Positions 1-64,000 of a stretch of 64,000 nucleotides of DNA are shown here, in pieces (the stretch's first letter is position 1; each line of letters opens with the position of its first letter). Source of the DNA: Bacteroidetes bacterium RIFCSPLOWO2_12_FULL_37_12. GTDB lineage: Bacteria; Bacteroidota; Bacteroidia; 2-12-FULL-37-12. A program made the position numbers and the translations under genes. Under the pieces are notes generated by a model. It made no database searches. It saw only the letters and a list, made by a program, of their open reading frames with translations, and had not been told where the DNA came from. The stretch spans positions 59,311 to 123,310 of the forward strand of contig MEPC01000001.1 of NCBI GenBank assembly GCA_001769655.1. Direction: 5' to 3'.

Positions 1-1693
1 CTCCTGTATTCTTCCAGGAATGCGGAAACCAGCTAAACCCTTCCACTGATAATTTACTTATGGTGGTCATGTAATTTTTATCAATATCACCGGATACAGT
101 ATAATAAAAGTATCTTTTTCTTTTAGCATCCTTTTTTATTTTAAAAAAGGAACGATTGATGTCTTTTGGCTCAAGATTTAGTTCATCAAAAATAGTTTGA
201 TTTATATCAGAAATCATAGTGGGGCTATCGTTAATGGTTAATAAACCCTTATCGTTTTTTCTTTTAACTAACAGAAGAGCTAAAGCCCCGGCAGTATCTG
301 TACGACTTTCAGATATGAATTTATTGCTTGTAAAAGAAGTGTCCCTGATGCCAAATTCTGGAAATCCATGATCAGAAAGAATAAATATGAATGAATTATC
401 GTAGCAGTTAATTAATTTTAATTTATTTATAAAATGTCCGATAATTTTCAGGGTTGCTTTTGCTTGTTTTTTTGCATTGGCTCTGTTAAATGGAATCCAT
501 GAAGTAGCTATATTAAAATTCTCATCCATCAAAAGTGGTTCATGAATGCCGGCTAAATGATAATATCTTAGTGTTTTTTTACTCGATTCTCCTTTTGCAA
601 GCTGATTGAATTCATTTATAAATTTTAATGAATTTATTTTGGCAGTTCCATTTTTATCCCCAATTGTTATTTGGGAATCATTAATAGGAGTATTTTCCTT
701 TTGTTCATATATCCAATCATAGTTGAAAAAAAAATACATCTTTAATACATGAGGCATAAACTGGAAAATGCTGATGTTAAAAATAAACGTGAAGTCATTA
801 TAACTAATTTTATTTTCTTTTAGATTATCCATGACTGCTGAATCAAAATATATGGTTTTTTTGACTATTTCCCATGGAAATAATTCCACATTGAATCCAT
901 TATCTTTTAACCTTTTGGGAATCGATGTCTCCGATAAATATGCATTTTTTATAAAGTCGGTTATACTCATGTCATTGTGGTAATATTTACCCGTAAGAAA
1001 ATTGGGTACAGATAAATTAGTATGACCATGCCCGGATAAAGAATTTCTAAAATAAGTAAACCCATCTAAAGGGCTTTTTAATGCCGGGTTTTCCTGTATT
1101 ATTTCGTTGAAAATGTCAGTTTGAAAAGCATCAAGCATTATTATTAAAACATTTTCATCTTTTGAAAACGTATATTTATTCGTTTCATCAACTTCAAAGT
1201 TTTGGAATTTTAGCTCAGAAGGTAAATTAAAATATAACCAACCTGTATAAGAAAATTGAATGACAAGCAAGTAAAGCGAGAATACTCTCAAATATTCATA
1301 CAATTTATTAAAAAAATAATACAAAATAATTCCAATGCCAAACCAAATAAAACCATCAATGAGTCCATTTTTAATATATTTTTCCCACAAGATCTGATGT
1401 CCATCAAATAAGCCATAATCCCAACTAATGATATTCGCCTGTAACCACGACATAAAACCAAAATAAAATAAAAATCCTAATGCTTTTTTATAAACCTGCG
1501 GGAATTTTCTTATAAAAATCAGTACCGCGGTTAACAATGCCAACAATAGAAAAGCGAAAGGAACGATAAACACCAATAGCGAAGTGTATGAATAATTAAA
1601 CTCGGTAGCATTAGCTAAATATATTTGCGAGGGAATAAAAAAAAATAGAGTCAGAACAAAAAATATAAGGATGGGAGAATCTGTTAGCTTCAT
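1..1693 (-). CDS. Sulfatase / LTA-synthase-type membrane protein, partial (3' end beyond window)
   Basis: My own translation from the ATG complement at 1691-1693 (MKLTDSPILIFFVLTLFFFIPSQIYLAN...) is open to base 1. It has several N-terminal TM segments, then ENVLIIMLDAFQTD, LSGHGHTNLSVPNFLTGKYYHND and FIFILSDHGFPEFG, which are alkaline-phosphatase-superfamily/sulfatase motifs. Not in the ORF track because no stop lies in the window. Confidence 0.8.
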   Translation of the reverse strand, partial: MKLTDSPILIFFVLTLFFFIPSQIYLANATEFNYSYTSLLVFIVPFAFLLLALLTAVLIFIRKFPQVYKKALGFLFYFGFMSWLQANIISWDYGLFDGHQILWEKYIKNGLIDGFIWFGIGIILYYFFNKLYEYLRVFSLYLLVIQFSYTGWLYFNLPSELKFQNFEVDETNKYTFSKDENVLIIMLDAFQTDIFNEIIQENPALKSPLDGFTYFRNSLSGHGHTNLSVPNFLTGKYYHNDMSITDFIKNAYLSETSIPKRLKDNGFNVELFPWEIVKKTIYFDSAVMDNLKENKISYNDFTFIFNISIFQFMPHVLKMYFFFNYDWIYEQKENTPINDSQITIGDKNGTAKINSLKFINEFNQLAKGESSKKTLRYYHLAGIHEPLLMDENFNIATSWIPFNRANAKKQAKATLKIIGHFINKLKLINCYDNSFIFILSDHGFPEFGIRDTSFTSNKFISESRTDTAGALALLLVKRKNDKGLLTINDSPTMISDINQTIFDELNLEPKDINRSFFKIKKDAKRKRYFYYTVSGDIDKNYMTTISKLSVEGFSWFPHSWKNTG

Positions 1694-1904
1694 TATTGAA
1701 AGGAATTTTTACAAATGTAAATCTTATTTTATAAAAGTAGCAAAACGCAAATGTAAGGAATTTTAGTTATTGTTCAGTCCAAAATGAAAGAAACATTATT
1801 GCCACAGATTTCACTAATTTACACAGATTAAATACACAGATAAAAAAAATATTCTCAAGGATTGGGGTGGACAAAATAATGCTTACATTTACGCTTTTAT
1901 AAAA

Positions 1905-3233
1905 ATGATTAGAAGCTTTCGGAACTATTATCATTTAAAAGTTCTCATACTACTTTCCGTAGCTACATTTGTTTTTTCCTGCCGGAAAGAGAAATCGTTG
2001 CAACTCTCCGACTTGCAGAAAATAAACCCTGCCGCTGTTTCCTCCAACTATTTCACTTTTTCCGGCGCCGGGGAAACCCTTTTTACCGGAAACAAAAATA
2101 GTTTTCTCTTCGTTACCAAAACCTCATTAACCGCATACGAAATCAAAAAAGACAGCATCCGGCTTGAATTAAAAGAGCTATCCTCCGTCAGTGATTTTAT
2201 GAAAACCAGAGTGACCACCTTGTCAGATAAGAAACTCCTTCAATTATCTAACGCCGTTTTTGTCTCAGCTAACCATAACGGTGACACTATTCTTGCCAAA
2301 ACCGGCATTTCGTTTTATCTTTTGTTTCCGAGAACACCCGGAAACACAAGACACAACTATTACAAGGGTCTTATCCTTCCGGAGGGAAATCTGAACTGGG
2401 AACAATTGCTTCAATTTTCTGAAAGTGCAAATAATTCCCGCAGGTATTCAGGTGACACAAGCAGGATACTCGCAAAGAAAGACCAGTATACATGGTTCTG
2501 GGAAGGTCCTTTTGTTGATAAAGCTGATGAAATGGATAACGAAAAAGCGATAAAAGCCAAAGGAACCCTTCTTACTACACGGCATTTTTACGAACGGGTG
2601 TGTTATTTTAAAAATGATGCACGCTATTGGAAAGATCCGCAATTTCACAAATCCTACCGACTGATGTTTGACTTATGGTACGAACATAGAAATGAAAATT
2701 TATCCATGGAAGAATTAGATGAATTTGTCCTTCAGGAAATGCAAGTGATTTCAGAACCGGTTTCTCAGAAATATTTTTTATTCGCGCATGAACTCTCTCA
2801 AAAATACGGGAACAGCCAATTGGTGTTTCCTGAAAAAAAATTGGAATTTGATGTGCCGGTGACACTTTCAAAAATGTTGAAAAAAGAGAAAATCAATCTG
2901 TTGAATTATGCTTTGGCAGGTCCTTTTGATAAACCCGGATGGTATGCGTGCGGAAAAGAAGTGACAGAGCCCGACCATTTTGCCGAACCCTTGAAAATTT
3001 TATTCACCGATTCCGTTAAATTTTCTCAGATGGGATTTATTAATCCTGATTATCAACTTATTTCGAATCAGATCCTCGAAGGGGTTAATGGAAAATTTTA
3101 TTTTACATACCCTTATGGACAGTTGCTGGATGTGGCAGTGCTCGGATATTCTACGCAAAAGTTTTATTGGGGAAGAGGTTTTAATTTAAGCTCACGGGAA
3201 ATGCAATTTTTGAAGGTGCACGAGCAACCATGA
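1905..3233 (+). CDS. Hypothetical lipoprotein
   Basis: ORF with signal peptide and lipobox-like LLSVATFVFSC|RKEK; no family recognised. Confidence 0.75.
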   Translation: MIRSFRNYYHLKVLILLSVATFVFSCRKEKSLQLSDLQKINPAAVSSNYFTFSGAGETLFTGNKNSFLFVTKTSLTAYEIKKDSIRLELKELSSVSDFMKTRVTTLSDKKLLQLSNAVFVSANHNGDTILAKTGISFYLLFPRTPGNTRHNYYKGLILPEGNLNWEQLLQFSESANNSRRYSGDTSRILAKKDQYTWFWEGPFVDKADEMDNEKAIKAKGTLLTTRHFYERVCYFKNDARYWKDPQFHKSYRLMFDLWYEHRNENLSMEELDEFVLQEMQVISEPVSQKYFLFAHELSQKYGNSQLVFPEKKLEFDVPVTLSKMLKKEKINLLNYALAGPFDKPGWYACGKEVTEPDHFAEPLKILFTDSVKFSQMGFINPDYQLISNQILEGVNGKFYFTYPYGQLLDVAVLGYSTQKFYWGRGFNLSSREMQFLKVHEQP

Positions 3234-3271
3234 AGGAATAGACCTCTTGCGTAAGTCAAAAAAAATAAATA

Positions 3272-3380
3272 AAATTTAAACACAAAGACACAAAGAAACT
3301 AAGAAACACTAAGAAAAAACTTTGTGCTAACTTTGTATCTTCGTGTCTTAGTGTTTCTTTGTGTCTTTGTGTTTAAATTT
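3272..3380. repeat. Long imperfect inverted repeat (AAATTTAAACACAAAGACACAAAGAAAC...GTTTCTTTGTGTCTTTGTGTTTAAATTT)
   Basis: Both arms read directly from the sequence in the intergenic region between 3233 and 3408. Confidence 0.8.
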
Positions 3381-3407
3381 TTTTATTGCCTTACTCAAGA
3401 GAACTAA

Positions 3408-4847
3408 TTGAATTTTATACAATCATTTATGCGCGGGTTTTTAACTACATTTAAATTTACTTATAATTCATTGCTCTTATCAATGTTGTTTTTATGTTCA
3501 GCATTAATTTCTTTTGGAGAAAACAAGACGATTGATTCCCTTGAGAATGAAATCAGACGTTTAAAAAGCAACCTCTTTAAAAGTAATTATTCCACTGATA
3601 CTGCTTACATTAGCACGTTACTGTTACTCTCTAATGAATATTATATTTCAAAACCGGAAACCGCTTATAACTTATGCAGAGAAGCTGAAAAACTCTCTAA
3701 AAAAATAAACTATACGGAGGGTCTGATTTCTTCCTACGGATTTTTAGCATATTTTGCGCAATTAAAAGGATTGACTCATGAGGCATTGCATTATTATGAA
3801 TTGAGTATTCCAGTGTATCTCTCAGAGCTAAACTACCGTGATTTGGCTACTACTCTTAACAATATTTCCCGTATTTATTTGGACCAGGGTGATACTACAA
3901 TTTCTCTTGATTATTACACGAAAGGTTTATTTTACAGCCGGAAAGCATCCGACAGTTCCGGAATCGGTTTGACCTTGAATAATATCGGATTTGTATGGTT
4001 TTTAAAAAAAGACCTTGTGAAAGCCCATGCTTATTTTGATTCCAGTTTATCTGTCAGAAAAGCCATTCATGACCTTCGCGGAGTGGCTGAAGTTTTTGTC
4101 AACCTTGGAGCTATTTTCCGTACTGTAAATAACCCGGATTCTTCCCTGTATTATTTTTCAATGGCTCTAAAAATACAAAGATTAATTCAGGACAAAAGAG
4201 GTTTATGTTATTCTTGGAACAATATAGGACATGCTTATTTCTTAAAAAACGATGTTAATCTGGCAATTAAATATGCAGATAGCAGTTTAGCACAATCTAC
4301 CCGTTCGGGCTTAATCGAAAACAGCAAACACGCTTATGAATTGCTCTATCTAATCTATTATAAAAAGAAAAATATTACAAACGCTTTCGAATATTATAAA
4401 TTATATATTCAAGCAAGGGACAGCATAAACAATGACCTGACTCAAAAATCATCCATTCGACTGCAAACAAAATATGAATATGAAAAAACCCGGATACTGA
4501 AAGAGCAGGAAGAGAGGGAGAGAAAGCGGCAGGAGGAAGTGGCAGTTGACAGGAGAAATAAATTGCAATATTCCATCATTCTGATAGTGGTAGTGGCATT
4601 AATGTCGGCACTGCTTTTAATCGGTAAAATCAGGATTAACTCAAAACTTTCCGGTGGACTAATCTTTTTAACCTTTCTGATTCTATTTGAATTTCTTCTT
4701 GTATTGGCTGACCCTTATATTGAAAGTGTCACCGGTGGAGCGCCGGGATTAAAATTACTATGCAATGCCATTATTGCGGCTGGTATATTTCCAATACATG
4801 CCTTCATTGAAGAATGGATGAGGAAGAGATTGATGAATAAAAATTAA
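3408..4847 (+). CDS. TPR-repeat protein with C-terminal coiled coil and 4-TM membrane module
   Basis: Multiple TPR motifs (ATTLNNISRIYLDQGDTTISLDYYTKGL etc.). The C-terminal module RRNKLQYSIILIVVV...FEFLLVLADPYIESVTGGAPGLKLLCNAIIAAGIFPIHAFIEEWMRKRL is shared with the 33959 ORF. Confidence 0.8.
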   Translation: MNFIQSFMRGFLTTFKFTYNSLLLSMLFLCSALISFGENKTIDSLENEIRRLKSNLFKSNYSTDTAYISTLLLLSNEYYISKPETAYNLCREAEKLSKKINYTEGLISSYGFLAYFAQLKGLTHEALHYYELSIPVYLSELNYRDLATTLNNISRIYLDQGDTTISLDYYTKGLFYSRKASDSSGIGLTLNNIGFVWFLKKDLVKAHAYFDSSLSVRKAIHDLRGVAEVFVNLGAIFRTVNNPDSSLYYFSMALKIQRLIQDKRGLCYSWNNIGHAYFLKNDVNLAIKYADSSLAQSTRSGLIENSKHAYELLYLIYYKKKNITNAFEYYKLYIQARDSINNDLTQKSSIRLQTKYEYEKTRILKEQEERERKRQEEVAVDRRNKLQYSIILIVVVALMSALLLIGKIRINSKLSGGLIFLTFLILFEFLLVLADPYIESVTGGAPGLKLLCNAIIAAGIFPIHAFIEEWMRKRLMNKN

Positions 4848-4897
4848 TTATTTTTAAGGATTTTTGTTGTATTAAAAAACGAATAAAAATAAACCCC

Positions 4898-5605
4898 ATG
4901 CCCACCCACCACCTCATTTCCCGGAAAATTCAATCCATTTATCAAAAAAATTATCTCGAACATGGTGATACCCCTCAAGGCACTTTCCAAAACGATAGTG
5001 TCACTCAACAGTTGAGGTTTGAACGGTTACTTAAAAATTTTCAGCCGTCATTTTCTCGCTTTCCTCAGAAAACTAATACCCCTGTTCGCTTCCTCGACGT
5101 GGGTTGTGGCACTGCCGGCTTGCATGAATATTTGAATCAACTGAATATTTCTCATTCTTTTACCGGATTGGAAATTGTAAAAGAAATGGCAAACACGGCT
5201 AAAAGTAAATTTCCATCCATAAACATTATTAATTCCGATATAATGGAATTTAAGTCAAAACACAATTATGATATTGTTTTGCAAAGTGGGATGTTCAACA
5301 AACCTTCTGTAAATATTAAAAAGGAATGGAGAAATTATTGCCGGCAAATTGTCAAAAAGATGTATTCATTGTCCAAGATGGGTATTGCATTTAATTCCCT
5401 CACTACGTATAATACATTTTCCGATAAATCACTTTTTTATTTTGAACCGGAAGAGTGGTTCTCTTTCTGCCAGAAAAATCTTTCCCGTTATGTGTTCTTA
5501 GATCATGCCTATCCGCTTTATGAAACGGCAGTTACGGTTCTCAAACCGGAATTTATTGCCACTCTTTTCCCTGAGAACGAGCTTAAAAAATATCACAAAA
5601 ACTGA
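4898..5605 (+). CDS. Class I SAM-dependent methyltransferase
   Basis: Motif [21 protein letters not shown] 235 aa. Confidence 0.8.
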
Positions 5606-5721
5606 CATTTGTCAGAAAAATACCTTATTTTTGTAGTTTGATAGGTTCTTTGTTACATTTCTCATTTCATTCATTCTTTTTTTTCTTTATTCTTTTTTCT
5701 TTTTTCTTTATCCTTCAAACC

Positions 5722-7569
5722 ATGACCACCACAGAAGTTCTGAAAGAAGTCGTCATTCGTTTCGCCGGTGATTCAGGCGATGGAATGCAATTAACTGGAA
5801 ATCAGTTTACTAATACCTCCGCACTCATGGGAAATGACCTGGGCACCTTCCCCGATTTTCCTGCAGAAATCCGTGCCCCGCAAGGCACGTTAGCCGGCGT
5901 TTCCGGCTTCCAATTGCATTTTGGTTCTGTTGAGATTTTTACTCCGGGCGATATTTGCGATGTGCTCGTATCTATGAATGCCGCCGCCCTTAAAGTAAAC
6001 CTCCGCCATCTCAAAAAAGGGGGAACGATTATCGTAAATACCGATGGGTTTGATGCCAAAAATCTGAAACTTGCCCAAATTCCTGAAAATCAGAATCCTC
6101 TGGAAGATGGTTCTCTTTCCGATTTCAGGTTGTACAAAATAAACGTAACCAAAATCACCCGCGAATGTCTCGCTGACTCAGGGTTAAGCACACGCGACAT
6201 TGACCGTTCTAAAAATATGTTTGTTCTCGGTTTCCTTTATTGGATGTATAACCGCCCAATGGAAAACACCATTGACTATATTCAAAAAAAATTTAGTTCT
6301 AAAGATAAAGCGCTTGCTGACGCAAATATTAAAGCCCTTAAATCCGGCTGGAATTATGGAGAAACTACGGAGACATTTACCACAAGATATGAAGTTCACG
6401 CGGCAAACATAGAGCCCGGCATTTATAGAAACATAATGGGAAATGAAGCCACAGCGATTGGTTTGATAACCGCCGCAAAAAAAGCAGGGCTCAGATTATT
6501 TCTTGGCTCTTACCCTATTACTCCTGCATCGGATATCCTGCACGAACTTTCAAAACATAAAAATTTTGATGTAATTACCTATCAGGCAGAAGATGAAATT
6601 GCCGCCATTTGCTCAGCCATCGGTGCATCCTTCGCAGGAAATTTGGGTGTCACTACTTCCTCAGGACCAGGAGTGGCACTGAAAAGTGAAGCAATTGGTC
6701 TGGGGGTAATGCTTGAAATACCATTAGTAATTTGTAATGTGCAACGCGGTGGTCCTTCAACCGGTCTTCCTACCAAAACAGAACAAGCAGATTTACTGCA
6801 GGCAGTTTACGGAAGAAACGGTGAATGTCCAGTAGCTGTAATTGCCGCAAATTCTCCCTCCGATTGTTTTTCAACAGTTATAGAAGCATGCAGAATATCC
6901 ATAGAGCACATGACACCGGTGATGTTTTTATCGGATGGTTACATAGCCAACGGTGCTGAGCCGTGGAAATTTCCTTCCTCTTCGAAAATACCCGATATAA
7001 AAGTAAAATTTACAACCGAAAAAAATAAGGACGATAAATTTTTACCTTATCTCCGAGATGAAAAATTATCACGTCCATGGACAATTCCAGGCACTCCGGG
7101 ACTTGAACACCGGATTGGCGGTCTTGAAAAACAACATGAAACCGGTAACGTAAATTACGAACCCGAAAATCATGAGTTCATGGTGAAATTGCGCCAGGAA
7201 AAAATTGATAGAATTGCTGACTATGTTCCCTTGCAAAAAATTGAAAGCGGAAAAGAAAAAGGGAAATTGCTTGTATTAGGATGGGGTTCAACATATGGCA
7301 CCATTAAAACAGCCGTAAAAGAATTAATAAATGATGGCATTGAAGTGTCACATGCTCATATTCGTTATCTGAATCCATTCCCCAAAAACCTGGGCGAAAT
7401 ATTATACAATTTTGAGAAAGTATTAATTCCAGAAATCAATAATGGTCAACTCATTAAAATTATTCGCGATAAATTTTTAGTTCCGGCAAAAGGATTTAAT
7501 AAGATACAGGGATTGCCGTTTACCGTTACTGAAATGAAGGAAAAAATTATGGTGGAAATTGGGAAATAG
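5722..7569 (+). CDS. korA: 2-oxoacid:acceptor oxidoreductase subunit alpha (2-oxoglutarate:ferredoxin oxidoreductase, KorA-like)
   Basis: [19 protein letters not shown] and [36 protein letters not shown] are typical of the family. The ORF start 5638 is probably too early; ATG at 5722 (MTTTEVLKE) is preferred. Confidence 0.9.
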
Positions 7570-7594
7570 AATATTTCTGATTTTCAAACTATCT

Positions 7595-7632
7595 CTCACC
7601 CCTCTCGATTTTGGAGAGGGGCTTGGGTGAGG
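7595..7632. repeat. Dispersed palindromic repeat (CTCACCCCTCTCgattttGGAGAGGGGCTTGGGTGAGG)
   Basis: Same family as 10764-10803 and 56311-56352. Confidence 0.75.
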
Positions 7633-7740
7633 TTTTTTTTGAATTGGAAATTGGATGTTAGATGTTGGATGTTAGATATTTTCTATTTGATATTATTATA
7701 TTTTCATTAACAAACGACCTCTCAGAGGTACATAATTATA

Positions 7741-8837
7741 TGGAAATCGCACAACCAATCCTCAGAAAACCTATGGCAACCAACGGCACTCCTGCTATTT
7801 ATCCAAACGGGAGCACTAACGGTTCAGGATATACGTCTAAAGATTTTACTTCCGACCAGGATGTTCGCTGGTGTCCGGGATGTGGAGATTATTCCATCCT
7901 GAAGCAAGTGCAAACCATCATGCCGGAGATTGGGATAAAAAAGGAAAATATCGTTTTTGTGGCTGGCATTGGTTGTTCCTCCCGTTTTCCATATTATATG
8001 GATTGTTATGGAGTACATGGAATTCATGGTCGTGCCACTGCCATTGCTTCCGGAATCAAAGCTACGCGACCTGAATTGAGTGTGTGGGTGGTGACAGGAG
8101 ACGGGGATGGACTTTCCATAGGAGGAAATCATACCATACATTTATTGAGGCGTAATCTGGATATTAATGTGCTGTTGTTTAACAACGAAATTTATGGATT
8201 AACCAAAGGGCAATACTCACCTACATCTCCGGTTGGTAAAATTGCAAAATCAACTCCTTATGGCTCGGTGGATCATCCGTTTAATCCGATAGCGTTGGCA
8301 TTGGGAGCAGAGGGAACTTTTGTGGCACGCTCTTTAGACAGGGATCCAAAACATCTTAAAGAAATTCTGAAACGGGCACATCAGCACAAAGGAACTTCCT
8401 TTACAGAAATTTATCAGAACTGTAATATTTTTAATGACGGTGCATTTTTCACGTACACCGAAAAAGAATCCAAGCCCGAAGAAGCATTATTTGTGGAACA
8501 GGGAAAACCATTGGTGTTTGGTAAAAATCAATCAAAAGGTATAAAACTTGATGGCTTTAAGCCAACCATTGTTGACCTAACTAATGGCGCTAACTCTGTA
8601 AATGATTTGTGGGTTCACGATGAGCATGACACTGTAAAGGCAAATATTCTTGCCCGGTTTTTTGATGATCCGCAGTTGGAAGGGCATTTGCCACGACCCT
8701 TCGGTATTTTCTATTCATACAATAGAAAATGTTACGAAGATTCCCTGATGGAGCAAATTACATCCATAAAATCTCAAAAAGGAGAAGGTGACCTGGACAA
8801 ATTGATAGCTGGAAAACAAACGTGGGAGATAAAGTAG
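7741..8837 (+). CDS. korB: 2-oxoacid:ferredoxin oxidoreductase subunit beta (KorB-like)
   Basis: TPP-binding motif [48 protein letters not shown]; directly downstream of korA. Start probably 7741 ([10 protein letters not shown]) rather than the ORF start 7662. Confidence 0.9.
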
Positions 8838-8841
8838 GTAG

Positions 8842-9876
8842 TTATCGCCCTACAATCGCTCCCGCCAGCTTATAAACCACTCTCGCTCCCACATTCCCAT
8901 CCCAATCATCTTTTCCGGGTGACACTTCGCAAAGGTCAAATCCGATAATCTCCCTGCCACTTTCAGCAAGCTTTTCTACAAGGTAAAATGCCTCCTGAAT
9001 TTCCAAACCACCGGGAACAGGAGTTCCAGTGCCGGGGCAATACACAGGATTCAATCCATCAATATCAAAACTGATATATACCTTTTGCGGAAGGGATGCA
9101 ATGATATCATCGCAGATAAAATCCCATGTTTCTCCTTTGTAAGACCTACTTTTTAATTCAGTGTCACTAAAAAGTTTTATTCTGTTTTTGGAATCATTAA
9201 TCCTGTTTATTTCTTCCTGGCAGATATCTCTGATTCCTACCTGCACTAACTTATGTACGTTAGGTATCTGAATGGCATTGTACATAATGGAAGCATGCGA
9301 AAAAACAAAACCCTCATACCCCTGCCGGAGATCTGCATGAGCATCTATCTGAAGTATTCCGAATGATGTATGTTTTTCAGAAAGCGCCTGAAGAAAACCC
9401 AAAGGCACGCTGTGTTCTCCTCCTATGATTCCAACTTTTTTGTTTTTATTTAACCACGATAGGCATTGCTTCTTTATCTGTTTGTTTAAATCATCACAGG
9501 AAGCATTTATTTCCTTTAACAGGGCTTGAATCACTTTTGAATTCTTTGCATCACCCCCTTTTTCAAGAAAATCAATTACTTTTTTTGATTTTTTGGATAA
9601 TTTATTATTTAATTTAATCCAGGAAACATTTTTTTTCTCTAAAGCAATACCTTTTTTCCAAACAGGACCGAAAGTAATATCATACAAATCCAATTGGGGA
9701 GAGGCGTTGAGAATGGCATCGGGACCATTGGCGGTTCCTCTTTTATAGGAAGTGGTAACTTCCCATGGCACAGGTATCAGAACTAAAGATGCTTCTTCAC
9801 AAGAGAATGGCAAACCGAAGATTCTGTTATTCAGTTGTCCGGGTGCATCGGGGTTGTAGGGGGCTTGCATTAGCAT
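8842..9876 (-). CDS. Ureohydrolase family protein (agmatinase/arginase/formimidoylglutamase)
   Basis: GGEHSVPLGFLQAL, QIDAHADLRQGYEG, SFDIDGLNPVYCPGTGTPVPGGL metal-binding signatures. Confidence 0.85.
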   Translation of the reverse strand: MLMQAPYNPDAPGQLNNRIFGLPFSCEEASLVLIPVPWEVTTSYKRGTANGPDAILNASPQLDLYDITFGPVWKKGIALEKKNVSWIKLNNKLSKKSKKVIDFLEKGGDAKNSKVIQALLKEINASCDDLNKQIKKQCLSWLNKNKKVGIIGGEHSVPLGFLQALSEKHTSFGILQIDAHADLRQGYEGFVFSHASIMYNAIQIPNVHKLVQVGIRDICQEEINRINDSKNRIKLFSDTELKSRSYKGETWDFICDDIIASLPQKVYISFDIDGLNPVYCPGTGTPVPGGLEIQEAFYLVEKLAESGREIIGFDLCEVSPGKDDWDGNVGARVVYKLAGAIVGR

Positions 9877-9941
9877 CTTATCAAAAATATTTCAACCAAT
9901 TTTGGCTAAATATTACTGTTTCAAATTATTATAAAAAACAT

Positions 9942-10017
9942 ATAACACATAACAAAAAATGAATAATGTTTAAGGTTTCCCCTCATTTTTTATTATTCAT
10001 TTTTTGTTATGTGTTAT
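9942..10017. terminator. 26-bp perfect inverted repeat, 24-bp loop (possible terminator or dispersed palindrome)
   Basis: ATAACACATAACAAAAAATGAATAAT (9942-9967) is the exact reverse complement of ATTATTCATTTTTTGTTATGTGTTAT (9992-10017), in the spacer between two minus-strand genes. Confidence 0.6.
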
Positions 10018-10105
10018 GTGTTATTTATTTTTTTTTCTTGTTTGATTGTGACTCGTCCACGTTTGGAAATTAGTAATTCGTAATTGGTAATTTGCAGATA
10101 AACCC

Positions 10106-10693
10106 TCAATTCAACGATGGATCCTCCGGAAAATTTGCAATAATGGAAAATTCCCGTCCCATGTCTTTCAATATTTTTCTCCAGAGTTTTTCGGGTGTCT
10201 CCGGAAATACATAATCCCTCCTTGCATCGGTAATGATCCACGAATTTTCTTTTACTTCTTTGGTGAGTTGTTCAGGATTCCAACCGGAATATCCTGCAAA
10301 AAAACGCACCTGATCAGGGTTGATTTGTCCCACATCAATCAAAATTTTCAACGTAGAAAAATCTCCTGACCAATAAACGTCATCAACAATTTTTATGCTT
10401 CCTTCTAATTTATTTCCAAGTTTATGCAGAAAATGCAGGGTGTCGGTTTGCACAGGTCCTCCCATAAATAGCGGCGCATCAAAAGCAGGAAAATTCTGAA
10501 GCGCCTCGTTTAATTTATAATTGGAGGGTTTGTTTAATATAAAACCAACGGTACCATTCTCGTTGTGTTCAGTGAGAAGTATCACAGAACGTTTAAAATT
10601 CGGATCTTCAAGGAATGGCTCCGACAGCAGGAGTTTACCGGCTTGTGGCTTAGGGAATTTTGGCTGAGGTTTTGGCATGGGTTGTAAATGCAA
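10106..10693 (-). CDS. YqgE/AlgH family (UPF0301) protein
   Basis: GKLLLSEPFLEDPNFKRSVILLTEHNENGTVGFILNKP; FFAGYSGWNPEQLTKEVKENSWI. Confidence 0.9.
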   Translation of the reverse strand: MHLQPMPKPQPKFPKPQAGKLLLSEPFLEDPNFKRSVILLTEHNENGTVGFILNKPSNYKLNEALQNFPAFDAPLFMGGPVQTDTLHFLHKLGNKLEGSIKIVDDVYWSGDFSTLKILIDVGQINPDQVRFFAGYSGWNPEQLTKEVKENSWIITDARRDYVFPETPEKLWRKILKDMGREFSIIANFPEDPSLN

Positions 10694-10763
10694 ATTAAAC
10701 TCATTTTAATTTAATATTCAAATTTGCCGGTATAATTTCCCAAACATTCTTCTTTAAATCCCA

Positions 10764-10803
10764 CCTCACCCCAGCCCCTCTCCAAAAAAATGGAGAGGGG
10801 TGA
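10764..10803. repeat. Dispersed palindromic repeat CCTCACCCCAGCCCCTCTCCAAAAAAATGGAGAGGGGTGA
   Basis: Nearly identical to 56311-56352, intergenic. Confidence 0.8.
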
Positions 10804-10852
10804 TAAATTTGTAAAATATTCATGCTGTTATGTTGAAATAAAAATTTTCATG

Positions 10853-10860
10853 TAAGTTTG
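10853..10860 (+). promoter_or_regulatory. Bacteroidota-type -7 element TAAGTTTG
   Basis: Matches TANNTTTG, with TTG at 10833-10835 (17-bp spacing) upstream of the symporter start at 10882. Confidence 0.45.
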
Positions 10861-10881
10861 CATGCAATCCTCTCACTTTTC

Positions 10882-12339
10882 ATGACTTCTTTCTTCATTC
10901 TTTCCTTTGTTGCAATTTATTTTCTAATTCTGTTCGTAATTTCATACATCACCGGAAAGAATGCAGATACTAAATCATTTTTCCTAGCCAACAAACAAGC
11001 CCCCTGGTATTTAGTGGCATTTGGAATGATTGGTGACTCTCTCTCCGGTATTACTTATTTGTCTGTTCCGGGTGCCGTAGGAAAAAGCAACTTTTACTAT
11101 TTACAGGTTGTTTTTGGATATACACTGGGGTATATTGTCATAGCAAAAATACTACTACCCTTGTATTATAGAATGAATCTTACTTCCATTTATAGTTATT
11201 TACTCGAGAGATTTGGCAATGTATCACAGAAAACCGGTTCCTTTTTTTTCCTTCTATCGCGCACATTAGGCGCCGCCTTACGATTATATTTATCAGCCAA
11301 TGTTTTTCAGGTCTTTGTATTCGATAAATTCGGAATTCCTTTTAGTGTCACCCTTTCTGTGATCATCATTTTCATGTTTATTTATACCTATCAGGGTGGA
11401 ATAAAAACTCTGGTCTGGACAGATTCGTTGCAGTCGTTGTTTTTAGTGGCAGGGGTTATACTTTCTATTGCCGCTATCGGAACCAAAATGAATTGGGGCG
11501 TAACAGAAATGATTCATCAGATATCCACAAGCCCCTATACTAATTTATTCAACTGGCACTGGCAGGAAAAACAATTTTTTCTGAAACAGTTTTTTAGCGG
11601 AGCATTCATAGCCATTGTCATGACCGGATTAGACCAGAACATGATGCAAAAAAATCTGAGTTGCAAGTCGTTGGGAGATGCACAAAAAAACCTTTATTGG
11701 TTCAGTGGCATTGTGGTGATAGTAAATATCTTTTTTCTCTCTCTGGGAGTTTTATTGTATTTATACAGCACTGCCAACGGAATGGAAATTCCTTCCAAAA
11801 CCGACCATCTCTTTCCACTTCTGGCATTGAATCACCTTGGACTTTTTGCTTCCATGGTTTTTATTCTGGGATTAACCGCCGCAACATTTAACAGCGCCGA
11901 TTCTGTACTCACCACGCTTACCACTTCTTTTTGTGTGGATTTTTTAAATGTGGAAAATCCCGGCAAATATTCCGAAAAGCAAAAAACAGGGATTCGTCAT
12001 AAAGTCCAGATTTCATTTGGAATTGTTTTACTGTTATTAATACTTGGATTTCAATCGTTTATTGATGATGCTGTTATTAATGCAGTTCTTACCATGGCAG
12101 GATACACGTATGGTCCTCTGTTGGGAATGTTCGCCTTTGGAATATTTACGAATCAAAAACCCATAGATAAATTCGTACCCATGGTTTGTATTTTAGCTCC
12201 TGTGATTTGTTTTTTTATAGCTAACAATTCAAAGCAGTTATTTGGTGGATATGAGTTTGGATTTGAATTGTTGATTCTCAATGGGGCGTTGACGTTTCTG
12301 GGGTTGTGGGCATTGGCGAAAAAGAAAGACCTTAGATGA
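10882..12339 (+). CDS. Sodium:solute symporter family protein
   Basis: ~13 TM segments; LANKQAPWYLVAFGMIGDSLSGITYLSVPGAVG and FNSADSVLTTLTTSF are typical of the SSS family. Start probably 10882 (MTSFFILS). Confidence 0.85.
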   Translation: MTSFFILSFVAIYFLILFVISYITGKNADTKSFFLANKQAPWYLVAFGMIGDSLSGITYLSVPGAVGKSNFYYLQVVFGYTLGYIVIAKILLPLYYRMNLTSIYSYLLERFGNVSQKTGSFFFLLSRTLGAALRLYLSANVFQVFVFDKFGIPFSVTLSVIIIFMFIYTYQGGIKTLVWTDSLQSLFLVAGVILSIAAIGTKMNWGVTEMIHQISTSPYTNLFNWHWQEKQFFLKQFFSGAFIAIVMTGLDQNMMQKNLSCKSLGDAQKNLYWFSGIVVIVNIFFLSLGVLLYLYSTANGMEIPSKTDHLFPLLALNHLGLFASMVFILGLTAATFNSADSVLTTLTTSFCVDFLNVENPGKYSEKQKTGIRHKVQISFGIVLLLLILGFQSFIDDAVINAVLTMAGYTYGPLLGMFAFGIFTNQKPIDKFVPMVCILAPVICFFIANNSKQLFGGYEFGFELLILNGALTFLGLWALAKKKDLR

Positions 12340-12446
12340 CTTTCAATTCGTCTTCTCCTTTTATGTTTAAAAAATAAATTTTTTCATATCAGTTTGCCAA
12401 ATAAATGAGTAGAACTTATAAAATTACGGAAAACATAAAAATTTCT

Positions 12447-14276
12447 TTACCAGCTTTCAGTCCCCATTATAAAAAAACTGAATTTTAATGTTGAGCCCAA
12501 AAGGTTCTGCAATTCATATCTGGAATTGGTACTTGACCAATAAATATTAATTTGCCCGGGAGTATCTTTGGCAGGAGTAAACCACCCATCAGGGTCGGAC
12601 ATTTCCAAGGTTGAAATTGAACCTCTCAAACTATACATCGCACTTGGACCACCACTGGTATTAACTACTATAACACCATATACCATTGAGCCGTTATTTA
12701 TACTTGTTACAGAACCATTATCCAAAGAAACTTTTGAACTTGTTTGAGGAGATTCAACAATGGTTCCGGAGTTTGATTTTACTCGGTCATAAACGGCATA
12801 GTTTACTCCATCCTGTTCATCTCTTATCATCAATACTTTCGGAGATAGCCCTTGCCCGATAGATCGTACTCCACCTGTATTCGACCAAAAAACATTACTT
12901 ACAATAATTGGATAAGTCGTACTGTCAAGCGCATACGTATTTCTAGGAGCGCCTAATGTTCCTGCTAATAACATTGAGTTTGAAATTATTCCTCCACGAA
13001 CATTATGCAAATAAATACCATTTGTTGACTGAATATCTTCCTGGTTTGAAGCGCCAAATACATTGTCAATAATCAGGTTTTGCATACTGTAGTTATGATT
13101 AATATAAATTACATATCCTTCTGCCGTTGAAGAGGACTGTTCCCATCTTATGTTTCTTAAATTAAAATTAAGTGAAGCTTGGGCAGAAGTATTATCATTC
13201 CAGTAAAGACCATATTTCCCCAATACCCACGCATGAAAACCGTCAAACGTAACATTTGTTAAATTAATACCTGAAGCAATCCGGACACATGCTTCAGATG
13301 TTGCAGGACCTTCATCTGCTCCGAGATAAAGATCGGTAAAATGTGCCTGATCAATATCTATTAAATCGTTAGGATTGTCTTCAATAGAAATAGGGCGGTC
13401 AGCGAAAATCGTTGATTTACTTATTGTTAATATATCTCTGCCTCGGTATTGAATTCCTATTGATGTATTTCCATTCCAGCTACCTACACTAATATTATTT
13501 ATATCCATAACATCAACATCCGTAACTTTTATAGCTATTTTTTGAGCAGATGAAGATCCATAAAAACTAATATCTTTTATTGAGCATTGAAAAAGCGTCA
13601 GACCGGGACCTTTATCAAAATTAAATACTACACCGGCTTCCGAATATAAAGTTGTTGCATAAACTCCAGATCCTGAAAAATGTATTCTGTCTTTATTAAC
13701 ATTAATAGTACCGGTAAGATAAATATCTCCCCGTGGGATAAGTAAACGCTCACCTGACCCAGTAACAGAATTTATTGCGGCTTGAATAGTTGCAGTATTG
13801 GCGATTTTTTCGTCTGCTGTAGCTCCTGATCCAAATACAATCGTTCCATAATTTCTGACATCTCCTTCGGGATATACATTCCCACTGTTTTTTGCATAAA
13901 GCGCGTAAGGAACACTTAGTAGCTGACTGACAATATTGACTGTGTAATTTGTGGAGCCATCAGGATCAATTTCTACTTTAAGAAAAAAAGGTCCGTTTTC
14001 CCATTTTATTGTCGAAAAGTTATCAGTGGTTGTTCCTCCCCCTATTTCAAGTGATATCAGTCCGCTTTCATTGGTGGTGGATGTGTGTGTTTCGGCATAT
14101 ACAACTGTTCCACTTGGTGTGCTTTGTAAAATGCTTGCTTTCACCCCCACACTTGTGCCTTGTACTAAAATACCATTTACATTACGCACCAATGTCTGAT
14201 AATTCATTTTGTAAGGAGATTGGGCTTCTACATTTAAAGATAAAATAAATGCAATTAAAAAAAACAGATTTTTCAT
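12447..14276 (-). CDS. Secreted protein: conserved N-terminal domain plus right-handed beta-helix
   Basis: Signal peptide; N-terminal KMNYQTLVRNVNG...LLSVPYALYAKNSG module shared with 14299-15087; pectate-lyase-like repeats follow (GDIYLTGTINVNKDRIHFSGSGVYATTLY). Confidence 0.7.
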   Translation of the reverse strand: MKNLFFLIAFILSLNVEAQSPYKMNYQTLVRNVNGILVQGTSVGVKASILQSTPSGTVVYAETHTSTTNESGLISLEIGGGTTTDNFSTIKWENGPFFLKVEIDPDGSTNYTVNIVSQLLSVPYALYAKNSGNVYPEGDVRNYGTIVFGSGATADEKIANTATIQAAINSVTGSGERLLIPRGDIYLTGTINVNKDRIHFSGSGVYATTLYSEAGVVFNFDKGPGLTLFQCSIKDISFYGSSSAQKIAIKVTDVDVMDINNISVGSWNGNTSIGIQYRGRDILTISKSTIFADRPISIEDNPNDLIDIDQAHFTDLYLGADEGPATSEACVRIASGINLTNVTFDGFHAWVLGKYGLYWNDNTSAQASLNFNLRNIRWEQSSSTAEGYVIYINHNYSMQNLIIDNVFGASNQEDIQSTNGIYLHNVRGGIISNSMLLAGTLGAPRNTYALDSTTYPIIVSNVFWSNTGGVRSIGQGLSPKVLMIRDEQDGVNYAVYDRVKSNSGTIVESPQTSSKVSLDNGSVTSINNGSMVYGVIVVNTSGGPSAMYSLRGSISTLEMSDPDGWFTPAKDTPGQINIYWSSTNSRYELQNLLGSTLKFSFFIMGTESW

Positions 14277-14298
14277 TTTTTAATAATTATTGTAATTT

Positions 14299-15087
14299 CT
14301 AAAATGAACGAATAGAACGTACAACATAGTTTATACTTTTAGCTTTAATACTCTGTGTTCCGTTACTGAAATTCTGGTTCCATGAAACGGTAAAATCTCC
14401 TTCGGAGGAACTCCAGTAATTCACAACAGTTCCTAAAGCAAATCCTCCTATCGCACTCCGGTTAGTGTACATCAGGTTAAGTTCATATTTGGTCGGTAAT
14501 TTCCAATCAGTAAATTTTTTCCCATTTTGACTGTGATAAGATGCGTTGTTAATATTATCATGAGCAAGATACCAACTAGTTTCTGCACCCTGATCCTGTG
14601 TTTCTGATACCAAACCATGCTTGCCATCCGGAGTGATATAAAAGACATATCCACCTAATTCCGGATGCAAGCCAAGAGTATAAGTGGGATCGTTGTTATT
14701 TGCAGAAAATAATGCATAAGGAACACTCAGCAATTCTGAAGTACCTGAAATGGTATAGTTAGAGCCACCGGTTGGATCTGTTTCGGTTTTAATAAAAAAA
14801 GGACCATCTGCCCAGTTGATCAAAGCAACGGCACCAATAATAGGCGCTCCTCCACCAATTATCAGATTTGCCAATCCATTTGAATTAGTAGTGAGTGTGT
14901 GTACTTCAGAAAATACTGCTGTATTGCTACTGTCAAGAATACTGATCTTAATTCCTATAGGTTTATCTGAAATTAATTCTCCCGCATTATTTCTGATAAC
15001 TGCCTGGTAGCTCATTTTTTGAGGTGTCTGCGCAAATACTACTTTAGCGATTAATAATGCTAATAAAAGTGTAAATAACTTTCTCAT
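14299..15087 (-). CDS. Secreted protein: same N-terminal module plus DUF1566/FISUMP-like C-terminal domain
   Basis: QKMSYQAVIRNNAGELI...ELLSVPYALFSANN, then GGYVFYITPDGKHGLVSETQDQG...WKLPTKYELNLMY...YWSSSEGD. Confidence 0.75.
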   Translation of the reverse strand: MRKLFTLLLALLIAKVVFAQTPQKMSYQAVIRNNAGELISDKPIGIKISILDSSNTAVFSEVHTLTTNSNGLANLIIGGGAPIIGAVALINWADGPFFIKTETDPTGGSNYTISGTSELLSVPYALFSANNNDPTYTLGLHPELGGYVFYITPDGKHGLVSETQDQGAETSWYLAHDNINNASYHSQNGKKFTDWKLPTKYELNLMYTNRSAIGGFALGTVVNYWSSSEGDFTVSWNQNFSNGTQSIKAKSINYVVRSIRSF

Positions 15088-15443
15088 ATTTTAATTTTAA
15101 TTTATTAAAATGAAAGGTTACTGTTCAATGCCAAAGGTAAAAATATTTTGAACAATGACCAAATTTGATATTCTTTTCACAATAGGAAAGTGCTTTTGTT
15201 ATGCAACATGAGAAAATAAAGCCAAAAATTTCTACCTTCGTAGCAAAAAAGATAAATGAGAATTTAAAATATGGTTATCCTGTTTTGAAATCAGAATCCC
15301 GAGAGAAACTACTGAACCAAAATAAACAAGATAATGAAAAAGAAAAAATATGACGTAGTGTAAATGATGCGAGACATCAGAAACAAAATATCGGTGCCAA
15401 TTCTGTAAATCTTATTTCGTCTCAAACCTAAATATCAAACACA

Positions 15444-16208
15444 ATGAATGATTTAGAAAAGTATTTTAGAGCCAATACAAAAAGATTAATCCATAAATGG
15501 AATCATTACTTTGATGTATATGATAGACATTTGAGTAAGTACAGAAACAAAGAAATCACGGTTTTGGAAATAGGTATTTCACAAGGAGGAAGCCTTCAAA
15601 TGTGGAAAAATTATTTCGGTGACAAAGCTAAAATAGTTGGAATTGATATAGACCCTCGCTGTAAACAATTAGAAGAAGAAAATATTAAAATATTTATTGG
15701 TTCTCAATCAGACCGGAATTTCCTGAGGGATGTCAAAAAGCAAATTCCTATGGTTGATATTTTAATTGACGATGGTGGACATACAATGAATCAGCAAATT
15801 GTCAGTTACGAAGAATTGTTTGATCACGTTAAAGAAGATGGGATTTATTTATGTGAGGACCTGCATACATCCTACTGGATAACGTTTGGAGGTGGTCATA
15901 AAAGAAGAGGGACTTTTATTGAATATAGCAAAAACTTTATTGACTTCATTAATGCTCATCATTCCAAACAAAGATGTCTAAAAGTCAATGAGTTTACAAA
16001 ATCAGTTAGTTCAATTCATTATTATGATAGTATAGTTGTGGTTGAAAAAAGAAAAATGGGAAAACCTTTTCAAGAGGAAACCGGAACAATTTCTTTTGAT
16101 CCACCGGTTAAGCCAAAGAATTTATTGAATAGAATTAAAAATATACTTTTAAGGATAATAAACACACCTTTACAATTCTTTAGGTTGGGCGGGGTTGTAT
16201 GGAAATAA
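15444..16208 (+). CDS. Class I SAM-dependent methyltransferase (cephalosporin-hydroxylase-like)
   Basis: EITVLEIGISQGGSLQMWKNYFGDKAKIVGIDIDPRCK; VDILIDDGGHTMNQQIVSYEELFDHVKEDGIYLCEDLHTSYW. Confidence 0.75.
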   Translation: MNDLEKYFRANTKRLIHKWNHYFDVYDRHLSKYRNKEITVLEIGISQGGSLQMWKNYFGDKAKIVGIDIDPRCKQLEEENIKIFIGSQSDRNFLRDVKKQIPMVDILIDDGGHTMNQQIVSYEELFDHVKEDGIYLCEDLHTSYWITFGGGHKRRGTFIEYSKNFIDFINAHHSKQRCLKVNEFTKSVSSIHYYDSIVVVEKRKMGKPFQEETGTISFDPPVKPKNLLNRIKNILLRIINTPLQFFRLGGVVWK

Positions 16209-16227
16209 ACGTTTGCTAAAAACTAAA

Positions 16228-16255
16228 GTAGAGAAGTTGCATGCAACGTCTCTAC
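16228..16255. repeat. REP-like palindrome GTAGAGAAGTTGCATGCAACGTCTCTAC
   Basis: Near-perfect palindrome; same GTAGAGA...TCTCTAC frame as 20429-20456 and 54203-54232. Confidence 0.75.
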
Positions 16256-16269
16256 ATACCGGCTGAGGT

Positions 16270-16785
16270 TTATTTAAATAATAACGCATCTACCTTGGTT
16301 TCTCCCTCAAACTTGCGAAGTAGCCGGTGGTTTGAATCATAAATGAAAAACGATGGCACTATCACAGAACCAAAAATTTTCCTGAATTCCCCTGTGGAAT
16401 CGTGCACTAAACGGATGTTTGATTCTGTAAATAATTCAAACCGTTTGCCAAAGGCAGAAATGGAATCCAAGGGTTCAGCAGATACCATAAGCAGAAAAAT
16501 ATCCTGAAATTCATTGATTCTGCTTTTTATTTCTCTTGCTTCGTATTGACAATGATCGCAGGATGGATTAAAATAATTGATTATCAATGGCACTCCGCCC
16601 GGAATATCTTTTTCAGTAAACACCTTGTTTTGCAACGTTCTAAAATTCAATGGAGGGAGATTTTTAATTTCCTCAGCGCTTTTTTGTTTAGCAAAAAATG
16701 ATTTTGTAATCAAAAATCCGAGACACACAATTAGCAGGATGACGGAAGTCAGGACGATGGTTTTTAAACGGGATTTTGGTGTCAT
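16270..16785 (-). CDS. Thioredoxin-like / redoxin family protein
   Basis: GGVPLIINYFNPSCDHCQYEAREIKSRINEFQDIFLLMVSAEP; CxxC motif, N-terminal TM segment. Confidence 0.8.
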   Translation of the reverse strand: MTPKSRLKTIVLTSVILLIVCLGFLITKSFFAKQKSAEEIKNLPPLNFRTLQNKVFTEKDIPGGVPLIINYFNPSCDHCQYEAREIKSRINEFQDIFLLMVSAEPLDSISAFGKRFELFTESNIRLVHDSTGEFRKIFGSVIVPSFFIYDSNHRLLRKFEGETKVDALLFK

Positions 16786-16818
16786 GTGATTTAGGCATTA
16801 GTAATTGGTCATTTATCG

Positions 16819-16846
16819 CCTTCGTTTGTGTCCTCACAAACGAAGG
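16819..16846. repeat. 12-bp-stem hairpin CCTTCGTTTGTGtcctCACAAACGAAGG
   Basis: Perfect 12-bp stem with 4-nt loop, in the spacer between the lptD-like stop and the redoxin start. Confidence 0.75.
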
Positions 16847-16877
16847 TATTGGTCATTCGTAAATCGTAAATCTCTTC

Positions 16878-19544
16878 TCACTGATCATACCATTCTCTTT
16901 TTCTTTCTAATTTCAAATCTTTCAACAATGCTGATTTTACGTTGATAGTGACACTGTATCGTTGATACAAACCGTAAGGAATCCAATTGAATTTTAATTC
17001 CCAACAGTGCAAATCGCGGTTAATGCCAATATTCGTGCTAATCAAATCATTATTAGTAAAATCATATCCAGAACTTCCGGTGAACGCCCATTTTTCGCTT
17101 AATTTTAAACTGCCATTGAAGGATAAAGATTGGTTTGTTTTGTTTTCTTTTTTCCTCGAAAACGTATAACTGCGCTGATAATTCACTGACAAACTCCAGG
17201 GGAGTGAAAATGGCAGATACCCCTCCGTAAAATCCATTGAATTAACAGAGGTTTTAATGACAGACAAGGGTGTCTTTTGTCCCAGAATGGAATTTAGAGA
17301 AGTTCGTAACGTAATATTAGCCGAGTGCAACCGGGCTAACCGTTTATTTTCTTCCCATTCAAAGCGGTGCACATTCAAATCGTTATCGTCAGTAATGTAT
17401 GGGTCATACATCGAACTGTATTCTATCCCAATCTTGTTTTCAAACAAGGTGGTTCTGGCTGAAAGATTAATTCTTGACAAATTAAAAGAATCAGCCGCGA
17501 GGTTGTAATTGCCCGATATCCCTACGTTTTCAAAAAGTGACACTTTACGGCTTTTTTGGGAAGTGTCCTTCCGTGAACGTACCTTCATTTCCAACGCATT
17601 GCTGATAGAGAAACCTATCGCCTCTTGTATTCCTTTAGAGGGTTCCCCGTATAAAAAATTTGAAAAACGTGAATACAGCTTATTATCAAAATGTTCGTAA
17701 TATCCATAAGTTGCTTCCGAAAAATCAGGCACATAGCGGAATGACACGGATGGACGCAAGGTATGACGTATTGCCTGAAGGGATTTACTGCGAAAATTTA
17801 ATGTTCCATAAATCACGGTAGAAGCCGCCGCAGAAGCCGAATACACGCCATAGCGGGCAAACCATTTCACTGTATCAATGGAAATCCCTCCGGTATCATT
17901 CCTGTATATGTTTCTGCTAACCAGCGACCATTTTTCTGTATAGTTCATCTCCGGTGACACAGTAAAATATTTTAGAGCGCGGAATTGTGTGGATGCCCTG
18001 ACAACCTGCTGAGCGCCATTGCGCATCTTATTTTGCAATTGTGAACGTTTTTCGCCCGGCGCTAACTTTTCAAATCCTAACCGATTGAATAATTGTAATG
18101 AATCCTCATGGGCGGTTAAATCATTTCTTGCATTGAATGAATAATTCACATAAATCATCTCGTACCAGCGGAGTTTTCCTATTTGAATTTTTCTTTTAAA
18201 AGGCGATAATCGTTCGGAATTTACTGCCAGTTCAGGAAATGTAAACGAAACTGCTTTTGTGCTATTGTTTTGGCTATGCCGCATGCCTAGGTTCATATTT
18301 AAAGGAGTGCCATAAAGCGGTTGTGAATAATAAATATTGGATGAAATGGAATTGGTAAACCGGTTCTCATCGGGAGTAAGGGAATTTCTGAAATTTGAAG
18401 TACTTCCAAAATTTACGTTGGCTTGAAAATTTTCTTGTCTCTTGGGAACCTTACGATGAGACCAATTCAAAAAATAATCTACTTCTCTTGTAAATTCTTT
18501 GGTACCTTCCACTCCGGTGGGTCTGCGGTTGTAAGTAAATTTCAGATTCCCGTCTCTTTTATACATTTTTTTATATTTACTTTCCATGATGGTTCCCCAT
18601 GCGCCTTTTGTATAAACACTGCCTCTTACAGCCAAATCCATATAATCGTTGATGGCAAAATAATACCCGCCATTCTCAAGAAAAAAACCAAACTGGTTGG
18701 TTTCTCCATAGGTAGGAAGTAAAATGCCGGAGGATTTACCTTTTCGGGATGGGAAAACACCAAATAAAAATCCGAGTGGTGTGGGTACATCTGCAACTGC
18801 GAGGTAAAAAGGTCCGGTGACAATTTTCTCATTGGGAATCAGTTTCGATTTTCTGGAATAAATATAAAAATGCGGTTTGGCTCTGTCGCAGGTGGTATAA
18901 CGTGTGGCGCCTATATACAACTCGTTTTTTTCATTTTTATTTACAAGCGAGCCATGCACATACGACTCGCCGTATTGAGTAATCACGTTCGAAATAGCGC
19001 CCTGACGTGTTTTAAAATTGTAACCGATTTTGTCGGAAGTGTAGGTATCTTTGTTTTCGGTAAAAACCGGTTTTCCTGTAGTGTCACCTTTTTCATTTTT
19101 GTGACCCTTTGAGCGCATAATGCTCGTGTTCCAATCCACTTCAATAAAATCTGCCTTCAGGGTCATGTTATCATATTTTACATCTGCATTCATGTACATG
19201 TACATTTTTCTCGAATCAAGGTCTAAATACATGGAATCATTGCATTGATAAAAAACAGTAGTTTTTATGTCTTTTCTGGCATCAAGGGTGTCATTTTTCA
19301 AACTGTCATTTTCATTGAGAGTAGTGTCTGAAATGTTAGTCATTTCATTTGAAAAAGTGGATAAAGAATCGTCGTTGTTATATATAGGTTTCTTAACCAA
19401 GTTTGTATCTTTGCCGTATAAAACCGAATCAGATATGTTCTGGGCGTTGATAGGGACCACAAGACAAGATGTAATAACAAAAAAAATCAACTTACATTTC
19501 AGATATAAATTCAGAAAACTAATATGGTTTTTACTATTAGTCAT
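16878..19544 (-). CDS. lptD: Putative LPS-assembly protein LptD / OstA-like outer membrane protein
   Basis: FYQCNDSMYLDLDSRKMYMYMNADVKYDNMTLKADFIEVDW; PFYLAVADVPTPLGFLFGVFPSRKGKSSGILLPTYGE; long C-terminal beta-barrel-like region. Confidence 0.75.
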   Translation of the reverse strand: MTNSKNHISFLNLYLKCKLIFFVITSCLVVPINAQNISDSVLYGKDTNLVKKPIYNNDDSLSTFSNEMTNISDTTLNENDSLKNDTLDARKDIKTTVFYQCNDSMYLDLDSRKMYMYMNADVKYDNMTLKADFIEVDWNTSIMRSKGHKNEKGDTTGKPVFTENKDTYTSDKIGYNFKTRQGAISNVITQYGESYVHGSLVNKNEKNELYIGATRYTTCDRAKPHFYIYSRKSKLIPNEKIVTGPFYLAVADVPTPLGFLFGVFPSRKGKSSGILLPTYGETNQFGFFLENGGYYFAINDYMDLAVRGSVYTKGAWGTIMESKYKKMYKRDGNLKFTYNRRPTGVEGTKEFTREVDYFLNWSHRKVPKRQENFQANVNFGSTSNFRNSLTPDENRFTNSISSNIYYSQPLYGTPLNMNLGMRHSQNNSTKAVSFTFPELAVNSERLSPFKRKIQIGKLRWYEMIYVNYSFNARNDLTAHEDSLQLFNRLGFEKLAPGEKRSQLQNKMRNGAQQVVRASTQFRALKYFTVSPEMNYTEKWSLVSRNIYRNDTGGISIDTVKWFARYGVYSASAAASTVIYGTLNFRSKSLQAIRHTLRPSVSFRYVPDFSEATYGYYEHFDNKLYSRFSNFLYGEPSKGIQEAIGFSISNALEMKVRSRKDTSQKSRKVSLFENVGISGNYNLAADSFNLSRINLSARTTLFENKIGIEYSSMYDPYITDDNDLNVHRFEWEENKRLARLHSANITLRTSLNSILGQKTPLSVIKTSVNSMDFTEGYLPFSLPWSLSVNYQRSYTFSRKKENKTNQSLSFNGSLKLSEKWAFTGSSGYDFTNNDLISTNIGINRDLHCWELKFNWIPYGLYQRYSVTINVKSALLKDLKLERKREWYDQ

Positions 19545-19641
19545 TTAACTATTTTAGAATAAAATTGAGCATTACTGAAAAATTCATTAATTTTGCAAAT
19601 ATGTATTATTAACACTGAAGCGCAGAACTCAAAACGCAAAA

Positions 19642-20418
19642 ATGAAACAAACTTTTATCATATTATTTTCTTTCCTGCTGACCTTGGGTTCGTTTAAACC
19701 GCTTAATCCTCACAAATATAAAGTTAAAACCGTAGTAATTGATGCCGGGCACGGTGGAAAGGACTCCGGTTGTCTGGGAAAAAAACTTAAAGAAAAGAAT
19801 ATTTCCCTTGCAGTGGCTATTAAACTCGGGCGATTGATTAAATCCAATGACCCATCTGTCCGGGTTCTTTATACCCGTTCTTCCGATAAATTCATTGATT
19901 TGCATCACCGCGCTTCGCTTGCTAATAAAAACAATGCAGATCTGTTTATTTCCATTCATTGCAACTCAGGACCCAATGATGCCTGTGGTTCAGAAACCTA
20001 TTCCATGGGGTTACATGTGACCGATGAAAATCTGAAAGTAGCCCAACGCGAAAATGCCGTCATTCTTAAAGAAGATAATTACGTTGAAAAATACGATGGT
20101 TTTAATCCTAATTCCTCCGAAGCGTATATATTATTTTCACTTTTTCAGAATGCATTTTTAGAACAAAGTTTAAAATTAGCGGGCAATATTGAAAATGAAT
20201 TAGCAACCCGTGAAGGCCGTAAAAGCAGGGGCGTAAAACAGGCGGGCTTTCTGGTGCTTTATAAAACATCTATGCCAAGTGTATTGGTTGAACTCGGCTT
20301 TCTCACAAACCCCCGTGATGAAAATTTCCTTTCAATTTCTGCCAATCAGGATTCAGTCGCTGGAGATTTGTTTACAGCTATTATGAATTATAAGGGGGAA
20401 TTGGAAGCGACGAATTAA
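19642..20418 (+). CDS. N-acetylmuramoyl-L-alanine amidase (amidase_3)
   Basis: VVIDAGHGGKDSGCLGKKLKEKNISLAVAIKLG; DLFISIHCNSGPND; SVLVELGFLTNPRDENFL. Confidence 0.9.
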   Translation: MKQTFIILFSFLLTLGSFKPLNPHKYKVKTVVIDAGHGGKDSGCLGKKLKEKNISLAVAIKLGRLIKSNDPSVRVLYTRSSDKFIDLHHRASLANKNNADLFISIHCNSGPNDACGSETYSMGLHVTDENLKVAQRENAVILKEDNYVEKYDGFNPNSSEAYILFSLFQNAFLEQSLKLAGNIENELATREGRKSRGVKQAGFLVLYKTSMPSVLVELGFLTNPRDENFLSISANQDSVAGDLFTAIMNYKGELEATN

Positions 20419-20428
20419 AGGGTGTTAT

Positions 20429-20456
20429 GTAGAGACATGGTGCACCGTATCTCTAC
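20429..20456. repeat. REP-like palindrome GTAGAGACATGGTGCACCGTATCTCTAC
   Basis: Intergenic palindrome; same family as 16228 and 54203. Confidence 0.75.
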
Positions 20457-20523
20457 CTATTTGCATTTCTATCTCTAATTTCTTACATTTAGCCCATTAT
20501 TTGAAAACCCTTTTCCCAATACA

Positions 20524-21465
20524 TTGAAAATTTCAAACGAATTTAAAATCGGGCTTCTTACCGTTATTTCCATTCTTTTTTTATTTTTTGGTTTTAACTA
20601 CCTGAAAGGGAAAAATGTTTTTTCCCGCTATCAAAGATATTATATCAAATATCCGAATGTAAACGGGTTAACTACCGGAAATCCAATCATGATAAACGGA
20701 TTAGTGGTTGGAAAAGTTAAATCCATCCGTTTTCTTGATTTTATTGTAGGAGAAATAGTGGTAGAAGCGGAGTTGCAAAGAGATGTCAAACTGAATGATG
20801 GTTGTGCCGCATCTATTGTAAATAGTGATATTTTAGGAAGTAAAGCCATAAAGATAGAACTGGGAGCCAGCCGTCAACTATTAAAGTCGGGTGATACCCT
20901 ACGCACCGGTTTTGAACTAAGCATTACCGAAGAAATTTCTGCTCGTACAGCCCCTCTTCTTGCCAAGATGGACACGCTTTTTTTTGTTTTTTCAGGTCAA
21001 CGGATGCAGAATATCATTAAGAAAGTGGACACTACGTTACATGTATTTCAAACACTTGGTTTAGGAATGGATAAAGTGATTATTGATAATAATTCCCGTT
21101 TTAACACTATCATACGGCATATTGAATCCATTTCTGCCAATCTTGATTCCAATAATTATAAGATAAAAAATATTCTGACAAATCTGAATGTATTTTCCGA
21201 TTCCCTTGCACGTTTACAGGTAGGCAAAACCCTACGCCAGACAGACAGGGCATTGGCTGGTCTGGAACAATCGTTGGATAAAATTAACCGAGGTGAAGGA
21301 ACCTTAGGGCTGTTGTTTAACGATGACAAATTATACCATCAATTGAAAAAAGCCAGTGAGGATCTGGATGTGCTGGTGAATGACATTAAGAAAAATCCAA
21401 AGCGTTACGTGCATTTTTCCGTTTTTGGCGGCGGAAAAGAAAAGGAGGAAGCGGAGAAGAAGTAG
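20524..21465 (+). CDS. MlaD/MCE family protein
   Basis: ISNEFKIGLLTVISILFLFFGFNYLKGKNVF...YPNVNGLTTGNPIMINGLVVGKV; probable TTG start. Confidence 0.85.
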   Translation: MKISNEFKIGLLTVISILFLFFGFNYLKGKNVFSRYQRYYIKYPNVNGLTTGNPIMINGLVVGKVKSIRFLDFIVGEIVVEAELQRDVKLNDGCAASIVNSDILGSKAIKIELGASRQLLKSGDTLRTGFELSITEEISARTAPLLAKMDTLFFVFSGQRMQNIIKKVDTTLHVFQTLGLGMDKVIIDNNSRFNTIIRHIESISANLDSNNYKIKNILTNLNVFSDSLARLQVGKTLRQTDRALAGLEQSLDKINRGEGTLGLLFNDDKLYHQLKKASEDLDVLVNDIKKNPKRYVHFSVFGGGKEKEEAEKK

Positions 21466-21493
21466 AGAGAGAAAATTTTTGTAAAAAATTTTC

Positions 21494-23251
21494 TTAATAA
21501 TCCAAGTCCAAGCCCAATTGTGCCTGAAGAGTTAAAAGCGCTGGATTTTTTGATGCCAAAAATTCAAATTTTTCACGGGAGGTATAGGGACGTGTTTTCT
21601 CTTTTTTCACTTCTTTAATTTTCGAGGTAACATTCAAATCCGGTTTTTCAAATTTATTCCTCATAAAAGTAACCAGATCTGATTTTATTTTTTTAAACCG
21701 GTCTTCCTGCATGGGATTTTCCAGCAGAACCACAACCTGATTATTCTCCCAAACCGCCTCGCAAGTGTTTATCATGGTGGCATCCAACTTCATTCCCTGA
21801 TTTGTTAATTCATAAGCAAACGCTTTCCAGAAACCGGAAAGTTTAGTTTCTATAGCTAAAAAATCAATTTCATCCTTAGACAAAAGGTTGGTTTCAACGT
21901 TACCGGAAGGTGCAGGTTGGTTTTGTTTCCGCAATGCCTCTTTCACAGAGTCAAGATTTTTCCACGAAACAGTTGGAGTAGAAACTGAAGATTCCCCTTT
22001 TGGTTTTTCAACGGTTAAAATGTGATGGTTCGTTTTCTGTGGCTCAGGAATCAACGGCTCAGCGTTTTTTTTTTCAGCTAAAATAGCTGTGCTGGAAATT
22101 TCATGCTCATTGTTTTTTAAAACATTGTTCGGAATATCTTTTTGAGAAAGAGTGACAGCCATGCGTATATGAGCCATTTTTAAAAGCGCCAGTTCTACAT
22201 GTAGCCGTTGGTTTCTGCTTAATTTATAATTAAAATCGCATTGATCTGTAATGGAAAGAGCCGTTAATAAAAATCCTGAATCCATTTCTTTGGCTTGTTT
22301 TAAATACTTGTCTTTCACCTGGTCGCTCAATGGAAATAATGTGAGGGTTTTAGGGTCTTTACAAACCAAAAGATTTCTCAAGTGCTCGCCCAAGCCACTG
22401 ATAAAATGACCTCCATCAAAACCATGTTTTAAAATTTCATCAAACGCAATCAAAATTTCAGGAAAATCTTCATTCCAAATCGCCTGAGTAATTCTGAAAT
22501 AATAATCATAATCAAGTATGTTGAGATTTTCGGTAACCGATTTATAAGTGATTTTTTTTCCTGTGAAAGCATTTATCTGGTCAAAAATAGAAAGTGCATC
22601 TCTCAGGGAGCCATCCGATTTTTGTGCGATAAGAAACAACCCTTCCGGTTCTGCCTCTACCGTTTCATTTTGTGCAATGGATGCAAGCCGGGTGGATATG
22701 TCCGCCGGATTTATCCGGTTAAAATCAAAAATCTGACAGCGGGAAAGTATGGTAGGAATAATTTTATGTTTTTCGGTGGTTGCCAGAATAAAAATTGCAT
22801 AAGAGGGCGGTTCTTCCAGTGTTTTAAGAAAAGCGTTAAATGCCGCTTGTGAAAGCATGTGAACCTCGTCAATGATATATATTTTATACCTGGCTCCCTG
22901 CGGTAGAAATCTAACCTGGTCCACCAGATTCCGGATATCTTCCACTGAATTATGAGATGCGGCATCCAGTTCGTGTATGTTAAAGGACTGTGATTGTTGG
23001 AAGCTGAGACAACTTTCGCATTGGTTGCATGCTTCTGTATCCTTGGTTATTTGGGTGCAATTAATGGTTTTAGCAAGAATTCTTGCACAGGTAGTTTTTC
23101 CCACTCCACGGGGACCGCAGAACAAAAATGCGTGGGCTAATTTTTTTTCTTTAATTGCATTTTTAAGGGTCTGGGTGATGTGACTTTGACCGACCACTGT
23201 TTCAAAGTTTAATGGGCGGTATTTGCGGGCTGATACGAGGTAGGGTTGCAT
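21494..23251 (-). CDS. dnaX: DNA polymerase III subunit gamma/tau
   Basis: KYRPLNFETVVGQSHITQTLKNAI; FCGPRGVGKTTCARILAK; IDEVHMLSQAAFNAFLKTLEEPP. Confidence 0.95.
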   Translation of the reverse strand: MQPYLVSARKYRPLNFETVVGQSHITQTLKNAIKEKKLAHAFLFCGPRGVGKTTCARILAKTINCTQITKDTEACNQCESCLSFQQSQSFNIHELDAASHNSVEDIRNLVDQVRFLPQGARYKIYIIDEVHMLSQAAFNAFLKTLEEPPSYAIFILATTEKHKIIPTILSRCQIFDFNRINPADISTRLASIAQNETVEAEPEGLFLIAQKSDGSLRDALSIFDQINAFTGKKITYKSVTENLNILDYDYYFRITQAIWNEDFPEILIAFDEILKHGFDGGHFISGLGEHLRNLLVCKDPKTLTLFPLSDQVKDKYLKQAKEMDSGFLLTALSITDQCDFNYKLSRNQRLHVELALLKMAHIRMAVTLSQKDIPNNVLKNNEHEISSTAILAEKKNAEPLIPEPQKTNHHILTVEKPKGESSVSTPTVSWKNLDSVKEALRKQNQPAPSGNVETNLLSKDEIDFLAIETKLSGFWKAFAYELTNQGMKLDATMINTCEAVWENNQVVVLLENPMQEDRFKKIKSDLVTFMRNKFEKPDLNVTSKIKEVKKEKTRPYTSREKFEFLASKNPALLTLQAQLGLDLDY

Positions 23252-23313
23252 GGGGGTAAAGATATGGAAAAACAGTATCTTCGCAAAACAAAAAAATATA
23301 AACTTTTTATTTC

Positions 23314-24567
23314 ATGCCAAAATCATTGCTTATTACTAATATAAAAATTTTAACCGGCATAGATGAAACGGGCAGGAGAAAAGTGAGCGGTGCTGAAATG
23401 AAAATCCTGCAAAGCATTGAAAATGCATTTCTGCATATACACGAGGGCAAAATTTTTTCTTACGGTAAGATGGAAGAATGTCCGTCGTTGGAGTGTGACA
23501 CTTATGATGCGAGCGGAAGGTTTGTAATGCCCTGCTGGGTTGATTCACACACCCATCTTGTTTATGCAGAAAGCCGGGAGAAAGAATTTGTTGACAGAAT
23601 AAATGGATTATCTTATGTACAGATAGCAGAGCGAGGGGGTGGGATTTTAAATTCCGCCAAACGGTTACAGCAAACTTCCGAAGATGAACTTTTTCAGACA
23701 GCGCTGATACGCTTAAAAGAAATTGTCGCGGGTGGAACCGGCGATTTGGAAATTAAAAGCGGTTATGGACTTACGGTGAATGATGAACTCAAAATGCTGA
23801 GAGTTATAAAAAGATTGCAGGATGAAAATATAATTCCCATTAAGTCAACTTTCCTCGGAGCGCATGCCATTCCAAAAGAATATAGTGACAGAAAAAAATA
23901 CGTTGATTTACTAATTTATGAAATGCTTCCCAAAATAGCCGAAGAAAAATTAGCCGTATTCATAGATGTGTTTTGCGACAAGGGATTTTTTACCGTAGAA
24001 GAAACAGAACGGATTCTCATGGCGGGAAAAGAATACGGTTTAATTCCAAAAATACATGCCAATGAATTGGATTTTTCAGGTGGGATTCAGGTGGGAATAA
24101 AATGCAATGCGCTTTCTGTTGACCATCTGGAATTTACAGGTGAAGAAGAGATAAATCTTTTGAAAAATTCTGAGACCATGCCAACCTTATTGCCTTCCAC
24201 CGCTTTTTTCCTTGGATTAAAATACCCGCCTGCCCGTAAAATGATAGATGCGGGATTGCCGGTGGCACTGGCATCGGATTATAATCCCGGTTCTTCTCCG
24301 TCTGGAAATATGTGTCTCGTACTGTCACTCGCTTGTATCAAAATGAAAATGTTGCCTGAAGAAGCGATTAATGCCGCAACCTTAAACGGCGCTTATGCTT
24401 TAGGAATGGAGAAAACTCACGGAAGTATTTCTAAAGGCAAAATGGGTTCTGTCATCATCACAAAAAAAATACCTTCCCTTGCGTTTTTGCCTTATTCGTT
24501 TGGAAATTCTTTGGTGGAAGAAGTGATTGTTGAGGGGGGAAAGATGAGAAACAGGAAAGACACATAG
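23314..24567 (+). CDS. hutI: Imidazolonepropionase
   Basis: MPCWVDSHTHLVYAESREKEFVDRINGLSYVQIAERGGGILNSAKRLQ; LASDYNPGSSPSGNMCLVLSLACIKMKMLPEEAINAATLNGAYAL. Confidence 0.93.
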   Translation: MPKSLLITNIKILTGIDETGRRKVSGAEMKILQSIENAFLHIHEGKIFSYGKMEECPSLECDTYDASGRFVMPCWVDSHTHLVYAESREKEFVDRINGLSYVQIAERGGGILNSAKRLQQTSEDELFQTALIRLKEIVAGGTGDLEIKSGYGLTVNDELKMLRVIKRLQDENIIPIKSTFLGAHAIPKEYSDRKKYVDLLIYEMLPKIAEEKLAVFIDVFCDKGFFTVEETERILMAGKEYGLIPKIHANELDFSGGIQVGIKCNALSVDHLEFTGEEEINLLKNSETMPTLLPSTAFFLGLKYPPARKMIDAGLPVALASDYNPGSSPSGNMCLVLSLACIKMKMLPEEAINAATLNGAYALGMEKTHGSISKGKMGSVIITKKIPSLAFLPYSFGNSLVEEVIVEGGKMRNRKDT

Positions 24568-24575
24568 ATCTTTCC

Positions 24576-25829
24576 CTACTTCGCTCTGATTGCATCTACC
24601 GGATTTAATGCCGCGGCAAACATGGCTGGTAAAATTCCGGCTATCATGCCTATGGTTCCTGAAATGCCAAATGCTAATAAAAAATTTTTGGCTGTAAGAT
24701 GAATTGTAAAAGAGTCCCCTATCCAATAATTTAAACCCATAGTGCCGGCTATGACAATAAATATTCCTAAAAGTCCACCCAATAAACTCAATAATACCGA
24801 TTCAAATAAAAATTCGGCAAGAATGAAAGAATTTTTTGCCCCCAAAGATTTTTTAATTCCAATGATATGGGTTCGCTCTTTTACCGAAACAAACATGATA
24901 TTGGCAATTCCAAATCCTCCCACCAGCATGCTGAATCCTCCTATCACCCACCCTACTGTTCCCATCACTTTAAATACTGTATCCATGGCTTTTAACAACA
25001 TTTCAATTCTATTAACCGAAAAATTATCCTCTTGTCCGGGCTTTAACCGGCGAACACTTCGCATAACACCCTTTGCCTCTGCCTCCAATGCATCAATATC
25101 TTCTTCCGGTTTGCATTTTATGGAAATAAATGAATTAAAACCCCTTGATTTAGTAGAAACATATTGGGTTAAAACAGTAAAGGGGATGAACAAAGCAAAA
25201 TCAGTGCTTTCGCCAATGAGTGAATTTCCCTGCTTTTTTAAAACACCAATCACAAGAAATGGAATTCCTTTTATTTTTACGGTTTTACCGGTAGGGTCAA
25301 CTTCATTAAATAATTCTTTTGATATATCGTAACCGAGAATGACTACTTTTTTCTTACCTTCAATTTCATTTTCAAGAAAATACCTGCCAAATTCAAAATT
25401 AAAATAAATGGTTTTATCGAATTCATGCGTGATTCCCTGTATGACAATATTTTCCAAACTATTATCAAAGTAAGTGATATTGGCATTCCGCATGGTACCT
25501 GAAATGGCAACTCCTTCCGCATTAGTCAACCGCTTTTTTAATGCTTTGAACTCGTTGTAATTGGTTACCGGTCTGCGATAGTATTTCCACCATGGGTAAT
25601 CGTCTTCAAAGGAAATAGGCCACTTTTGAACAAACAGAACTTTCTCACCCACTACTTTAAAACTGCTTCGCACATTAATCTCCATGGAGTCCACCAAACT
25701 CAAAACCGTAATAATGACGAATATCCCGATAGTGACACCCAACAATGACAGGAGTGTGCGAAGCGGATTTGAGCGCAATGCCTGATAGGCAAAACGGATA
25801 CTTTCGTGAAACCAGAAAAAGCTCAGCAT
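24576..25829 (-). CDS. ABC transporter permease (MacB/FtsX type)
   Basis: SNPLRTLLSLLGVTIGIFVIITVLSLVDSME; GGFGIANIMFVSVKERTHIIGIKKSLGAKNSFILAEFLFESVLLSLLGG. Confidence 0.9.
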   Translation of the reverse strand: MLSFFWFHESIRFAYQALRSNPLRTLLSLLGVTIGIFVIITVLSLVDSMEINVRSSFKVVGEKVLFVQKWPISFEDDYPWWKYYRRPVTNYNEFKALKKRLTNAEGVAISGTMRNANITYFDNSLENIVIQGITHEFDKTIYFNFEFGRYFLENEIEGKKKVVILGYDISKELFNEVDPTGKTVKIKGIPFLVIGVLKKQGNSLIGESTDFALFIPFTVLTQYVSTKSRGFNSFISIKCKPEEDIDALEAEAKGVMRSVRRLKPGQEDNFSVNRIEMLLKAMDTVFKVMGTVGWVIGGFSMLVGGFGIANIMFVSVKERTHIIGIKKSLGAKNSFILAEFLFESVLLSLLGGLLGIFIVIAGTMGLNYWIGDSFTIHLTAKNFLLAFGISGTIGMIAGILPAMFAAALNPVDAIRAK

Positions 25830-25933
25830 AAATAAAAATTCAAAATTGCTTATAAATCATTGCAAAAACAAGTTTCTGATAGTATATTTGCAGGTTTTAA
25901 CATTGATTTCTTTTCCATTCTAAATCCAACATC

Positions 25934-26980
25934 ATGAAATTATCCGCTTTTCGCTTTCATATACCCGACGATTTACTATCGAGATACCCTGCCAAACACC
26001 GGGATGAATCGAGGTTGATGGTTTTGCATAGAAAAACTAAAAAGATTGAACACAGGATTTTTAAAAACGTAGTGGAATATTTCTCCGAAGGAGATGTCAT
26101 GATTATTAATGATACCAGAGTGTTTCCTGCACGTCTTTATGGAAATAAAGAAAAAACCGGAGCTAGGATTGAAGTTTTCCTACTTAGAGAATTAAGTAAA
26201 GAACAAAAATTATGGGATGTATTGGTGGATCCGGCAAGAAAAATCCGCGTTGGTAACAAACTTTTCTTTGGTAACAGCAATTTGGTTGCTGAAATAGTTG
26301 ATAACACGACTTCCCGTGGGAGAACCATTCGTTTTTTATACGATGGAACGCCTGAAGAACTGAACCACGCCATTGAATCATTGGGACAGACCCCTTTGCC
26401 AAAATACATGAAACGCGAACCCGATGCCAATGACAAGGAAAGATATCAGACTATTTATGCGAAAAACACAGGAGCCGTAGCGGCTCCCACTGCAGGACTT
26501 CATTTTACCCGCGAAGTCATGAAACGACTTGAAATAAAAGGGGTTCATTTTACACCTATCACTCTTCATATTGGGTTGGGAACATTCCGTAAAGTAGAAG
26601 TGGAAGACCTTACAAAACATAAAATGGATTCTGAAAGTTTTGAGGTGAAGCAATCTGCCTGTGATGTAGTTAACCAGGCATTGGACGATAAAAAAAGAAT
26701 TTGCATGGTGGGTACTTCCAGCATGAGGGCGGCTGAGACGGCTGTCGGCGCAAATAGGAGATTAAAACCCTTGTCAGGTTGGACGGAGAAATTTATTTTT
26801 CCACCTTATGATTTTGCCATTTCAAGCGCCATGATTACAAATTTTCATTTGCCGGAATCCACGTTATTGATGATGGCATCCGCTTTTGGTGGTTTTGAGT
26901 TTGTTAAGGAAGCATACGAGGTGGCTGTTAAAGAAAAATATAAGTTCTTTACGTATGGTGATTGTATGTTGATATTATAA
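25934..26980 (+). CDS. queA: S-adenosylmethionine:tRNA ribosyltransferase-isomerase
   Basis: [59 protein letters not shown]. Confidence 0.95.
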
Positions 26981-27018
26981 TGTTGGATGTTGGATGTTTG
27001 GATGTTTGTGTATGAAAT

Positions 27019-27720
27019 ATGAAAAAATTTGCTATTATAGCCGCTGGGGGAATTGGAAAGCGAATGGGAGGTAAGATACCTAAACAATTTCTACTGCTTT
27101 GTGGTTTACCGGTTTTGATGCATACAATTACTGCTTTTCACCGGGCTTCGTCTGAAATTTCAATTATTCTTGCACTACCCCGCAAACATATTAAAAGATG
27201 GAACCAGTTATGCAGAAAATATCGTTTTACCATCCCATGTAAAATAGTAGCAGGTGGTGACACAAGAACACAAACTATTTTCAACTGCCTTAAAATTCTC
27301 CCCAATAAAGGATTGGTTGCCATACATGATGGAGTCCGTCCGTTAATACATTCTGAGATAATTTTAAAATCTTACCGTCTTGCTGGAAAAAAAGGTTCAG
27401 CAGTAGTTGCAGTGCCACTGAAAGATTCTATCAGAAAAATTTCAAAAACCGGTAAATCAAATTCGGTAAACAGAGAAAGTTATGGAATGGTGCAAACTCC
27501 TCAGACGTTCAGGATAGATTGGCTTAAAGAAGCATATCAATCTGTGAAGAAGGGATTAAAATCGGGCTTCACGGATGATGCCTCTGTTTTCGAAAAAGCG
27601 GGGTTTCCTGTTTTTCTACTAAAAGGTGATTATAACAATTTGAAGATTACCACCAATGAAGATTTGGCGATAGCGGAATGGTTGACGAAAAGATTTGGGG
27701 GAAGAAGAAAAATTAGTTGA
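27019..27720 (+). CDS. ispD: 2-C-methyl-D-erythritol 4-phosphate cytidylyltransferase
   Basis: IIAAGGIGKRMGGKIPKQFLLLCGLPVLMHTI; VAIHDGVRPLI; TPQTFR; FTDDASVFEKAG. Confidence 0.93.
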   Translation: MKKFAIIAAGGIGKRMGGKIPKQFLLLCGLPVLMHTITAFHRASSEISIILALPRKHIKRWNQLCRKYRFTIPCKIVAGGDTRTQTIFNCLKILPNKGLVAIHDGVRPLIHSEIILKSYRLAGKKGSAVVAVPLKDSIRKISKTGKSNSVNRESYGMVQTPQTFRIDWLKEAYQSVKKGLKSGFTDDASVFEKAGFPVFLLKGDYNNLKITTNEDLAIAEWLTKRFGGRRKIS

Positions 27721-27788
27721 ATGTTTATCTTGTTAATGAGGAAATCAAAATTTTCATGTAAATTTGTATTATTAAACAAGTACTTAAT

Positions 27789-28706
27789 ATGATTAAAGAA
27801 AAATATATAAACCCATTTACGGATTATGGTTTTAAACGTCTCTTTGGAGAAGAGTTTAGTAAAGAATTATTATTGGATTTTTTAAACGAACTTCTTCATG
27901 ATGAACAAGGTCAAATTAAAAGTTTAACGTATCTTCCTGCGTCTAAGCTTGGTTCTGCAGAAACCGAACGTAAAGCAATTTTTGATTTGTATTGTGAAAA
28001 TGAAAAAGGAGAGAAGTTTATAGTAGAAATGCAAAAGACAAAACAAAAATTTTTCAAAGACAGGGCATTGTATTATTCTACATTTCCAATACGGGAACAG
28101 GCAATAAAAACAACATGGGATTTTGAATTAAATGCTGTTTATACAGTAGCTATATTAGATTTTGAATTTGATGAAGATAAAGACCAACCAACTAAGTACA
28201 GATACAACGTAAAATTGTCAGATATTGAAACCCATAAAATATTTTATAACAAATTAACTTTTGTGTATCTTGAAATGCCTAAATTCAACAAAACCATTGA
28301 TGAATTGGAAACCCGATTTGACAAATGGCTTTATATTATAAAAAACTTAGAAAATTTGGAAAGAATTCCGGATAAATTAAGAGAGAAAATATTTGAAAAA
28401 CTTTTTGAAATAGCTGAAGTAGCAAAATTCTCTCAAAAACAATTACAGGAATATGAAAATAGTTTAAAATACTATCGCGATTTAAAAAATTCTCTTGATA
28501 CTAAATTTGAAGAAGGTATAAAAGAAGGTATAAAAGAAGGTATAAAAGAAGGAATAAAAGAAGGAATAAAAGAAGGAATAAAAGAAGAAAAGATTAAAAC
28601 TATTATCAATGGTTTAAAAGAGGGTATATCTGAAAACATTTTATCAAAACTTACTGGCTTGACTATTTCCAAGATTAATGAATTACGTAAAAATTACTCA
28701 CTCTGA
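27789..28706 (+). CDS. Rpn / PD-(D/E)XK nuclease family transposase-like protein
   Basis: INPFTDYGFKRLFGEEFSKELLLDFLNELL...AIFDLYCENEKGEKFIVEMQK is the standard start of this family; EGIK repeats at C-terminus. Confidence 0.85.
   Translation: MIKEKYINPFTDYGFKRLFGEEFSKELLLDFLNELLHDEQGQIKSLTYLPASKLGSAETERKAIFDLYCENEKGEKFIVEMQKTKQKFFKDRALYYSTFPIREQAIKTTWDFELNAVYTVAILDFEFDEDKDQPTKYRYNVKLSDIETHKIFYNKLTFVYLEMPKFNKTIDELETRFDKWLYIIKNLENLERIPDKLREKIFEKLFEIAEVAKFSQKQLQEYENSLKYYRDLKNSLDTKFEEGIKEGIKEGIKEGIKEGIKEGIKEEKIKTIINGLKEGISENILSKLTGLTISKINELRKNYSL
28512..28583 (+). repeat. 12-bp in-frame tandem repeat x6 (GAAGG[T/A]ATAAAA = EGIK)
   Basis: Six units read directly at 28512, 28524, 28536, 28548, 28560 and 28572; units 1-3 carry T and units 4-6 carry A at position 6. 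Confidence 0.95.
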
Positions 28707-28735
28707 ATAGGCACTTCTTATTAACTACTATTTAT

Positions 28736-29143
28736 TTATTTCCGTGCTTTATTCCTCAACACTACCCACGCTCCCAAATACGCACACGGAAGAAAAATCA
28801 ACGTACCTGCAACCCAGAACCAAATGGGATGAGAAATCATACTCATGTTTGCAATGCCGCTAACCAATAGGAACCCTCCTACCATCATGGACCCTTTGTA
28901 GGTTTTTTCTTTCATTAACAATGCGGTTACTATACCACCGGCAAAACTCCCGAACCCCCATCCGAATAAAACAAATAGCATGGCGCTAATGGGCATCGTT
29001 CTCAAATAAATATCAAGGTCTTCCTGGTTTTTTAAGTCCAACCATTCGGGAACCGGATAAATTTTATGGCTTACATATTCAACCAGCATAATCGTCAGCA
29101 TGCCGCAGAGAAGACCGAGAAAAACGGAGAGATAATTTTTCAT
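28736..29143 (-). CDS. Conserved small integral membrane protein
   Basis: 135 aa ORF with four predicted TM stretches. Confidence 0.65.
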   Translation of the reverse strand: MKNYLSVFLGLLCGMLTIMLVEYVSHKIYPVPEWLDLKNQEDLDIYLRTMPISAMLFVLFGWGFGSFAGGIVTALLMKEKTYKGSMMVGGFLLVSGIANMSMISHPIWFWVAGTLIFLPCAYLGAWVVLRNKARK

Positions 29144-29282
29144 TGAGTTTTTTTAATTTAAATAATAATACGAAGATACTTAATATTTTCCATCCCAGAA
29201 CCAATTTCAACATTGCAACAAAATTAATTTATACCTATCCATTTCAGGTTAGTTGGAAAATTTGTACTTTTGTATAAAAAAA

Positions 29283-31115
29283 ATGGAAAAAGGAACCCTA
29301 TCCGTAAAATCAGAAAACATCTTTCCGGTCATCCGGAAATGGCTGTACTCCGACACAGAGATATTTCTTAGAGAACTTGTTTCTAATGCCGTGGACGCCA
29401 CCACCAAACTCAACATGCTCTCCGGTAAAGGAGAATTTACCGGTGACACCAAGGACTTGAAAATAAATGTCTTATTGGATGAGAAAAATAAAACGATTTC
29501 CATTTCAGACAAAGGCGTAGGAATGTGTCTTGATGAAATGGATAAATACATCAATCAGATTGCTTTCTCCAGTGCAGAGGAATTTTTGAAAAAATATACC
29601 GGCAAAGAGGAAAGCAGTAACATCATTGGTCACTTCGGGTTGGGATTTTATTCCTCCTTTATGGTTTCAGATAAAGTGGAAGTGAAATCATTATCCTGGC
29701 AAAAAGATGCAAAACCCGTTTACTGGACCTGTGAAGGGAACACCGACTTCGAAATGGGTGAAGGAGATAAGAAAGAAAGAGGCACAGAAGTGATTCTCCA
29801 TATCAACAAGGAATCGGAAGAATTTCTATCACCTTTTCGCATAAGGGAAATGCTTGATAAATACTGCAAGTTTCTTCCGGTAGAAATTGAATTTGAAAAT
29901 AAAATAATTAATACCACCAAACCTGCCTGGACCAAAACGCCGCTTGATTTAAAAGAAGAGGATTATCTGGAATTGCACAAACAATTATACCCTATGGCAG
30001 AGAAACCCTTATTCTGGATTCATCTGAATGTGGACTATCCTTTCCGTCTCACGGGCATTCTCTACTTTCCTCACATAAAACCGGAACTCGAAATTCAGCG
30101 GAACAAAATACAGCTCTATTGCAATCAGGTATTTGTTACTGACTCTGTGCAGGATGTGGTTCCTGATTTTCTGATGTTACTGCAAGGAGTCATTGACTCA
30201 CCTGATATTCCACTTAACGTGTCAAGAAGTTTTTTACAAAACGACCCGCAGGTAAAAAAAATTAATTCACACATAACCAAGAAAGTGGCGGAGAAGCTGG
30301 AAGAAATGTTTAAAAAAGAACGCAAGGACTTTGAAAACAAGTGGGATGACATTTCTGTTTTTGTGCGTTTTGGAATGGTCTCCAACGATAAATTCCGTGA
30401 GAAAGCCATGGAGTTTTCTCTTGTTAAAAATATTGACAAACAATTTTTTACTTTCCCGGAATATCGCGAGAAAATAAAACTCCTTCAAACCGATAAAAAC
30501 AAAACACTCACTATTTTATATTGCACGGATCCTGAAACACAGGATGTTTATATTAAACAAGTCAAAAAACGTGAATACGATGTGTTGGTGTTCAATAATC
30601 TTCTGGACTCGCACTTTATTAATTTTATGGAAGGCAAGGAAGAAAAATTGCGATTTCAGAGAGTTGATGCCGATTCAGTGGATAAACTCATTGACAAAGG
30701 CACCGAATCTATACGTTTGCTTTCGGAACCGGAAGAAAAAAATTTATTAGAACTTGTGAAAGAATGTCTGACTAAAGAGAAAGGTCCTTTAGCCCAGGAG
30801 AAAGAACCGGAAATAAATATTTCTCCTGCTGGTTCTCAGGATCCTGCCGTTTCAATTATTTTTCCGGAATTTATGAGACGATTTCAGGATATGTCCATGT
30901 TGAGCGGTATGAAAAAGAACGGTAATTTACCTGAGGCATTTTCTGTGACAATCAATTCCAATAACCCTGTATTTTCAAAAATCCTGAAAATGCTGGACCC
31001 TGAAAAGAAGAAAAAATCCATCCTCCATTTATACGATCTGGCATTGCTGGCACAAAACCGTTTGAAGGGCGACAGATTATCGCAATTCATTCAGGATGCG
31101 GAGGGGAGGGTGTGA
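29283..31115 (+). CDS. htpG: Molecular chaperone HtpG (Hsp90)
   Basis: EIFLRELVSNAVDATTKL; ISDKGVGMCLDEMDKYINQIAFSSAEEFLKKY; IIGHFGLGFYSSFMVSDKVEV; start at 29283 (MEKGTLSVKSENIFPV). Confidence 0.95.
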   Translation: MEKGTLSVKSENIFPVIRKWLYSDTEIFLRELVSNAVDATTKLNMLSGKGEFTGDTKDLKINVLLDEKNKTISISDKGVGMCLDEMDKYINQIAFSSAEEFLKKYTGKEESSNIIGHFGLGFYSSFMVSDKVEVKSLSWQKDAKPVYWTCEGNTDFEMGEGDKKERGTEVILHINKESEEFLSPFRIREMLDKYCKFLPVEIEFENKIINTTKPAWTKTPLDLKEEDYLELHKQLYPMAEKPLFWIHLNVDYPFRLTGILYFPHIKPELEIQRNKIQLYCNQVFVTDSVQDVVPDFLMLLQGVIDSPDIPLNVSRSFLQNDPQVKKINSHITKKVAEKLEEMFKKERKDFENKWDDISVFVRFGMVSNDKFREKAMEFSLVKNIDKQFFTFPEYREKIKLLQTDKNKTLTILYCTDPETQDVYIKQVKKREYDVLVFNNLLDSHFINFMEGKEEKLRFQRVDADSVDKLIDKGTESIRLLSEPEEKNLLELVKECLTKEKGPLAQEKEPEINISPAGSQDPAVSIIFPEFMRRFQDMSMLSGMKKNGNLPEAFSVTINSNNPVFSKILKMLDPEKKKKSILHLYDLALLAQNRLKGDRLSQFIQDAEGRV

Positions 31116-31309
31116 GAAATTGCTTCATTATGTTCCAAAAAATAATGAATAACATAAAACACTTAACTCTTAATTACTAAGTGGGTTCCCTATCCAAATT
31201 TTTGTAATTATTCATTGTAAGGTGTTCATACTTATACATTTTTCATTTCTTGTTTAGTGTTATATGTTTTTTACTAAACCTGAATTGTATTATATGCAAA
31301 TTACACTAA

Positions 31310-32095
31310 ATGAAAGTTCTCCCTCTGCCGGAAGGCAACTATACAGTTGATAAATCCAAAAAAGCAATCCCGTATCAGCCGGGCATTGATTCCATGAAGG
31401 ACCGCCCGGGTTCCGTATATGTTTCGGTTCAACCCTTTCTTGTAATCAAAGAAAATTATAAAATTTTATTGGATACCGGTTTCGGAAAGTCAACTGATAA
31501 TGAGTTGGCGATTGTAAGTAACTTAAAAAAAAACGGTATAAAACGGGAAGAAATTACTCACGTTTTTTTAAGCCATCTTCATAAAGACCATTGCGGAGGA
31601 ATTTTTATGGAAATAGAAAAATCATACAAACTGTCATTTCCTAATGCCATTCATGTTGTGAATCGTAACGAATTTGAGTTGGCTCTTTCGGATAGAAAAA
31701 ATTATCCGGAACCGGAGATTTTTGAAGAATTGCAACGGAGCGGGATGCTTGAATTTACTGAAGGAAACGGAACCATTCTGCCCGGAGTTGACTTTGAAAT
31801 GTCCGGGGGTCATACACCTTATCATCAGGTTTTCTATTTACGTGATTCTGCGAATACGTTCTTTTTCGGAGGGGATGTGGTTCCGGTGGTTAATCAATTA
31901 TTACATTTATTTACAGCCAACTATGACTCCGACGGTGTCACCAGCAGGGAGTTGCGCAAGAAATATGCGCAAAAGGGTGCAGAAGAGAATTGGACTTTTT
32001 TGTTTTATCACTCACAAACACCTGCGATAGCGAATTTGGGGACGTACAATGGGGCTTATAGAGTAAAGACAATATCAAATTCGGATAATATGTAA
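31310..32095 (+). CDS. MBL-fold metallo-hydrolase
   Basis: VFLSHLHKDHCGGI (HxHxDH), FEMSGGHTPYHQVF, FFFGGDVVPV. Confidence 0.85.
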   Translation: MKVLPLPEGNYTVDKSKKAIPYQPGIDSMKDRPGSVYVSVQPFLVIKENYKILLDTGFGKSTDNELAIVSNLKKNGIKREEITHVFLSHLHKDHCGGIFMEIEKSYKLSFPNAIHVVNRNEFELALSDRKNYPEPEIFEELQRSGMLEFTEGNGTILPGVDFEMSGGHTPYHQVFYLRDSANTFFFGGDVVPVVNQLLHLFTANYDSDGVTSRELRKKYAQKGAEENWTFLFYHSQTPAIANLGTYNGAYRVKTISNSDNM

Positions 32096-32145
32096 TTTTG
32101 CAATGTCAAAACCACAAATAATTTTTTCCAAAAATTTTCTATCAC

Positions 32146-33774
32146 ATGTTTAAGAACCTTATTTTAATCTGTATAGTCGCAAACACACACACGTTTGCCG
32201 CTACGTATTACGTCTCCAAAAATGGCAATGATACAAATCCCGGAACGTTCAGTCAACCATGGCTTACTTTGCAAAAAGCTACAAATACATTGACTGCAGG
32301 TGATTCTGTATTTATCAGACAGGGAATTTACAACGAAAGGTTAGTGCCGTTAAATTCCGGTAATGTCACTAACTATATCACCTATATGGCTTTTCCTGGT
32401 GAGGATGTGGTACTTGAAGGTATAAATATCACTTTACCGGATGAATTAGCCGGAATGATTGATATCCGTGGGAAAGGGTTCATAAATGTCATGGGATTTA
32501 AAATTCAAAATGCAAAACCGTATGATAACAATGCAGGTATTTTTATAGATTCATGCCAATTCATTTTCCTTTTTAATAACCATACTTACAACACTGTATC
32601 ATCGGGTATTGGAATATGGAATAGTAAAAATATTATTGTAGAAAATAATGAAGTGGAACTGGCTAATAATGATGGGGAACAGGAAAATATTTCCATAGTG
32701 AATACCGATTCGTTTATTATAAGTTATAACCGCGTTCACAATGGGGGTCCCGGGACGAATGGAGGGGAAGGTATAGATGCAAAATGGGGTTCTTCGAATG
32801 GAAAAATTTTCGGAAACGAGGTATATGAACAACCCGATGACCTGGGAATTTATTTGGATGCATGGAATCGCCGGACTTTCAATATTGAAATCTATAACAA
32901 TATTGTTCACGATTGTACGGAAGGAATTGATATCGCCTCAGAAGCAGGAGGTTTACTTGAAAATATTTCTATTTACAACAATATTATTTATAACAATACA
33001 TACAATGGAATAACGGTTGGCAACTGGGGGGATGTCGGTGTCACTCAACGCCCAATCAATAATGTGAGTATTATGAATAATACAATTTATAACAATGGCA
33101 CAACAGGTAACTGGGGAGGAGCTATTCTTGTTGAGAATCCGGATGCAAAAAACATTCTTATTCGCAACAACTTATGCAGTCAGAATTTTTCGTACCAGAT
33201 AGCTATTAGTGACACTGTGCCATTGATTTCCGTGTTAACAGACCACAATCTGATTGATGGTTTCAGAAATGATGCAGGTGAGATTTATGGTGCAGACAGC
33301 GTGGTAGGAGATCCCCAGTTTGTGAATGTATCCGCATACGATTTTCACCTGAAATCAAGCTCACCTGCCGTTGACAATGGGGATGGTGCTAATGCACCTG
33401 TTTTTGATTTCGCCAATTTAGCCAGACCCATCGGGAATGGGTATGACATAGGAGCTTATGAATATGCACTTACATTTATTAACCATCTCCACATCAATCC
33501 TGCGAATGTTTTTATTTATCCTAATCCATTTTCTCAAAATCTTACATTACAAATAACTCATATCAGAAAGGGAGAAAAAAATTACCATTTTAAATTATTT
33601 AATATGCTTGGAGCAGAAGTTTTTAATCAGGAATTAACTGCGGACAATGAAGCCATAAAATTGAATCTTCCGAGTGGAATATATTTCTATATCATCAACG
33701 GCTTTGAGGATTCAACTCTGGCTAAAGATGGTAATATTGGGTTAGTTGGGAACGGGAAATTAATAGTAAAGTGA
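32146..33774 (+). CDS. Secreted right-handed beta-helix protein with T9SS type A sorting domain
   Basis: ATYYVSKNGNDTNPGTFSQPWLTLQKATNTLTAGDSVFIRQGIY; many NN(I/T)IYNN repeats; C-term VFIYPNPFSQNLTLQI...FKLFNMLGAEVFNQEL...LPSGIYFYII. Confidence 0.85.
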   Translation: MFKNLILICIVANTHTFAATYYVSKNGNDTNPGTFSQPWLTLQKATNTLTAGDSVFIRQGIYNERLVPLNSGNVTNYITYMAFPGEDVVLEGINITLPDELAGMIDIRGKGFINVMGFKIQNAKPYDNNAGIFIDSCQFIFLFNNHTYNTVSSGIGIWNSKNIIVENNEVELANNDGEQENISIVNTDSFIISYNRVHNGGPGTNGGEGIDAKWGSSNGKIFGNEVYEQPDDLGIYLDAWNRRTFNIEIYNNIVHDCTEGIDIASEAGGLLENISIYNNIIYNNTYNGITVGNWGDVGVTQRPINNVSIMNNTIYNNGTTGNWGGAILVENPDAKNILIRNNLCSQNFSYQIAISDTVPLISVLTDHNLIDGFRNDAGEIYGADSVVGDPQFVNVSAYDFHLKSSSPAVDNGDGANAPVFDFANLARPIGNGYDIGAYEYALTFINHLHINPANVFIYPNPFSQNLTLQITHIRKGEKNYHFKLFNMLGAEVFNQELTADNEAIKLNLPSGIYFYIINGFEDSTLAKDGNIGLVGNGKLIVK

Positions 33775-33854
33775 AGCGGATGAGGATGAATTATCATAGA
33801 TTTCTGCATATTCCACCACTTTTTATTATTTTTGCGTTCCTAAACAATAAAAAA

Positions 33855-33928
<74 letters not shown>

Positions 33929-33958
33929 CACGCTGTCAGTGTATTTTCATTAGTATCT

Positions 33959-36900
33959 TTGAAAAAACCGGACTTGAAAAACACATTTGCTATCATACTA
34001 TTTAGTTGGTTTTCTACCTTAACAATCCTTGGATTTCCCCTGCCTTCCAACAACGGATTATCATCCCAGGAAACCAGAACAGCTGATTCTCTGAAAAAAA
34101 TAATCGCCTTCACGAATCAGGATACAACCCGTATCAAAACCATTCTGTCACTGTCAAAAATTTATAACCGTTATAATTCTGACACTGCAATTTATTTATG
34201 TCATCAGGCAAAACAACTATCTGCAAAAATAAAAGACAGGAATCTTTTTTCCAATTCCTTTATACTATCAGGATGGGCATATTATAAACAGTCCAACTAC
34301 CCTGAAGCATTATCTGATTTTAAGAACGGGTTAATGATAAAAGAATTAATGCTGAAAAATTTTTATAAAAATGAAAATACCCATAAAAAGGAAATTCTTA
34401 ATACCCGAAATAATATTTGTAATACGTTGGGCTATATAGGAATTATTTATGATGAGCAAGGAGATTTTACAACTGCATTGCACTATTACTTCAGAGCATT
34501 AAAAATTGCAGAAGAAATAAACGATAAAGAAAAAATAGCTGACCATTTTGGATTAATCGGGACAATATACATGTCACTTGGAAATTACCCAAAATCCCTG
34601 GAGTTTTCATTTAAGTCATTAAAATTAAGAGAAGAACTTGGCAATGAAAATGACCTTGCCATGGACCTAGGAAATATAGGAAATAATTATGCTGAACAGG
34701 GAAATTATGATAAAGCCATAGAATATTATCAAAAAGCTTTGCCCATTATTGAGAAACAAGGTGATAAAAATGCGTTGGCTACTCTACTTAGTAATATTGG
34801 CAATGTGTATGATAATCAGGGAAATAATGCCAATGCGTTGGAACATCATTACAAAGCCATTGGATATGCTAAAGAAACCGGGAACAAGGGTATCATTGCC
34901 GCTGAGTTGGGGAATATTGCCACTACATATTATACAATGGGGAGACGTTCCAAAGAAAATTTCAGAGAAAGGGACTCCTTATATAACCGTGCACTTGAAT
35001 TTTATTCCGAGGCGCTGAAAATTGATGAAGAAATAGGAAGGAAGCGCGGTATGACTATTAAATTTTTTAACCTTGGAATTCTTCATTTAAATTGGGGCAA
35101 ATTTATAGATGCTGAAATGCTTCTCAATAAATCACTCACTCTGGCAGAAGAAATTGGTTCAACTGATGATATTAGTACAGCTCATCAAAACCTTAGCTGG
35201 TTATACGATACGCTTGCTTTTGTCTCAGGCAGTAACAGCAAAAAACATTCCTCCGAATACCTCAAACTTTCCATAGAACATTTTTCAAATTTCAGTGACA
35301 CTAAATACGCTCTTTTTAACGAGGATAAAAGCAGGGAGATGGGTCGTCTTGAACAAAAAAGTGTCTTTGATTTAGCCGAGTTAAAGAGGCAACAGGAAGA
35401 AAAGGAAGCGGCAGTGGCAGAAGCACTGGCGGTAGGCAGAAGAAATAAACTGGAATATTCCGCTATTTTTATAAGTATATTTTTACTATTTGTCCTTGTA
35501 TTTTTTCTTGGCAGGTTTAAACTTCCCGACTGGGCGATTGAATTATCCGTATTTCTTCCTGTACTTATATTTTTTGAATTTACATTAGTTCTGCTGGATG
35601 CACAAATTGAAATATTATCTGGCAGTAAACCCATGTATAAATTATTCATCAATGTTTTATTAGCCCTGTTTATTTTTCCACTGCATCATTTCATTGAGAA
35701 GTTATTTAGAAAACGTCTTCTAAGTGACACTACTATTAAATCCACCGGAAATGTTATTTCACCTATAGCATTTCTATTTATTTTTATATTTATTTCCTGT
35801 CTCCATTCAGGATTCACTGACAAAAAAGATTCCCTGGTACAAATTATCAATCAATCCAAAAAAGATACTGTTCAGGTGGACGCGTTGAATACACTTTCAT
35901 TTGAATTAAATCGCTCCCTTCCGGATTCAAGCATTTCCCTGGCGGAAACAGCGATTAAACTTTCACGGAAATTAAATTACAAAAACGGATTAATCCGGGC
36001 ATATAATAATCTGGGTGGCACGTATATGACCCTTGGTGAATACACCCGCTCGGTGGATGTGTTCGAAAAATCATTGCGGGTTGCCGAATCCACAACGGAT
36101 GTAAATCTCAGAGCAAAAATAATAGGAAACATAGGCATTGCCTATCAGAATCAGGGAATGGCTGATAAGGCGCTTGATTATTATTTCAAGGCATTAAAAA
36201 TTAAATCGGATTGGATGAAACATCTCCGAAAAACAAAAGCAACAGTTGATTCCAATGAAAACCGCCAGAATAAAAACGGATTAACTTCCACTCTTTTAAA
36301 TATTGGTAACGTGTATAATGAAAGGAGCAATTTTCCTCTTGCGTTGAAATTTTATTTCAGTGCGTTGAAAATCAAAACAGAAATAAACGACCTGAAAGGG
36401 ATGGGAATTCTTTTTGGAAATATTGCCAATCTTTACTATAAAATGAATAATCAGGATACTGCTTTGCATTTCTATTTTAAATCCATCGGGATTTGTAATA
36501 AAATCAACGATAAAAGCGGTTTAGCCGCTAATTACAGCAATATAGCATCTATATATTCTGACAGGCATGAAGTTCAGTATGCGGAAGAATATTGTTTGAA
36601 AGCCCTAAAAATTAATGAGGAAACGGGTAACAAAAACGGAGTGGCACGAAATCTTTTAAATCTCGGAATAATTTATTCGGAGCAAAAGATGGTTAAAAAG
36701 GCGGAGGATTATTTGCTCAGAGCATTACGAATGCAGGAAGAAATGGGAGATAAAAGAGCGGTTTGTATTGTGCAGGGTCATCTGGGTTCCCTTTACACAG
36801 AAGCCGGAAATTTTCCATTGGCAGAGAATTATTTATCAAAATCACTATTCTTGAGTTATTCCCTCAAATTACTTGATAAAACGCAATTATTTGAGGAGAA

Positions 36901-37456
36901 ATACAGCCGGCTTCTTTGGTTGAATGCTGACAACTCGTACCATGCGGGTAACTATACAGTTTCATCCGGATTATTTAAAAATTCGCTCGAACATTTCAAA
37001 AAGTCAATAAAAGCCAGGGATTCTATTTTCAATGATGAGAAGGAAAAAGAGGTAGGTAAAACGGAAGCTCAGTATGAGTTGGAAATGCAGAAGTTGCAAC
37101 AAAGACAGAAAGAAAAAGAGGCGGCTGTGGCAGTGGCATTGGCACTCAACAGGAGAAACAAACTGGAATATTCCGGAATGTTTATAGGAATTTTTATTTT
37201 GTTCTCGGTTATATTTTTTGTTGGAAAATTTAATTTGCCTGTGTGGGCAGTTGAATTATCCGCTTTTATACCTTTTCTTATATTGTTTGAGTTTATTCTT
37301 GTATTATTAGACCCCACTATAGAAAAATTTTCGGGTGGAGAGCCATTTTTCAAACTTGTTATAAACGTTTCACTTGCAGTAATAATTTTTCCGCTACATG
37401 GGTTTCTGGAAAAGAGGATGAAAGGCAGGATGTTGGTAACAAAATCTATGAAATAG
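33959..37456 (+). CDS. Double TPR protein: two complete TPR + coiled-coil + 4-TM modules in one ORF
   Basis: The module ending FIEKLFRKRLL (~35.72 kb) is followed by a second module beginning with a signal-peptide-like ISPIAFLFIFIFISC. Both modules end in RRNKLEYS...FFLGRF(K)LP.W.IELS...FEF.LVLLD. TTG start. Confidence 0.8.
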   Translation: MKKPDLKNTFAIILFSWFSTLTILGFPLPSNNGLSSQETRTADSLKKIIAFTNQDTTRIKTILSLSKIYNRYNSDTAIYLCHQAKQLSAKIKDRNLFSNSFILSGWAYYKQSNYPEALSDFKNGLMIKELMLKNFYKNENTHKKEILNTRNNICNTLGYIGIIYDEQGDFTTALHYYFRALKIAEEINDKEKIADHFGLIGTIYMSLGNYPKSLEFSFKSLKLREELGNENDLAMDLGNIGNNYAEQGNYDKAIEYYQKALPIIEKQGDKNALATLLSNIGNVYDNQGNNANALEHHYKAIGYAKETGNKGIIAAELGNIATTYYTMGRRSKENFRERDSLYNRALEFYSEALKIDEEIGRKRGMTIKFFNLGILHLNWGKFIDAEMLLNKSLTLAEEIGSTDDISTAHQNLSWLYDTLAFVSGSNSKKHSSEYLKLSIEHFSNFSDTKYALFNEDKSREMGRLEQKSVFDLAELKRQQEEKEAAVAEALAVGRRNKLEYSAIFISIFLLFVLVFFLGRFKLPDWAIELSVFLPVLIFFEFTLVLLDAQIEILSGSKPMYKLFINVLLALFIFPLHHFIEKLFRKRLLSDTTIKSTGNVISPIAFLFIFIFISCLHSGFTDKKDSLVQIINQSKKDTVQVDALNTLSFELNRSLPDSSISLAETAIKLSRKLNYKNGLIRAYNNLGGTYMTLGEYTRSVDVFEKSLRVAESTTDVNLRAKIIGNIGIAYQNQGMADKALDYYFKALKIKSDWMKHLRKTKATVDSNENRQNKNGLTSTLLNIGNVYNERSNFPLALKFYFSALKIKTEINDLKGMGILFGNIANLYYKMNNQDTALHFYFKSIGICNKINDKSGLAANYSNIASIYSDRHEVQYAEEYCLKALKINEETGNKNGVARNLLNLGIIYSEQKMVKKAEDYLLRALRMQEEMGDKRAVCIVQGHLGSLYTEAGNFPLAENYLSKSLFLSYSLKLLDKTQLFEEKYSRLLWLNADNSYHAGNYTVSSGLFKNSLEHFKKSIKARDSIFNDEKEKEVGKTEAQYELEMQKLQQRQKEKEAAVAVALALNRRNKLEYSGMFIGIFILFSVIFFVGKFNLPVWAVELSAFIPFLILFEFILVLLDPTIEKFSGGEPFFKLVINVSLAVIIFPLHGFLEKRMKGRMLVTKSMK

Positions 37457-37475
37457 TTGGAATCAGAGACATCAT

Positions 37476-38813
37476 TTACGAAACCCTTACAATCAACCTT
37501 CCATCTTTCGGTTTAGCAAATTTCCCTTTGCAATACACCTCCTGCCCCCCCACAATGGTATTGGTTACAACTCCTTTTAATTTCTTTCCACAATACGGAG
37601 AAATCTTGTGTTTGTAAAACAATGCTTTTTCTTCCAAAACAAATTTTGTTTCAGGTTCCCACACCACAAAATCAGCGTCAAATCCGGTTTTAATTTGCCC
37701 TTTTGAATTTCCTAATCCTAAAAACGATGCCGGGTTTTTACTCATCCATTTTGCAACATCAGTGACACTAAATCCTCTCCGGTTTGCTTCTGTCCAAACG
37801 GCAGGTAAAGACGTTTGTAAACCCGTAATGCCGCCCCAAGCGTTTTTAAAATTTCCGGTATCAAGGCATTTTAATTCCGGAGGCGCCGGGGAATGGTCGC
37901 TCGCTATAAAATCAATCAAGCCCTCTTTCAGGGCATCCCATAATCTTTCATTATTTTTCCATCCCCGAATCGGTGGAGCGCATTTGAAACGAGTGTCACC
38001 ATCCGGAATGTCTTCTGCGCCAAAACATAAATAATGCGGACAGGTTTCTACGGTAAGGGGCAATCCTTTTTCTTTTGCCTGACGGATAACGGGTAGCGCA
38101 TTGGCGGATGATAAATGCACAATATGGATCCTGCACCGGTATTCTTCACATAATTTTACCATCAAACGGATTGCGTTCAATTCCCATGAATCCGGTCTGG
38201 AATTGAGATGTGAAGAATATTTATTTTCAGGAATAGTATTTTTTTTGATTCTACCCGCAATTTCGCAATGGACAAGCAAGGTCATCCCATTATCTGCAAT
38301 TTTTTTCAATGCCTTTCGCAAATCGGATGAAGTGACATTCGGAAATTCATCAATGCCGGAATGAGTCAGAAATGCTTTTATACCCCAAATACCACACTGG
38401 AGAAATTCATCCTGTAGTGGTGAATTTTGAGGAATCAACCCTCCCAAGAATCCGCAGTTTACGAGTAGCTTTTTTTTGGTTGCCTTAATTTTTTTGAAAA
38501 ACGCGGCTTTGGTAGTAGTGACAGGAAATGAATTTAATGGCATATCCATTAAGGTGGTAATTCCGCCAGCCGCGGCAGAACGGGTCGCTGTTTCAAACCC
38601 TTCCCATTCAGTTCTTCCGGGCTCATTTATATGAACGTGAGGGTCAATCAGCCCGGGCATGATCAGAGAATTTCCAACATCACGAACAGGAATATTTGTT
38701 ATATCGGGTTTTCCTTTAATTACTGAAGTAATTTTTCCTTTTGAATAAACAATGGTTGCGGGCTGGATATTGTCATCCAGCATAACGTGACGGGAGTTGA
38801 GGGCGGTTTTCAA
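37476..38813 (-). CDS. Dihydroorotase / allantoinase-type amidohydrolase
   Basis: LIMPGLIDPHVHINEPGRTEWEGFETATRSAAAGGITTLMDMPLNS; LLVHCEIAGRI; DFIASDHSPAPPELK. Confidence 0.88.
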   Translation of the reverse strand: MKTALNSRHVMLDDNIQPATIVYSKGKITSVIKGKPDITNIPVRDVGNSLIMPGLIDPHVHINEPGRTEWEGFETATRSAAAGGITTLMDMPLNSFPVTTTKAAFFKKIKATKKKLLVNCGFLGGLIPQNSPLQDEFLQCGIWGIKAFLTHSGIDEFPNVTSSDLRKALKKIADNGMTLLVHCEIAGRIKKNTIPENKYSSHLNSRPDSWELNAIRLMVKLCEEYRCRIHIVHLSSANALPVIRQAKEKGLPLTVETCPHYLCFGAEDIPDGDTRFKCAPPIRGWKNNERLWDALKEGLIDFIASDHSPAPPELKCLDTGNFKNAWGGITGLQTSLPAVWTEANRRGFSVTDVAKWMSKNPASFLGLGNSKGQIKTGFDADFVVWEPETKFVLEEKALFYKHKISPYCGKKLKGVVTNTIVGGQEVYCKGKFAKPKDGRLIVRVS

Positions 38814-38851
38814 AAAATAGTTGATTTGCGTTTACTGGTTAATGGCTGAGA

Positions 38852-39730
38852 TTAATCTTCAAGATATCCAAACATACCCATAGTGTAGTCATCAATTGCC
38901 AGAGCTAATTCAGCTCTTGTATTCATAACAAAAGGACCTTGTGCCGCAATGGGTTCATTAATCGGTTCACCGCTTAATACCAATACGATTGACTTTTCAA
39001 TTGCTGAAATGTTAAATGCTTCTCCATCATTTTTAAATAGTGCGAAATTGTTGACAGGTACAGTTTCAGTAGCGTTCACTTTAATACTTCCTTCTATAAC
39101 CAATAATGCTGTATTATAATTTGAAGGGAATGAAAAGTCAGCTTTCGTATTTTTGTTTAATCTTGCATTGAGCAAATGAACAGGAGTAAAGGTGGATGCC
39201 ACTCCATTTACATTATAATATTGACCTGCAATTACTTCAATCACTCCGCCATTATCAGGCAAATTAAATTTGTTGATTTGATTATGGGTGATTGCCTGAT
39301 ACTTTGGTTTAGACATTTTGTCTTTTGCCGGAAGATTTACCCATAATTGCACCATTTGAAAATCGCCGCCTGCTTTGCTAAAATTTTCTTCGTGAAATTC
39401 TTTATGTAAAACTCCCGAAGCCGCTGTCATCCATTGTACATCGCCCTCGCCAATCACACCACTGCTTCCGGTACTGTCATGATGGGCGATTTTACCTTTG
39501 TAAGCAATGGTAACTGTTTCAAATCCACGGTGAGGGTGAACACCTACGCCTCTTGGTTTGTCGGAGGGCGGAAAATTGAATTTAGAATTGTAGTCCAGCA
39601 AAATAAATGGAGTCGTTCTTTGCATATCTAAATAACGTCGGCTAGGAATAAAATTATGCACTCTAAAGCCATCTCCAACATAATGGGGTTCTCCCGGAGC
39701 GACTACAACTTCAATGTTTTTTGTTTTCAT
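38852..39730 (-). CDS. Pirin family protein
   Basis: DNNSKFNFP-like LLDYNSKFNFPPSDKPRGVGVHPHRGFETVTIAYKGKIAHHDSTGSSGVIGEGDVQWMTAASGVLHKEF. Start probably 39730 (MKTKNIEVVVAPG); the ORF start at 39787 would extend into repeat R1. Confidence 0.88.
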   Translation of the reverse strand: MKTKNIEVVVAPGEPHYVGDGFRVHNFIPSRRYLDMQRTTPFILLDYNSKFNFPPSDKPRGVGVHPHRGFETVTIAYKGKIAHHDSTGSSGVIGEGDVQWMTAASGVLHKEFHEENFSKAGGDFQMVQLWVNLPAKDKMSKPKYQAITHNQINKFNLPDNGGVIEVIAGQYYNVNGVASTFTPVHLLNARLNKNTKADFSFPSNYNTALLVIEGSIKVNATETVPVNNFALFKNDGEAFNISAIEKSIVLVLSGEPINEPIAAQGPFVMNTRAELALAIDDYTMGMFGYLED

Positions 39731-39770
39731 CTGTTTGTCTTTTAAAATGAATGCAAACAGCAGTTTGTGT

Positions 39771-39934
39771 TGTCTAAAAACTACCATTCAAAAACAAAAA
39801 TACACAAAAACCGGATGTAATAGAAGAGATGTACAGAAGGTGGAAAACTTCTTCCAGAGGTAGATTCAGTGCGACAGTGGCTTCATTGAATGTCTATGTA
39901 CGCAACGATATCTTAGTTATTAGGTGCTGTTTTT
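39771..39934. repeat. Cassette-flanking repeat R1 (shorter copy, central ~190 bp missing)
   Basis: GTCTAAAAACTACC...CACAAAAACCGGATGTAATAGAAG..GAT...AAAACTTC.TCCAGAGG..GATTCAGTG..ACAGTGGCTTCATTG.ATGTC...ACGCAACGAT.TCTTAGTT, shared with R2 and R3. Confidence 0.85.
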
Positions 39935-41252
39935 ATTCTTTCGTAAATTTAATTTGTCTGCCACCTTGTTTTAGTATCATTGTTTTTTCTGTCGGGTTAA
40001 ATTCAAAAACCGCTCCTGCTTTGTCAAACTTAAATTGGTCTTTTGCTGTTGCTTCAAGTGGAAGTGAAGGTTGCCCTGTTCCTTGTGCAATTAAAGTGTT
40101 GTTGTCTTTTGTTACAATGATTTTTAAAGGAATTTCTTTGGAAGAATAAATTCCTAAATACTTTTCTAATTCTTCCGAAGTTATGTTGTAACTTGAAAAA
40201 TCCGGAATATCAAAAGGTTTGTCATAAATGGCACTTAAAACTGCAATAGAAATGTTGTTGTCATTGTAGTTTGATCCATTTGAAGTAAAAGCGTAAGAAA
40301 TGTTACCGTCAGAGAAATATGAAAATACTGAACTAAAACCGTCAATACCGCCTGTGTGTCCATAACCTATTTTGTTGTAAAACGGAATTTGAAACAAACC
40401 AATTCCATAATGGTCTTTTATGGTTTTCATTATTTCAAGATTTTCCGATTTTAAAAGTTTCCCACCAAATAAAGTATTACTAAACTTTATCAAGTCGGTT
40501 GGTGTAGAAATAATTCCACCTGCACCTAATGGAACTGAAATATCTGTTTCAGATTCAAGTTTCCAGGTTCCGTTAAAACTATACGATTTACATTCATTTT
40601 TACTTGGGTCAATTTTTCCGCCAAAGTACGTGTTCTGCAAACCAATGGGTTTTATAATGTATTCTTGTAGCAATCCAGCATACGGTTTGTTGAATGTTTT
40701 TTCAAGAATGTAGGTTAAAAGCACAAAGTTTGAATTGCTATATTCTGCATTACTGTCAGGCGCAAAATCACTTCCTGCTTTTGCAATAATTGCTAGCATT
40801 TCACCTTCTGTCTTGGATTGTGTGTTCCAAGTCAAATAGTCCTTGTCGTCTGTGAAATTGTGTATTCCACTTCGGTGGCTGAGTAAATGCTTTATTGTTA
40901 TTTTCTTAGAGTTTTTGATTGCCGGAAAATACTTGTCAATAGTTTGGTTTAGGTCTAACTTTTTTTCTTCTACTGCTTTCAAAACCAACACCGAAGTAAA
41001 AGTTTTAGAAATTGAGCCAATTCTATATTTAGAATTTTCAAACGATTTTACACCATTTTCAACGTCTGAAAACCCAACAGATTTTGAATAGATGATTTCT
41101 CCGTCTTTTGAAACTGCCACACTTCCCATAAATTTATTGTTTGTTTCAAGTGTGTTGAAGTAATTATCTAATTTGATTTTGTCAAAGTTTTGAGCAAATC
41201 CGATTTGACTCAAAGACCAGATTAGTAATGTGGTTAAAATTGTCCTTGTCAT
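39933..41252 (-). CDS. Serine hydrolase (beta-lactamase / class C-like)
   Basis: YRIGSISKTFTSVLVLKAVEEKKL (SxxK), EYSNSNFVLLTYILE (YxN), GYGHTGGIDGFSS (HTG). Confidence 0.88.
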   Translation of the reverse strand: MTRTILTTLLIWSLSQIGFAQNFDKIKLDNYFNTLETNNKFMGSVAVSKDGEIIYSKSVGFSDVENGVKSFENSKYRIGSISKTFTSVLVLKAVEEKKLDLNQTIDKYFPAIKNSKKITIKHLLSHRSGIHNFTDDKDYLTWNTQSKTEGEMLAIIAKAGSDFAPDSNAEYSNSNFVLLTYILEKTFNKPYAGLLQEYIIKPIGLQNTYFGGKIDPSKNECKSYSFNGTWKLESETDISVPLGAGGIISTPTDLIKFSNTLFGGKLLKSENLEIMKTIKDHYGIGLFQIPFYNKIGYGHTGGIDGFSSVFSYFSDGNISYAFTSNGSNYNDNNISIAVLSAIYDKPFDIPDFSSYNITSEELEKYLGIYSSKEIPLKIIVTKDNNTLIAQGTGQPSLPLEATAKDQFKFDKAGAVFEFNPTEKTMILKQGGRQIKFTKE

Positions 41253-41290
41253 TTTCGTTGTCTATTAATGTTTGCGGGTTCTGTAAAATA

Positions 41291-41662
41291 GCACCTAACG
41301 TCAGTCCGTCTAAAAACTACCTTTCACCGGCAAAAATACACAAAAACCGGATGTAATAGAAGCGATATAAGGAAGGAAAAAAAAATAGACCGGAATGAAA
41401 ATTAAAAATTTGGAATCAACCTGTGGTGGTATTTTGCTTTTAGGAAAATCAAAAATTCATAAAATAAAAAATAAGTTCTCTAAGAAACATTTGGAACACA
41501 TTTTTATAAATATCGCCAAACCACCTTATTAACGAAATTCCAATAGAGAAAAAAAAATTCACAATCAAGGAGGGGAAAAACTTCATACCGGAGGCGGATT
41601 CAGTGTTACAGTGGCTTCATTGCATGTCATAAGACGCAACGATGTCTTAGTTGTTGGCAGCT
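41291..41662. repeat. Cassette-flanking repeat R2 (full-length)
   Basis: GCACCTAACGTCAGTCCGTCTAAAAACTACCTTTCACC...CGATGTCTTAGTTGTTGGCAGCTG; aligns along its length with R3 by eye. Confidence 0.88.
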
Positions 41663-41678
41663 GACCTTCGTTTTCGTT

Positions 41679-42803
41679 TTAATGTCTGTCCGATTCTGCT
41701 GCTCGTCTTAAAGCCAGGAATGCTTCTTTCAACGGTTGTGATACTGAACTTGTCGGTTCGTTGAGAATAAAATCTTGGTAAATGTTTAAGAAACCATTCC
41801 TTACTCTATGAAAAAAATGCAAGTAGTGTCTTATGAAACCAATGCAGTCGAGCACCGCAAACTCAACTCCTGTCTTGTCGTATAGTGATTTGGCATAGTC
41901 CGAAACTTCAACTTCAATAATATCGGTCGTAATGAAAATGTAGTTGTCAATTTTACTTTTGCTGGCCGAAAGTTTTTGCAAAGCGTGTTCAATGTCGTTT
42001 TGAGTAACCCGTTTGTCTTTCATTTCATAGCAAGAAATAATATTGTCGTCATTGATTAGCGTTACTTCAACATCACCGATTGAACCTGTTTGTTTGTCTG
42101 CTGCATTGTGTGCCTGCAACGATAAATATTTTTCTCCAATTTTTTCTTTTACAGTTTCGTAAGCAGATGCAATTATTAGAACAGGAAGTCGGCTTGAATT
42201 TTTACAAGCAAGATGTTGTGTTAAAAGTGTTACGATTTCTTCTGATGAAAGCGGAAGAAAATCTTTCGTCTGTTTTAGCTCTGCGATTAATTGTTTCATT
42301 CTGCCTTCATCTTCTGTCTTGGCGATGAGAAGAAAGCGAATAATTTCTTGCAGAATATTTTTGGAAGTTTCCTTTTCTTTGTGAACAACAGCAAGAATTT
42401 CAAGAGCGTAATCGTATGCTTCTCTTGGTCTGCCGACAAGAGCTAAATCAGTTGTCAATAATCTGTCTATGTTTCTGAAGGCAGGTGTTAAATAAGCGGT
42501 CGTTGGATTACAAGGGAGTTTGTATTTGTGCACAAGTGCTTCAACAAAGTGCTCATCATAAAACCTGCCGGAATAATTATTCTTGCCTTTGATTTCTGTG
42601 TATGGTTTTCTGATGTCAACTTTAGGATTGTCAATTTTTGCTAAAAGACATGACATTAAAAATCTGATTGGAGCTTTGTTAGCGTTGCACCGACAAATAA
42701 ATTCAATCTTACTTCGTAAATCATCCGATTTGATGAATGTTTTGGATTTATTTTTAAGAGCGGAAGAATATAAATTCTCCAAAATATCTTGCTGTTTACT
42801 CAT
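41679..42803 (-). CDS. Restriction endonuclease, SacI-family-like
   Basis: PPCNPTTAYLTPAFRN-type segment and PD-(D/E)xK-like GSIGDVEVTLINDDNIISCYEMKDKRV; overlaps the adjacent DNA methylase. Confidence 0.65.
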   Translation of the reverse strand: MSKQQDILENLYSSALKNKSKTFIKSDDLRSKIEFICRCNANKAPIRFLMSCLLAKIDNPKVDIRKPYTEIKGKNNYSGRFYDEHFVEALVHKYKLPCNPTTAYLTPAFRNIDRLLTTDLALVGRPREAYDYALEILAVVHKEKETSKNILQEIIRFLLIAKTEDEGRMKQLIAELKQTKDFLPLSSEEIVTLLTQHLACKNSSRLPVLIIASAYETVKEKIGEKYLSLQAHNAADKQTGSIGDVEVTLINDDNIISCYEMKDKRVTQNDIEHALQKLSASKSKIDNYIFITTDIIEVEVSDYAKSLYDKTGVEFAVLDCIGFIRHYLHFFHRVRNGFLNIYQDFILNEPTSSVSQPLKEAFLALRRAAESDRH

Positions 42804-43707
42804 TACTTAAAAGGGAATATATTTTAGAACGTTTAGATTGTTTACTCAAATCGTAATTTACCCAAAGTACTTCTTGTCGTTTATCTTTGGTTGAATGAAT
42901 TGTTTTTTCTGGGCTATAAATTTTCTTCCACTTTTTGCTTGAGTAAAGTTTATTCATTAATTCGCAATCATAGTTTGAAAGAGCTACCATTCCTTCTGCT
43001 GCATTAAGCACTTCGGCTAATTCAATGTGCATCTGGTTATCCATTTCAAAGCCATATGCTTTTGAATCTCCTCTTGTTTCGTGTATGTATGGCGGGTCAC
43101 AATAAAAGAAGGTTTCTTTGCCATCGTAAAGTTTTACAATATTGGTTGCTGGTCGGTTTTCAATTTGAACTCTTAAAAATCTTTCGGCAATAAAATCAAG
43201 TTGTTCTACCCCTCCGAGCCAACGGCTCACAACTCCGCTCATTCCAGAACGGCTTGTGTTTTTACAATTTGCCCAACGTCCAATTGATGCTGTCTGTGCA
43301 AGTCCTGTTCTTACTTGTCTTGCACGAACATAAAAGCGTCTGGCTCTTTCAACATTTGTTAAATCCGGGTCTAATTCACAAGCAAGAGCAAATTCTTCGC
43401 GGGAAAAGGGGGTCAATGCAATCAGTTCAATCAGTTCATCTTTATTTGCTCTCAAAACGCTGAAAAAATTTACTACTTCACCGTCAATATCATTATATGT
43501 TTCGATTGACGAAGGGTCACGGTTCATTAAAACTGCTCCTGAACCTGCAAAAGGTTCGCAATAATGTAAACAGTCTGGGAGCAAGGGTAACAACCAGTCA
43601 AGGTGAGAGAACTTGCCACCGTACCAACCAAAAGCTATTAACTTTTTTGGTCGTGATAAATTAAGAAGCGGAGCAGAGGTTCTTTTATTTTTTATGGCGG
43701 TTTCCAA
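42796..43707 (-). CDS. D12-class DNA N6-adenine methyltransferase
   Basis: FGWYGGKFSHLDWLLPLLPDCLHYCEPFAGSGAVLMN and FYCDPPYIHETR (motifs X/I and DPPY). Confidence 0.9.
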   Translation of the reverse strand: METAIKNKRTSAPLLNLSRPKKLIAFGWYGGKFSHLDWLLPLLPDCLHYCEPFAGSGAVLMNRDPSSIETYNDIDGEVVNFFSVLRANKDELIELIALTPFSREEFALACELDPDLTNVERARRFYVRARQVRTGLAQTASIGRWANCKNTSRSGMSGVVSRWLGGVEQLDFIAERFLRVQIENRPATNIVKLYDGKETFFYCDPPYIHETRGDSKAYGFEMDNQMHIELAEVLNAAEGMVALSNYDCELMNKLYSSKKWKKIYSPEKTIHSTKDKRQEVLWVNYDLSKQSKRSKIYSLLSNE

Positions 43708-43874
43708 AAGTCAATATTTTTAAAGTTTGGTTCAAATTTACGATTTTTATTTTTATCAGCTTTGTCTGTCCATTTGTCTACAAATTTATTGTAAACCTAA
43801 TTCAGGACGAGACACTCCACCTTTTATTACTATGAGATTGTCAATTGTCACGGTGTTATCGGTCTTTTAAAATG

Positions 43875-44254
43875 GCACATAACGTCAGTCCGTCTAAAAA
43901 CTACCTTTCACCAGCAAAAATACACAAAAAACCTGATGTAATAGAAGCGATATACGGAAGGGAAAAAAAATATACCGGAATGAAAATTAAAAATTTGGAA
44001 TCAACCTGTGGTAGTATTTTGATTTTAGGGAAGTCAAAAATCCAGAAAATAAAAAAACAAGTTCTCTCAGGAATTTTTTCCAACATTTTTTTATAAATAT
44101 CGCCACACTACCTTTTTTTTAACGAAATCTCTATTGAGAAAAAAAATCAACAATCAAAGGGAAAAAAAACTTCAATCCAGAGGCGGTTTCAGAGCAACTG
44201 TGGGTTCATTGCTTGTCCTATGGATGCAACGAAGCCTTAGTTGTTACCTGCAAG
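43875..44254. repeat. Cassette-flanking repeat R3 (full-length)
   Basis: GCACATAACGTCAGTCCGTCTAAAAACTACCTTTCACC...GCAACGAAGCCTTAGTTGTTACCTGCAAG; homologous to R2. Confidence 0.88.
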
Positions 44255-44420
44255 TGCTTCAGTCTGTCCGAAGTGCTGCCGTGTCAAGTTGCGATAAATA
44301 TTTTTCAACGCTGTCCACCATTTAATGCTCGTCTGTGTCAAGTTAGCACTGTGCGGTTGCGAAGTTTTATTTTTTGAAGCAAGGGAAATTTTTTGTTTTT
44401 TAATTTTTCTTGTCGGGGAG

Positions 44421-44487
44421 AAAAAATACTCTCTTGCAAGTTTTGGTTTAAGCGTTGGTTTGTGCGACTTGCAAGAGTGTATTTTTT
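44421..44487. repeat. Inverted repeat, 20-bp arms (19/20 match), 27-nt loop
   Basis: AAAAAATACTCTCTTGCAAG ... CTTGCAAGAGTGTATTTTTT, just downstream (in gene orientation) of the 5-gene cluster. Confidence 0.8.
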
Positions 44488-44502
44488 GTGTGAGGGCTTA
44501 CT

Positions 44503-45348
44503 TCAATTCTTATGATAAATTACCTCACTTAATCGAAGATTCAATCCATATTTTTTAATCATCTCTTTGCAGAATTCATCAAGTTGTAAACGATGTTCTT
44601 TTGTTGTTGCTTGTTGATAAACATTTTTGATTTCCTGATTTTCCTCTGCAAGTTGACTGGTCATTCGTTTCAAAATGTATTTACCTAGATTTATATGTTC
44701 AATGAAAATGGAATCTACTTTGATGTCGGCTAAGGATTGAAAGATTGATTCAAACTCATACAGTTTTTTAATGTAGTGTGGGAAAATTGGTCCAACGAAA
44801 GCATAAGTTTTAATTCCATTTTCTTTGAGTGTCTTCAATGCTTCAAGTCTTTGAGAAATACGGGGAGCTTTTATTTCTGCCCACTTTGAAACTTTGTCCT
44901 CTGTTGATGTAATTGTCATTCCAACTTCTGCGTTGGGAATTCGTTTTAGAATTTCAATGTCCCGGAGAACCATTGGTGATTTTGTCAATATCCCAACTTG
45001 TCCTTTGTATTGCACTTGTGCAATAATCTCTAATATTCCTTGCGTTAATTTGTATTTCGCTTCCGCACCTTGATATGGATCAGTTACTGAACTCAGCAAA
45101 AAGCTGGGATTGTCTTTGGATTTCAAAAATGTGTTAATCTCATTTTTGAAAAGCTCGATTGAGTTTATTTTGACATAAACATAATTTCCCCAATTTTCAA
45201 TTGTTTGATTTACGAACCTGCCCATGAAACTTGCGTAACAATAAATACAAGCGAATGCACAACCGGTATATGGATTAATTACATAATCCGCACTAGGTAA
45301 TTTTGATTTTACGATTATGTTTTTAGCATTTATTTCTTTTACTTCCAT
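44503..45348 (-). CDS. Radical SAM protein, SPL/SplB-like family
   Basis: YVINPYTGCAFACIYCYASFMGRF (CxxxCxxC), SVTDPYQGAEAKYKLTQGILEI, VGILTKSPMVLRDIEIL. Confidence 0.85.
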   Translation of the reverse strand: MEVKEINAKNIIVKSKLPSADYVINPYTGCAFACIYCYASFMGRFVNQTIENWGNYVYVKINSIELFKNEINTFLKSKDNPSFLLSSVTDPYQGAEAKYKLTQGILEIIAQVQYKGQVGILTKSPMVLRDIEILKRIPNAEVGMTITSTEDKVSKWAEIKAPRISQRLEALKTLKENGIKTYAFVGPIFPHYIKKLYEFESIFQSLADIKVDSIFIEHINLGKYILKRMTSQLAEENQEIKNVYQQATTKEHRLQLDEFCKEMIKKYGLNLRLSEVIYHKN

Positions 45349-45359
45349 GATATTGTTTT

Positions 45360-46379
45360 TTATGAATAAATTTTATGATTATCAAAAAACGAAATTACAG
45401 CAATAATCAATGCTGCAATGAATGAAATAATTAAAGTAAGTTGAACCGAATCGGTGAAATAAACAATTGTCCCTGCGAATATACAACCTACTACATGTCC
45501 CCAATCTTCAAAGAACGATAAATGTTCTTTTTCTTTACAATGACGAAGCATGTAGATAGTTCCACCACCTAAACCTGTTAGAAACCATAAAAAAAGAATT
45601 ATGGTGTTTGTAGGGTTAAGCAACATCAAAAGAACTGTAATACCTGAAAGCAAATGTCCATAACCGATTGAAGTAATGTTGAATGATTTGTTTTCTTTTC
45701 TGTATTTCTTTTCCATAAAGTAATAGGCAATCCAACCCAAAATGAATAGAACAGAAAAATAACCCGATGGAATATTTTTTATCAATGCCCAAAATGTATA
45801 ACAAAATAGGAAGTAGTGAAGGTGGTGAAAGAATTGAATCCAATTCATAGGGTTCCGTACATTTGGTTTAAATTCAGTCCTTACGATTGTAACTTTTTCA
45901 TCATTTACTTGAAACTGAAAGTAAACATAAAATAACGGAACAAGAAGGAACGCTGCAAGCAAAATTAGTTTGTATTGGCTCATCATAACAATAGCCGAAC
46001 CCATGCCTATGGCTTTAGAAAAAAACTTAGTGGTAATACTTACGGGATTGTTTTTTTTGATGTTGTCTTTAAGTTGGATGATAAAGGAAGCGGTAATAAC
46101 AATGCCGACTGAAAGAATAAAAACGTCAGAAGAATAAAAACCATAGAGAAGTAAAATAGCACCGATAAGAATCAATATTCCTGAAAACATTTTCTTCCAA
46201 CTCATGAAAGGGATGTTTGCACTTATCAAATAACCAACATGGAAAAGTGCCATTAGAATTGGAATTTGGTATAGTGGTATTCCTTGCATGTATCCCCAAA
46301 CCAATATGGAAAGTTCCAGACATTTCGCAAGATAATTTGTAATAAGTGTATTATATCGCATAAGTTTCATACTAATCAT
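45360..46379 (-). CDS. Multi-pass membrane protein (MFS-like)
   Basis: ~10 hydrophobic segments; overlaps the upstream gene by 8 bp. Confidence 0.6.
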   Translation of the reverse strand: MISMKLMRYNTLITNYLAKCLELSILVWGYMQGIPLYQIPILMALFHVGYLISANIPFMSWKKMFSGILILIGAILLLYGFYSSDVFILSVGIVITASFIIQLKDNIKKNNPVSITTKFFSKAIGMGSAIVMMSQYKLILLAAFLLVPLFYVYFQFQVNDEKVTIVRTEFKPNVRNPMNWIQFFHHLHYFLFCYTFWALIKNIPSGYFSVLFILGWIAYYFMEKKYRKENKSFNITSIGYGHLLSGITVLLMLLNPTNTIILFLWFLTGLGGGTIYMLRHCKEKEHLSFFEDWGHVVGCIFAGTIVYFTDSVQLTLIISFIAALIIAVISFFDNHKIYS

Positions 46380-47499
46380 TGATAAATGTTTTTAAACTAT
46401 CTTTTAAAATTGATGCCATACGCTCTCGAACAATCTTGACAGATAAATCAGAATAGTCATGTTCCGCTATACTTTTTTTTGCATGAGGGCGGTCGGTTAT
46501 ATACAACATCAATCCTACTTTACATGAGTCTTGCAACCAATTTTCACATCCGTTTTGGAAATACCCTGCTTCAACATCAATAGTTTCGCAACCAATTTTT
46601 TTAAGTTCAGCAACAAATGAAATCGTTTCAATCAAAGGTGTAATTACACTGGTGTGCAAACAGGAAAATTTAACATCCCTTCCTTCTAATTCTCTAAACC
46701 TATTAAAAAACTTGTTTGTTTTGATTCTTCCATCCGTGCCTATGATTGTATTTGGCACAACGATGTCACCAATTTTTATGTCGTCTGTAAGTGTGCCAGC
46801 ACTACCAACGAAAACAATTGCTTTTATTTTTTTTTTAGATAAGCATCTGACTATTGGTTCACAAAGGTCACCATAAGGGAAAGTGGTTAAGACAATAGAC
46901 TTCCCTTTGTAAGTATATTCACCAAAAGAGATAATATTGCCGGGAATAAATTTATTTAGAATAAACTCTTTACCAAGCATTTTTCCTATTGCTACTTGTC
47001 CACCAACGACAACTAATTCGGTATTTACTGGAAATTGATTAATATCATTTTCAATTATTTTTTCATAATCAGGTTTATGGTCTAATAATTTTAGTTGATT
47101 TTGATCGAATCCAATTAACCTGAGCATAAGAATAATCTTGTATAGACGGTTAATCCCCAAAATGCCTCTGAATTCTATAGTTTGTTCATCATTAAAGCGG
47201 TGACCAGATATAACGAGGCAATAATCTCTTTGATGAGAACTACCATAAAGATCAATTAAAGATTCTATGGTGTTTTTGTTATGGTTTTCAAGAAAACTGG
47301 TGGTATTGAATAATTCATGATGAATTTGAATCTTTTTAGAAGATTCGACAAATTCAATAATTCCCTTATTTGGAAATTTTATTGGTAAGTTTCGAGAGAT
47401 GTATAACTCAATATTGAAAGGGGCTCCGTCATTCTCCATTTGAACTACATTTTCTTCAACGGCTGATAATAGATTTCTTATGTTTAGATCAATTCTCAT
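46372..47499 (-). CDS. Nucleoside phosphorylase (PNP/UDP/MTAN) superfamily protein with ~120-aa N-terminal extension
   Basis: KAIVFVGSAGTLTDDIKIGDIVVPNTIIGTDG and GCETIDVEAGYFQ are typical of the superfamily. Confidence 0.75.
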   Translation of the reverse strand: MRIDLNIRNLLSAVEENVVQMENDGAPFNIELYISRNLPIKFPNKGIIEFVESSKKIQIHHELFNTTSFLENHNKNTIESLIDLYGSSHQRDYCLVISGHRFNDEQTIEFRGILGINRLYKIILMLRLIGFDQNQLKLLDHKPDYEKIIENDINQFPVNTELVVVGGQVAIGKMLGKEFILNKFIPGNIISFGEYTYKGKSIVLTTFPYGDLCEPIVRCLSKKKIKAIVFVGSAGTLTDDIKIGDIVVPNTIIGTDGRIKTNKFFNRFRELEGRDVKFSCLHTSVITPLIETISFVAELKKIGCETIDVEAGYFQNGCENWLQDSCKVGLMLYITDRPHAKKSIAEHDYSDLSVKIVRERMASILKDSLKTFIND

Positions 47500-47532
47500 A
47501 AGTAATAACTTAAAATATCATTTCTTTTTTGT

Positions 47533-48681
47533 TTATTGGTAAAGTAGGTCTGTTGTATCAAAAATTTTATCAAATGAATTTTCTTTCATGCTGTTGGTGA
47601 ACGAAAATATTTTACAGTGTCCGAAATTTTCATTGGCTCGCTTTGCAAAAACCTGTGCTTTTGGAGTTGATAAAATTTCCGTCAATGAGTTTGATGAAAG
47701 ATTTCCTAAAACCCAGGAATCATCAATTGGTTTTCCTGCGGAGTTCATTGCCCAAGGCGATGCCAACAAAGTTCCGTTAGACATAAGCCCGAATGATTCA
47801 TGAAACACATCGCAAGGATTTGTCGGTAACCCTGAATTATCAAAGTGTTTCAATGCACATTGTAATTTGATTACAGGGTTTCCATATTTTATTTCCATTT
47901 TCCGCAAAAAGTTTATTGCTCTGCGATACTGTTCCACTGATGGAGTATCTGCTTGCCTGAACGCACCTCTACCAACAGGAAACAATCGCATCAATAAAAG
48001 TTTCCCGATACCCAACTCATGCAAACTCATGTAAATGTTTTCCAGTGTTTGCTCGTCAATGTTATGAATTGTCATAGGTAGTTCTGCTCTTGTTTTTACT
48101 CCAATTTCTGCGAACCGTGTCGCCTTTTTCAAATTGCCTGCTGCATAATGGTCAGGTCTGCTTACTTTACCGTTGCAATCATCGCTGTCAAATGTGAAAT
48201 TAAGTTCACCGATGTAAGATGCAATTTCCTCAATGTTACACTTACTTAATCCCGCTCCTGTCGCTGTCAATGTGATTTTGTCTTTACCGAATCGTTCCGA
48301 AGCTGCTTTTAATACTACTGTGTTCTCCGTAACAGAAAGCGGGTCACCTCCCGAAATATCAAGTTTCACTTCAAAGCCCGATAAATTTTCAAGCACCTTT
48401 AGTTTCTGCTCCAGTGTCAATTCCAAACCTACTCGTTGTTTGTAGCGAACCGCTTGGTCAAAGATGCTGCCTTCATCAGCATTGAAAGGAAAGGTGTGTT
48501 CATTCTCTAACGAATCCGTTCTCATGGTGATGCTGCCGTTTTTTCTTGAAACATGGTCTGCATCAACGCAGCATATTTCGCAATCCCATGAACACACTTT
48601 AGTGATGTTCCAAATGATGTCCACCTTCTTTGGAAGTACAATAGAAGATGTTTCATTATCTGTTTTTGAGTTTTGTTGCAT
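47533..48681 (-). CDS. Radical SAM protein
   Basis: NITKVCSWDCEICCVDADHV (CxxxCxxC), VKLDISGGDPLSV (GGDP). Confidence 0.85.
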   Translation of the reverse strand: MQQNSKTDNETSSIVLPKKVDIIWNITKVCSWDCEICCVDADHVSRKNGSITMRTDSLENEHTFPFNADEGSIFDQAVRYKQRVGLELTLEQKLKVLENLSGFEVKLDISGGDPLSVTENTVVLKAASERFGKDKITLTATGAGLSKCNIEEIASYIGELNFTFDSDDCNGKVSRPDHYAAGNLKKATRFAEIGVKTRAELPMTIHNIDEQTLENIYMSLHELGIGKLLLMRLFPVGRGAFRQADTPSVEQYRRAINFLRKMEIKYGNPVIKLQCALKHFDNSGLPTNPCDVFHESFGLMSNGTLLASPWAMNSAGKPIDDSWVLGNLSSNSLTEILSTPKAQVFAKRANENFGHCKIFSFTNSMKENSFDKIFDTTDLLYQ

Positions 48682-48704
48682 ATTGCTGGTATTTTACCAG
48701 CAAT
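48682..48704 (-). promoter_or_regulatory. Perfect 10-bp hairpin abutting the radical-SAM start codon
   Basis: ATTGCTGGTA-ttt-TACCAGCAAT; the start codon complement is 48679-48681. Confidence 0.7.
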
Positions 48705-48717
48705 ATTAGTGGGGTAA

Positions 48718-48743
48718 TTATGCCATTGCAAACTTTGGCATAA
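48718..48743 (-). terminator. Hairpin TTATGCCAttgcaaactt TGGCATAA directly after the PLP-gene stop
   Basis: 8-bp stem read directly; the PLP gene stop complement is 48744-48746. Confidence 0.5.
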
Positions 48744-50258
48744 CTATCTTTGTATGGATGGTTTTTCAGGATAGTAGTTGGTGCGGCCAGTATTAACAAT
48801 TAGAATTTTTTTGTCCTGTTGAATTTGTTCTTTCATTTGTAGTAACAGTGCAAGACCTGCGATGCCAGATGGTTCGCAATTTATTTTTTCTTTAACGGCA
48901 ATTTTAATTGCTTCGTCTACAAATTCTTCCTTGACAAAATATATCCCTGACATTTTTCCAACGCAAGAAAATGTTTTTAATTGTTCAACAAATTCCTTAT
49001 GTTTATAAAGTGAAGGTAAAAAATATGAAAATAATTTTTCTAATTTTGATTTACTGTTGTTAGTAGTCGCACCTAAAAAATGACATTTGATAATTTTTTC
49101 AATCTTGCCTTCTAATCTTGGGTCATGAATAAAATTTCTTGAATTAAATTCTTTATTGACAATGTTTAAAACATTGGTAAATAAATCACCCGTTCCAAAT
49201 GGAATAAAACAAAAATCAGGATTGATATTTAATATTTCGTAACTCATCCAATCATAATACTGAATATTATGAATGTCCATAGTTTCCCGATATGTAATAT
49301 CAATACCCTTTTTATTAACGGTTAATTTTCTAATTTGTTCATCCCAAAGTTCATTTTTGGATAAATCTGTTTCATATACTTCGCAGCCTATATTACGAAT
49401 TGCTCCTTTTATTTCATTATTTATTTCTACATCGACTAACACTTTTAATTTAGTGGAAACTTGAAATAAATTAAACATATGTTGTATGGCAATTGCAGCA
49501 GTGCCTGAAGAAATAATTGAAATTTCCTTTAACTTAAATTTTAAAGCATTAATTGTAATCTCCCAGCCCATTCGGTCTTTATGACTGCCAGTCGGATTGA
49601 TACTTTCATCTTTCAACCAAACATTTTTAAATCCAGGAACATTTATTTTATATGTGTTTGTCGCAGGAAATTTTGGATTGTAAAAGGGACTTGGAGGAAA
49701 CTCTGGTTTTAAGGGATTATTTAATGATGGAATTGTAATTAATCTGCTAATTCTTTCCGGTTTGTTTTGCTGTGGCCTTTTAACTTGCTTTTTAATTACA
49801 GCAAGTTCTGGTTTTGAAATTTTTGCGTCAACATCTTTAAGTTTGTCTAAAATCTCTTGGAGAATATTCTTTTTAGTAGAAATATCACTGATAATTTTTA
49901 TTTCATCAAGTAGATTTTTATATTGTGAAAAATCTTGTGTGATGATCTCATTCCAGTCGTTTTTACCGTCTGTGGCATAGTAACACAAAATATCTCGTAA
50001 ATATTTTGTTGCTCCGCTTGGTGTTTTTTGATTAAATGCTCTTTTAATCAATTCGTCTGATACACTTCCGTTGAATTTTGAAAAATATAATGAAAATTTT
50101 TCTTGATTTGATTTAAGAAAATTATTTACTGACTTTTTCAACGGCAGAATAAAACTTGATTTGCCTGTACCTCTATTACTTGCCCCTTCTGAATTGAATT
50201 TTGCTAAAATCAAATTCAGAATTTCAATAGGAATAATTTTAGAAGTTTTAGGTTTCAT
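48744..50258 (-). CDS. PLP-dependent threonine-synthase-like / tryptophan-synthase-beta-fold enzyme with novel N-terminal region
   Basis: GFKNVWLKDESINPTGSHKDRMGWEITINALK (PLP lysine), ISSGTAAIAIQHM, NCEPSGIAGLALLL; ~170-aa N-terminus not recognised. Confidence 0.75.
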   Translation of the reverse strand: MKPKTSKIIPIEILNLILAKFNSEGASNRGTGKSSFILPLKKSVNNFLKSNQEKFSLYFSKFNGSVSDELIKRAFNQKTPSGATKYLRDILCYYATDGKNDWNEIITQDFSQYKNLLDEIKIISDISTKKNILQEILDKLKDVDAKISKPELAVIKKQVKRPQQNKPERISRLITIPSLNNPLKPEFPPSPFYNPKFPATNTYKINVPGFKNVWLKDESINPTGSHKDRMGWEITINALKFKLKEISIISSGTAAIAIQHMFNLFQVSTKLKVLVDVEINNEIKGAIRNIGCEVYETDLSKNELWDEQIRKLTVNKKGIDITYRETMDIHNIQYYDWMSYEILNINPDFCFIPFGTGDLFTNVLNIVNKEFNSRNFIHDPRLEGKIEKIIKCHFLGATTNNSKSKLEKLFSYFLPSLYKHKEFVEQLKTFSCVGKMSGIYFVKEEFVDEAIKIAVKEKINCEPSGIAGLALLLQMKEQIQQDKKILIVNTGRTNYYPEKPSIQR

Positions 50259-50316
50259 GGTTATTAAAGAAATTTACTTTAAATTGTTCTGAGCAGTAAA
50301 TATTGCGTTGGCAAAA

Positions 50317-50383
50317 TTTGGCTCTTTGACTTTTGCCCTTTTGTTTGATTTGTGCGTGAGCGGGCAAAAGGCAATGTGCCAAA
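50317..50383. repeat. Interrupted inverted repeat (TTTGGC..TTTTGCCC / GGGCAAAA..GCCAAA)
   Basis: Read directly, just upstream (in gene orientation) of the PLP gene. Confidence 0.6.
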
Positions 50384-50699
50384 TGAGCGTCAGCCGTAAA
50401 ATTAAAAAACAAAAAATGAGCGTTGGCAAAAAATAAAACTTCTTTGAGTTGGCTGTCTTGTTTGGCAGTCAGTCCTAAAGTTTTTGTCCCGTTGTCTGAT
50501 TGTTTCGTATCAGTCAGTTTAATGGTTGCACGGTCGTTGTCCAGCATTGAAGATAACTTACTTATAGAAGAAGTTTTGTCAAAAAAAAACTTCCTCCTAT
50601 ATGCACAAATGCAAAGATTGAAGGAAATTTCTATTCATAATCATTTCCTTTTATTTTTATGTTTAAGTCGGAGCATCTGGATAAATAGTGCCCTTAATC

Positions 50700-51494
50700 T
50701 CAAAACTTTTTCCTTATCAAATGCCCACCCGCCCATCCTATCATTACTACGGCTGATAAAACCAACCAATTATGATTCATGCCATAAAGTCCCACAGGAT
50801 AATGATTGCTGATCATTAATAAAACTAATGGCACCATCATGTAAGTATTATGAGTGGATGCCCTCCCCGCACGTTTCGCCAATAAATCATCGGGCTTCTG
50901 ACCGCTTTGTATTGCCTTCACCATTTTTTGTTGACTCGGAAGAATTATGAACCATACGTTCGATACCATGATGGTTCCATAGATAGCGCCTAAATGTAAA
51001 AATGCGGCTCTGCCGCTGAAAAGTTTACATAATATCCAGGCAATTAACATCGTAAGCATAAAACTACATAACATCATGACTACCTCCGATTTTCCCGGTT
51101 TTACCCACTGCCACAGTAAGAAATAAAGCAAAACACTTCCAAAAACAATTACGCCTGCATATAGGGCGCTCTCCATTTCTGTCATTTCCGATTCCATTTC
51201 TGTCATTAGCCCGCCGAACCAGTAAACCGTGATGAGCATAATAGCTCCGGTTATATATGTTACTAATGATTCATACATAAACCAATGCAAGCGTTTGCTT
51301 CCCTGCGGTATGGTTTTGTATTTCATCATCCTCCAGATTCCTCCTCCATGAATCTGGTCTTCCTGCCCTTCCAGTTCAGGGTCGTTTGTAGAAATCAGAT
51401 TTCTCTCCATGCGCATAAACACGAGGGTTGCTCCTACCCACATGATCCCTGCGATTACATGAATCCAGCGTGTTAGTATTTGAACGTATTCCAT
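50700..51494 (-). CDS. Membrane protein resembling the PuuD/urate hydroxylase N-terminal membrane domain
   Basis: MEYVQILTRWIHVIAGIMWVGATLVFMRMER; ~8 TM segments; VSNVWFIILPSQQKMVKAIQSGQKPDDLLAKRAGRASTHNTYMMVPLVLLMISNHYP. Confidence 0.7.
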   Translation of the reverse strand: MEYVQILTRWIHVIAGIMWVGATLVFMRMERNLISTNDPELEGQEDQIHGGGIWRMMKYKTIPQGSKRLHWFMYESLVTYITGAIMLITVYWFGGLMTEMESEMTEMESALYAGVIVFGSVLLYFLLWQWVKPGKSEVVMMLCSFMLTMLIAWILCKLFSGRAAFLHLGAIYGTIMVSNVWFIILPSQQKMVKAIQSGQKPDDLLAKRAGRASTHNTYMMVPLVLLMISNHYPVGLYGMNHNWLVLSAVVMIGWAGGHLIRKKF

Positions 51495-51510
51495 GGGGTT
51501 GGCGTGATTA

Positions 51511-52245
51511 TTATATTTCTCTCAATGCCTTGCTTCTTATGAATCCTTTCCGGTTATCAAATAAAATCTCAGACCATATATCTTCGCGTTGCAAAACAAA
51601 AACTTTAGTTCCCTTTTCGGGTTTGGCTATTAAACTGGCTCCCGAAGAAGGAGCATTCATAACGAGGGGTTGCTGTTCAAAAATGATTGCTTCACTTTTA
51701 AAAAACCGGTCGTAATTTACTATGAGTCCTGAAATAATCAGAAAGGTCATAAAAAAAGCTGAATGTAAAAAAGTAATTTGCTTTTTTGTCAGAAATAAAT
51801 AAATCATTCTGAGAAACCAAAGGATAGCAATACCCGACAAAACATAAATCAATTCCTGATAAAAATTAAAGTAGGTATTTCTCAGCGTAGTATAATAGTT
51901 GGATGAATATCCGGAAATTGATTTTTCACCTGCGAGCTTTACAATTTTTTCTTCTACAGATAAATCCGGAAAATTTTTTCTATAAAAAGCCAAATAATAT
52001 AAAGCGGATGAATTATTATGGAGACCTTCATTTATAAAAGCGAGTTTTAACAACATTTGCGGGGTAAAAAACCGGTAGGTAGTAAAAGCTTTTTCATATA
52101 ATTCGCCTGCTTCTATGTATTTCTTTTTAGTAAAAAGGGAATCCCCTTTTTGCAAAAGAATATTTCCGGATTCCTTACCTGTCGAATTATTTGCTCCACA
52201 CAGGTTGATTAAAATAAATAAAAATAAAAAAATTGTTTTTTTCAT
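51511..52245 (-). CDS. TPR/SH3-domain protein (BatE-like)
   Basis: Signal peptide, TPR-like region, 2 TM segments, C-terminal SH3-like SGASLIAKPEKGTKVFVLQREDIWSEILFDNRKGFIRSKALREI. Confidence 0.7.
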   Translation of the reverse strand: MKKTIFLFLFILINLCGANNSTGKESGNILLQKGDSLFTKKKYIEAGELYEKAFTTYRFFTPQMLLKLAFINEGLHNNSSALYYLAFYRKNFPDLSVEEKIVKLAGEKSISGYSSNYYTTLRNTYFNFYQELIYVLSGIAILWFLRMIYLFLTKKQITFLHSAFFMTFLIISGLIVNYDRFFKSEAIIFEQQPLVMNAPSSGASLIAKPEKGTKVFVLQREDIWSEILFDNRKGFIRSKALREI

Positions 52246-52282
52246 AATTTAATAATTATTACCTTTGCGACCCATCTTTAAT

Positions 52283-52355
52283 GATTCCGTAGCTCAGCTG
52301 GTAGAGCATTTCCCTTTTAAGGAAGAGGTCCTGGGTTCGAATCCCAGCGGGATCA
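52283..52355 (+). tRNA. tRNA-Lys (TTT anticodon)
   Basis: GATTCCGTAGCTCAGCTGGTAGAGCATTTCCCTTTTAAGGAAGAGGTCCTGGGTTCGAATCCCAGCGGGATCA; anticodon loop CTTTTAA. Confidence 0.94.
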
Positions 52356-52479
52356 CACTTCGATTTCATCATTTTAAATTTGTAATACTTTAAAAGTTTT
52401 GACAGGTAGGTTTAAGTACCTGCCGCACATTCTAAACTACATACTTAAACCAGATTTGTCATTGTCCTCTGAAAACATC

Positions 52480-54180
52480 CTATAACTTCAACGTCTTCAG
52501 AATTTTCTTCCCCTTTTTTCCTTCTATGGAAATCATATAAATGCCTTTTGAAAAATCTCCGATTTCAAAACGCAAAAGTTGTTTTTCGCCTGTTAATATC
52601 ACTTGCTTTTCCAATACTAACCTGCCGGAAGAATCCGAAATCCTAACGTTTATTTTTTCTTTTGGCTTTCCCTCTGCAAATATAGTAAGCAGGTTCTGAA
52701 AAGGATTTGGATAAATTCTGATTTGAAAATTGCTTGTAAATGTATCAATTTTAATATCTACCAATTGCTTTGCTCTTACAAAATCAGGAATCCCGTACCC
52801 CATTAAAGAATCAGGACTAGTATATTGAGAACCGGATTGATGGAGGATTTCGATAATTTCCATCGCAGTAAGATTGGGATATGCTTGCCAGAAACCTGTT
52901 GCCATTCCACAAAGAATCGGACTAGAAAAAGAGGTTCCCCCACCGTAATTAATAGTATCGTTTGACGCCCAATAGGTGACACCGGCTCCTGGCGCTGTAA
53001 TATCCGGTTTTACCCTTCTGTCATACGAAGGTCCAACAGAACTAAAACTTGCATAGTCGCCCGATAAACTTACGGCTCCCACAGTAAGCACAGAATCCCC
53101 ATCGGCTGGAGCGCTGATATATTTCCAGGGTTTGTTCCCGTAATTCCCTGCACTACTCACCACAAGAATTCCTTTGCCAGCCGCCATATCTGCCGCCTTG
53201 GTTACCAGGGCTGTATTTCCGTCCATGTTTGTGTATGTATAACTTTGAGTTGAATCATCAAACGTAGAATATCCCAGAGATGAATTAATTACATCCGCTC
53301 CGGCGCTGTCTGCAAATTCTGCCGCCATCAACCAGTTGGCTTCTTCAATTGTTTGCTCGGAGGATACATCTTCTGTTCTCAATAATAAATATCCCGCTTT
53401 ATAGGCAGTCCCTATGAGCATACCGGGAACATACCCCGCCATAAGGGAAAGTACCATCATCCCATGGGTATTATCTTCATAAACACCGGCATTGTGTGCC
53501 ACAAAATCGTAAGTGCCTTTGATTTGATTATTCTGATAAAGATGTCTAAATGCTTTTAAGGTATCGGCTCTGTAAAAACCTGCATCCAATACCGCTATTA
53601 ACATTCCTTCTCCATGATACCCTGCCTCATGCATGGCGACAGCGCCAATCATGTTTGCCTGAGTATATGACGAACCGTAGAGGGTGGAATCCACATACGT
53701 AGAGACGGGTTTTAAACCCGTCTTTGCCGTCTGTACCACATTCATTGAGACGGGTTTAAAACCCGTCTGTACGGTATTTGTCATTTGTATTCCATTATTC
53801 CGGATTTTTTTATTTAATGATTTTGCAGATTTAACAAAAGGTAATTTTTTTATTAATTCCAGGGTTGCAGAATCTGTTTCTACCAAAGATGCATTAAACC
53901 AGCGTGAATTATACCAGACCTCTGCGCCAAGTTTTCTCATCGAATCGGGGTAGTTTGGTGTCACCGGTAAATCAGTTTGATTAATTAATATATTTTGTTT
54001 GTTTCTTCGTTGAATAGAACGGGGAGAAAGAAATTGTTGTGGGTTAGAAATGGAATAAGGAGAATTATTTTTGTCTGTAAAATAGATAAGATGTTTTTTC
54101 TTTACCGGTGTTGTTTGGGAAAGAACCGGCGATAAGATGTGGGAAACCAGAAAAATTATTATTAAAAATGTTTTATTCAT
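52480..54180 (-). CDS. S8 (subtilisin-like) serine peptidase with T9SS C-terminal sorting domain
   Basis: MLIAVLDAGF (D), NTHGMMVLSLMAG (H), GGGTSFSSPILCGMATGF (S); C-terminal IRIYPNPFQNLLTIFAEG...KGIYMISIEGKKGKKILKTLKL. Confidence 0.9.
   Translation of the reverse strand: MNKTFLIIIFLVSHILSPVLSQTTPVKKKHLIYFTDKNNSPYSISNPQQFLSPRSIQRRNKQNILINQTDLPVTPNYPDSMRKLGAEVWYNSRWFNASLVETDSATLELIKKLPFVKSAKSLNKKIRNNGIQMTNTVQTGFKPVSMNVVQTAKTGLKPVSTYVDSTLYGSSYTQANMIGAVAMHEAGYHGEGMLIAVLDAGFYRADTLKAFRHLYQNNQIKGTYDFVAHNAGVYEDNTHGMMVLSLMAGYVPGMLIGTAYKAGYLLLRTEDVSSEQTIEEANWLMAAEFADSAGADVINSSLGYSTFDDSTQSYTYTNMDGNTALVTKAADMAAGKGILVVSSAGNYGNKPWKYISAPADGDSVLTVGAVSLSGDYASFSSVGPSYDRRVKPDITAPGAGVTYWASNDTINYGGGTSFSSPILCGMATGFWQAYPNLTAMEIIEILHQSGSQYTSPDSLMGYGIPDFVRAKQLVDIKIDTFTSNFQIRIYPNPFQNLLTIFAEGKPKEKINVRISDSSGRLVLEKQVILTGEKQLLRFEIGDFSKGIYMISIEGKKGKKILKTLKL
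53703..53768. repeat. Pair of 21-bp palindromes (53703-53723 and 53748-53768) inside the S8 peptidase CDS
   Basis: AGACGGGTTTTAAACCCGTCT and AGACGGGTTTAAAACCCGTCT, reverse complements of each other, 45 bp apart start to start, encoding TGFKPVS / TGLKPVS. Confidence 0.9.
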
Positions 54181-54202
54181 TTTATGATAATGTAAATTTT
54201 AT

Positions 54203-54232
54203 GTAGAGAGACACGGTGCGCCGTGTCTCTAC
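54203..54232. repeat. REP-like palindrome GTAGAGAGACACGGTGCGCCGTGTCTCTAC
   Basis: Intergenic palindrome; same family as 16228 and 20429. Confidence 0.8.
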
Positions 54233-54954
54233 TGCCATTCACAACCCTCAGTACAATATTCAAATTTAACCAACTCCTGATAATATTTTATTCCTTGTAT
54301 AATGTTCGTATCCGGGTTCAATTCAAATTCCAAATCTATAAATTTTTTATATATCAAACCAACCCCTTCGGCATAATATTCCTTATCAATATTCTGGCTG
54401 ATTAACGTGGTTATATCCTCTTGTATAACTTCAGTTGTTTTAGGATATAATTTTCCAGCTATTGTTGCAGGTATTCCTGTTTTTCCGTATTTTTTTTTCT
54501 CCGCGGGAAGTTCGTTATACACATTCGGGTTCCATTTAATTCCTTCCTCCACGGGGAAAATTAATTTAAGGATTCTTCGCTGGTTTTCGGTACGCAATGC
54601 CCCAAAATTATTCCGCGATGCAGACCACACAGAATCAATCTTTCCCCAGGAAGAATCTGAACTTGGTCTGGAGAATCGCTCAAGCCGGTATTGAATATTT
54701 CCTTCCAGATCCGTAAATGAATCTGTTTGAGCTTCAAGAAGCTGATATATAGTTGTATCCGTTAATCCCAATTCGTTAAAACCAGAAAATACCTTTACAT
54801 TGTAAACATAATAATTACCTTTTTTTAAGGGAAAATATCCAATGCCCTGCGGAACCGGTTCGACAATGTCTTTGCCGCAGGAGAGGAAAAAGAAAATTCC
54901 TGCACAAAATAGTAATAAACGGAAATTTAAAAAAATGATATATAAAGATTTCAT
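54229..54954 (-). CDS. Hypothetical lipoprotein
   Basis: LLLFCAGIFFFLSC|GKDIVEPVPQG lipobox; start probably MKSLYIIFLNF near 54954 rather than 54990. Confidence 0.65.
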   Translation of the reverse strand: MKSLYIIFLNFRLLLFCAGIFFFLSCGKDIVEPVPQGIGYFPLKKGNYYVYNVKVFSGFNELGLTDTTIYQLLEAQTDSFTDLEGNIQYRLERFSRPSSDSSWGKIDSVWSASRNNFGALRTENQRRILKLIFPVEEGIKWNPNVYNELPAEKKKYGKTGIPATIAGKLYPKTTEVIQEDITTLISQNIDKEYYAEGVGLIYKKFIDLEFELNPDTNIIQGIKYYQELVKFEYCTEGCEWQ

Positions 54955-55170
54955 ATAAGTATTAGAATTATGGTAAACACTTTTGCACATAACTACTATT
55001 CAAATAAAAGAATAACACTAAACATAAAACACTTAATAAAAAATGTTTAAGTTCGTTTAGATAATTTGGACTTTGCGTTTAACATTTAATATTATTTGTT
55101 TTATGTTATTTATTTTTTATTGTGGCTAATTGTAAAAGCTGAGTTTTACAGATTTTGCGTTACTATTCAT

Positions 55171-56262
55171 CTACCTTTCAATAATCCCCCCGCAGACTAC
55201 ATCATCTCCTTCATAAAAAACCGCAGATTGTCCGGGAGCAATGGCAAAAACCGGCTCTTCAAAGTTAGCAAGTAACGTATCATTTTCTTGTGTCACTACT
55301 GCATAGTGTCCTTCGTCATTGTAACGTATGGTGGTCATCAACCTTGCATTTTGATCAGGCAAAAAAGGATATTTAATAAAATTAAGTTTCCCGACTTTCA
55401 TACTACGTTGTGATAACTTGTCCAAAGGGCTTAACACTACCTTGTTTTCAGATGATTTGATTTCAGAAACGTACACAGGATATCCCAGCGCCACCCCTAA
55501 TCCTTTCCGTTGACCGATGGTATAAAATGGATACCCTTCATGGGTACCCACCACTTCTCCTGATTCCAGAATAAATTCTCCATTCTTTAGTTTTTCCGCT
55601 ACTCCATTTACTTTTCTTTTCAAAAAACCCCGATAATCATTATCCGGAATAAAACATATTTCGTAGGATTCCGGTTTATTTGCCAATTCTTCAAAACCCA
55701 ATTTTTTTGCTTTAAGTTTTATGTCAATTTTTTTATGACTTCCCAAAGGAAAAATGCTCCGCGCTAAACTGCTTTGAGAAAGTCCCCAAAGTGCATACGA
55801 TTGGTCTTTGTTTTTATCTTCGCCGGTTGATACAATAAAACGGTCATTTTCTTTTCTGACCCTTGCATAATGTCCTGTTGCAATGAAATCACATCCAAGT
55901 TGGTCGGCTCTTTTCAAAAGCGCAGTCCATTTTATGTGTGTATTGCACAACACGCAGGGATTGGGTGTCCGGCCTGCCATGTATTCCTCTACGAAATTAT
56001 CAATTACGAAAGTTCCGAATTCATCCCGGATGTCAATAATATAATGCGGAAAATCTAATGCCACTGCCACTGCTCTGGCATCGTTGATAGAGTCCAAACT
56101 ACAGCAACCGGTTTCTTTGCGGTTTCCTCCACTGGCGGCATAATCCCACGTTTTCATAGTGATGCCTACAATATCATACCCTTGCTCTTTAAGCAATACG
56201 GCGGCAACGGAGCTGTCCACCCCCCCACTCATGGCTACCAGGACTTTATTATTTGATGACAT
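55171..56262 (-). CDS. mnmA: tRNA-specific 2-thiouridylase
   Basis: VLVAMSGGVDSSVAAVLLKEQGYDIVGITMK; GRTPNPCVLCNTHIKW; ATGHYAR; FYTIGQRKGLGVALG. Confidence 0.95.
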   Translation of the reverse strand: MSSNNKVLVAMSGGVDSSVAAVLLKEQGYDIVGITMKTWDYAASGGNRKETGCCSLDSINDARAVAVALDFPHYIIDIRDEFGTFVIDNFVEEYMAGRTPNPCVLCNTHIKWTALLKRADQLGCDFIATGHYARVRKENDRFIVSTGEDKNKDQSYALWGLSQSSLARSIFPLGSHKKIDIKLKAKKLGFEELANKPESYEICFIPDNDYRGFLKRKVNGVAEKLKNGEFILESGEVVGTHEGYPFYTIGQRKGLGVALGYPVYVSEIKSSENKVVLSPLDKLSQRSMKVGKLNFIKYPFLPDQNARLMTTIRYNDEGHYAVVTQENDTLLANFEEPVFAIAPGQSAVFYEGDDVVCGGIIER

Positions 56263-56310
56263 TTTATATAAAATTACACAAAAATACTTAATTTTCTTCT
56301 ACAAATCCGA

Positions 56311-56352
56311 CCTCACCCCAGCCCCTCTCCAAAAAAATGGAGAGGGGTGAGG
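56311..56352. repeat. Dispersed palindromic repeat CCTCACCCCAGCCCCTCTCCAAAAAAATGGAGAGGGGTGAGG
   Basis: Same family as 7595 and 10764. Confidence 0.8.
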
Positions 56353-56392
56353 GAGCATTTTTCGTCGTAGAAAGATAGGTGATGAATGAGAT

Positions 56393-57331
56393 TCAGTGAA
56401 TAAATTCCCGCTTTAAATGGCAATACTCCTCCCAGATTTCCTTTAAAATTTCTCCCGCCGGTTTGATTTCATGAATGGCTCCGGAAATCTGACCAATTTC
56501 CAATTCTCCTTCTTCCAAATCCCCCTCAAACATCCCTTTCTTAGCCCGTGCTCTACCGAGCAATTCTTTCAATTGCTCTTCGGTGGCACCGTTTTTTTCT
56601 GCTGTATTCACTTTTTCCCAAAAAGAATTACGGATTATGCGCACCGGAGCCAGTTTTTTCATCACAAGCATGGTTCCCCCTTCACCGGTTTCGAGCACTT
56701 TCTTTTTAAAATTAATATGCGCTGATGATTCCTCGCTTGTCACAAACCGTGAACCGATCTGGACTCCATCCGCGCCTAAAACTTCTGCCGCTAACATACT
56801 TCGCCCGCTTGCAATGCCACCAGCCGCAATTAATGGAAGTGTCACTGCATCCCGCACCATCGGAATCAAACAAAAAGTGGTCGTCTCTTCTCTCCCATTG
56901 TGTCCGCCGGCTTCGAACCCCTCGGCTACCACTGCGTCAACCCCTGCTGATTCTGATTTTTGTGCAAACTTTACACTTGAAACAACATGCGCCACTTTGA
57001 TTCCATTTTTTTTCAACTCCGATGTCCACGTTTTTGGATTTCCTGCTGAAGTAAAAACGACAGGAACTTTTTCTTCTATGATAATCTGTATATGTTTTTC
57101 AATATCCGGATACATGAGAGGAATATTAACGCCAAACGGTTTTGAAGTGGCTTTCTTGCATTTTTGAATGTGAGAACGTAAAATATCAGGATACATGGAG
57201 CCCGAACCAATCAATCCTAATCCACCGGCATTGCTAACTGCACTTGCCAGCTCCCAGCCGGAACACCAAAGCATTCCTGCCTGTATGATGGGATAGTGAA
57301 TGTTGAAGAGAGTTGTAATGCGATTTTTCAT
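56393..57331 (-). CDS. Nitronate monooxygenase / FabK-like flavoprotein
   Basis: YPIIQAGMLWCSGWELASAVSNAGGLGLIGSGSM; VVAEGFEAGGHNGREETTTFCLIPMVRDAVTLPLIAAGGIASGRSMLAAEVLGADGVQIGSRFVTSEES. Confidence 0.88.
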   Translation of the reverse strand: MKNRITTLFNIHYPIIQAGMLWCSGWELASAVSNAGGLGLIGSGSMYPDILRSHIQKCKKATSKPFGVNIPLMYPDIEKHIQIIIEEKVPVVFTSAGNPKTWTSELKKNGIKVAHVVSSVKFAQKSESAGVDAVVAEGFEAGGHNGREETTTFCLIPMVRDAVTLPLIAAGGIASGRSMLAAEVLGADGVQIGSRFVTSEESSAHINFKKKVLETGEGGTMLVMKKLAPVRIIRNSFWEKVNTAEKNGATEEQLKELLGRARAKKGMFEGDLEEGELEIGQISGAIHEIKPAGEILKEIWEEYCHLKREFIH

Positions 57332-57448
57332 ATCAATAGTAACGCTTGACTATAAGATAATTTCAAATTTATCAAGCGAAAAAAATAGTTAAAATTATAT
57401 TAATAAAATAGTGTATCTTTCGCTCTTTTTTAAATAAAATCCAATATT

Positions 57449-60400
57449 ATGAAAAAACTATCATTTTTATTATTGCTCGGACTCATTGCTCTTCAAAACT
57501 CAAACGCACAGTTGAATGGTTCTTATACCATTGGAAGTAGCGGTGATTACACCACTTTCGGTAACGCTATCACTGCACTTAAGACACAAGGCGTAAGCGG
57601 ACCTGTAACATTCACCGTTGCGACCGGAATTTACAACGAACAATTTACGTTTGGTAAAATACCGGGACAAGGATTCTCTAACCGTATCACTTTTGAATCA
57701 CAGACAGGAAATCCGGCAGATGTGACCTTGTTTTATTCTTCTACTTCCAGCACCGACAACTATATAATTAAATTTGACAGCGCCACGCATATTACTTTTC
57801 AGAATTTGACATTTACCAATACAGGTACGAGTTATGCCCGGAATATTGATTTCAAAACGGGGACGCCTGCCACCGGAATTCAGTTTCTAAACAATATTTT
57901 TAATTCCGGCGCAAACAATAGTTCCAGCAATAAAGCCACCATTTATACTTCGGGAGCCGCAGTAGATAGCTGTCTATTTCAGGGAAATACTTTTAACGGA
58001 GGTTATGCCGGTATCAGCATGGATGGTCCCGCTTCCCCTCTTTCAAAAGGTGTTCTTATCAGTAACAACATTTTTTATGACCACTATTATTCCATTTATC
58101 TGAAAGAAATGGACGCACCTGTTATTTCTTCCAACACACTAGTAAACCCAACCAGTCGGGGTATTTTTCTTGAATATTGTGATAACCTGACTAAGATTAC
58201 ATCCAACAAAATCAATTCTACATTCAATATAAGTGGAATTTATTTTAATCAATCCGATGGAACGCTGGCTAACCGGGGATTAATTGCAAATAATTTTGTG
58301 CAGGTTGGAGCCACAAGCAATTCTTCCGGAATTCAAATCAATACTTGCACATATCAAAATCTTTATCACAATACTGTTAGTGTAACAGGTACCACAACCG
58401 GAAACAGCGCGGTAATTGTAACTTCAGGATCTGATATTCAGATAAACAATAATATATTTTCCTGTGAAAATAGCGGCTATGCATTAAATACCAATTCGGC
58501 TACTGCCATTACCACTTCTGATTACAATAATTTTTATTCTCCGTCAAATTATATGTTTTACCGCACGAGTACTGAATACAGGGACTTGTCTGAATACAAA
58601 ACCGCTTCCTCAAAGGAAACAAATTCAGTTTCCTTTTATCCGGGATTTAAGTCCTCAACCGACCTCCATGTTTTATCATCATGGTTAAATGGCATGGGAA
58701 CAGTTGTCTCCATCGTTACGGATGACTTCGACGGAGAATTACGGAACAATCCTCCCGATATAGGAGCCGATGAATATACTCCTTATACCAACAGTCCGTT
58801 ATCCGGTTCCTATACGCTGGGTTCCGGCGGTGATTTTCCTACTTTCAAAGCGGCTATTGATACATTGAAGTTACGTGGAATTTCTTCTTCTGTAACGTTT
58901 GATGTACTCAATGGGGATTATTTTGAATCCCTCGAATTAATTGAAATTCCCGGCATAAATTTTCAGGATTCAGTTATTTTTCAATCTCAAAGCGGCAATC
59001 CTGTCAATGTCACTATTGATTTTTCGGCTACCAGCGCATCTGATAATTATCTGATATTATTTAAAGGCGCAGATCGTTTCAGTTTTATGAATATGACACT
59101 TAACGCTTCCGGTTCCAGCGGATATAACACGATTGCAAATTTTTACGGATATGCAAAAAAGAATAAATTTCTTAATTGCATTATGAATGGAGGCAGTAAT
59201 TCGAGCAGTTACAACTACTCCCACCTTTATGCAAATGGTTCTTATCTGGATAGTACAACCATTTCCGGATGTACCATAAACAATGGTTATGGATTTTATT
59301 TATTTGGTCCTTCCAATACAGAGTTGGCAACTGATGTAACCATTGTAAATAACACGTTCTCCGGTTCCTATAATTCCATTTTTCTTGAAAAAATGTCATC
59401 TCCAAAAATAAATGGAAATACGTTTCTGAATTCCACAAACGATGCCATTCACCTTCAATACTGCGATAATGATTTGCAGGTTTTGTCAAATACGATAACT
59501 TCCAACTCCGACAAATCTGGCATTTATCTCTACAATTGTGACGGAATATCTGCTAAAAGAGGATTGATAGCCAATAACTTCATTCAATACGGATCCACCG
59601 GTAATGCTTATGGTATTTATCTGAATACATGTACCTACGAGAATGTTTATCATAATAGTATAAATCTCACAGGCACTTCAACTTCGTCTGCATCTTTTTA
59701 TGGTTATAATGGTTCAAATCTCCAATTGAAAAACAACGTATTTGCAAATACCGGTAGCGGGTATGCACTCAATACAAATTCATCAACAAATATCAGTGCC
59801 ACTGATTATAATAACTTTTTCACCAACGGAAATTACATCGCTAACTGGGGTTCAACGGCATATAATGACCTTGCATCTTTAAAAACTGCCTCCGGAAAAG
59901 ATGTCAATTCTATTTCCGTAAATCCGGGGTTTTTCTCCAACATAAACTTGCATACCAATAGTTATTGGTTAGATGGAAAAGGCACCCCCCTCGCTGTTGT
60001 CACTACCGATTATGATGGATCAGTGAGAGACGGAGTGACACCGGATATTGGTGCGGATGAATTTACTTCCAGCATTATTCCTTTAAATGGTACATACACT
60101 ATTGGAACTACAGGTGATTTTCCAAGTTTTGCCAACGCCATTGATTCACTCAATTTAAAAGGGGTCTCCGGTCCTGTGATTTTTGATGTGTTGAACGGAA
60201 CCTATAACGAACAATTTATTTTAAAACCGGTTTCTAACGCAAGTGCTGTCAATACCATTACTTTTCAGTCACAGTCGGGGATTGCAGGCAACGTGGTAGT
60301 TGATTTCAATGCCACCTCATCCTCAGCTAATTATGTTGCCTGGTTGGCGGGGGTGAGTTTTATTACCCTTCAGAATATGACGTTTACTGCATCCAGCACC

Positions 60401-63400
60401 AACAGCAATGCCGTTGTAATTTATCTAACCGGAAATGCCACCTATAATCAAATTAAAAATTGTTTGATAAACGGAAAATCCTCTTCCTCTGCTATTTGGG
60501 CTTCCTCCTGTCAAAGTGATAATCTGACAATTTCAGGAAACACAATCAATGGCGGATATCATTCCATTAATTTGCAAGGTGTAAGTACTTCTGTTCTTGC
60601 TAAATTCGTTTCAGTGACACTGAATACTATTAACTCTTCGAGCTATAATGGAATTTATCTTCAGAATCAGGATGCACCGGTTATCCTTTCCAATCAAATC
60701 AATAGTTCCGGACAAGACGGCATTCGCCTCGAATATTGTGATAATGCTTTGCAGGTATTGAAAAACAAAATTTATTCACAAAATGATTATTCCGGAATAG
60801 TTTTGCAGAATTGTGATGGAACAACCTCCAGCAGGGGATTGATTTCCAATAACTTTATCACAATTGGAAATAACGGAAATGCCAATGGTGTTTATACGTA
60901 TTATTCAAATTATCAAAATGTGTATCACAATTCCATTAACATAATTACCGGGGGTTCAGGTACCAGTTCTGCCGCTTTTAAAGGATTTTATGGAAGTAAT
61001 ATCAATGTTGTAAATAATATTCTGTTAAATAATGGACCCGGATTTTCCTATTATGTAAACAATTCTTCCGTTGCAGGAACATCCGATTTTAACTGTCATT
61101 CTTCCAAGGGCAACTTCCTTGCCTACTGGTCCGCTAATGTATTAGACCTCGAAGCATTAAAAACAGCAAGTTCTAAAGAGTCCTCTTCCATTAATGTTTC
61201 AGCAGATTTTGTGAGTGTCACTGATTTACATATTTCTTCTTATTGGTTAGATAACAAAGGAACCCCCTTGACTGACGTCTCCGACGATATTGACGGTGAA
61301 GTAAGAAATGCAGGTACACCGGATATTGGAGCCGATGAGTTTACATCCACACGATTGCCACTTGCAGGAACTTATATTGTAGGAACGGGTGGGAATTTTA
61401 CGACCTTGACGGAGGCGGCAGATAGCTTAAATATTTTGGGAGTAAGTGATTCTGTATTTTTCCTGATAAAATCGGGAACTTATTTCGAACAATTCGAACT
61501 TAAACAGATATCAGGAGCCGACAGTGTACATCCCATTCAGTTTCAATCACAAACCGGAAATGCTATAGATGTGGTTATCAGTTTCACAGCTACTTCCGGT
61601 TCCAATAATCATATTATCATGCTAAGCAGTGCGGATAACATTACGTTTAAAAATCTTACATTTTCCCCTTCAGGAATCGGCGGATATGCGAAAGCATTTT
61701 ATATTTATGGGGTGGCAAACAATATTACTTTTGATAATTGCATTTTTAACGGCGCCACCGGTTTTAATAGCGTCAACACCTCTTTAATTCATGTGGATAA
61801 TTCAAATCCTAAGTCCCTTCTCATTACAGGTTGTACTTTCAATAACGGAGGGTATGGTTTGTATTTTACGGGTATTTCCACTTCCAATCCGGCAAAAATC
61901 CTTACGTTATCAAACAATGTTTTTAACTATCAGTACTACCCTGTATCCATTAATTATGGTTCCGGAATTTATCTGAAATCAAATGTTTTAAATGAAATAA
62001 AAAACGATGGATTTTATTTAGGTAATTGTTCAGGAGAAATAAAATTGGAAGGAAATAAAATATATGGAATTTCTGATTATACCGGAATAAATTTTTACAG
62101 CACGAATGGCACTGCACCCTCTCCCGTTCTCATAGCTAACAATTTTGTTTCGTATGGAAGCGCAGGAAGTTCTTACGGAATTTATCTCTATAGTTCTAAT
62201 TTTATCAATGTTTATAACAATACAGTGCATCAAAGAAGCTCAAGTTCATCTTCCATTGCTTTTTATACGTATGGCGGATCTAACATCAATGTACTAAATA
62301 ATATTTTTTGTGCATCCGGAACCGGCTATGCGTATTACTCAAATAATGGAACCAATATTTTAAACAGCGATTATAATAATTTATACTCGAATGGTTCGTA
62401 CCTGGCTTATTGGTCAGTCAATCAGGTAAATTTAAGTTCCCTCCAAAGTGCCTCAGGAAAAGATCTATCCTCTCTTTCTTTATTTCCATCTTTTGTTTCC
62501 ATTTCGGATCTTCACCTCAAGTCACTTGGATTAAACAATAAAGGAACGTATCTGACGGATGTATTGGATGACATAGATGGAGAGTCCAGAGATACACTCA
62601 CTCCCGATATCGGTGCTGATGAATTTAATTCAGGGGCTATTCCTTTAGCGGGCGTTTACACCATTGGTCCTACCGGTTATTTTTCTTCTATTACTCAAGC
62701 CGTTGACAGTTTAACCATGCTCGGTATCTCTGATTCGGTCATTTTTAAAATCCAAACCGGCACCTATAACGAAAAAATAGAATTAAACGCAATTTCTGGT
62801 GTCACTGCTGTAAAATATGTTGTATTTGAGTCACAAACCGGAAATGCTACTGACGTAGTTATTTTTAACGCGGCTACAAGCACTTCTGATAACTTTATTT
62901 TTAATCTGAAAAATGCGAAATATTTTAATTTCCGTAAACTAACTTTCAAAGCAACCGGAATTTCTTATGCTTCAATTTTCACACTTTCCGGTGAAACGAG
63001 AAAAATAAAAATTTCAGAATGTGTAATGGAAGGAAAACCATTCGTTAGTGGTTACGAGCAAGCCCTGATACGTTCTTACCAAACTGTCATTGACTCAATA
63101 ACTGTAATTTCCAATAAAATGACCAATGGAGCGTATGGGGTTTATCTCTATGGAATTAACACAACAAATCCCATAAGTGGAATTAATATTTCAGGAAATG
63201 AATTCAATGGATTTTATTATTCCATTTATTTATCAACTTGCGATGCGCCCGTTGTGGAGAAAAACAAAATGACCTCTTTCCAGGAACGTGCCATTCACAT
63301 CGAGACATGTGCAAATGCAACTTGGGTACATCAAAACTTTATGGTATCGGACAATGCATATTATGGGATTGTACTTTATAATTCCAATGGTACTCCCGGA

Positions 63401-64000
63401 GCTTACGGAATCACTTCCAACAATATGATTTATCTGGGAAGTAATGGTAATACAAGAGGGATTTATTTAGAAAATTCTTCATACCAGAATATTTACCACA
63501 ACTCCGTACATATTACAGGAACCAATACAAGCTCTTCTGCCCTGCTGGTATCTAGTGGTAGTAATATTAATGTGGTTAATAATGTGCTTTCAAATTCCGG
63601 TGCCGGTTATTCTTATTATGTAAATACTACAAGTGCCGTTCAAACTTCTGATTTTAATGACCTTTATGTAAAAGGTGCTAAACTGGGATATTGGAGCACC
63701 GACCAAACCAATTTAGCCGCATTCAAAACTGCCAGCGGAAAAGAAGTATCTTCTGTTTCAGTAGATCCCATGTTTGAATCCAAAACCGATTTGCATGCTT
63801 CGGCTATAGAAATTTATGAGAAAGGAACTCCTCTGACTGCAATCACTTACGATATTGAGGGAGAATTACGGGATGCAGTTAAACCCGATATAGGCGCTGA
63901 TGAAATTTATTGCACCAATCCTCTGATTTCCATGAAAGCAGATACGGTTTGTAACGGTGACACAAGTTTGATTTTAAATTTAAGTACCGGCTTGCGAACC
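57449..64000 (+). CDS. Giant secreted protein of repeated right-handed beta-helix units, partial (3' end beyond window)
   Basis: ATG at 57449, signal peptide MKKLSFLLLLGLIALQNSNAQ. Unit starts at 57515, 58802, 60086, 61364 and 62648 are all in frame with 57449, and each unit ends in PDIGADE. A new, different domain begins after ~63.9 kb. Absent from the ORF track because it has no stop in the window. Confidence 0.85.
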   Translation, partial: MKKLSFLLLLGLIALQNSNAQLNGSYTIGSSGDYTTFGNAITALKTQGVSGPVTFTVATGIYNEQFTFGKIPGQGFSNRITFESQTGNPADVTLFYSSTSSTDNYIIKFDSATHITFQNLTFTNTGTSYARNIDFKTGTPATGIQFLNNIFNSGANNSSSNKATIYTSGAAVDSCLFQGNTFNGGYAGISMDGPASPLSKGVLISNNIFYDHYYSIYLKEMDAPVISSNTLVNPTSRGIFLEYCDNLTKITSNKINSTFNISGIYFNQSDGTLANRGLIANNFVQVGATSNSSGIQINTCTYQNLYHNTVSVTGTTTGNSAVIVTSGSDIQINNNIFSCENSGYALNTNSATAITTSDYNNFYSPSNYMFYRTSTEYRDLSEYKTASSKETNSVSFYPGFKSSTDLHVLSSWLNGMGTVVSIVTDDFDGELRNNPPDIGADEYTPYTNSPLSGSYTLGSGGDFPTFKAAIDTLKLRGISSSVTFDVLNGDYFESLELIEIPGINFQDSVIFQSQSGNPVNVTIDFSATSASDNYLILFKGADRFSFMNMTLNASGSSGYNTIANFYGYAKKNKFLNCIMNGGSNSSSYNYSHLYANGSYLDSTTISGCTINNGYGFYLFGPSNTELATDVTIVNNTFSGSYNSIFLEKMSSPKINGNTFLNSTNDAIHLQYCDNDLQVLSNTITSNSDKSGIYLYNCDGISAKRGLIANNFIQYGSTGNAYGIYLNTCTYENVYHNSINLTGTSTSSASFYGYNGSNLQLKNNVFANTGSGYALNTNSSTNISATDYNNFFTNGNYIANWGSTAYNDLASLKTASGKDVNSISVNPGFFSNINLHTNSYWLDGKGTPLAVVTTDYDGSVRDGVTPDIGADEFTSSIIPLNGTYTIGTTGDFPSFANAIDSLNLKGVSGPVIFDVLNGTYNEQFILKPVSNASAVNTITFQSQSGIAGNVVVDFNATSSSANYVAWLAGVSFITLQNMTFTASSTNSNAVVIYLTGNATYNQIKNCLINGKSSSSAIWASSCQSDNLTISGNTINGGYHSINLQGVSTSVLAKFVSVTLNTINSSSYNGIYLQNQDAPVILSNQINSSGQDGIRLEYCDNALQVLKNKIYSQNDYSGIVLQNCDGTTSSRGLISNNFITIGNNGNANGVYTYYSNYQNVYHNSINIITGGSGTSSAAFKGFYGSNINVVNNILLNNGPGFSYYVNNSSVAGTSDFNCHSSKGNFLAYWSANVLDLEALKTASSKESSSINVSADFVSVTDLHISSYWLDNKGTPLTDVSDDIDGEVRNAGTPDIGADEFTSTRLPLAGTYIVGTGGNFTTLTEAADSLNILGVSDSVFFLIKSGTYFEQFELKQISGADSVHPIQFQSQTGNAIDVVISFTATSGSNNHIIMLSSADNITFKNLTFSPSGIGGYAKAFYIYGVANNITFDNCIFNGATGFNSVNTSLIHVDNSNPKSLLITGCTFNNGGYGLYFTGISTSNPAKILTLSNNVFNYQYYPVSINYGSGIYLKSNVLNEIKNDGFYLGNCSGEIKLEGNKIYGISDYTGINFYSTNGTAPSPVLIANNFVSYGSAGSSYGIYLYSSNFINVYNNTVHQRSSSSSSIAFYTYGGSNINVLNNIFCASGTGYAYYSNNGTNILNSDYNNLYSNGSYLAYWSVNQVNLSSLQSASGKDLSSLSLFPSFVSISDLHLKSLGLNNKGTYLTDVLDDIDGESRDTLTPDIGADEFNSGAIPLAGVYTIGPTGYFSSITQAVDSLTMLGISDSVIFKIQTGTYNEKIELNAISGVTAVKYVVFESQTGNATDVVIFNAATSTSDNFIFNLKNAKYFNFRKLTFKATGISYASIFTLSGETRKIKISECVMEGKPFVSGYEQALIRSYQTVIDSITVISNKMTNGAYGVYLYGINTTNPISGINISGNEFNGFYYSIYLSTCDAPVVEKNKMTSFQERAIHIETCANATWVHQNFMVSDNAYYGIVLYNSNGTPGAYGITSNNMIYLGSNGNTRGIYLENSSYQNIYHNSVHITGTNTSSSALLVSSGSNINVVNNVLSNSGAGYSYYVNTTSAVQTSDFNDLYVKGAKLGYWSTDQTNLAAFKTASGKEVSSVSVDPMFESKTDLHASAIEIYEKGTPLTAITYDIEGELRDAVKPDIGADEIYCTNPLISMKADTVCNGDTSLILNLSTGLRT

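What the first reader, a model, noticed from the sequence alone, without database searches (positions are those of the whole stretch)
2281..63963. Over-represented heptamer GTGACAC/GTGTCAC with biased flanks: candidate uptake-sequence-like or Chi-like motif
By hand scan I find 34 copies. GTGACAC starts at 2281, 2452, 2859, 8919, 16948, 17537, 17954, 23495, 25732, 27257, 29443, 33209, 35295, 35724, 37762, 52976, 60035, 60614, 63957. GTGTCAC starts at 4726, 4998, 6647, 7345, 9161, 11345, 19081, 31935, 33038, 37993, 53958, 55291, 56839, 61215, 62799. At an assumed ~38% GC, roughly 5 would be expected in 64 kb on both strands. When all are oriented as GTGACAC, the preceding base is a purine in 32/34 and the following base is never G (mostly T), giving RGTGACACH. 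The copies fall inside CDSs in several reading frames (GAC-AC = DT, GTC-AC = VT, GTG-ACA and GTG-TCA), so one favoured codon pair does not explain them. Both orientations are similarly frequent (19/15), which fits an uptake-signal-like repeat better than a strand-skewed KOPS/Chi motif. I know of no described function for this word in Bacteroidota, so the function is inference.
Basis: partly seen in the sequence, partly recalled or inferred. Interest (0 to 1): 0.72.

Follow-up and report, generated by a model that had tools for sequence, protein, structure and literature searches.

The report
Genome-wide iterated palindrome GTGNCAC
One bacterial lineage has peppered its whole chromosome with about 3,000 copies of a short mirror-symmetric DNA word, GTGNCAC, about six to ten times more than chance in genes and non-coding DNA alike; this points to an unidentified protein that reads this site on the double helix, as suspected for the HIP1 repeats of cyanobacteria.

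Summary
All 34 GTGACAC/GTGTCAC copies are in the window (one coordinate is off by 1). The genome holds 1,753 copies against 189 of the reversed control word. In a 1.2-Mb sample it exceeds a Markov null 10-fold; the next best 3+N+3 palindrome reaches 1.8-fold. It beats a protein- and codon-preserving shuffle 6.2-fold in genes (all three frames), and a Markov null 6.1-fold between genes. None of several hundred sampled same-phylum genomes shares it. Presumably acquired islands lack it. Palindromy and no non-coding preference argue against a Chi or a classical uptake sequence; the pattern matches the highly iterated palindromes (HIPs) of cyanobacteria. Most likely a homodimeric double-strand DNA reader, perhaps one of the genome's roughly 18 DNA methyltransferases, drives it; the agent is not identified. 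A methylation- or pilus-linked uptake role is not excluded (ComEC, DprA and a type-IV-pilus-like locus are present). Vsr is absent.

The parts
2281..2287 (+). GTGACAC
2452..2458 (+). GTGACAC
2859..2865 (+). GTGACAC
4726..4732 (-). GTGACAC (reads GTGTCAC on +)
4998..5004 (-). GTGACAC
5106..5112 (.). GTGSCAC (C/G-centred copy, not in the finding)
6647..6653 (-). GTGACAC
6673..6679 (.). GTGSCAC
7345..7351 (-). GTGACAC
8032..8038 (.). GTGSCAC
8322..8328 (.). GTGSCAC
8919..8925 (+). GTGACAC
9161..9167 (-). GTGACAC
11345..11351 (-). GTGACAC
16948..16954 (+). GTGACAC
17537..17543 (+). GTGACAC
17954..17960 (+). GTGACAC
19081..19087 (-). GTGACAC
23495..23501 (+). GTGACAC
24262..24268 (.). GTGSCAC
25732..25738 (+). 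GTGACAC
27257..27263 (+). GTGACAC
27412..27418 (.). GTGSCAC
29443..29449 (+). GTGACAC
31935..31941 (-). GTGACAC
33038..33044 (-). GTGACAC
33209..33215 (+). GTGACAC
35295..35301 (+). GTGACAC
35724..35730 (+). GTGACAC
36015..36021 (.). GTGSCAC
36641..36647 (.). GTGSCAC
37762..37768 (+). GTGACAC
37993..37999 (-). GTGACAC
38000..52975 (.). 15-kb stretch without any GTGNCAC (about 11 expected at the genome density); holds a SacI-like type II restriction-modification pair and other accessory-looking genes
   Evidence: gap; gene content
52976..52982 (+). GTGACAC
53496..53502 (.). GTGSCAC
53958..53964 (-). GTGACAC
55290..55296 (-). GTGACAC (finding says 55291)
56583..56589 (.). GTGSCAC
56839..56845 (-). 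GTGACAC
59796..59802 (.). GTGSCAC
60035..60041 (+). GTGACAC
60614..60620 (+). GTGACAC
61215..61221 (-). GTGACAC
62799..62805 (-). GTGACAC
63957..63963 (+). GTGACAC

Best explanation
GTGNCAC is a highly iterated palindrome (HIP-like word). It is a 7-bp odd palindrome with free centre, extended weakly to (C/T)A-GTGNCAC-T(G/A), that this lineage gains and keeps genome-wide because a homodimeric protein reads it on double-stranded DNA. Shown: palindromic symmetry, exact spacing, frame-independent and coding-independent enrichment, heavy use of the word where synonymous change allows it, absence from islands, and uniqueness to this lineage among genomes sampled. Inferred: sites accumulate slowly in resident DNA through selection on, or biased repair or recombination around, the (modified) site.
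For: In the 1.2157-Mb sample GTG-N1-CAC occurs 919 times; every other spacing from 0 to 15 gives 51-164. It is 10.3x a Markov-2 expectation, against 1.8x for the next 3+N+3 palindrome. In CDSs 847 are observed against 137 +/- 12 in codon/protein-preserving shuffles, with frames 6.4x, 6.2x and 4.7x; intergenic 71 against 11.6. 31% of all peptide-compatible places outside two islands carry it, against 4% for the mirror word CACNGTG; islands 3-10%. The flank preference also holds in non-coding DNA alone. One-off forms are raised mainly at the outer pair (ATGNCAC/GTGNCAT about 2.4x in frame 1) and ATGNCAC keeps the A flank; inner one-offs are mostly near or below expectation. That is the pattern Elhai reports for HIP1 (PMC4390886). 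Density of 760/Mb lies in the 500-2500/Mb of HIPs. The genome is unique among two overlapping draws of about 395 genomes each from its class and phylum. It is very rich in methyltransferases.
Against: No reader protein is identified. Nearly all type II methyltransferases found sit beside a restriction gene, so no clear orphan methyltransferase was found, and restriction sites are usually avoided rather than enriched. No methylome is available. To my knowledge the HIP class has been described only in cyanobacteria, and with mainly even-length, GC-rich words.
Confidence: 0.55

Rival explanations
1. DNA uptake signal: a pilus-linked or methylation-dependent competence system prefers GTGNCAC-bearing DNA, and recombination of such DNA spreads the word (molecular drive).
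For: ComEC and DprA are present. A pilus-like locus on contig C34 holds secretin, PilO-like protein, GspE/PilB-type ATPase, GspF/PilC-type protein and a pilin with a sub-threshold match to ComP_DUS (E 1e-5, 26.7 bits against cut-off 27.3). The word is absent from islands and spread on both strands in genes.
Against: Known uptake sequences are not palindromes and favour non-coding DNA (PMC1939737); this word is palindromic and has no non-coding excess. The pilin's best matches in other libraries are generic pilins (PilA, GspG). ComEC and DprA also ring in most of the 14 control genomes, Bacteroides included, so they are not specific evidence. Only one PF00437 ATPase was found, so no PilT partner.
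Confidence: 0.2
2. Mutational or repair bias: a sequence-specific mismatch repair or conversion process turns near-misses into GTGNCAC without any benefit.
For: Synonymous near-misses are depleted (GTANCAC frame 0 0.51x; GTGNTAC frame 1 0.51x), as conversion would give, although the shuffle is zero-sum and selection predicts the same.
Against: The pressure acts on both half-sites and on the flanks at once; a Vsr-type single-base process does not, and no Vsr homologue is found. Outer near-misses are enriched, not depleted.
Confidence: 0.15
3. Chi-like recombination word read by RecBCD/AddAB.
For: Genome-wide, short, lineage-specific, over-represented.
Against: Chi is directional on one strand; this word is self-complementary.
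Confidence: 0.04
4. Codon-pair, dipeptide or base-composition artefact.
For: The word lies mostly in genes, and GC correlates with density (r 0.67).
Against: Codon/protein-preserving shuffles give a sixth of the count in all frames; non-coding DNA shows the same enrichment; control words and other spacings are flat.
Confidence: 0.01

Closest known systems
HIP1 (GCGATCGC) and alternate HIPs of cyanobacteria (PMC4390886)
   Same: Palindrome, 500-2500 per Mb, a single dominant word, lineage-specific, one-off forms raised at the outer positions, inner ones disfavoured.
   Different: Bacteroidota instead of Cyanobacteria; odd length with free centre; 36.6% GC genome; no cognate methyltransferase assigned.
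DNA uptake sequences (Haemophilus USS, Neisseria DUS; PMC1939737)
   Same: Short word at high density, both strands, inside genes.
   Different: Those are non-palindromic and favour non-coding DNA; no uptake shown here.
Campylobacter RAATTY methylation in natural transformation (from my own knowledge; not read in detail)
   Same: A palindromic site linked to transformation through methylation.
   Different: No methylation or transformation data for this organism.
Chi sites
   Same: Over-represented short genomic word.
   Different: Chi is directional; GTGNCAC is self-complementary.

Membership tests
Highly iterated palindrome (HIP) | Palindromic word | tested here: met
   GTG-N1-CAC 919 against 51-164 at other spacings; flanks extend the symmetry
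Highly iterated palindrome (HIP) | Outlier over-representation at about 500-2500 per Mb | tested here: met
   2,993 in 3.94 Mb; 10.3x, next palindrome 1.8x
Highly iterated palindrome (HIP) | One-off forms concentrate at first and last positions, inner ones disfavoured | tested here: met
   published pattern
Highly iterated palindrome (HIP) | Methyltransferase specific for the word or its core in the same genome | tested here: inconclusive
   About 18 methyltransferase loci, specificity for this word unassigned; most have a restriction partner
Highly iterated palindrome (HIP) | Found in cyanobacteria | tested here: not met
   Nearest named relatives of a window protein are Bacteroidales/Bacteroidetes MAGs. 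A descriptive rather than mechanistic criterion, so I say 'HIP-like', not 'a cyanobacterial HIP'
DNA uptake sequence (USS/DUS) | Non-palindromic word with non-coding excess | tested here: not met
   Palindrome; 6.2x coding, 6.1x non-coding; criterion
DNA uptake sequence (USS/DUS) | Competence machinery with a sequence-specific receptor | tested here: inconclusive
   ComEC, DprA, pilus locus present; pilin match to ComP_DUS below cut-off
DNA uptake sequence (USS/DUS) | Preferential uptake of DNA bearing the word | not testable with these tools
   needs a transformation assay
Chi | Directional (strand-asymmetric) word | tested here: not met
   Self-complementary; 915/838 by strand for the A-centred form
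Vsr-type repair footprint | Vsr endonuclease encoded | tested here: not met
   no PF03852 match

The most novel reading that the evidence does not exclude
GTGNCAC is the site of an undescribed chromosome-wide recognition system of this Bacteroidota lineage: either a palindromic, methylation-marked self-recognition signal for DNA uptake or recombination, or the site of a new nucleoid-organising dimer.
Probability: 0.25. Interest if true: 0.85.

Novelty: new variant of a known kind. Interest (0 to 1): 0.62.

Why it matters
Why some genomes keep thousands of copies of one palindrome has been open since HIP1, described in cyanobacteria. An independent, very strong case in another phylum, with an odd-length word, a free centre and an unrelated sequence, gives a second data point. 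It makes the competing ideas (methyltransferase-guided repair, uptake drive, nucleoid protein) testable in a different background. Enrichment that is equal in all frames and in non-coding DNA shows pressure on the DNA itself.

Tried and rejected
Codon/dipeptide artefact: rejected by shuffles. Restriction to this window: rejected. Single-orientation or Chi reading: rejected by palindromy. Vsr repair footprint: no Vsr. Phylum-wide or class-wide Bacteroidota word: rejected. General tendency of Bacteroidia toward such palindromes: pieces of up to 20 kb from 40 other genomes were taken and those of 6 kb or more show none of comparable strength. Looking for the word in the literature gave nothing relevant. 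A clear orphan methyltransferase as reader: none found among PF01555, PF00145, PF02086 and PF02384 hits. Sister species: none held; the nearest genomes share only the class, so conservation of individual sites could not be tested.

Full report
Observation. Against composition, Markov-2, Markov-3 and Markov-5 nulls the window expectation is 4.6, 2.3, 3.4 and 13.8; the word ranks first of 7,515 heptamer pairs at orders 2 and 3. The assembly (3.94 Mb, 43 contigs, 98% complete) has 915+838 copies; the same word read backwards has 83+106.

What the word really is. C- and G-centred forms are enriched as well: 526 A/T-centred and 393 C/G-centred copies. GTG and CAC are tied at spacer 1 only: 919 copies, against 51-164 at spacers 0 and 2-15. 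Among all 64 palindromes of form 3+N+3 it is 10.3x expectation and the next is 1.8x. Flanks extend the symmetry: A (then G) before, T (then C) after, C/T and G/A one further out. The same preference holds in 71 purely intergenic sites (counted in both orientations), so it is not a coding effect. Counting the free centre, the window holds 45 sites and the genome 2,993, against 429 for the mirror word CACNGTG.

Not codon usage. Shuffling synonymous codons within each gene (protein and codon usage kept) leaves 137 +/- 12 sites where 847 are observed; the three frames give 6.4x, 6.2x and 4.7x. Non-coding DNA gives 71 against 11.6 expected (6.1x). Where the peptide permits the word, 31% of places outside two named islands have it; the mirror word fills 4%. 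In frame 0, among contexts differing only in the valine third base, GTG is used 353 times against 105 for the other three codons together (null 57 against 179).

Near-misses. With codon control, the outer transition ATGNCAC/GTGNCAT is clearly raised (about 2.4x in frame 1; GTGNCAG 2.5x in that frame on small numbers), and ATGNCAC keeps the A flank seen at true sites. Changes at inner positions are mostly near or below expectation and lose the flank. Elhai describes a like pattern for HIP1: deviation is greatest at the first and last positions and disfavoured at the centre (PMC4390886).

Distribution. Sites lie on average about one per 1.3 kb but are missing from islands: window 38000-52975, with a SacI-like restriction gene and a D12 methyltransferase, and a surface-polysaccharide region on contig C16 with one site in 56 kb. 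That these islands are recent arrivals is inferred from gene content and, for C16, lower GC; if so, the word builds up slowly in resident DNA. Sites are somewhat rarer near gene ends (start sites were called mechanically).

Phylogenetic spread. No genome nearer than the same class is held. In 395 genomes of the class, and in 396 drawn from the phylum (part of them also in the class draw), none approaches this count; the next best ratio to the mirror word among larger counts is 551/170. Pieces of other genomes of the class show no palindrome of like strength. The nearest named relatives of a window protein (LptD, 35-40% identity) are Bacteroidales/Bacteroidetes MAGs, whose contig pieces show no enrichment.

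What could read it. A self-complementary word with strict spacing and free centre is what a symmetric dimer on double-stranded DNA would select (inference). The genome is very rich in DNA methyltransferases: PF01555, PF00145, PF02086 and PF02384 hits at about 18 loci. Many are paired with recognisable restriction enzymes: HindIII, EcoO109I-like, BanI, MvaI/BcnI, SacI-like, HNH and MmeI-like types. Two have no recognised restriction partner: C42:303410 (neighbour of 323 aa, no match in Pfam, PADLOC or NCBIfam) and a methyltransferase-SNase fusion at C4:68326 (neighbour of 1001 aa with no match in PADLOC, the only library it was run against). They are the first candidates to test, but nothing ties either to GTGNCAC.

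Uptake and Chi. Chi needs direction; this word has none. Uptake sequences are stated to be non-palindromic and to favour non-coding DNA (PMC1939737); neither holds here. Yet ComEC, DprA and a pilus/secretin locus exist. The pilin has a sub-threshold ComP_DUS match, but its best matches elsewhere are generic pilins. I keep uptake as the main rival at 0.2. A Vsr-type repair footprint lacks its enzyme.

Verdict. What it works like: HIP. Membership rests on three met sequence features and an unresolved methyltransferase link. The mechanism (dimeric reader, most likely a methyltransferase) is inferred at 0.55.

Noticed in passing
genome sample (1.2157 Mb): Extreme avoidance of AGNCT (0.06x, all four centres), GGCC (0.07x), CTAG (0.11x), GTCGAC (0.01x), GCWGC (0.16x), CATATG (0.08x) and GTATAC (0.15x); probably footprints of restriction systems. 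The AGNCT specificity is unfamiliar to me.
   Followed up: partly
window 41679-43707: SacI-like restriction endonuclease next to a D12-class adenine methyltransferase, in a 15-kb GTGNCAC-free stretch; GAGCTC is 0.27x in the genome.
   Followed up: partly
whole genome: Unusually many restriction-modification systems: about 18 methyltransferase loci with HindIII, BanI, EcoO109I-like, MvaI/BcnI, YhdJ-like, type IIG and type ISP members.
   Followed up: partly
L147:7259-17997 (contig C34): Pilus/type II secretion-like locus (secretin, PilO-like, ATPase, GspF-like, pilin with weak ComP_DUS match) in a Bacteroidota genome.
   Followed up: partly
L011 (contig C7, 7,986 bases): No GTGNCAC, and AGNCT at 2.63 per kb where the rest of the genome nearly lacks it: likely a contaminant or a very recent arrival.
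   Followed up: no
genome sample: A second over-represented word, CCCTATACC (part of TACCCCTATACCC), and C-rich words CTCACCCC / CCCCTCTC, probably dispersed repeats.
   Followed up: no
L107, L109, L112, L124, L125: TACNGTA is moderately over-represented (about 4-7x) in several unrelated same-class genomes.
   Followed up: no
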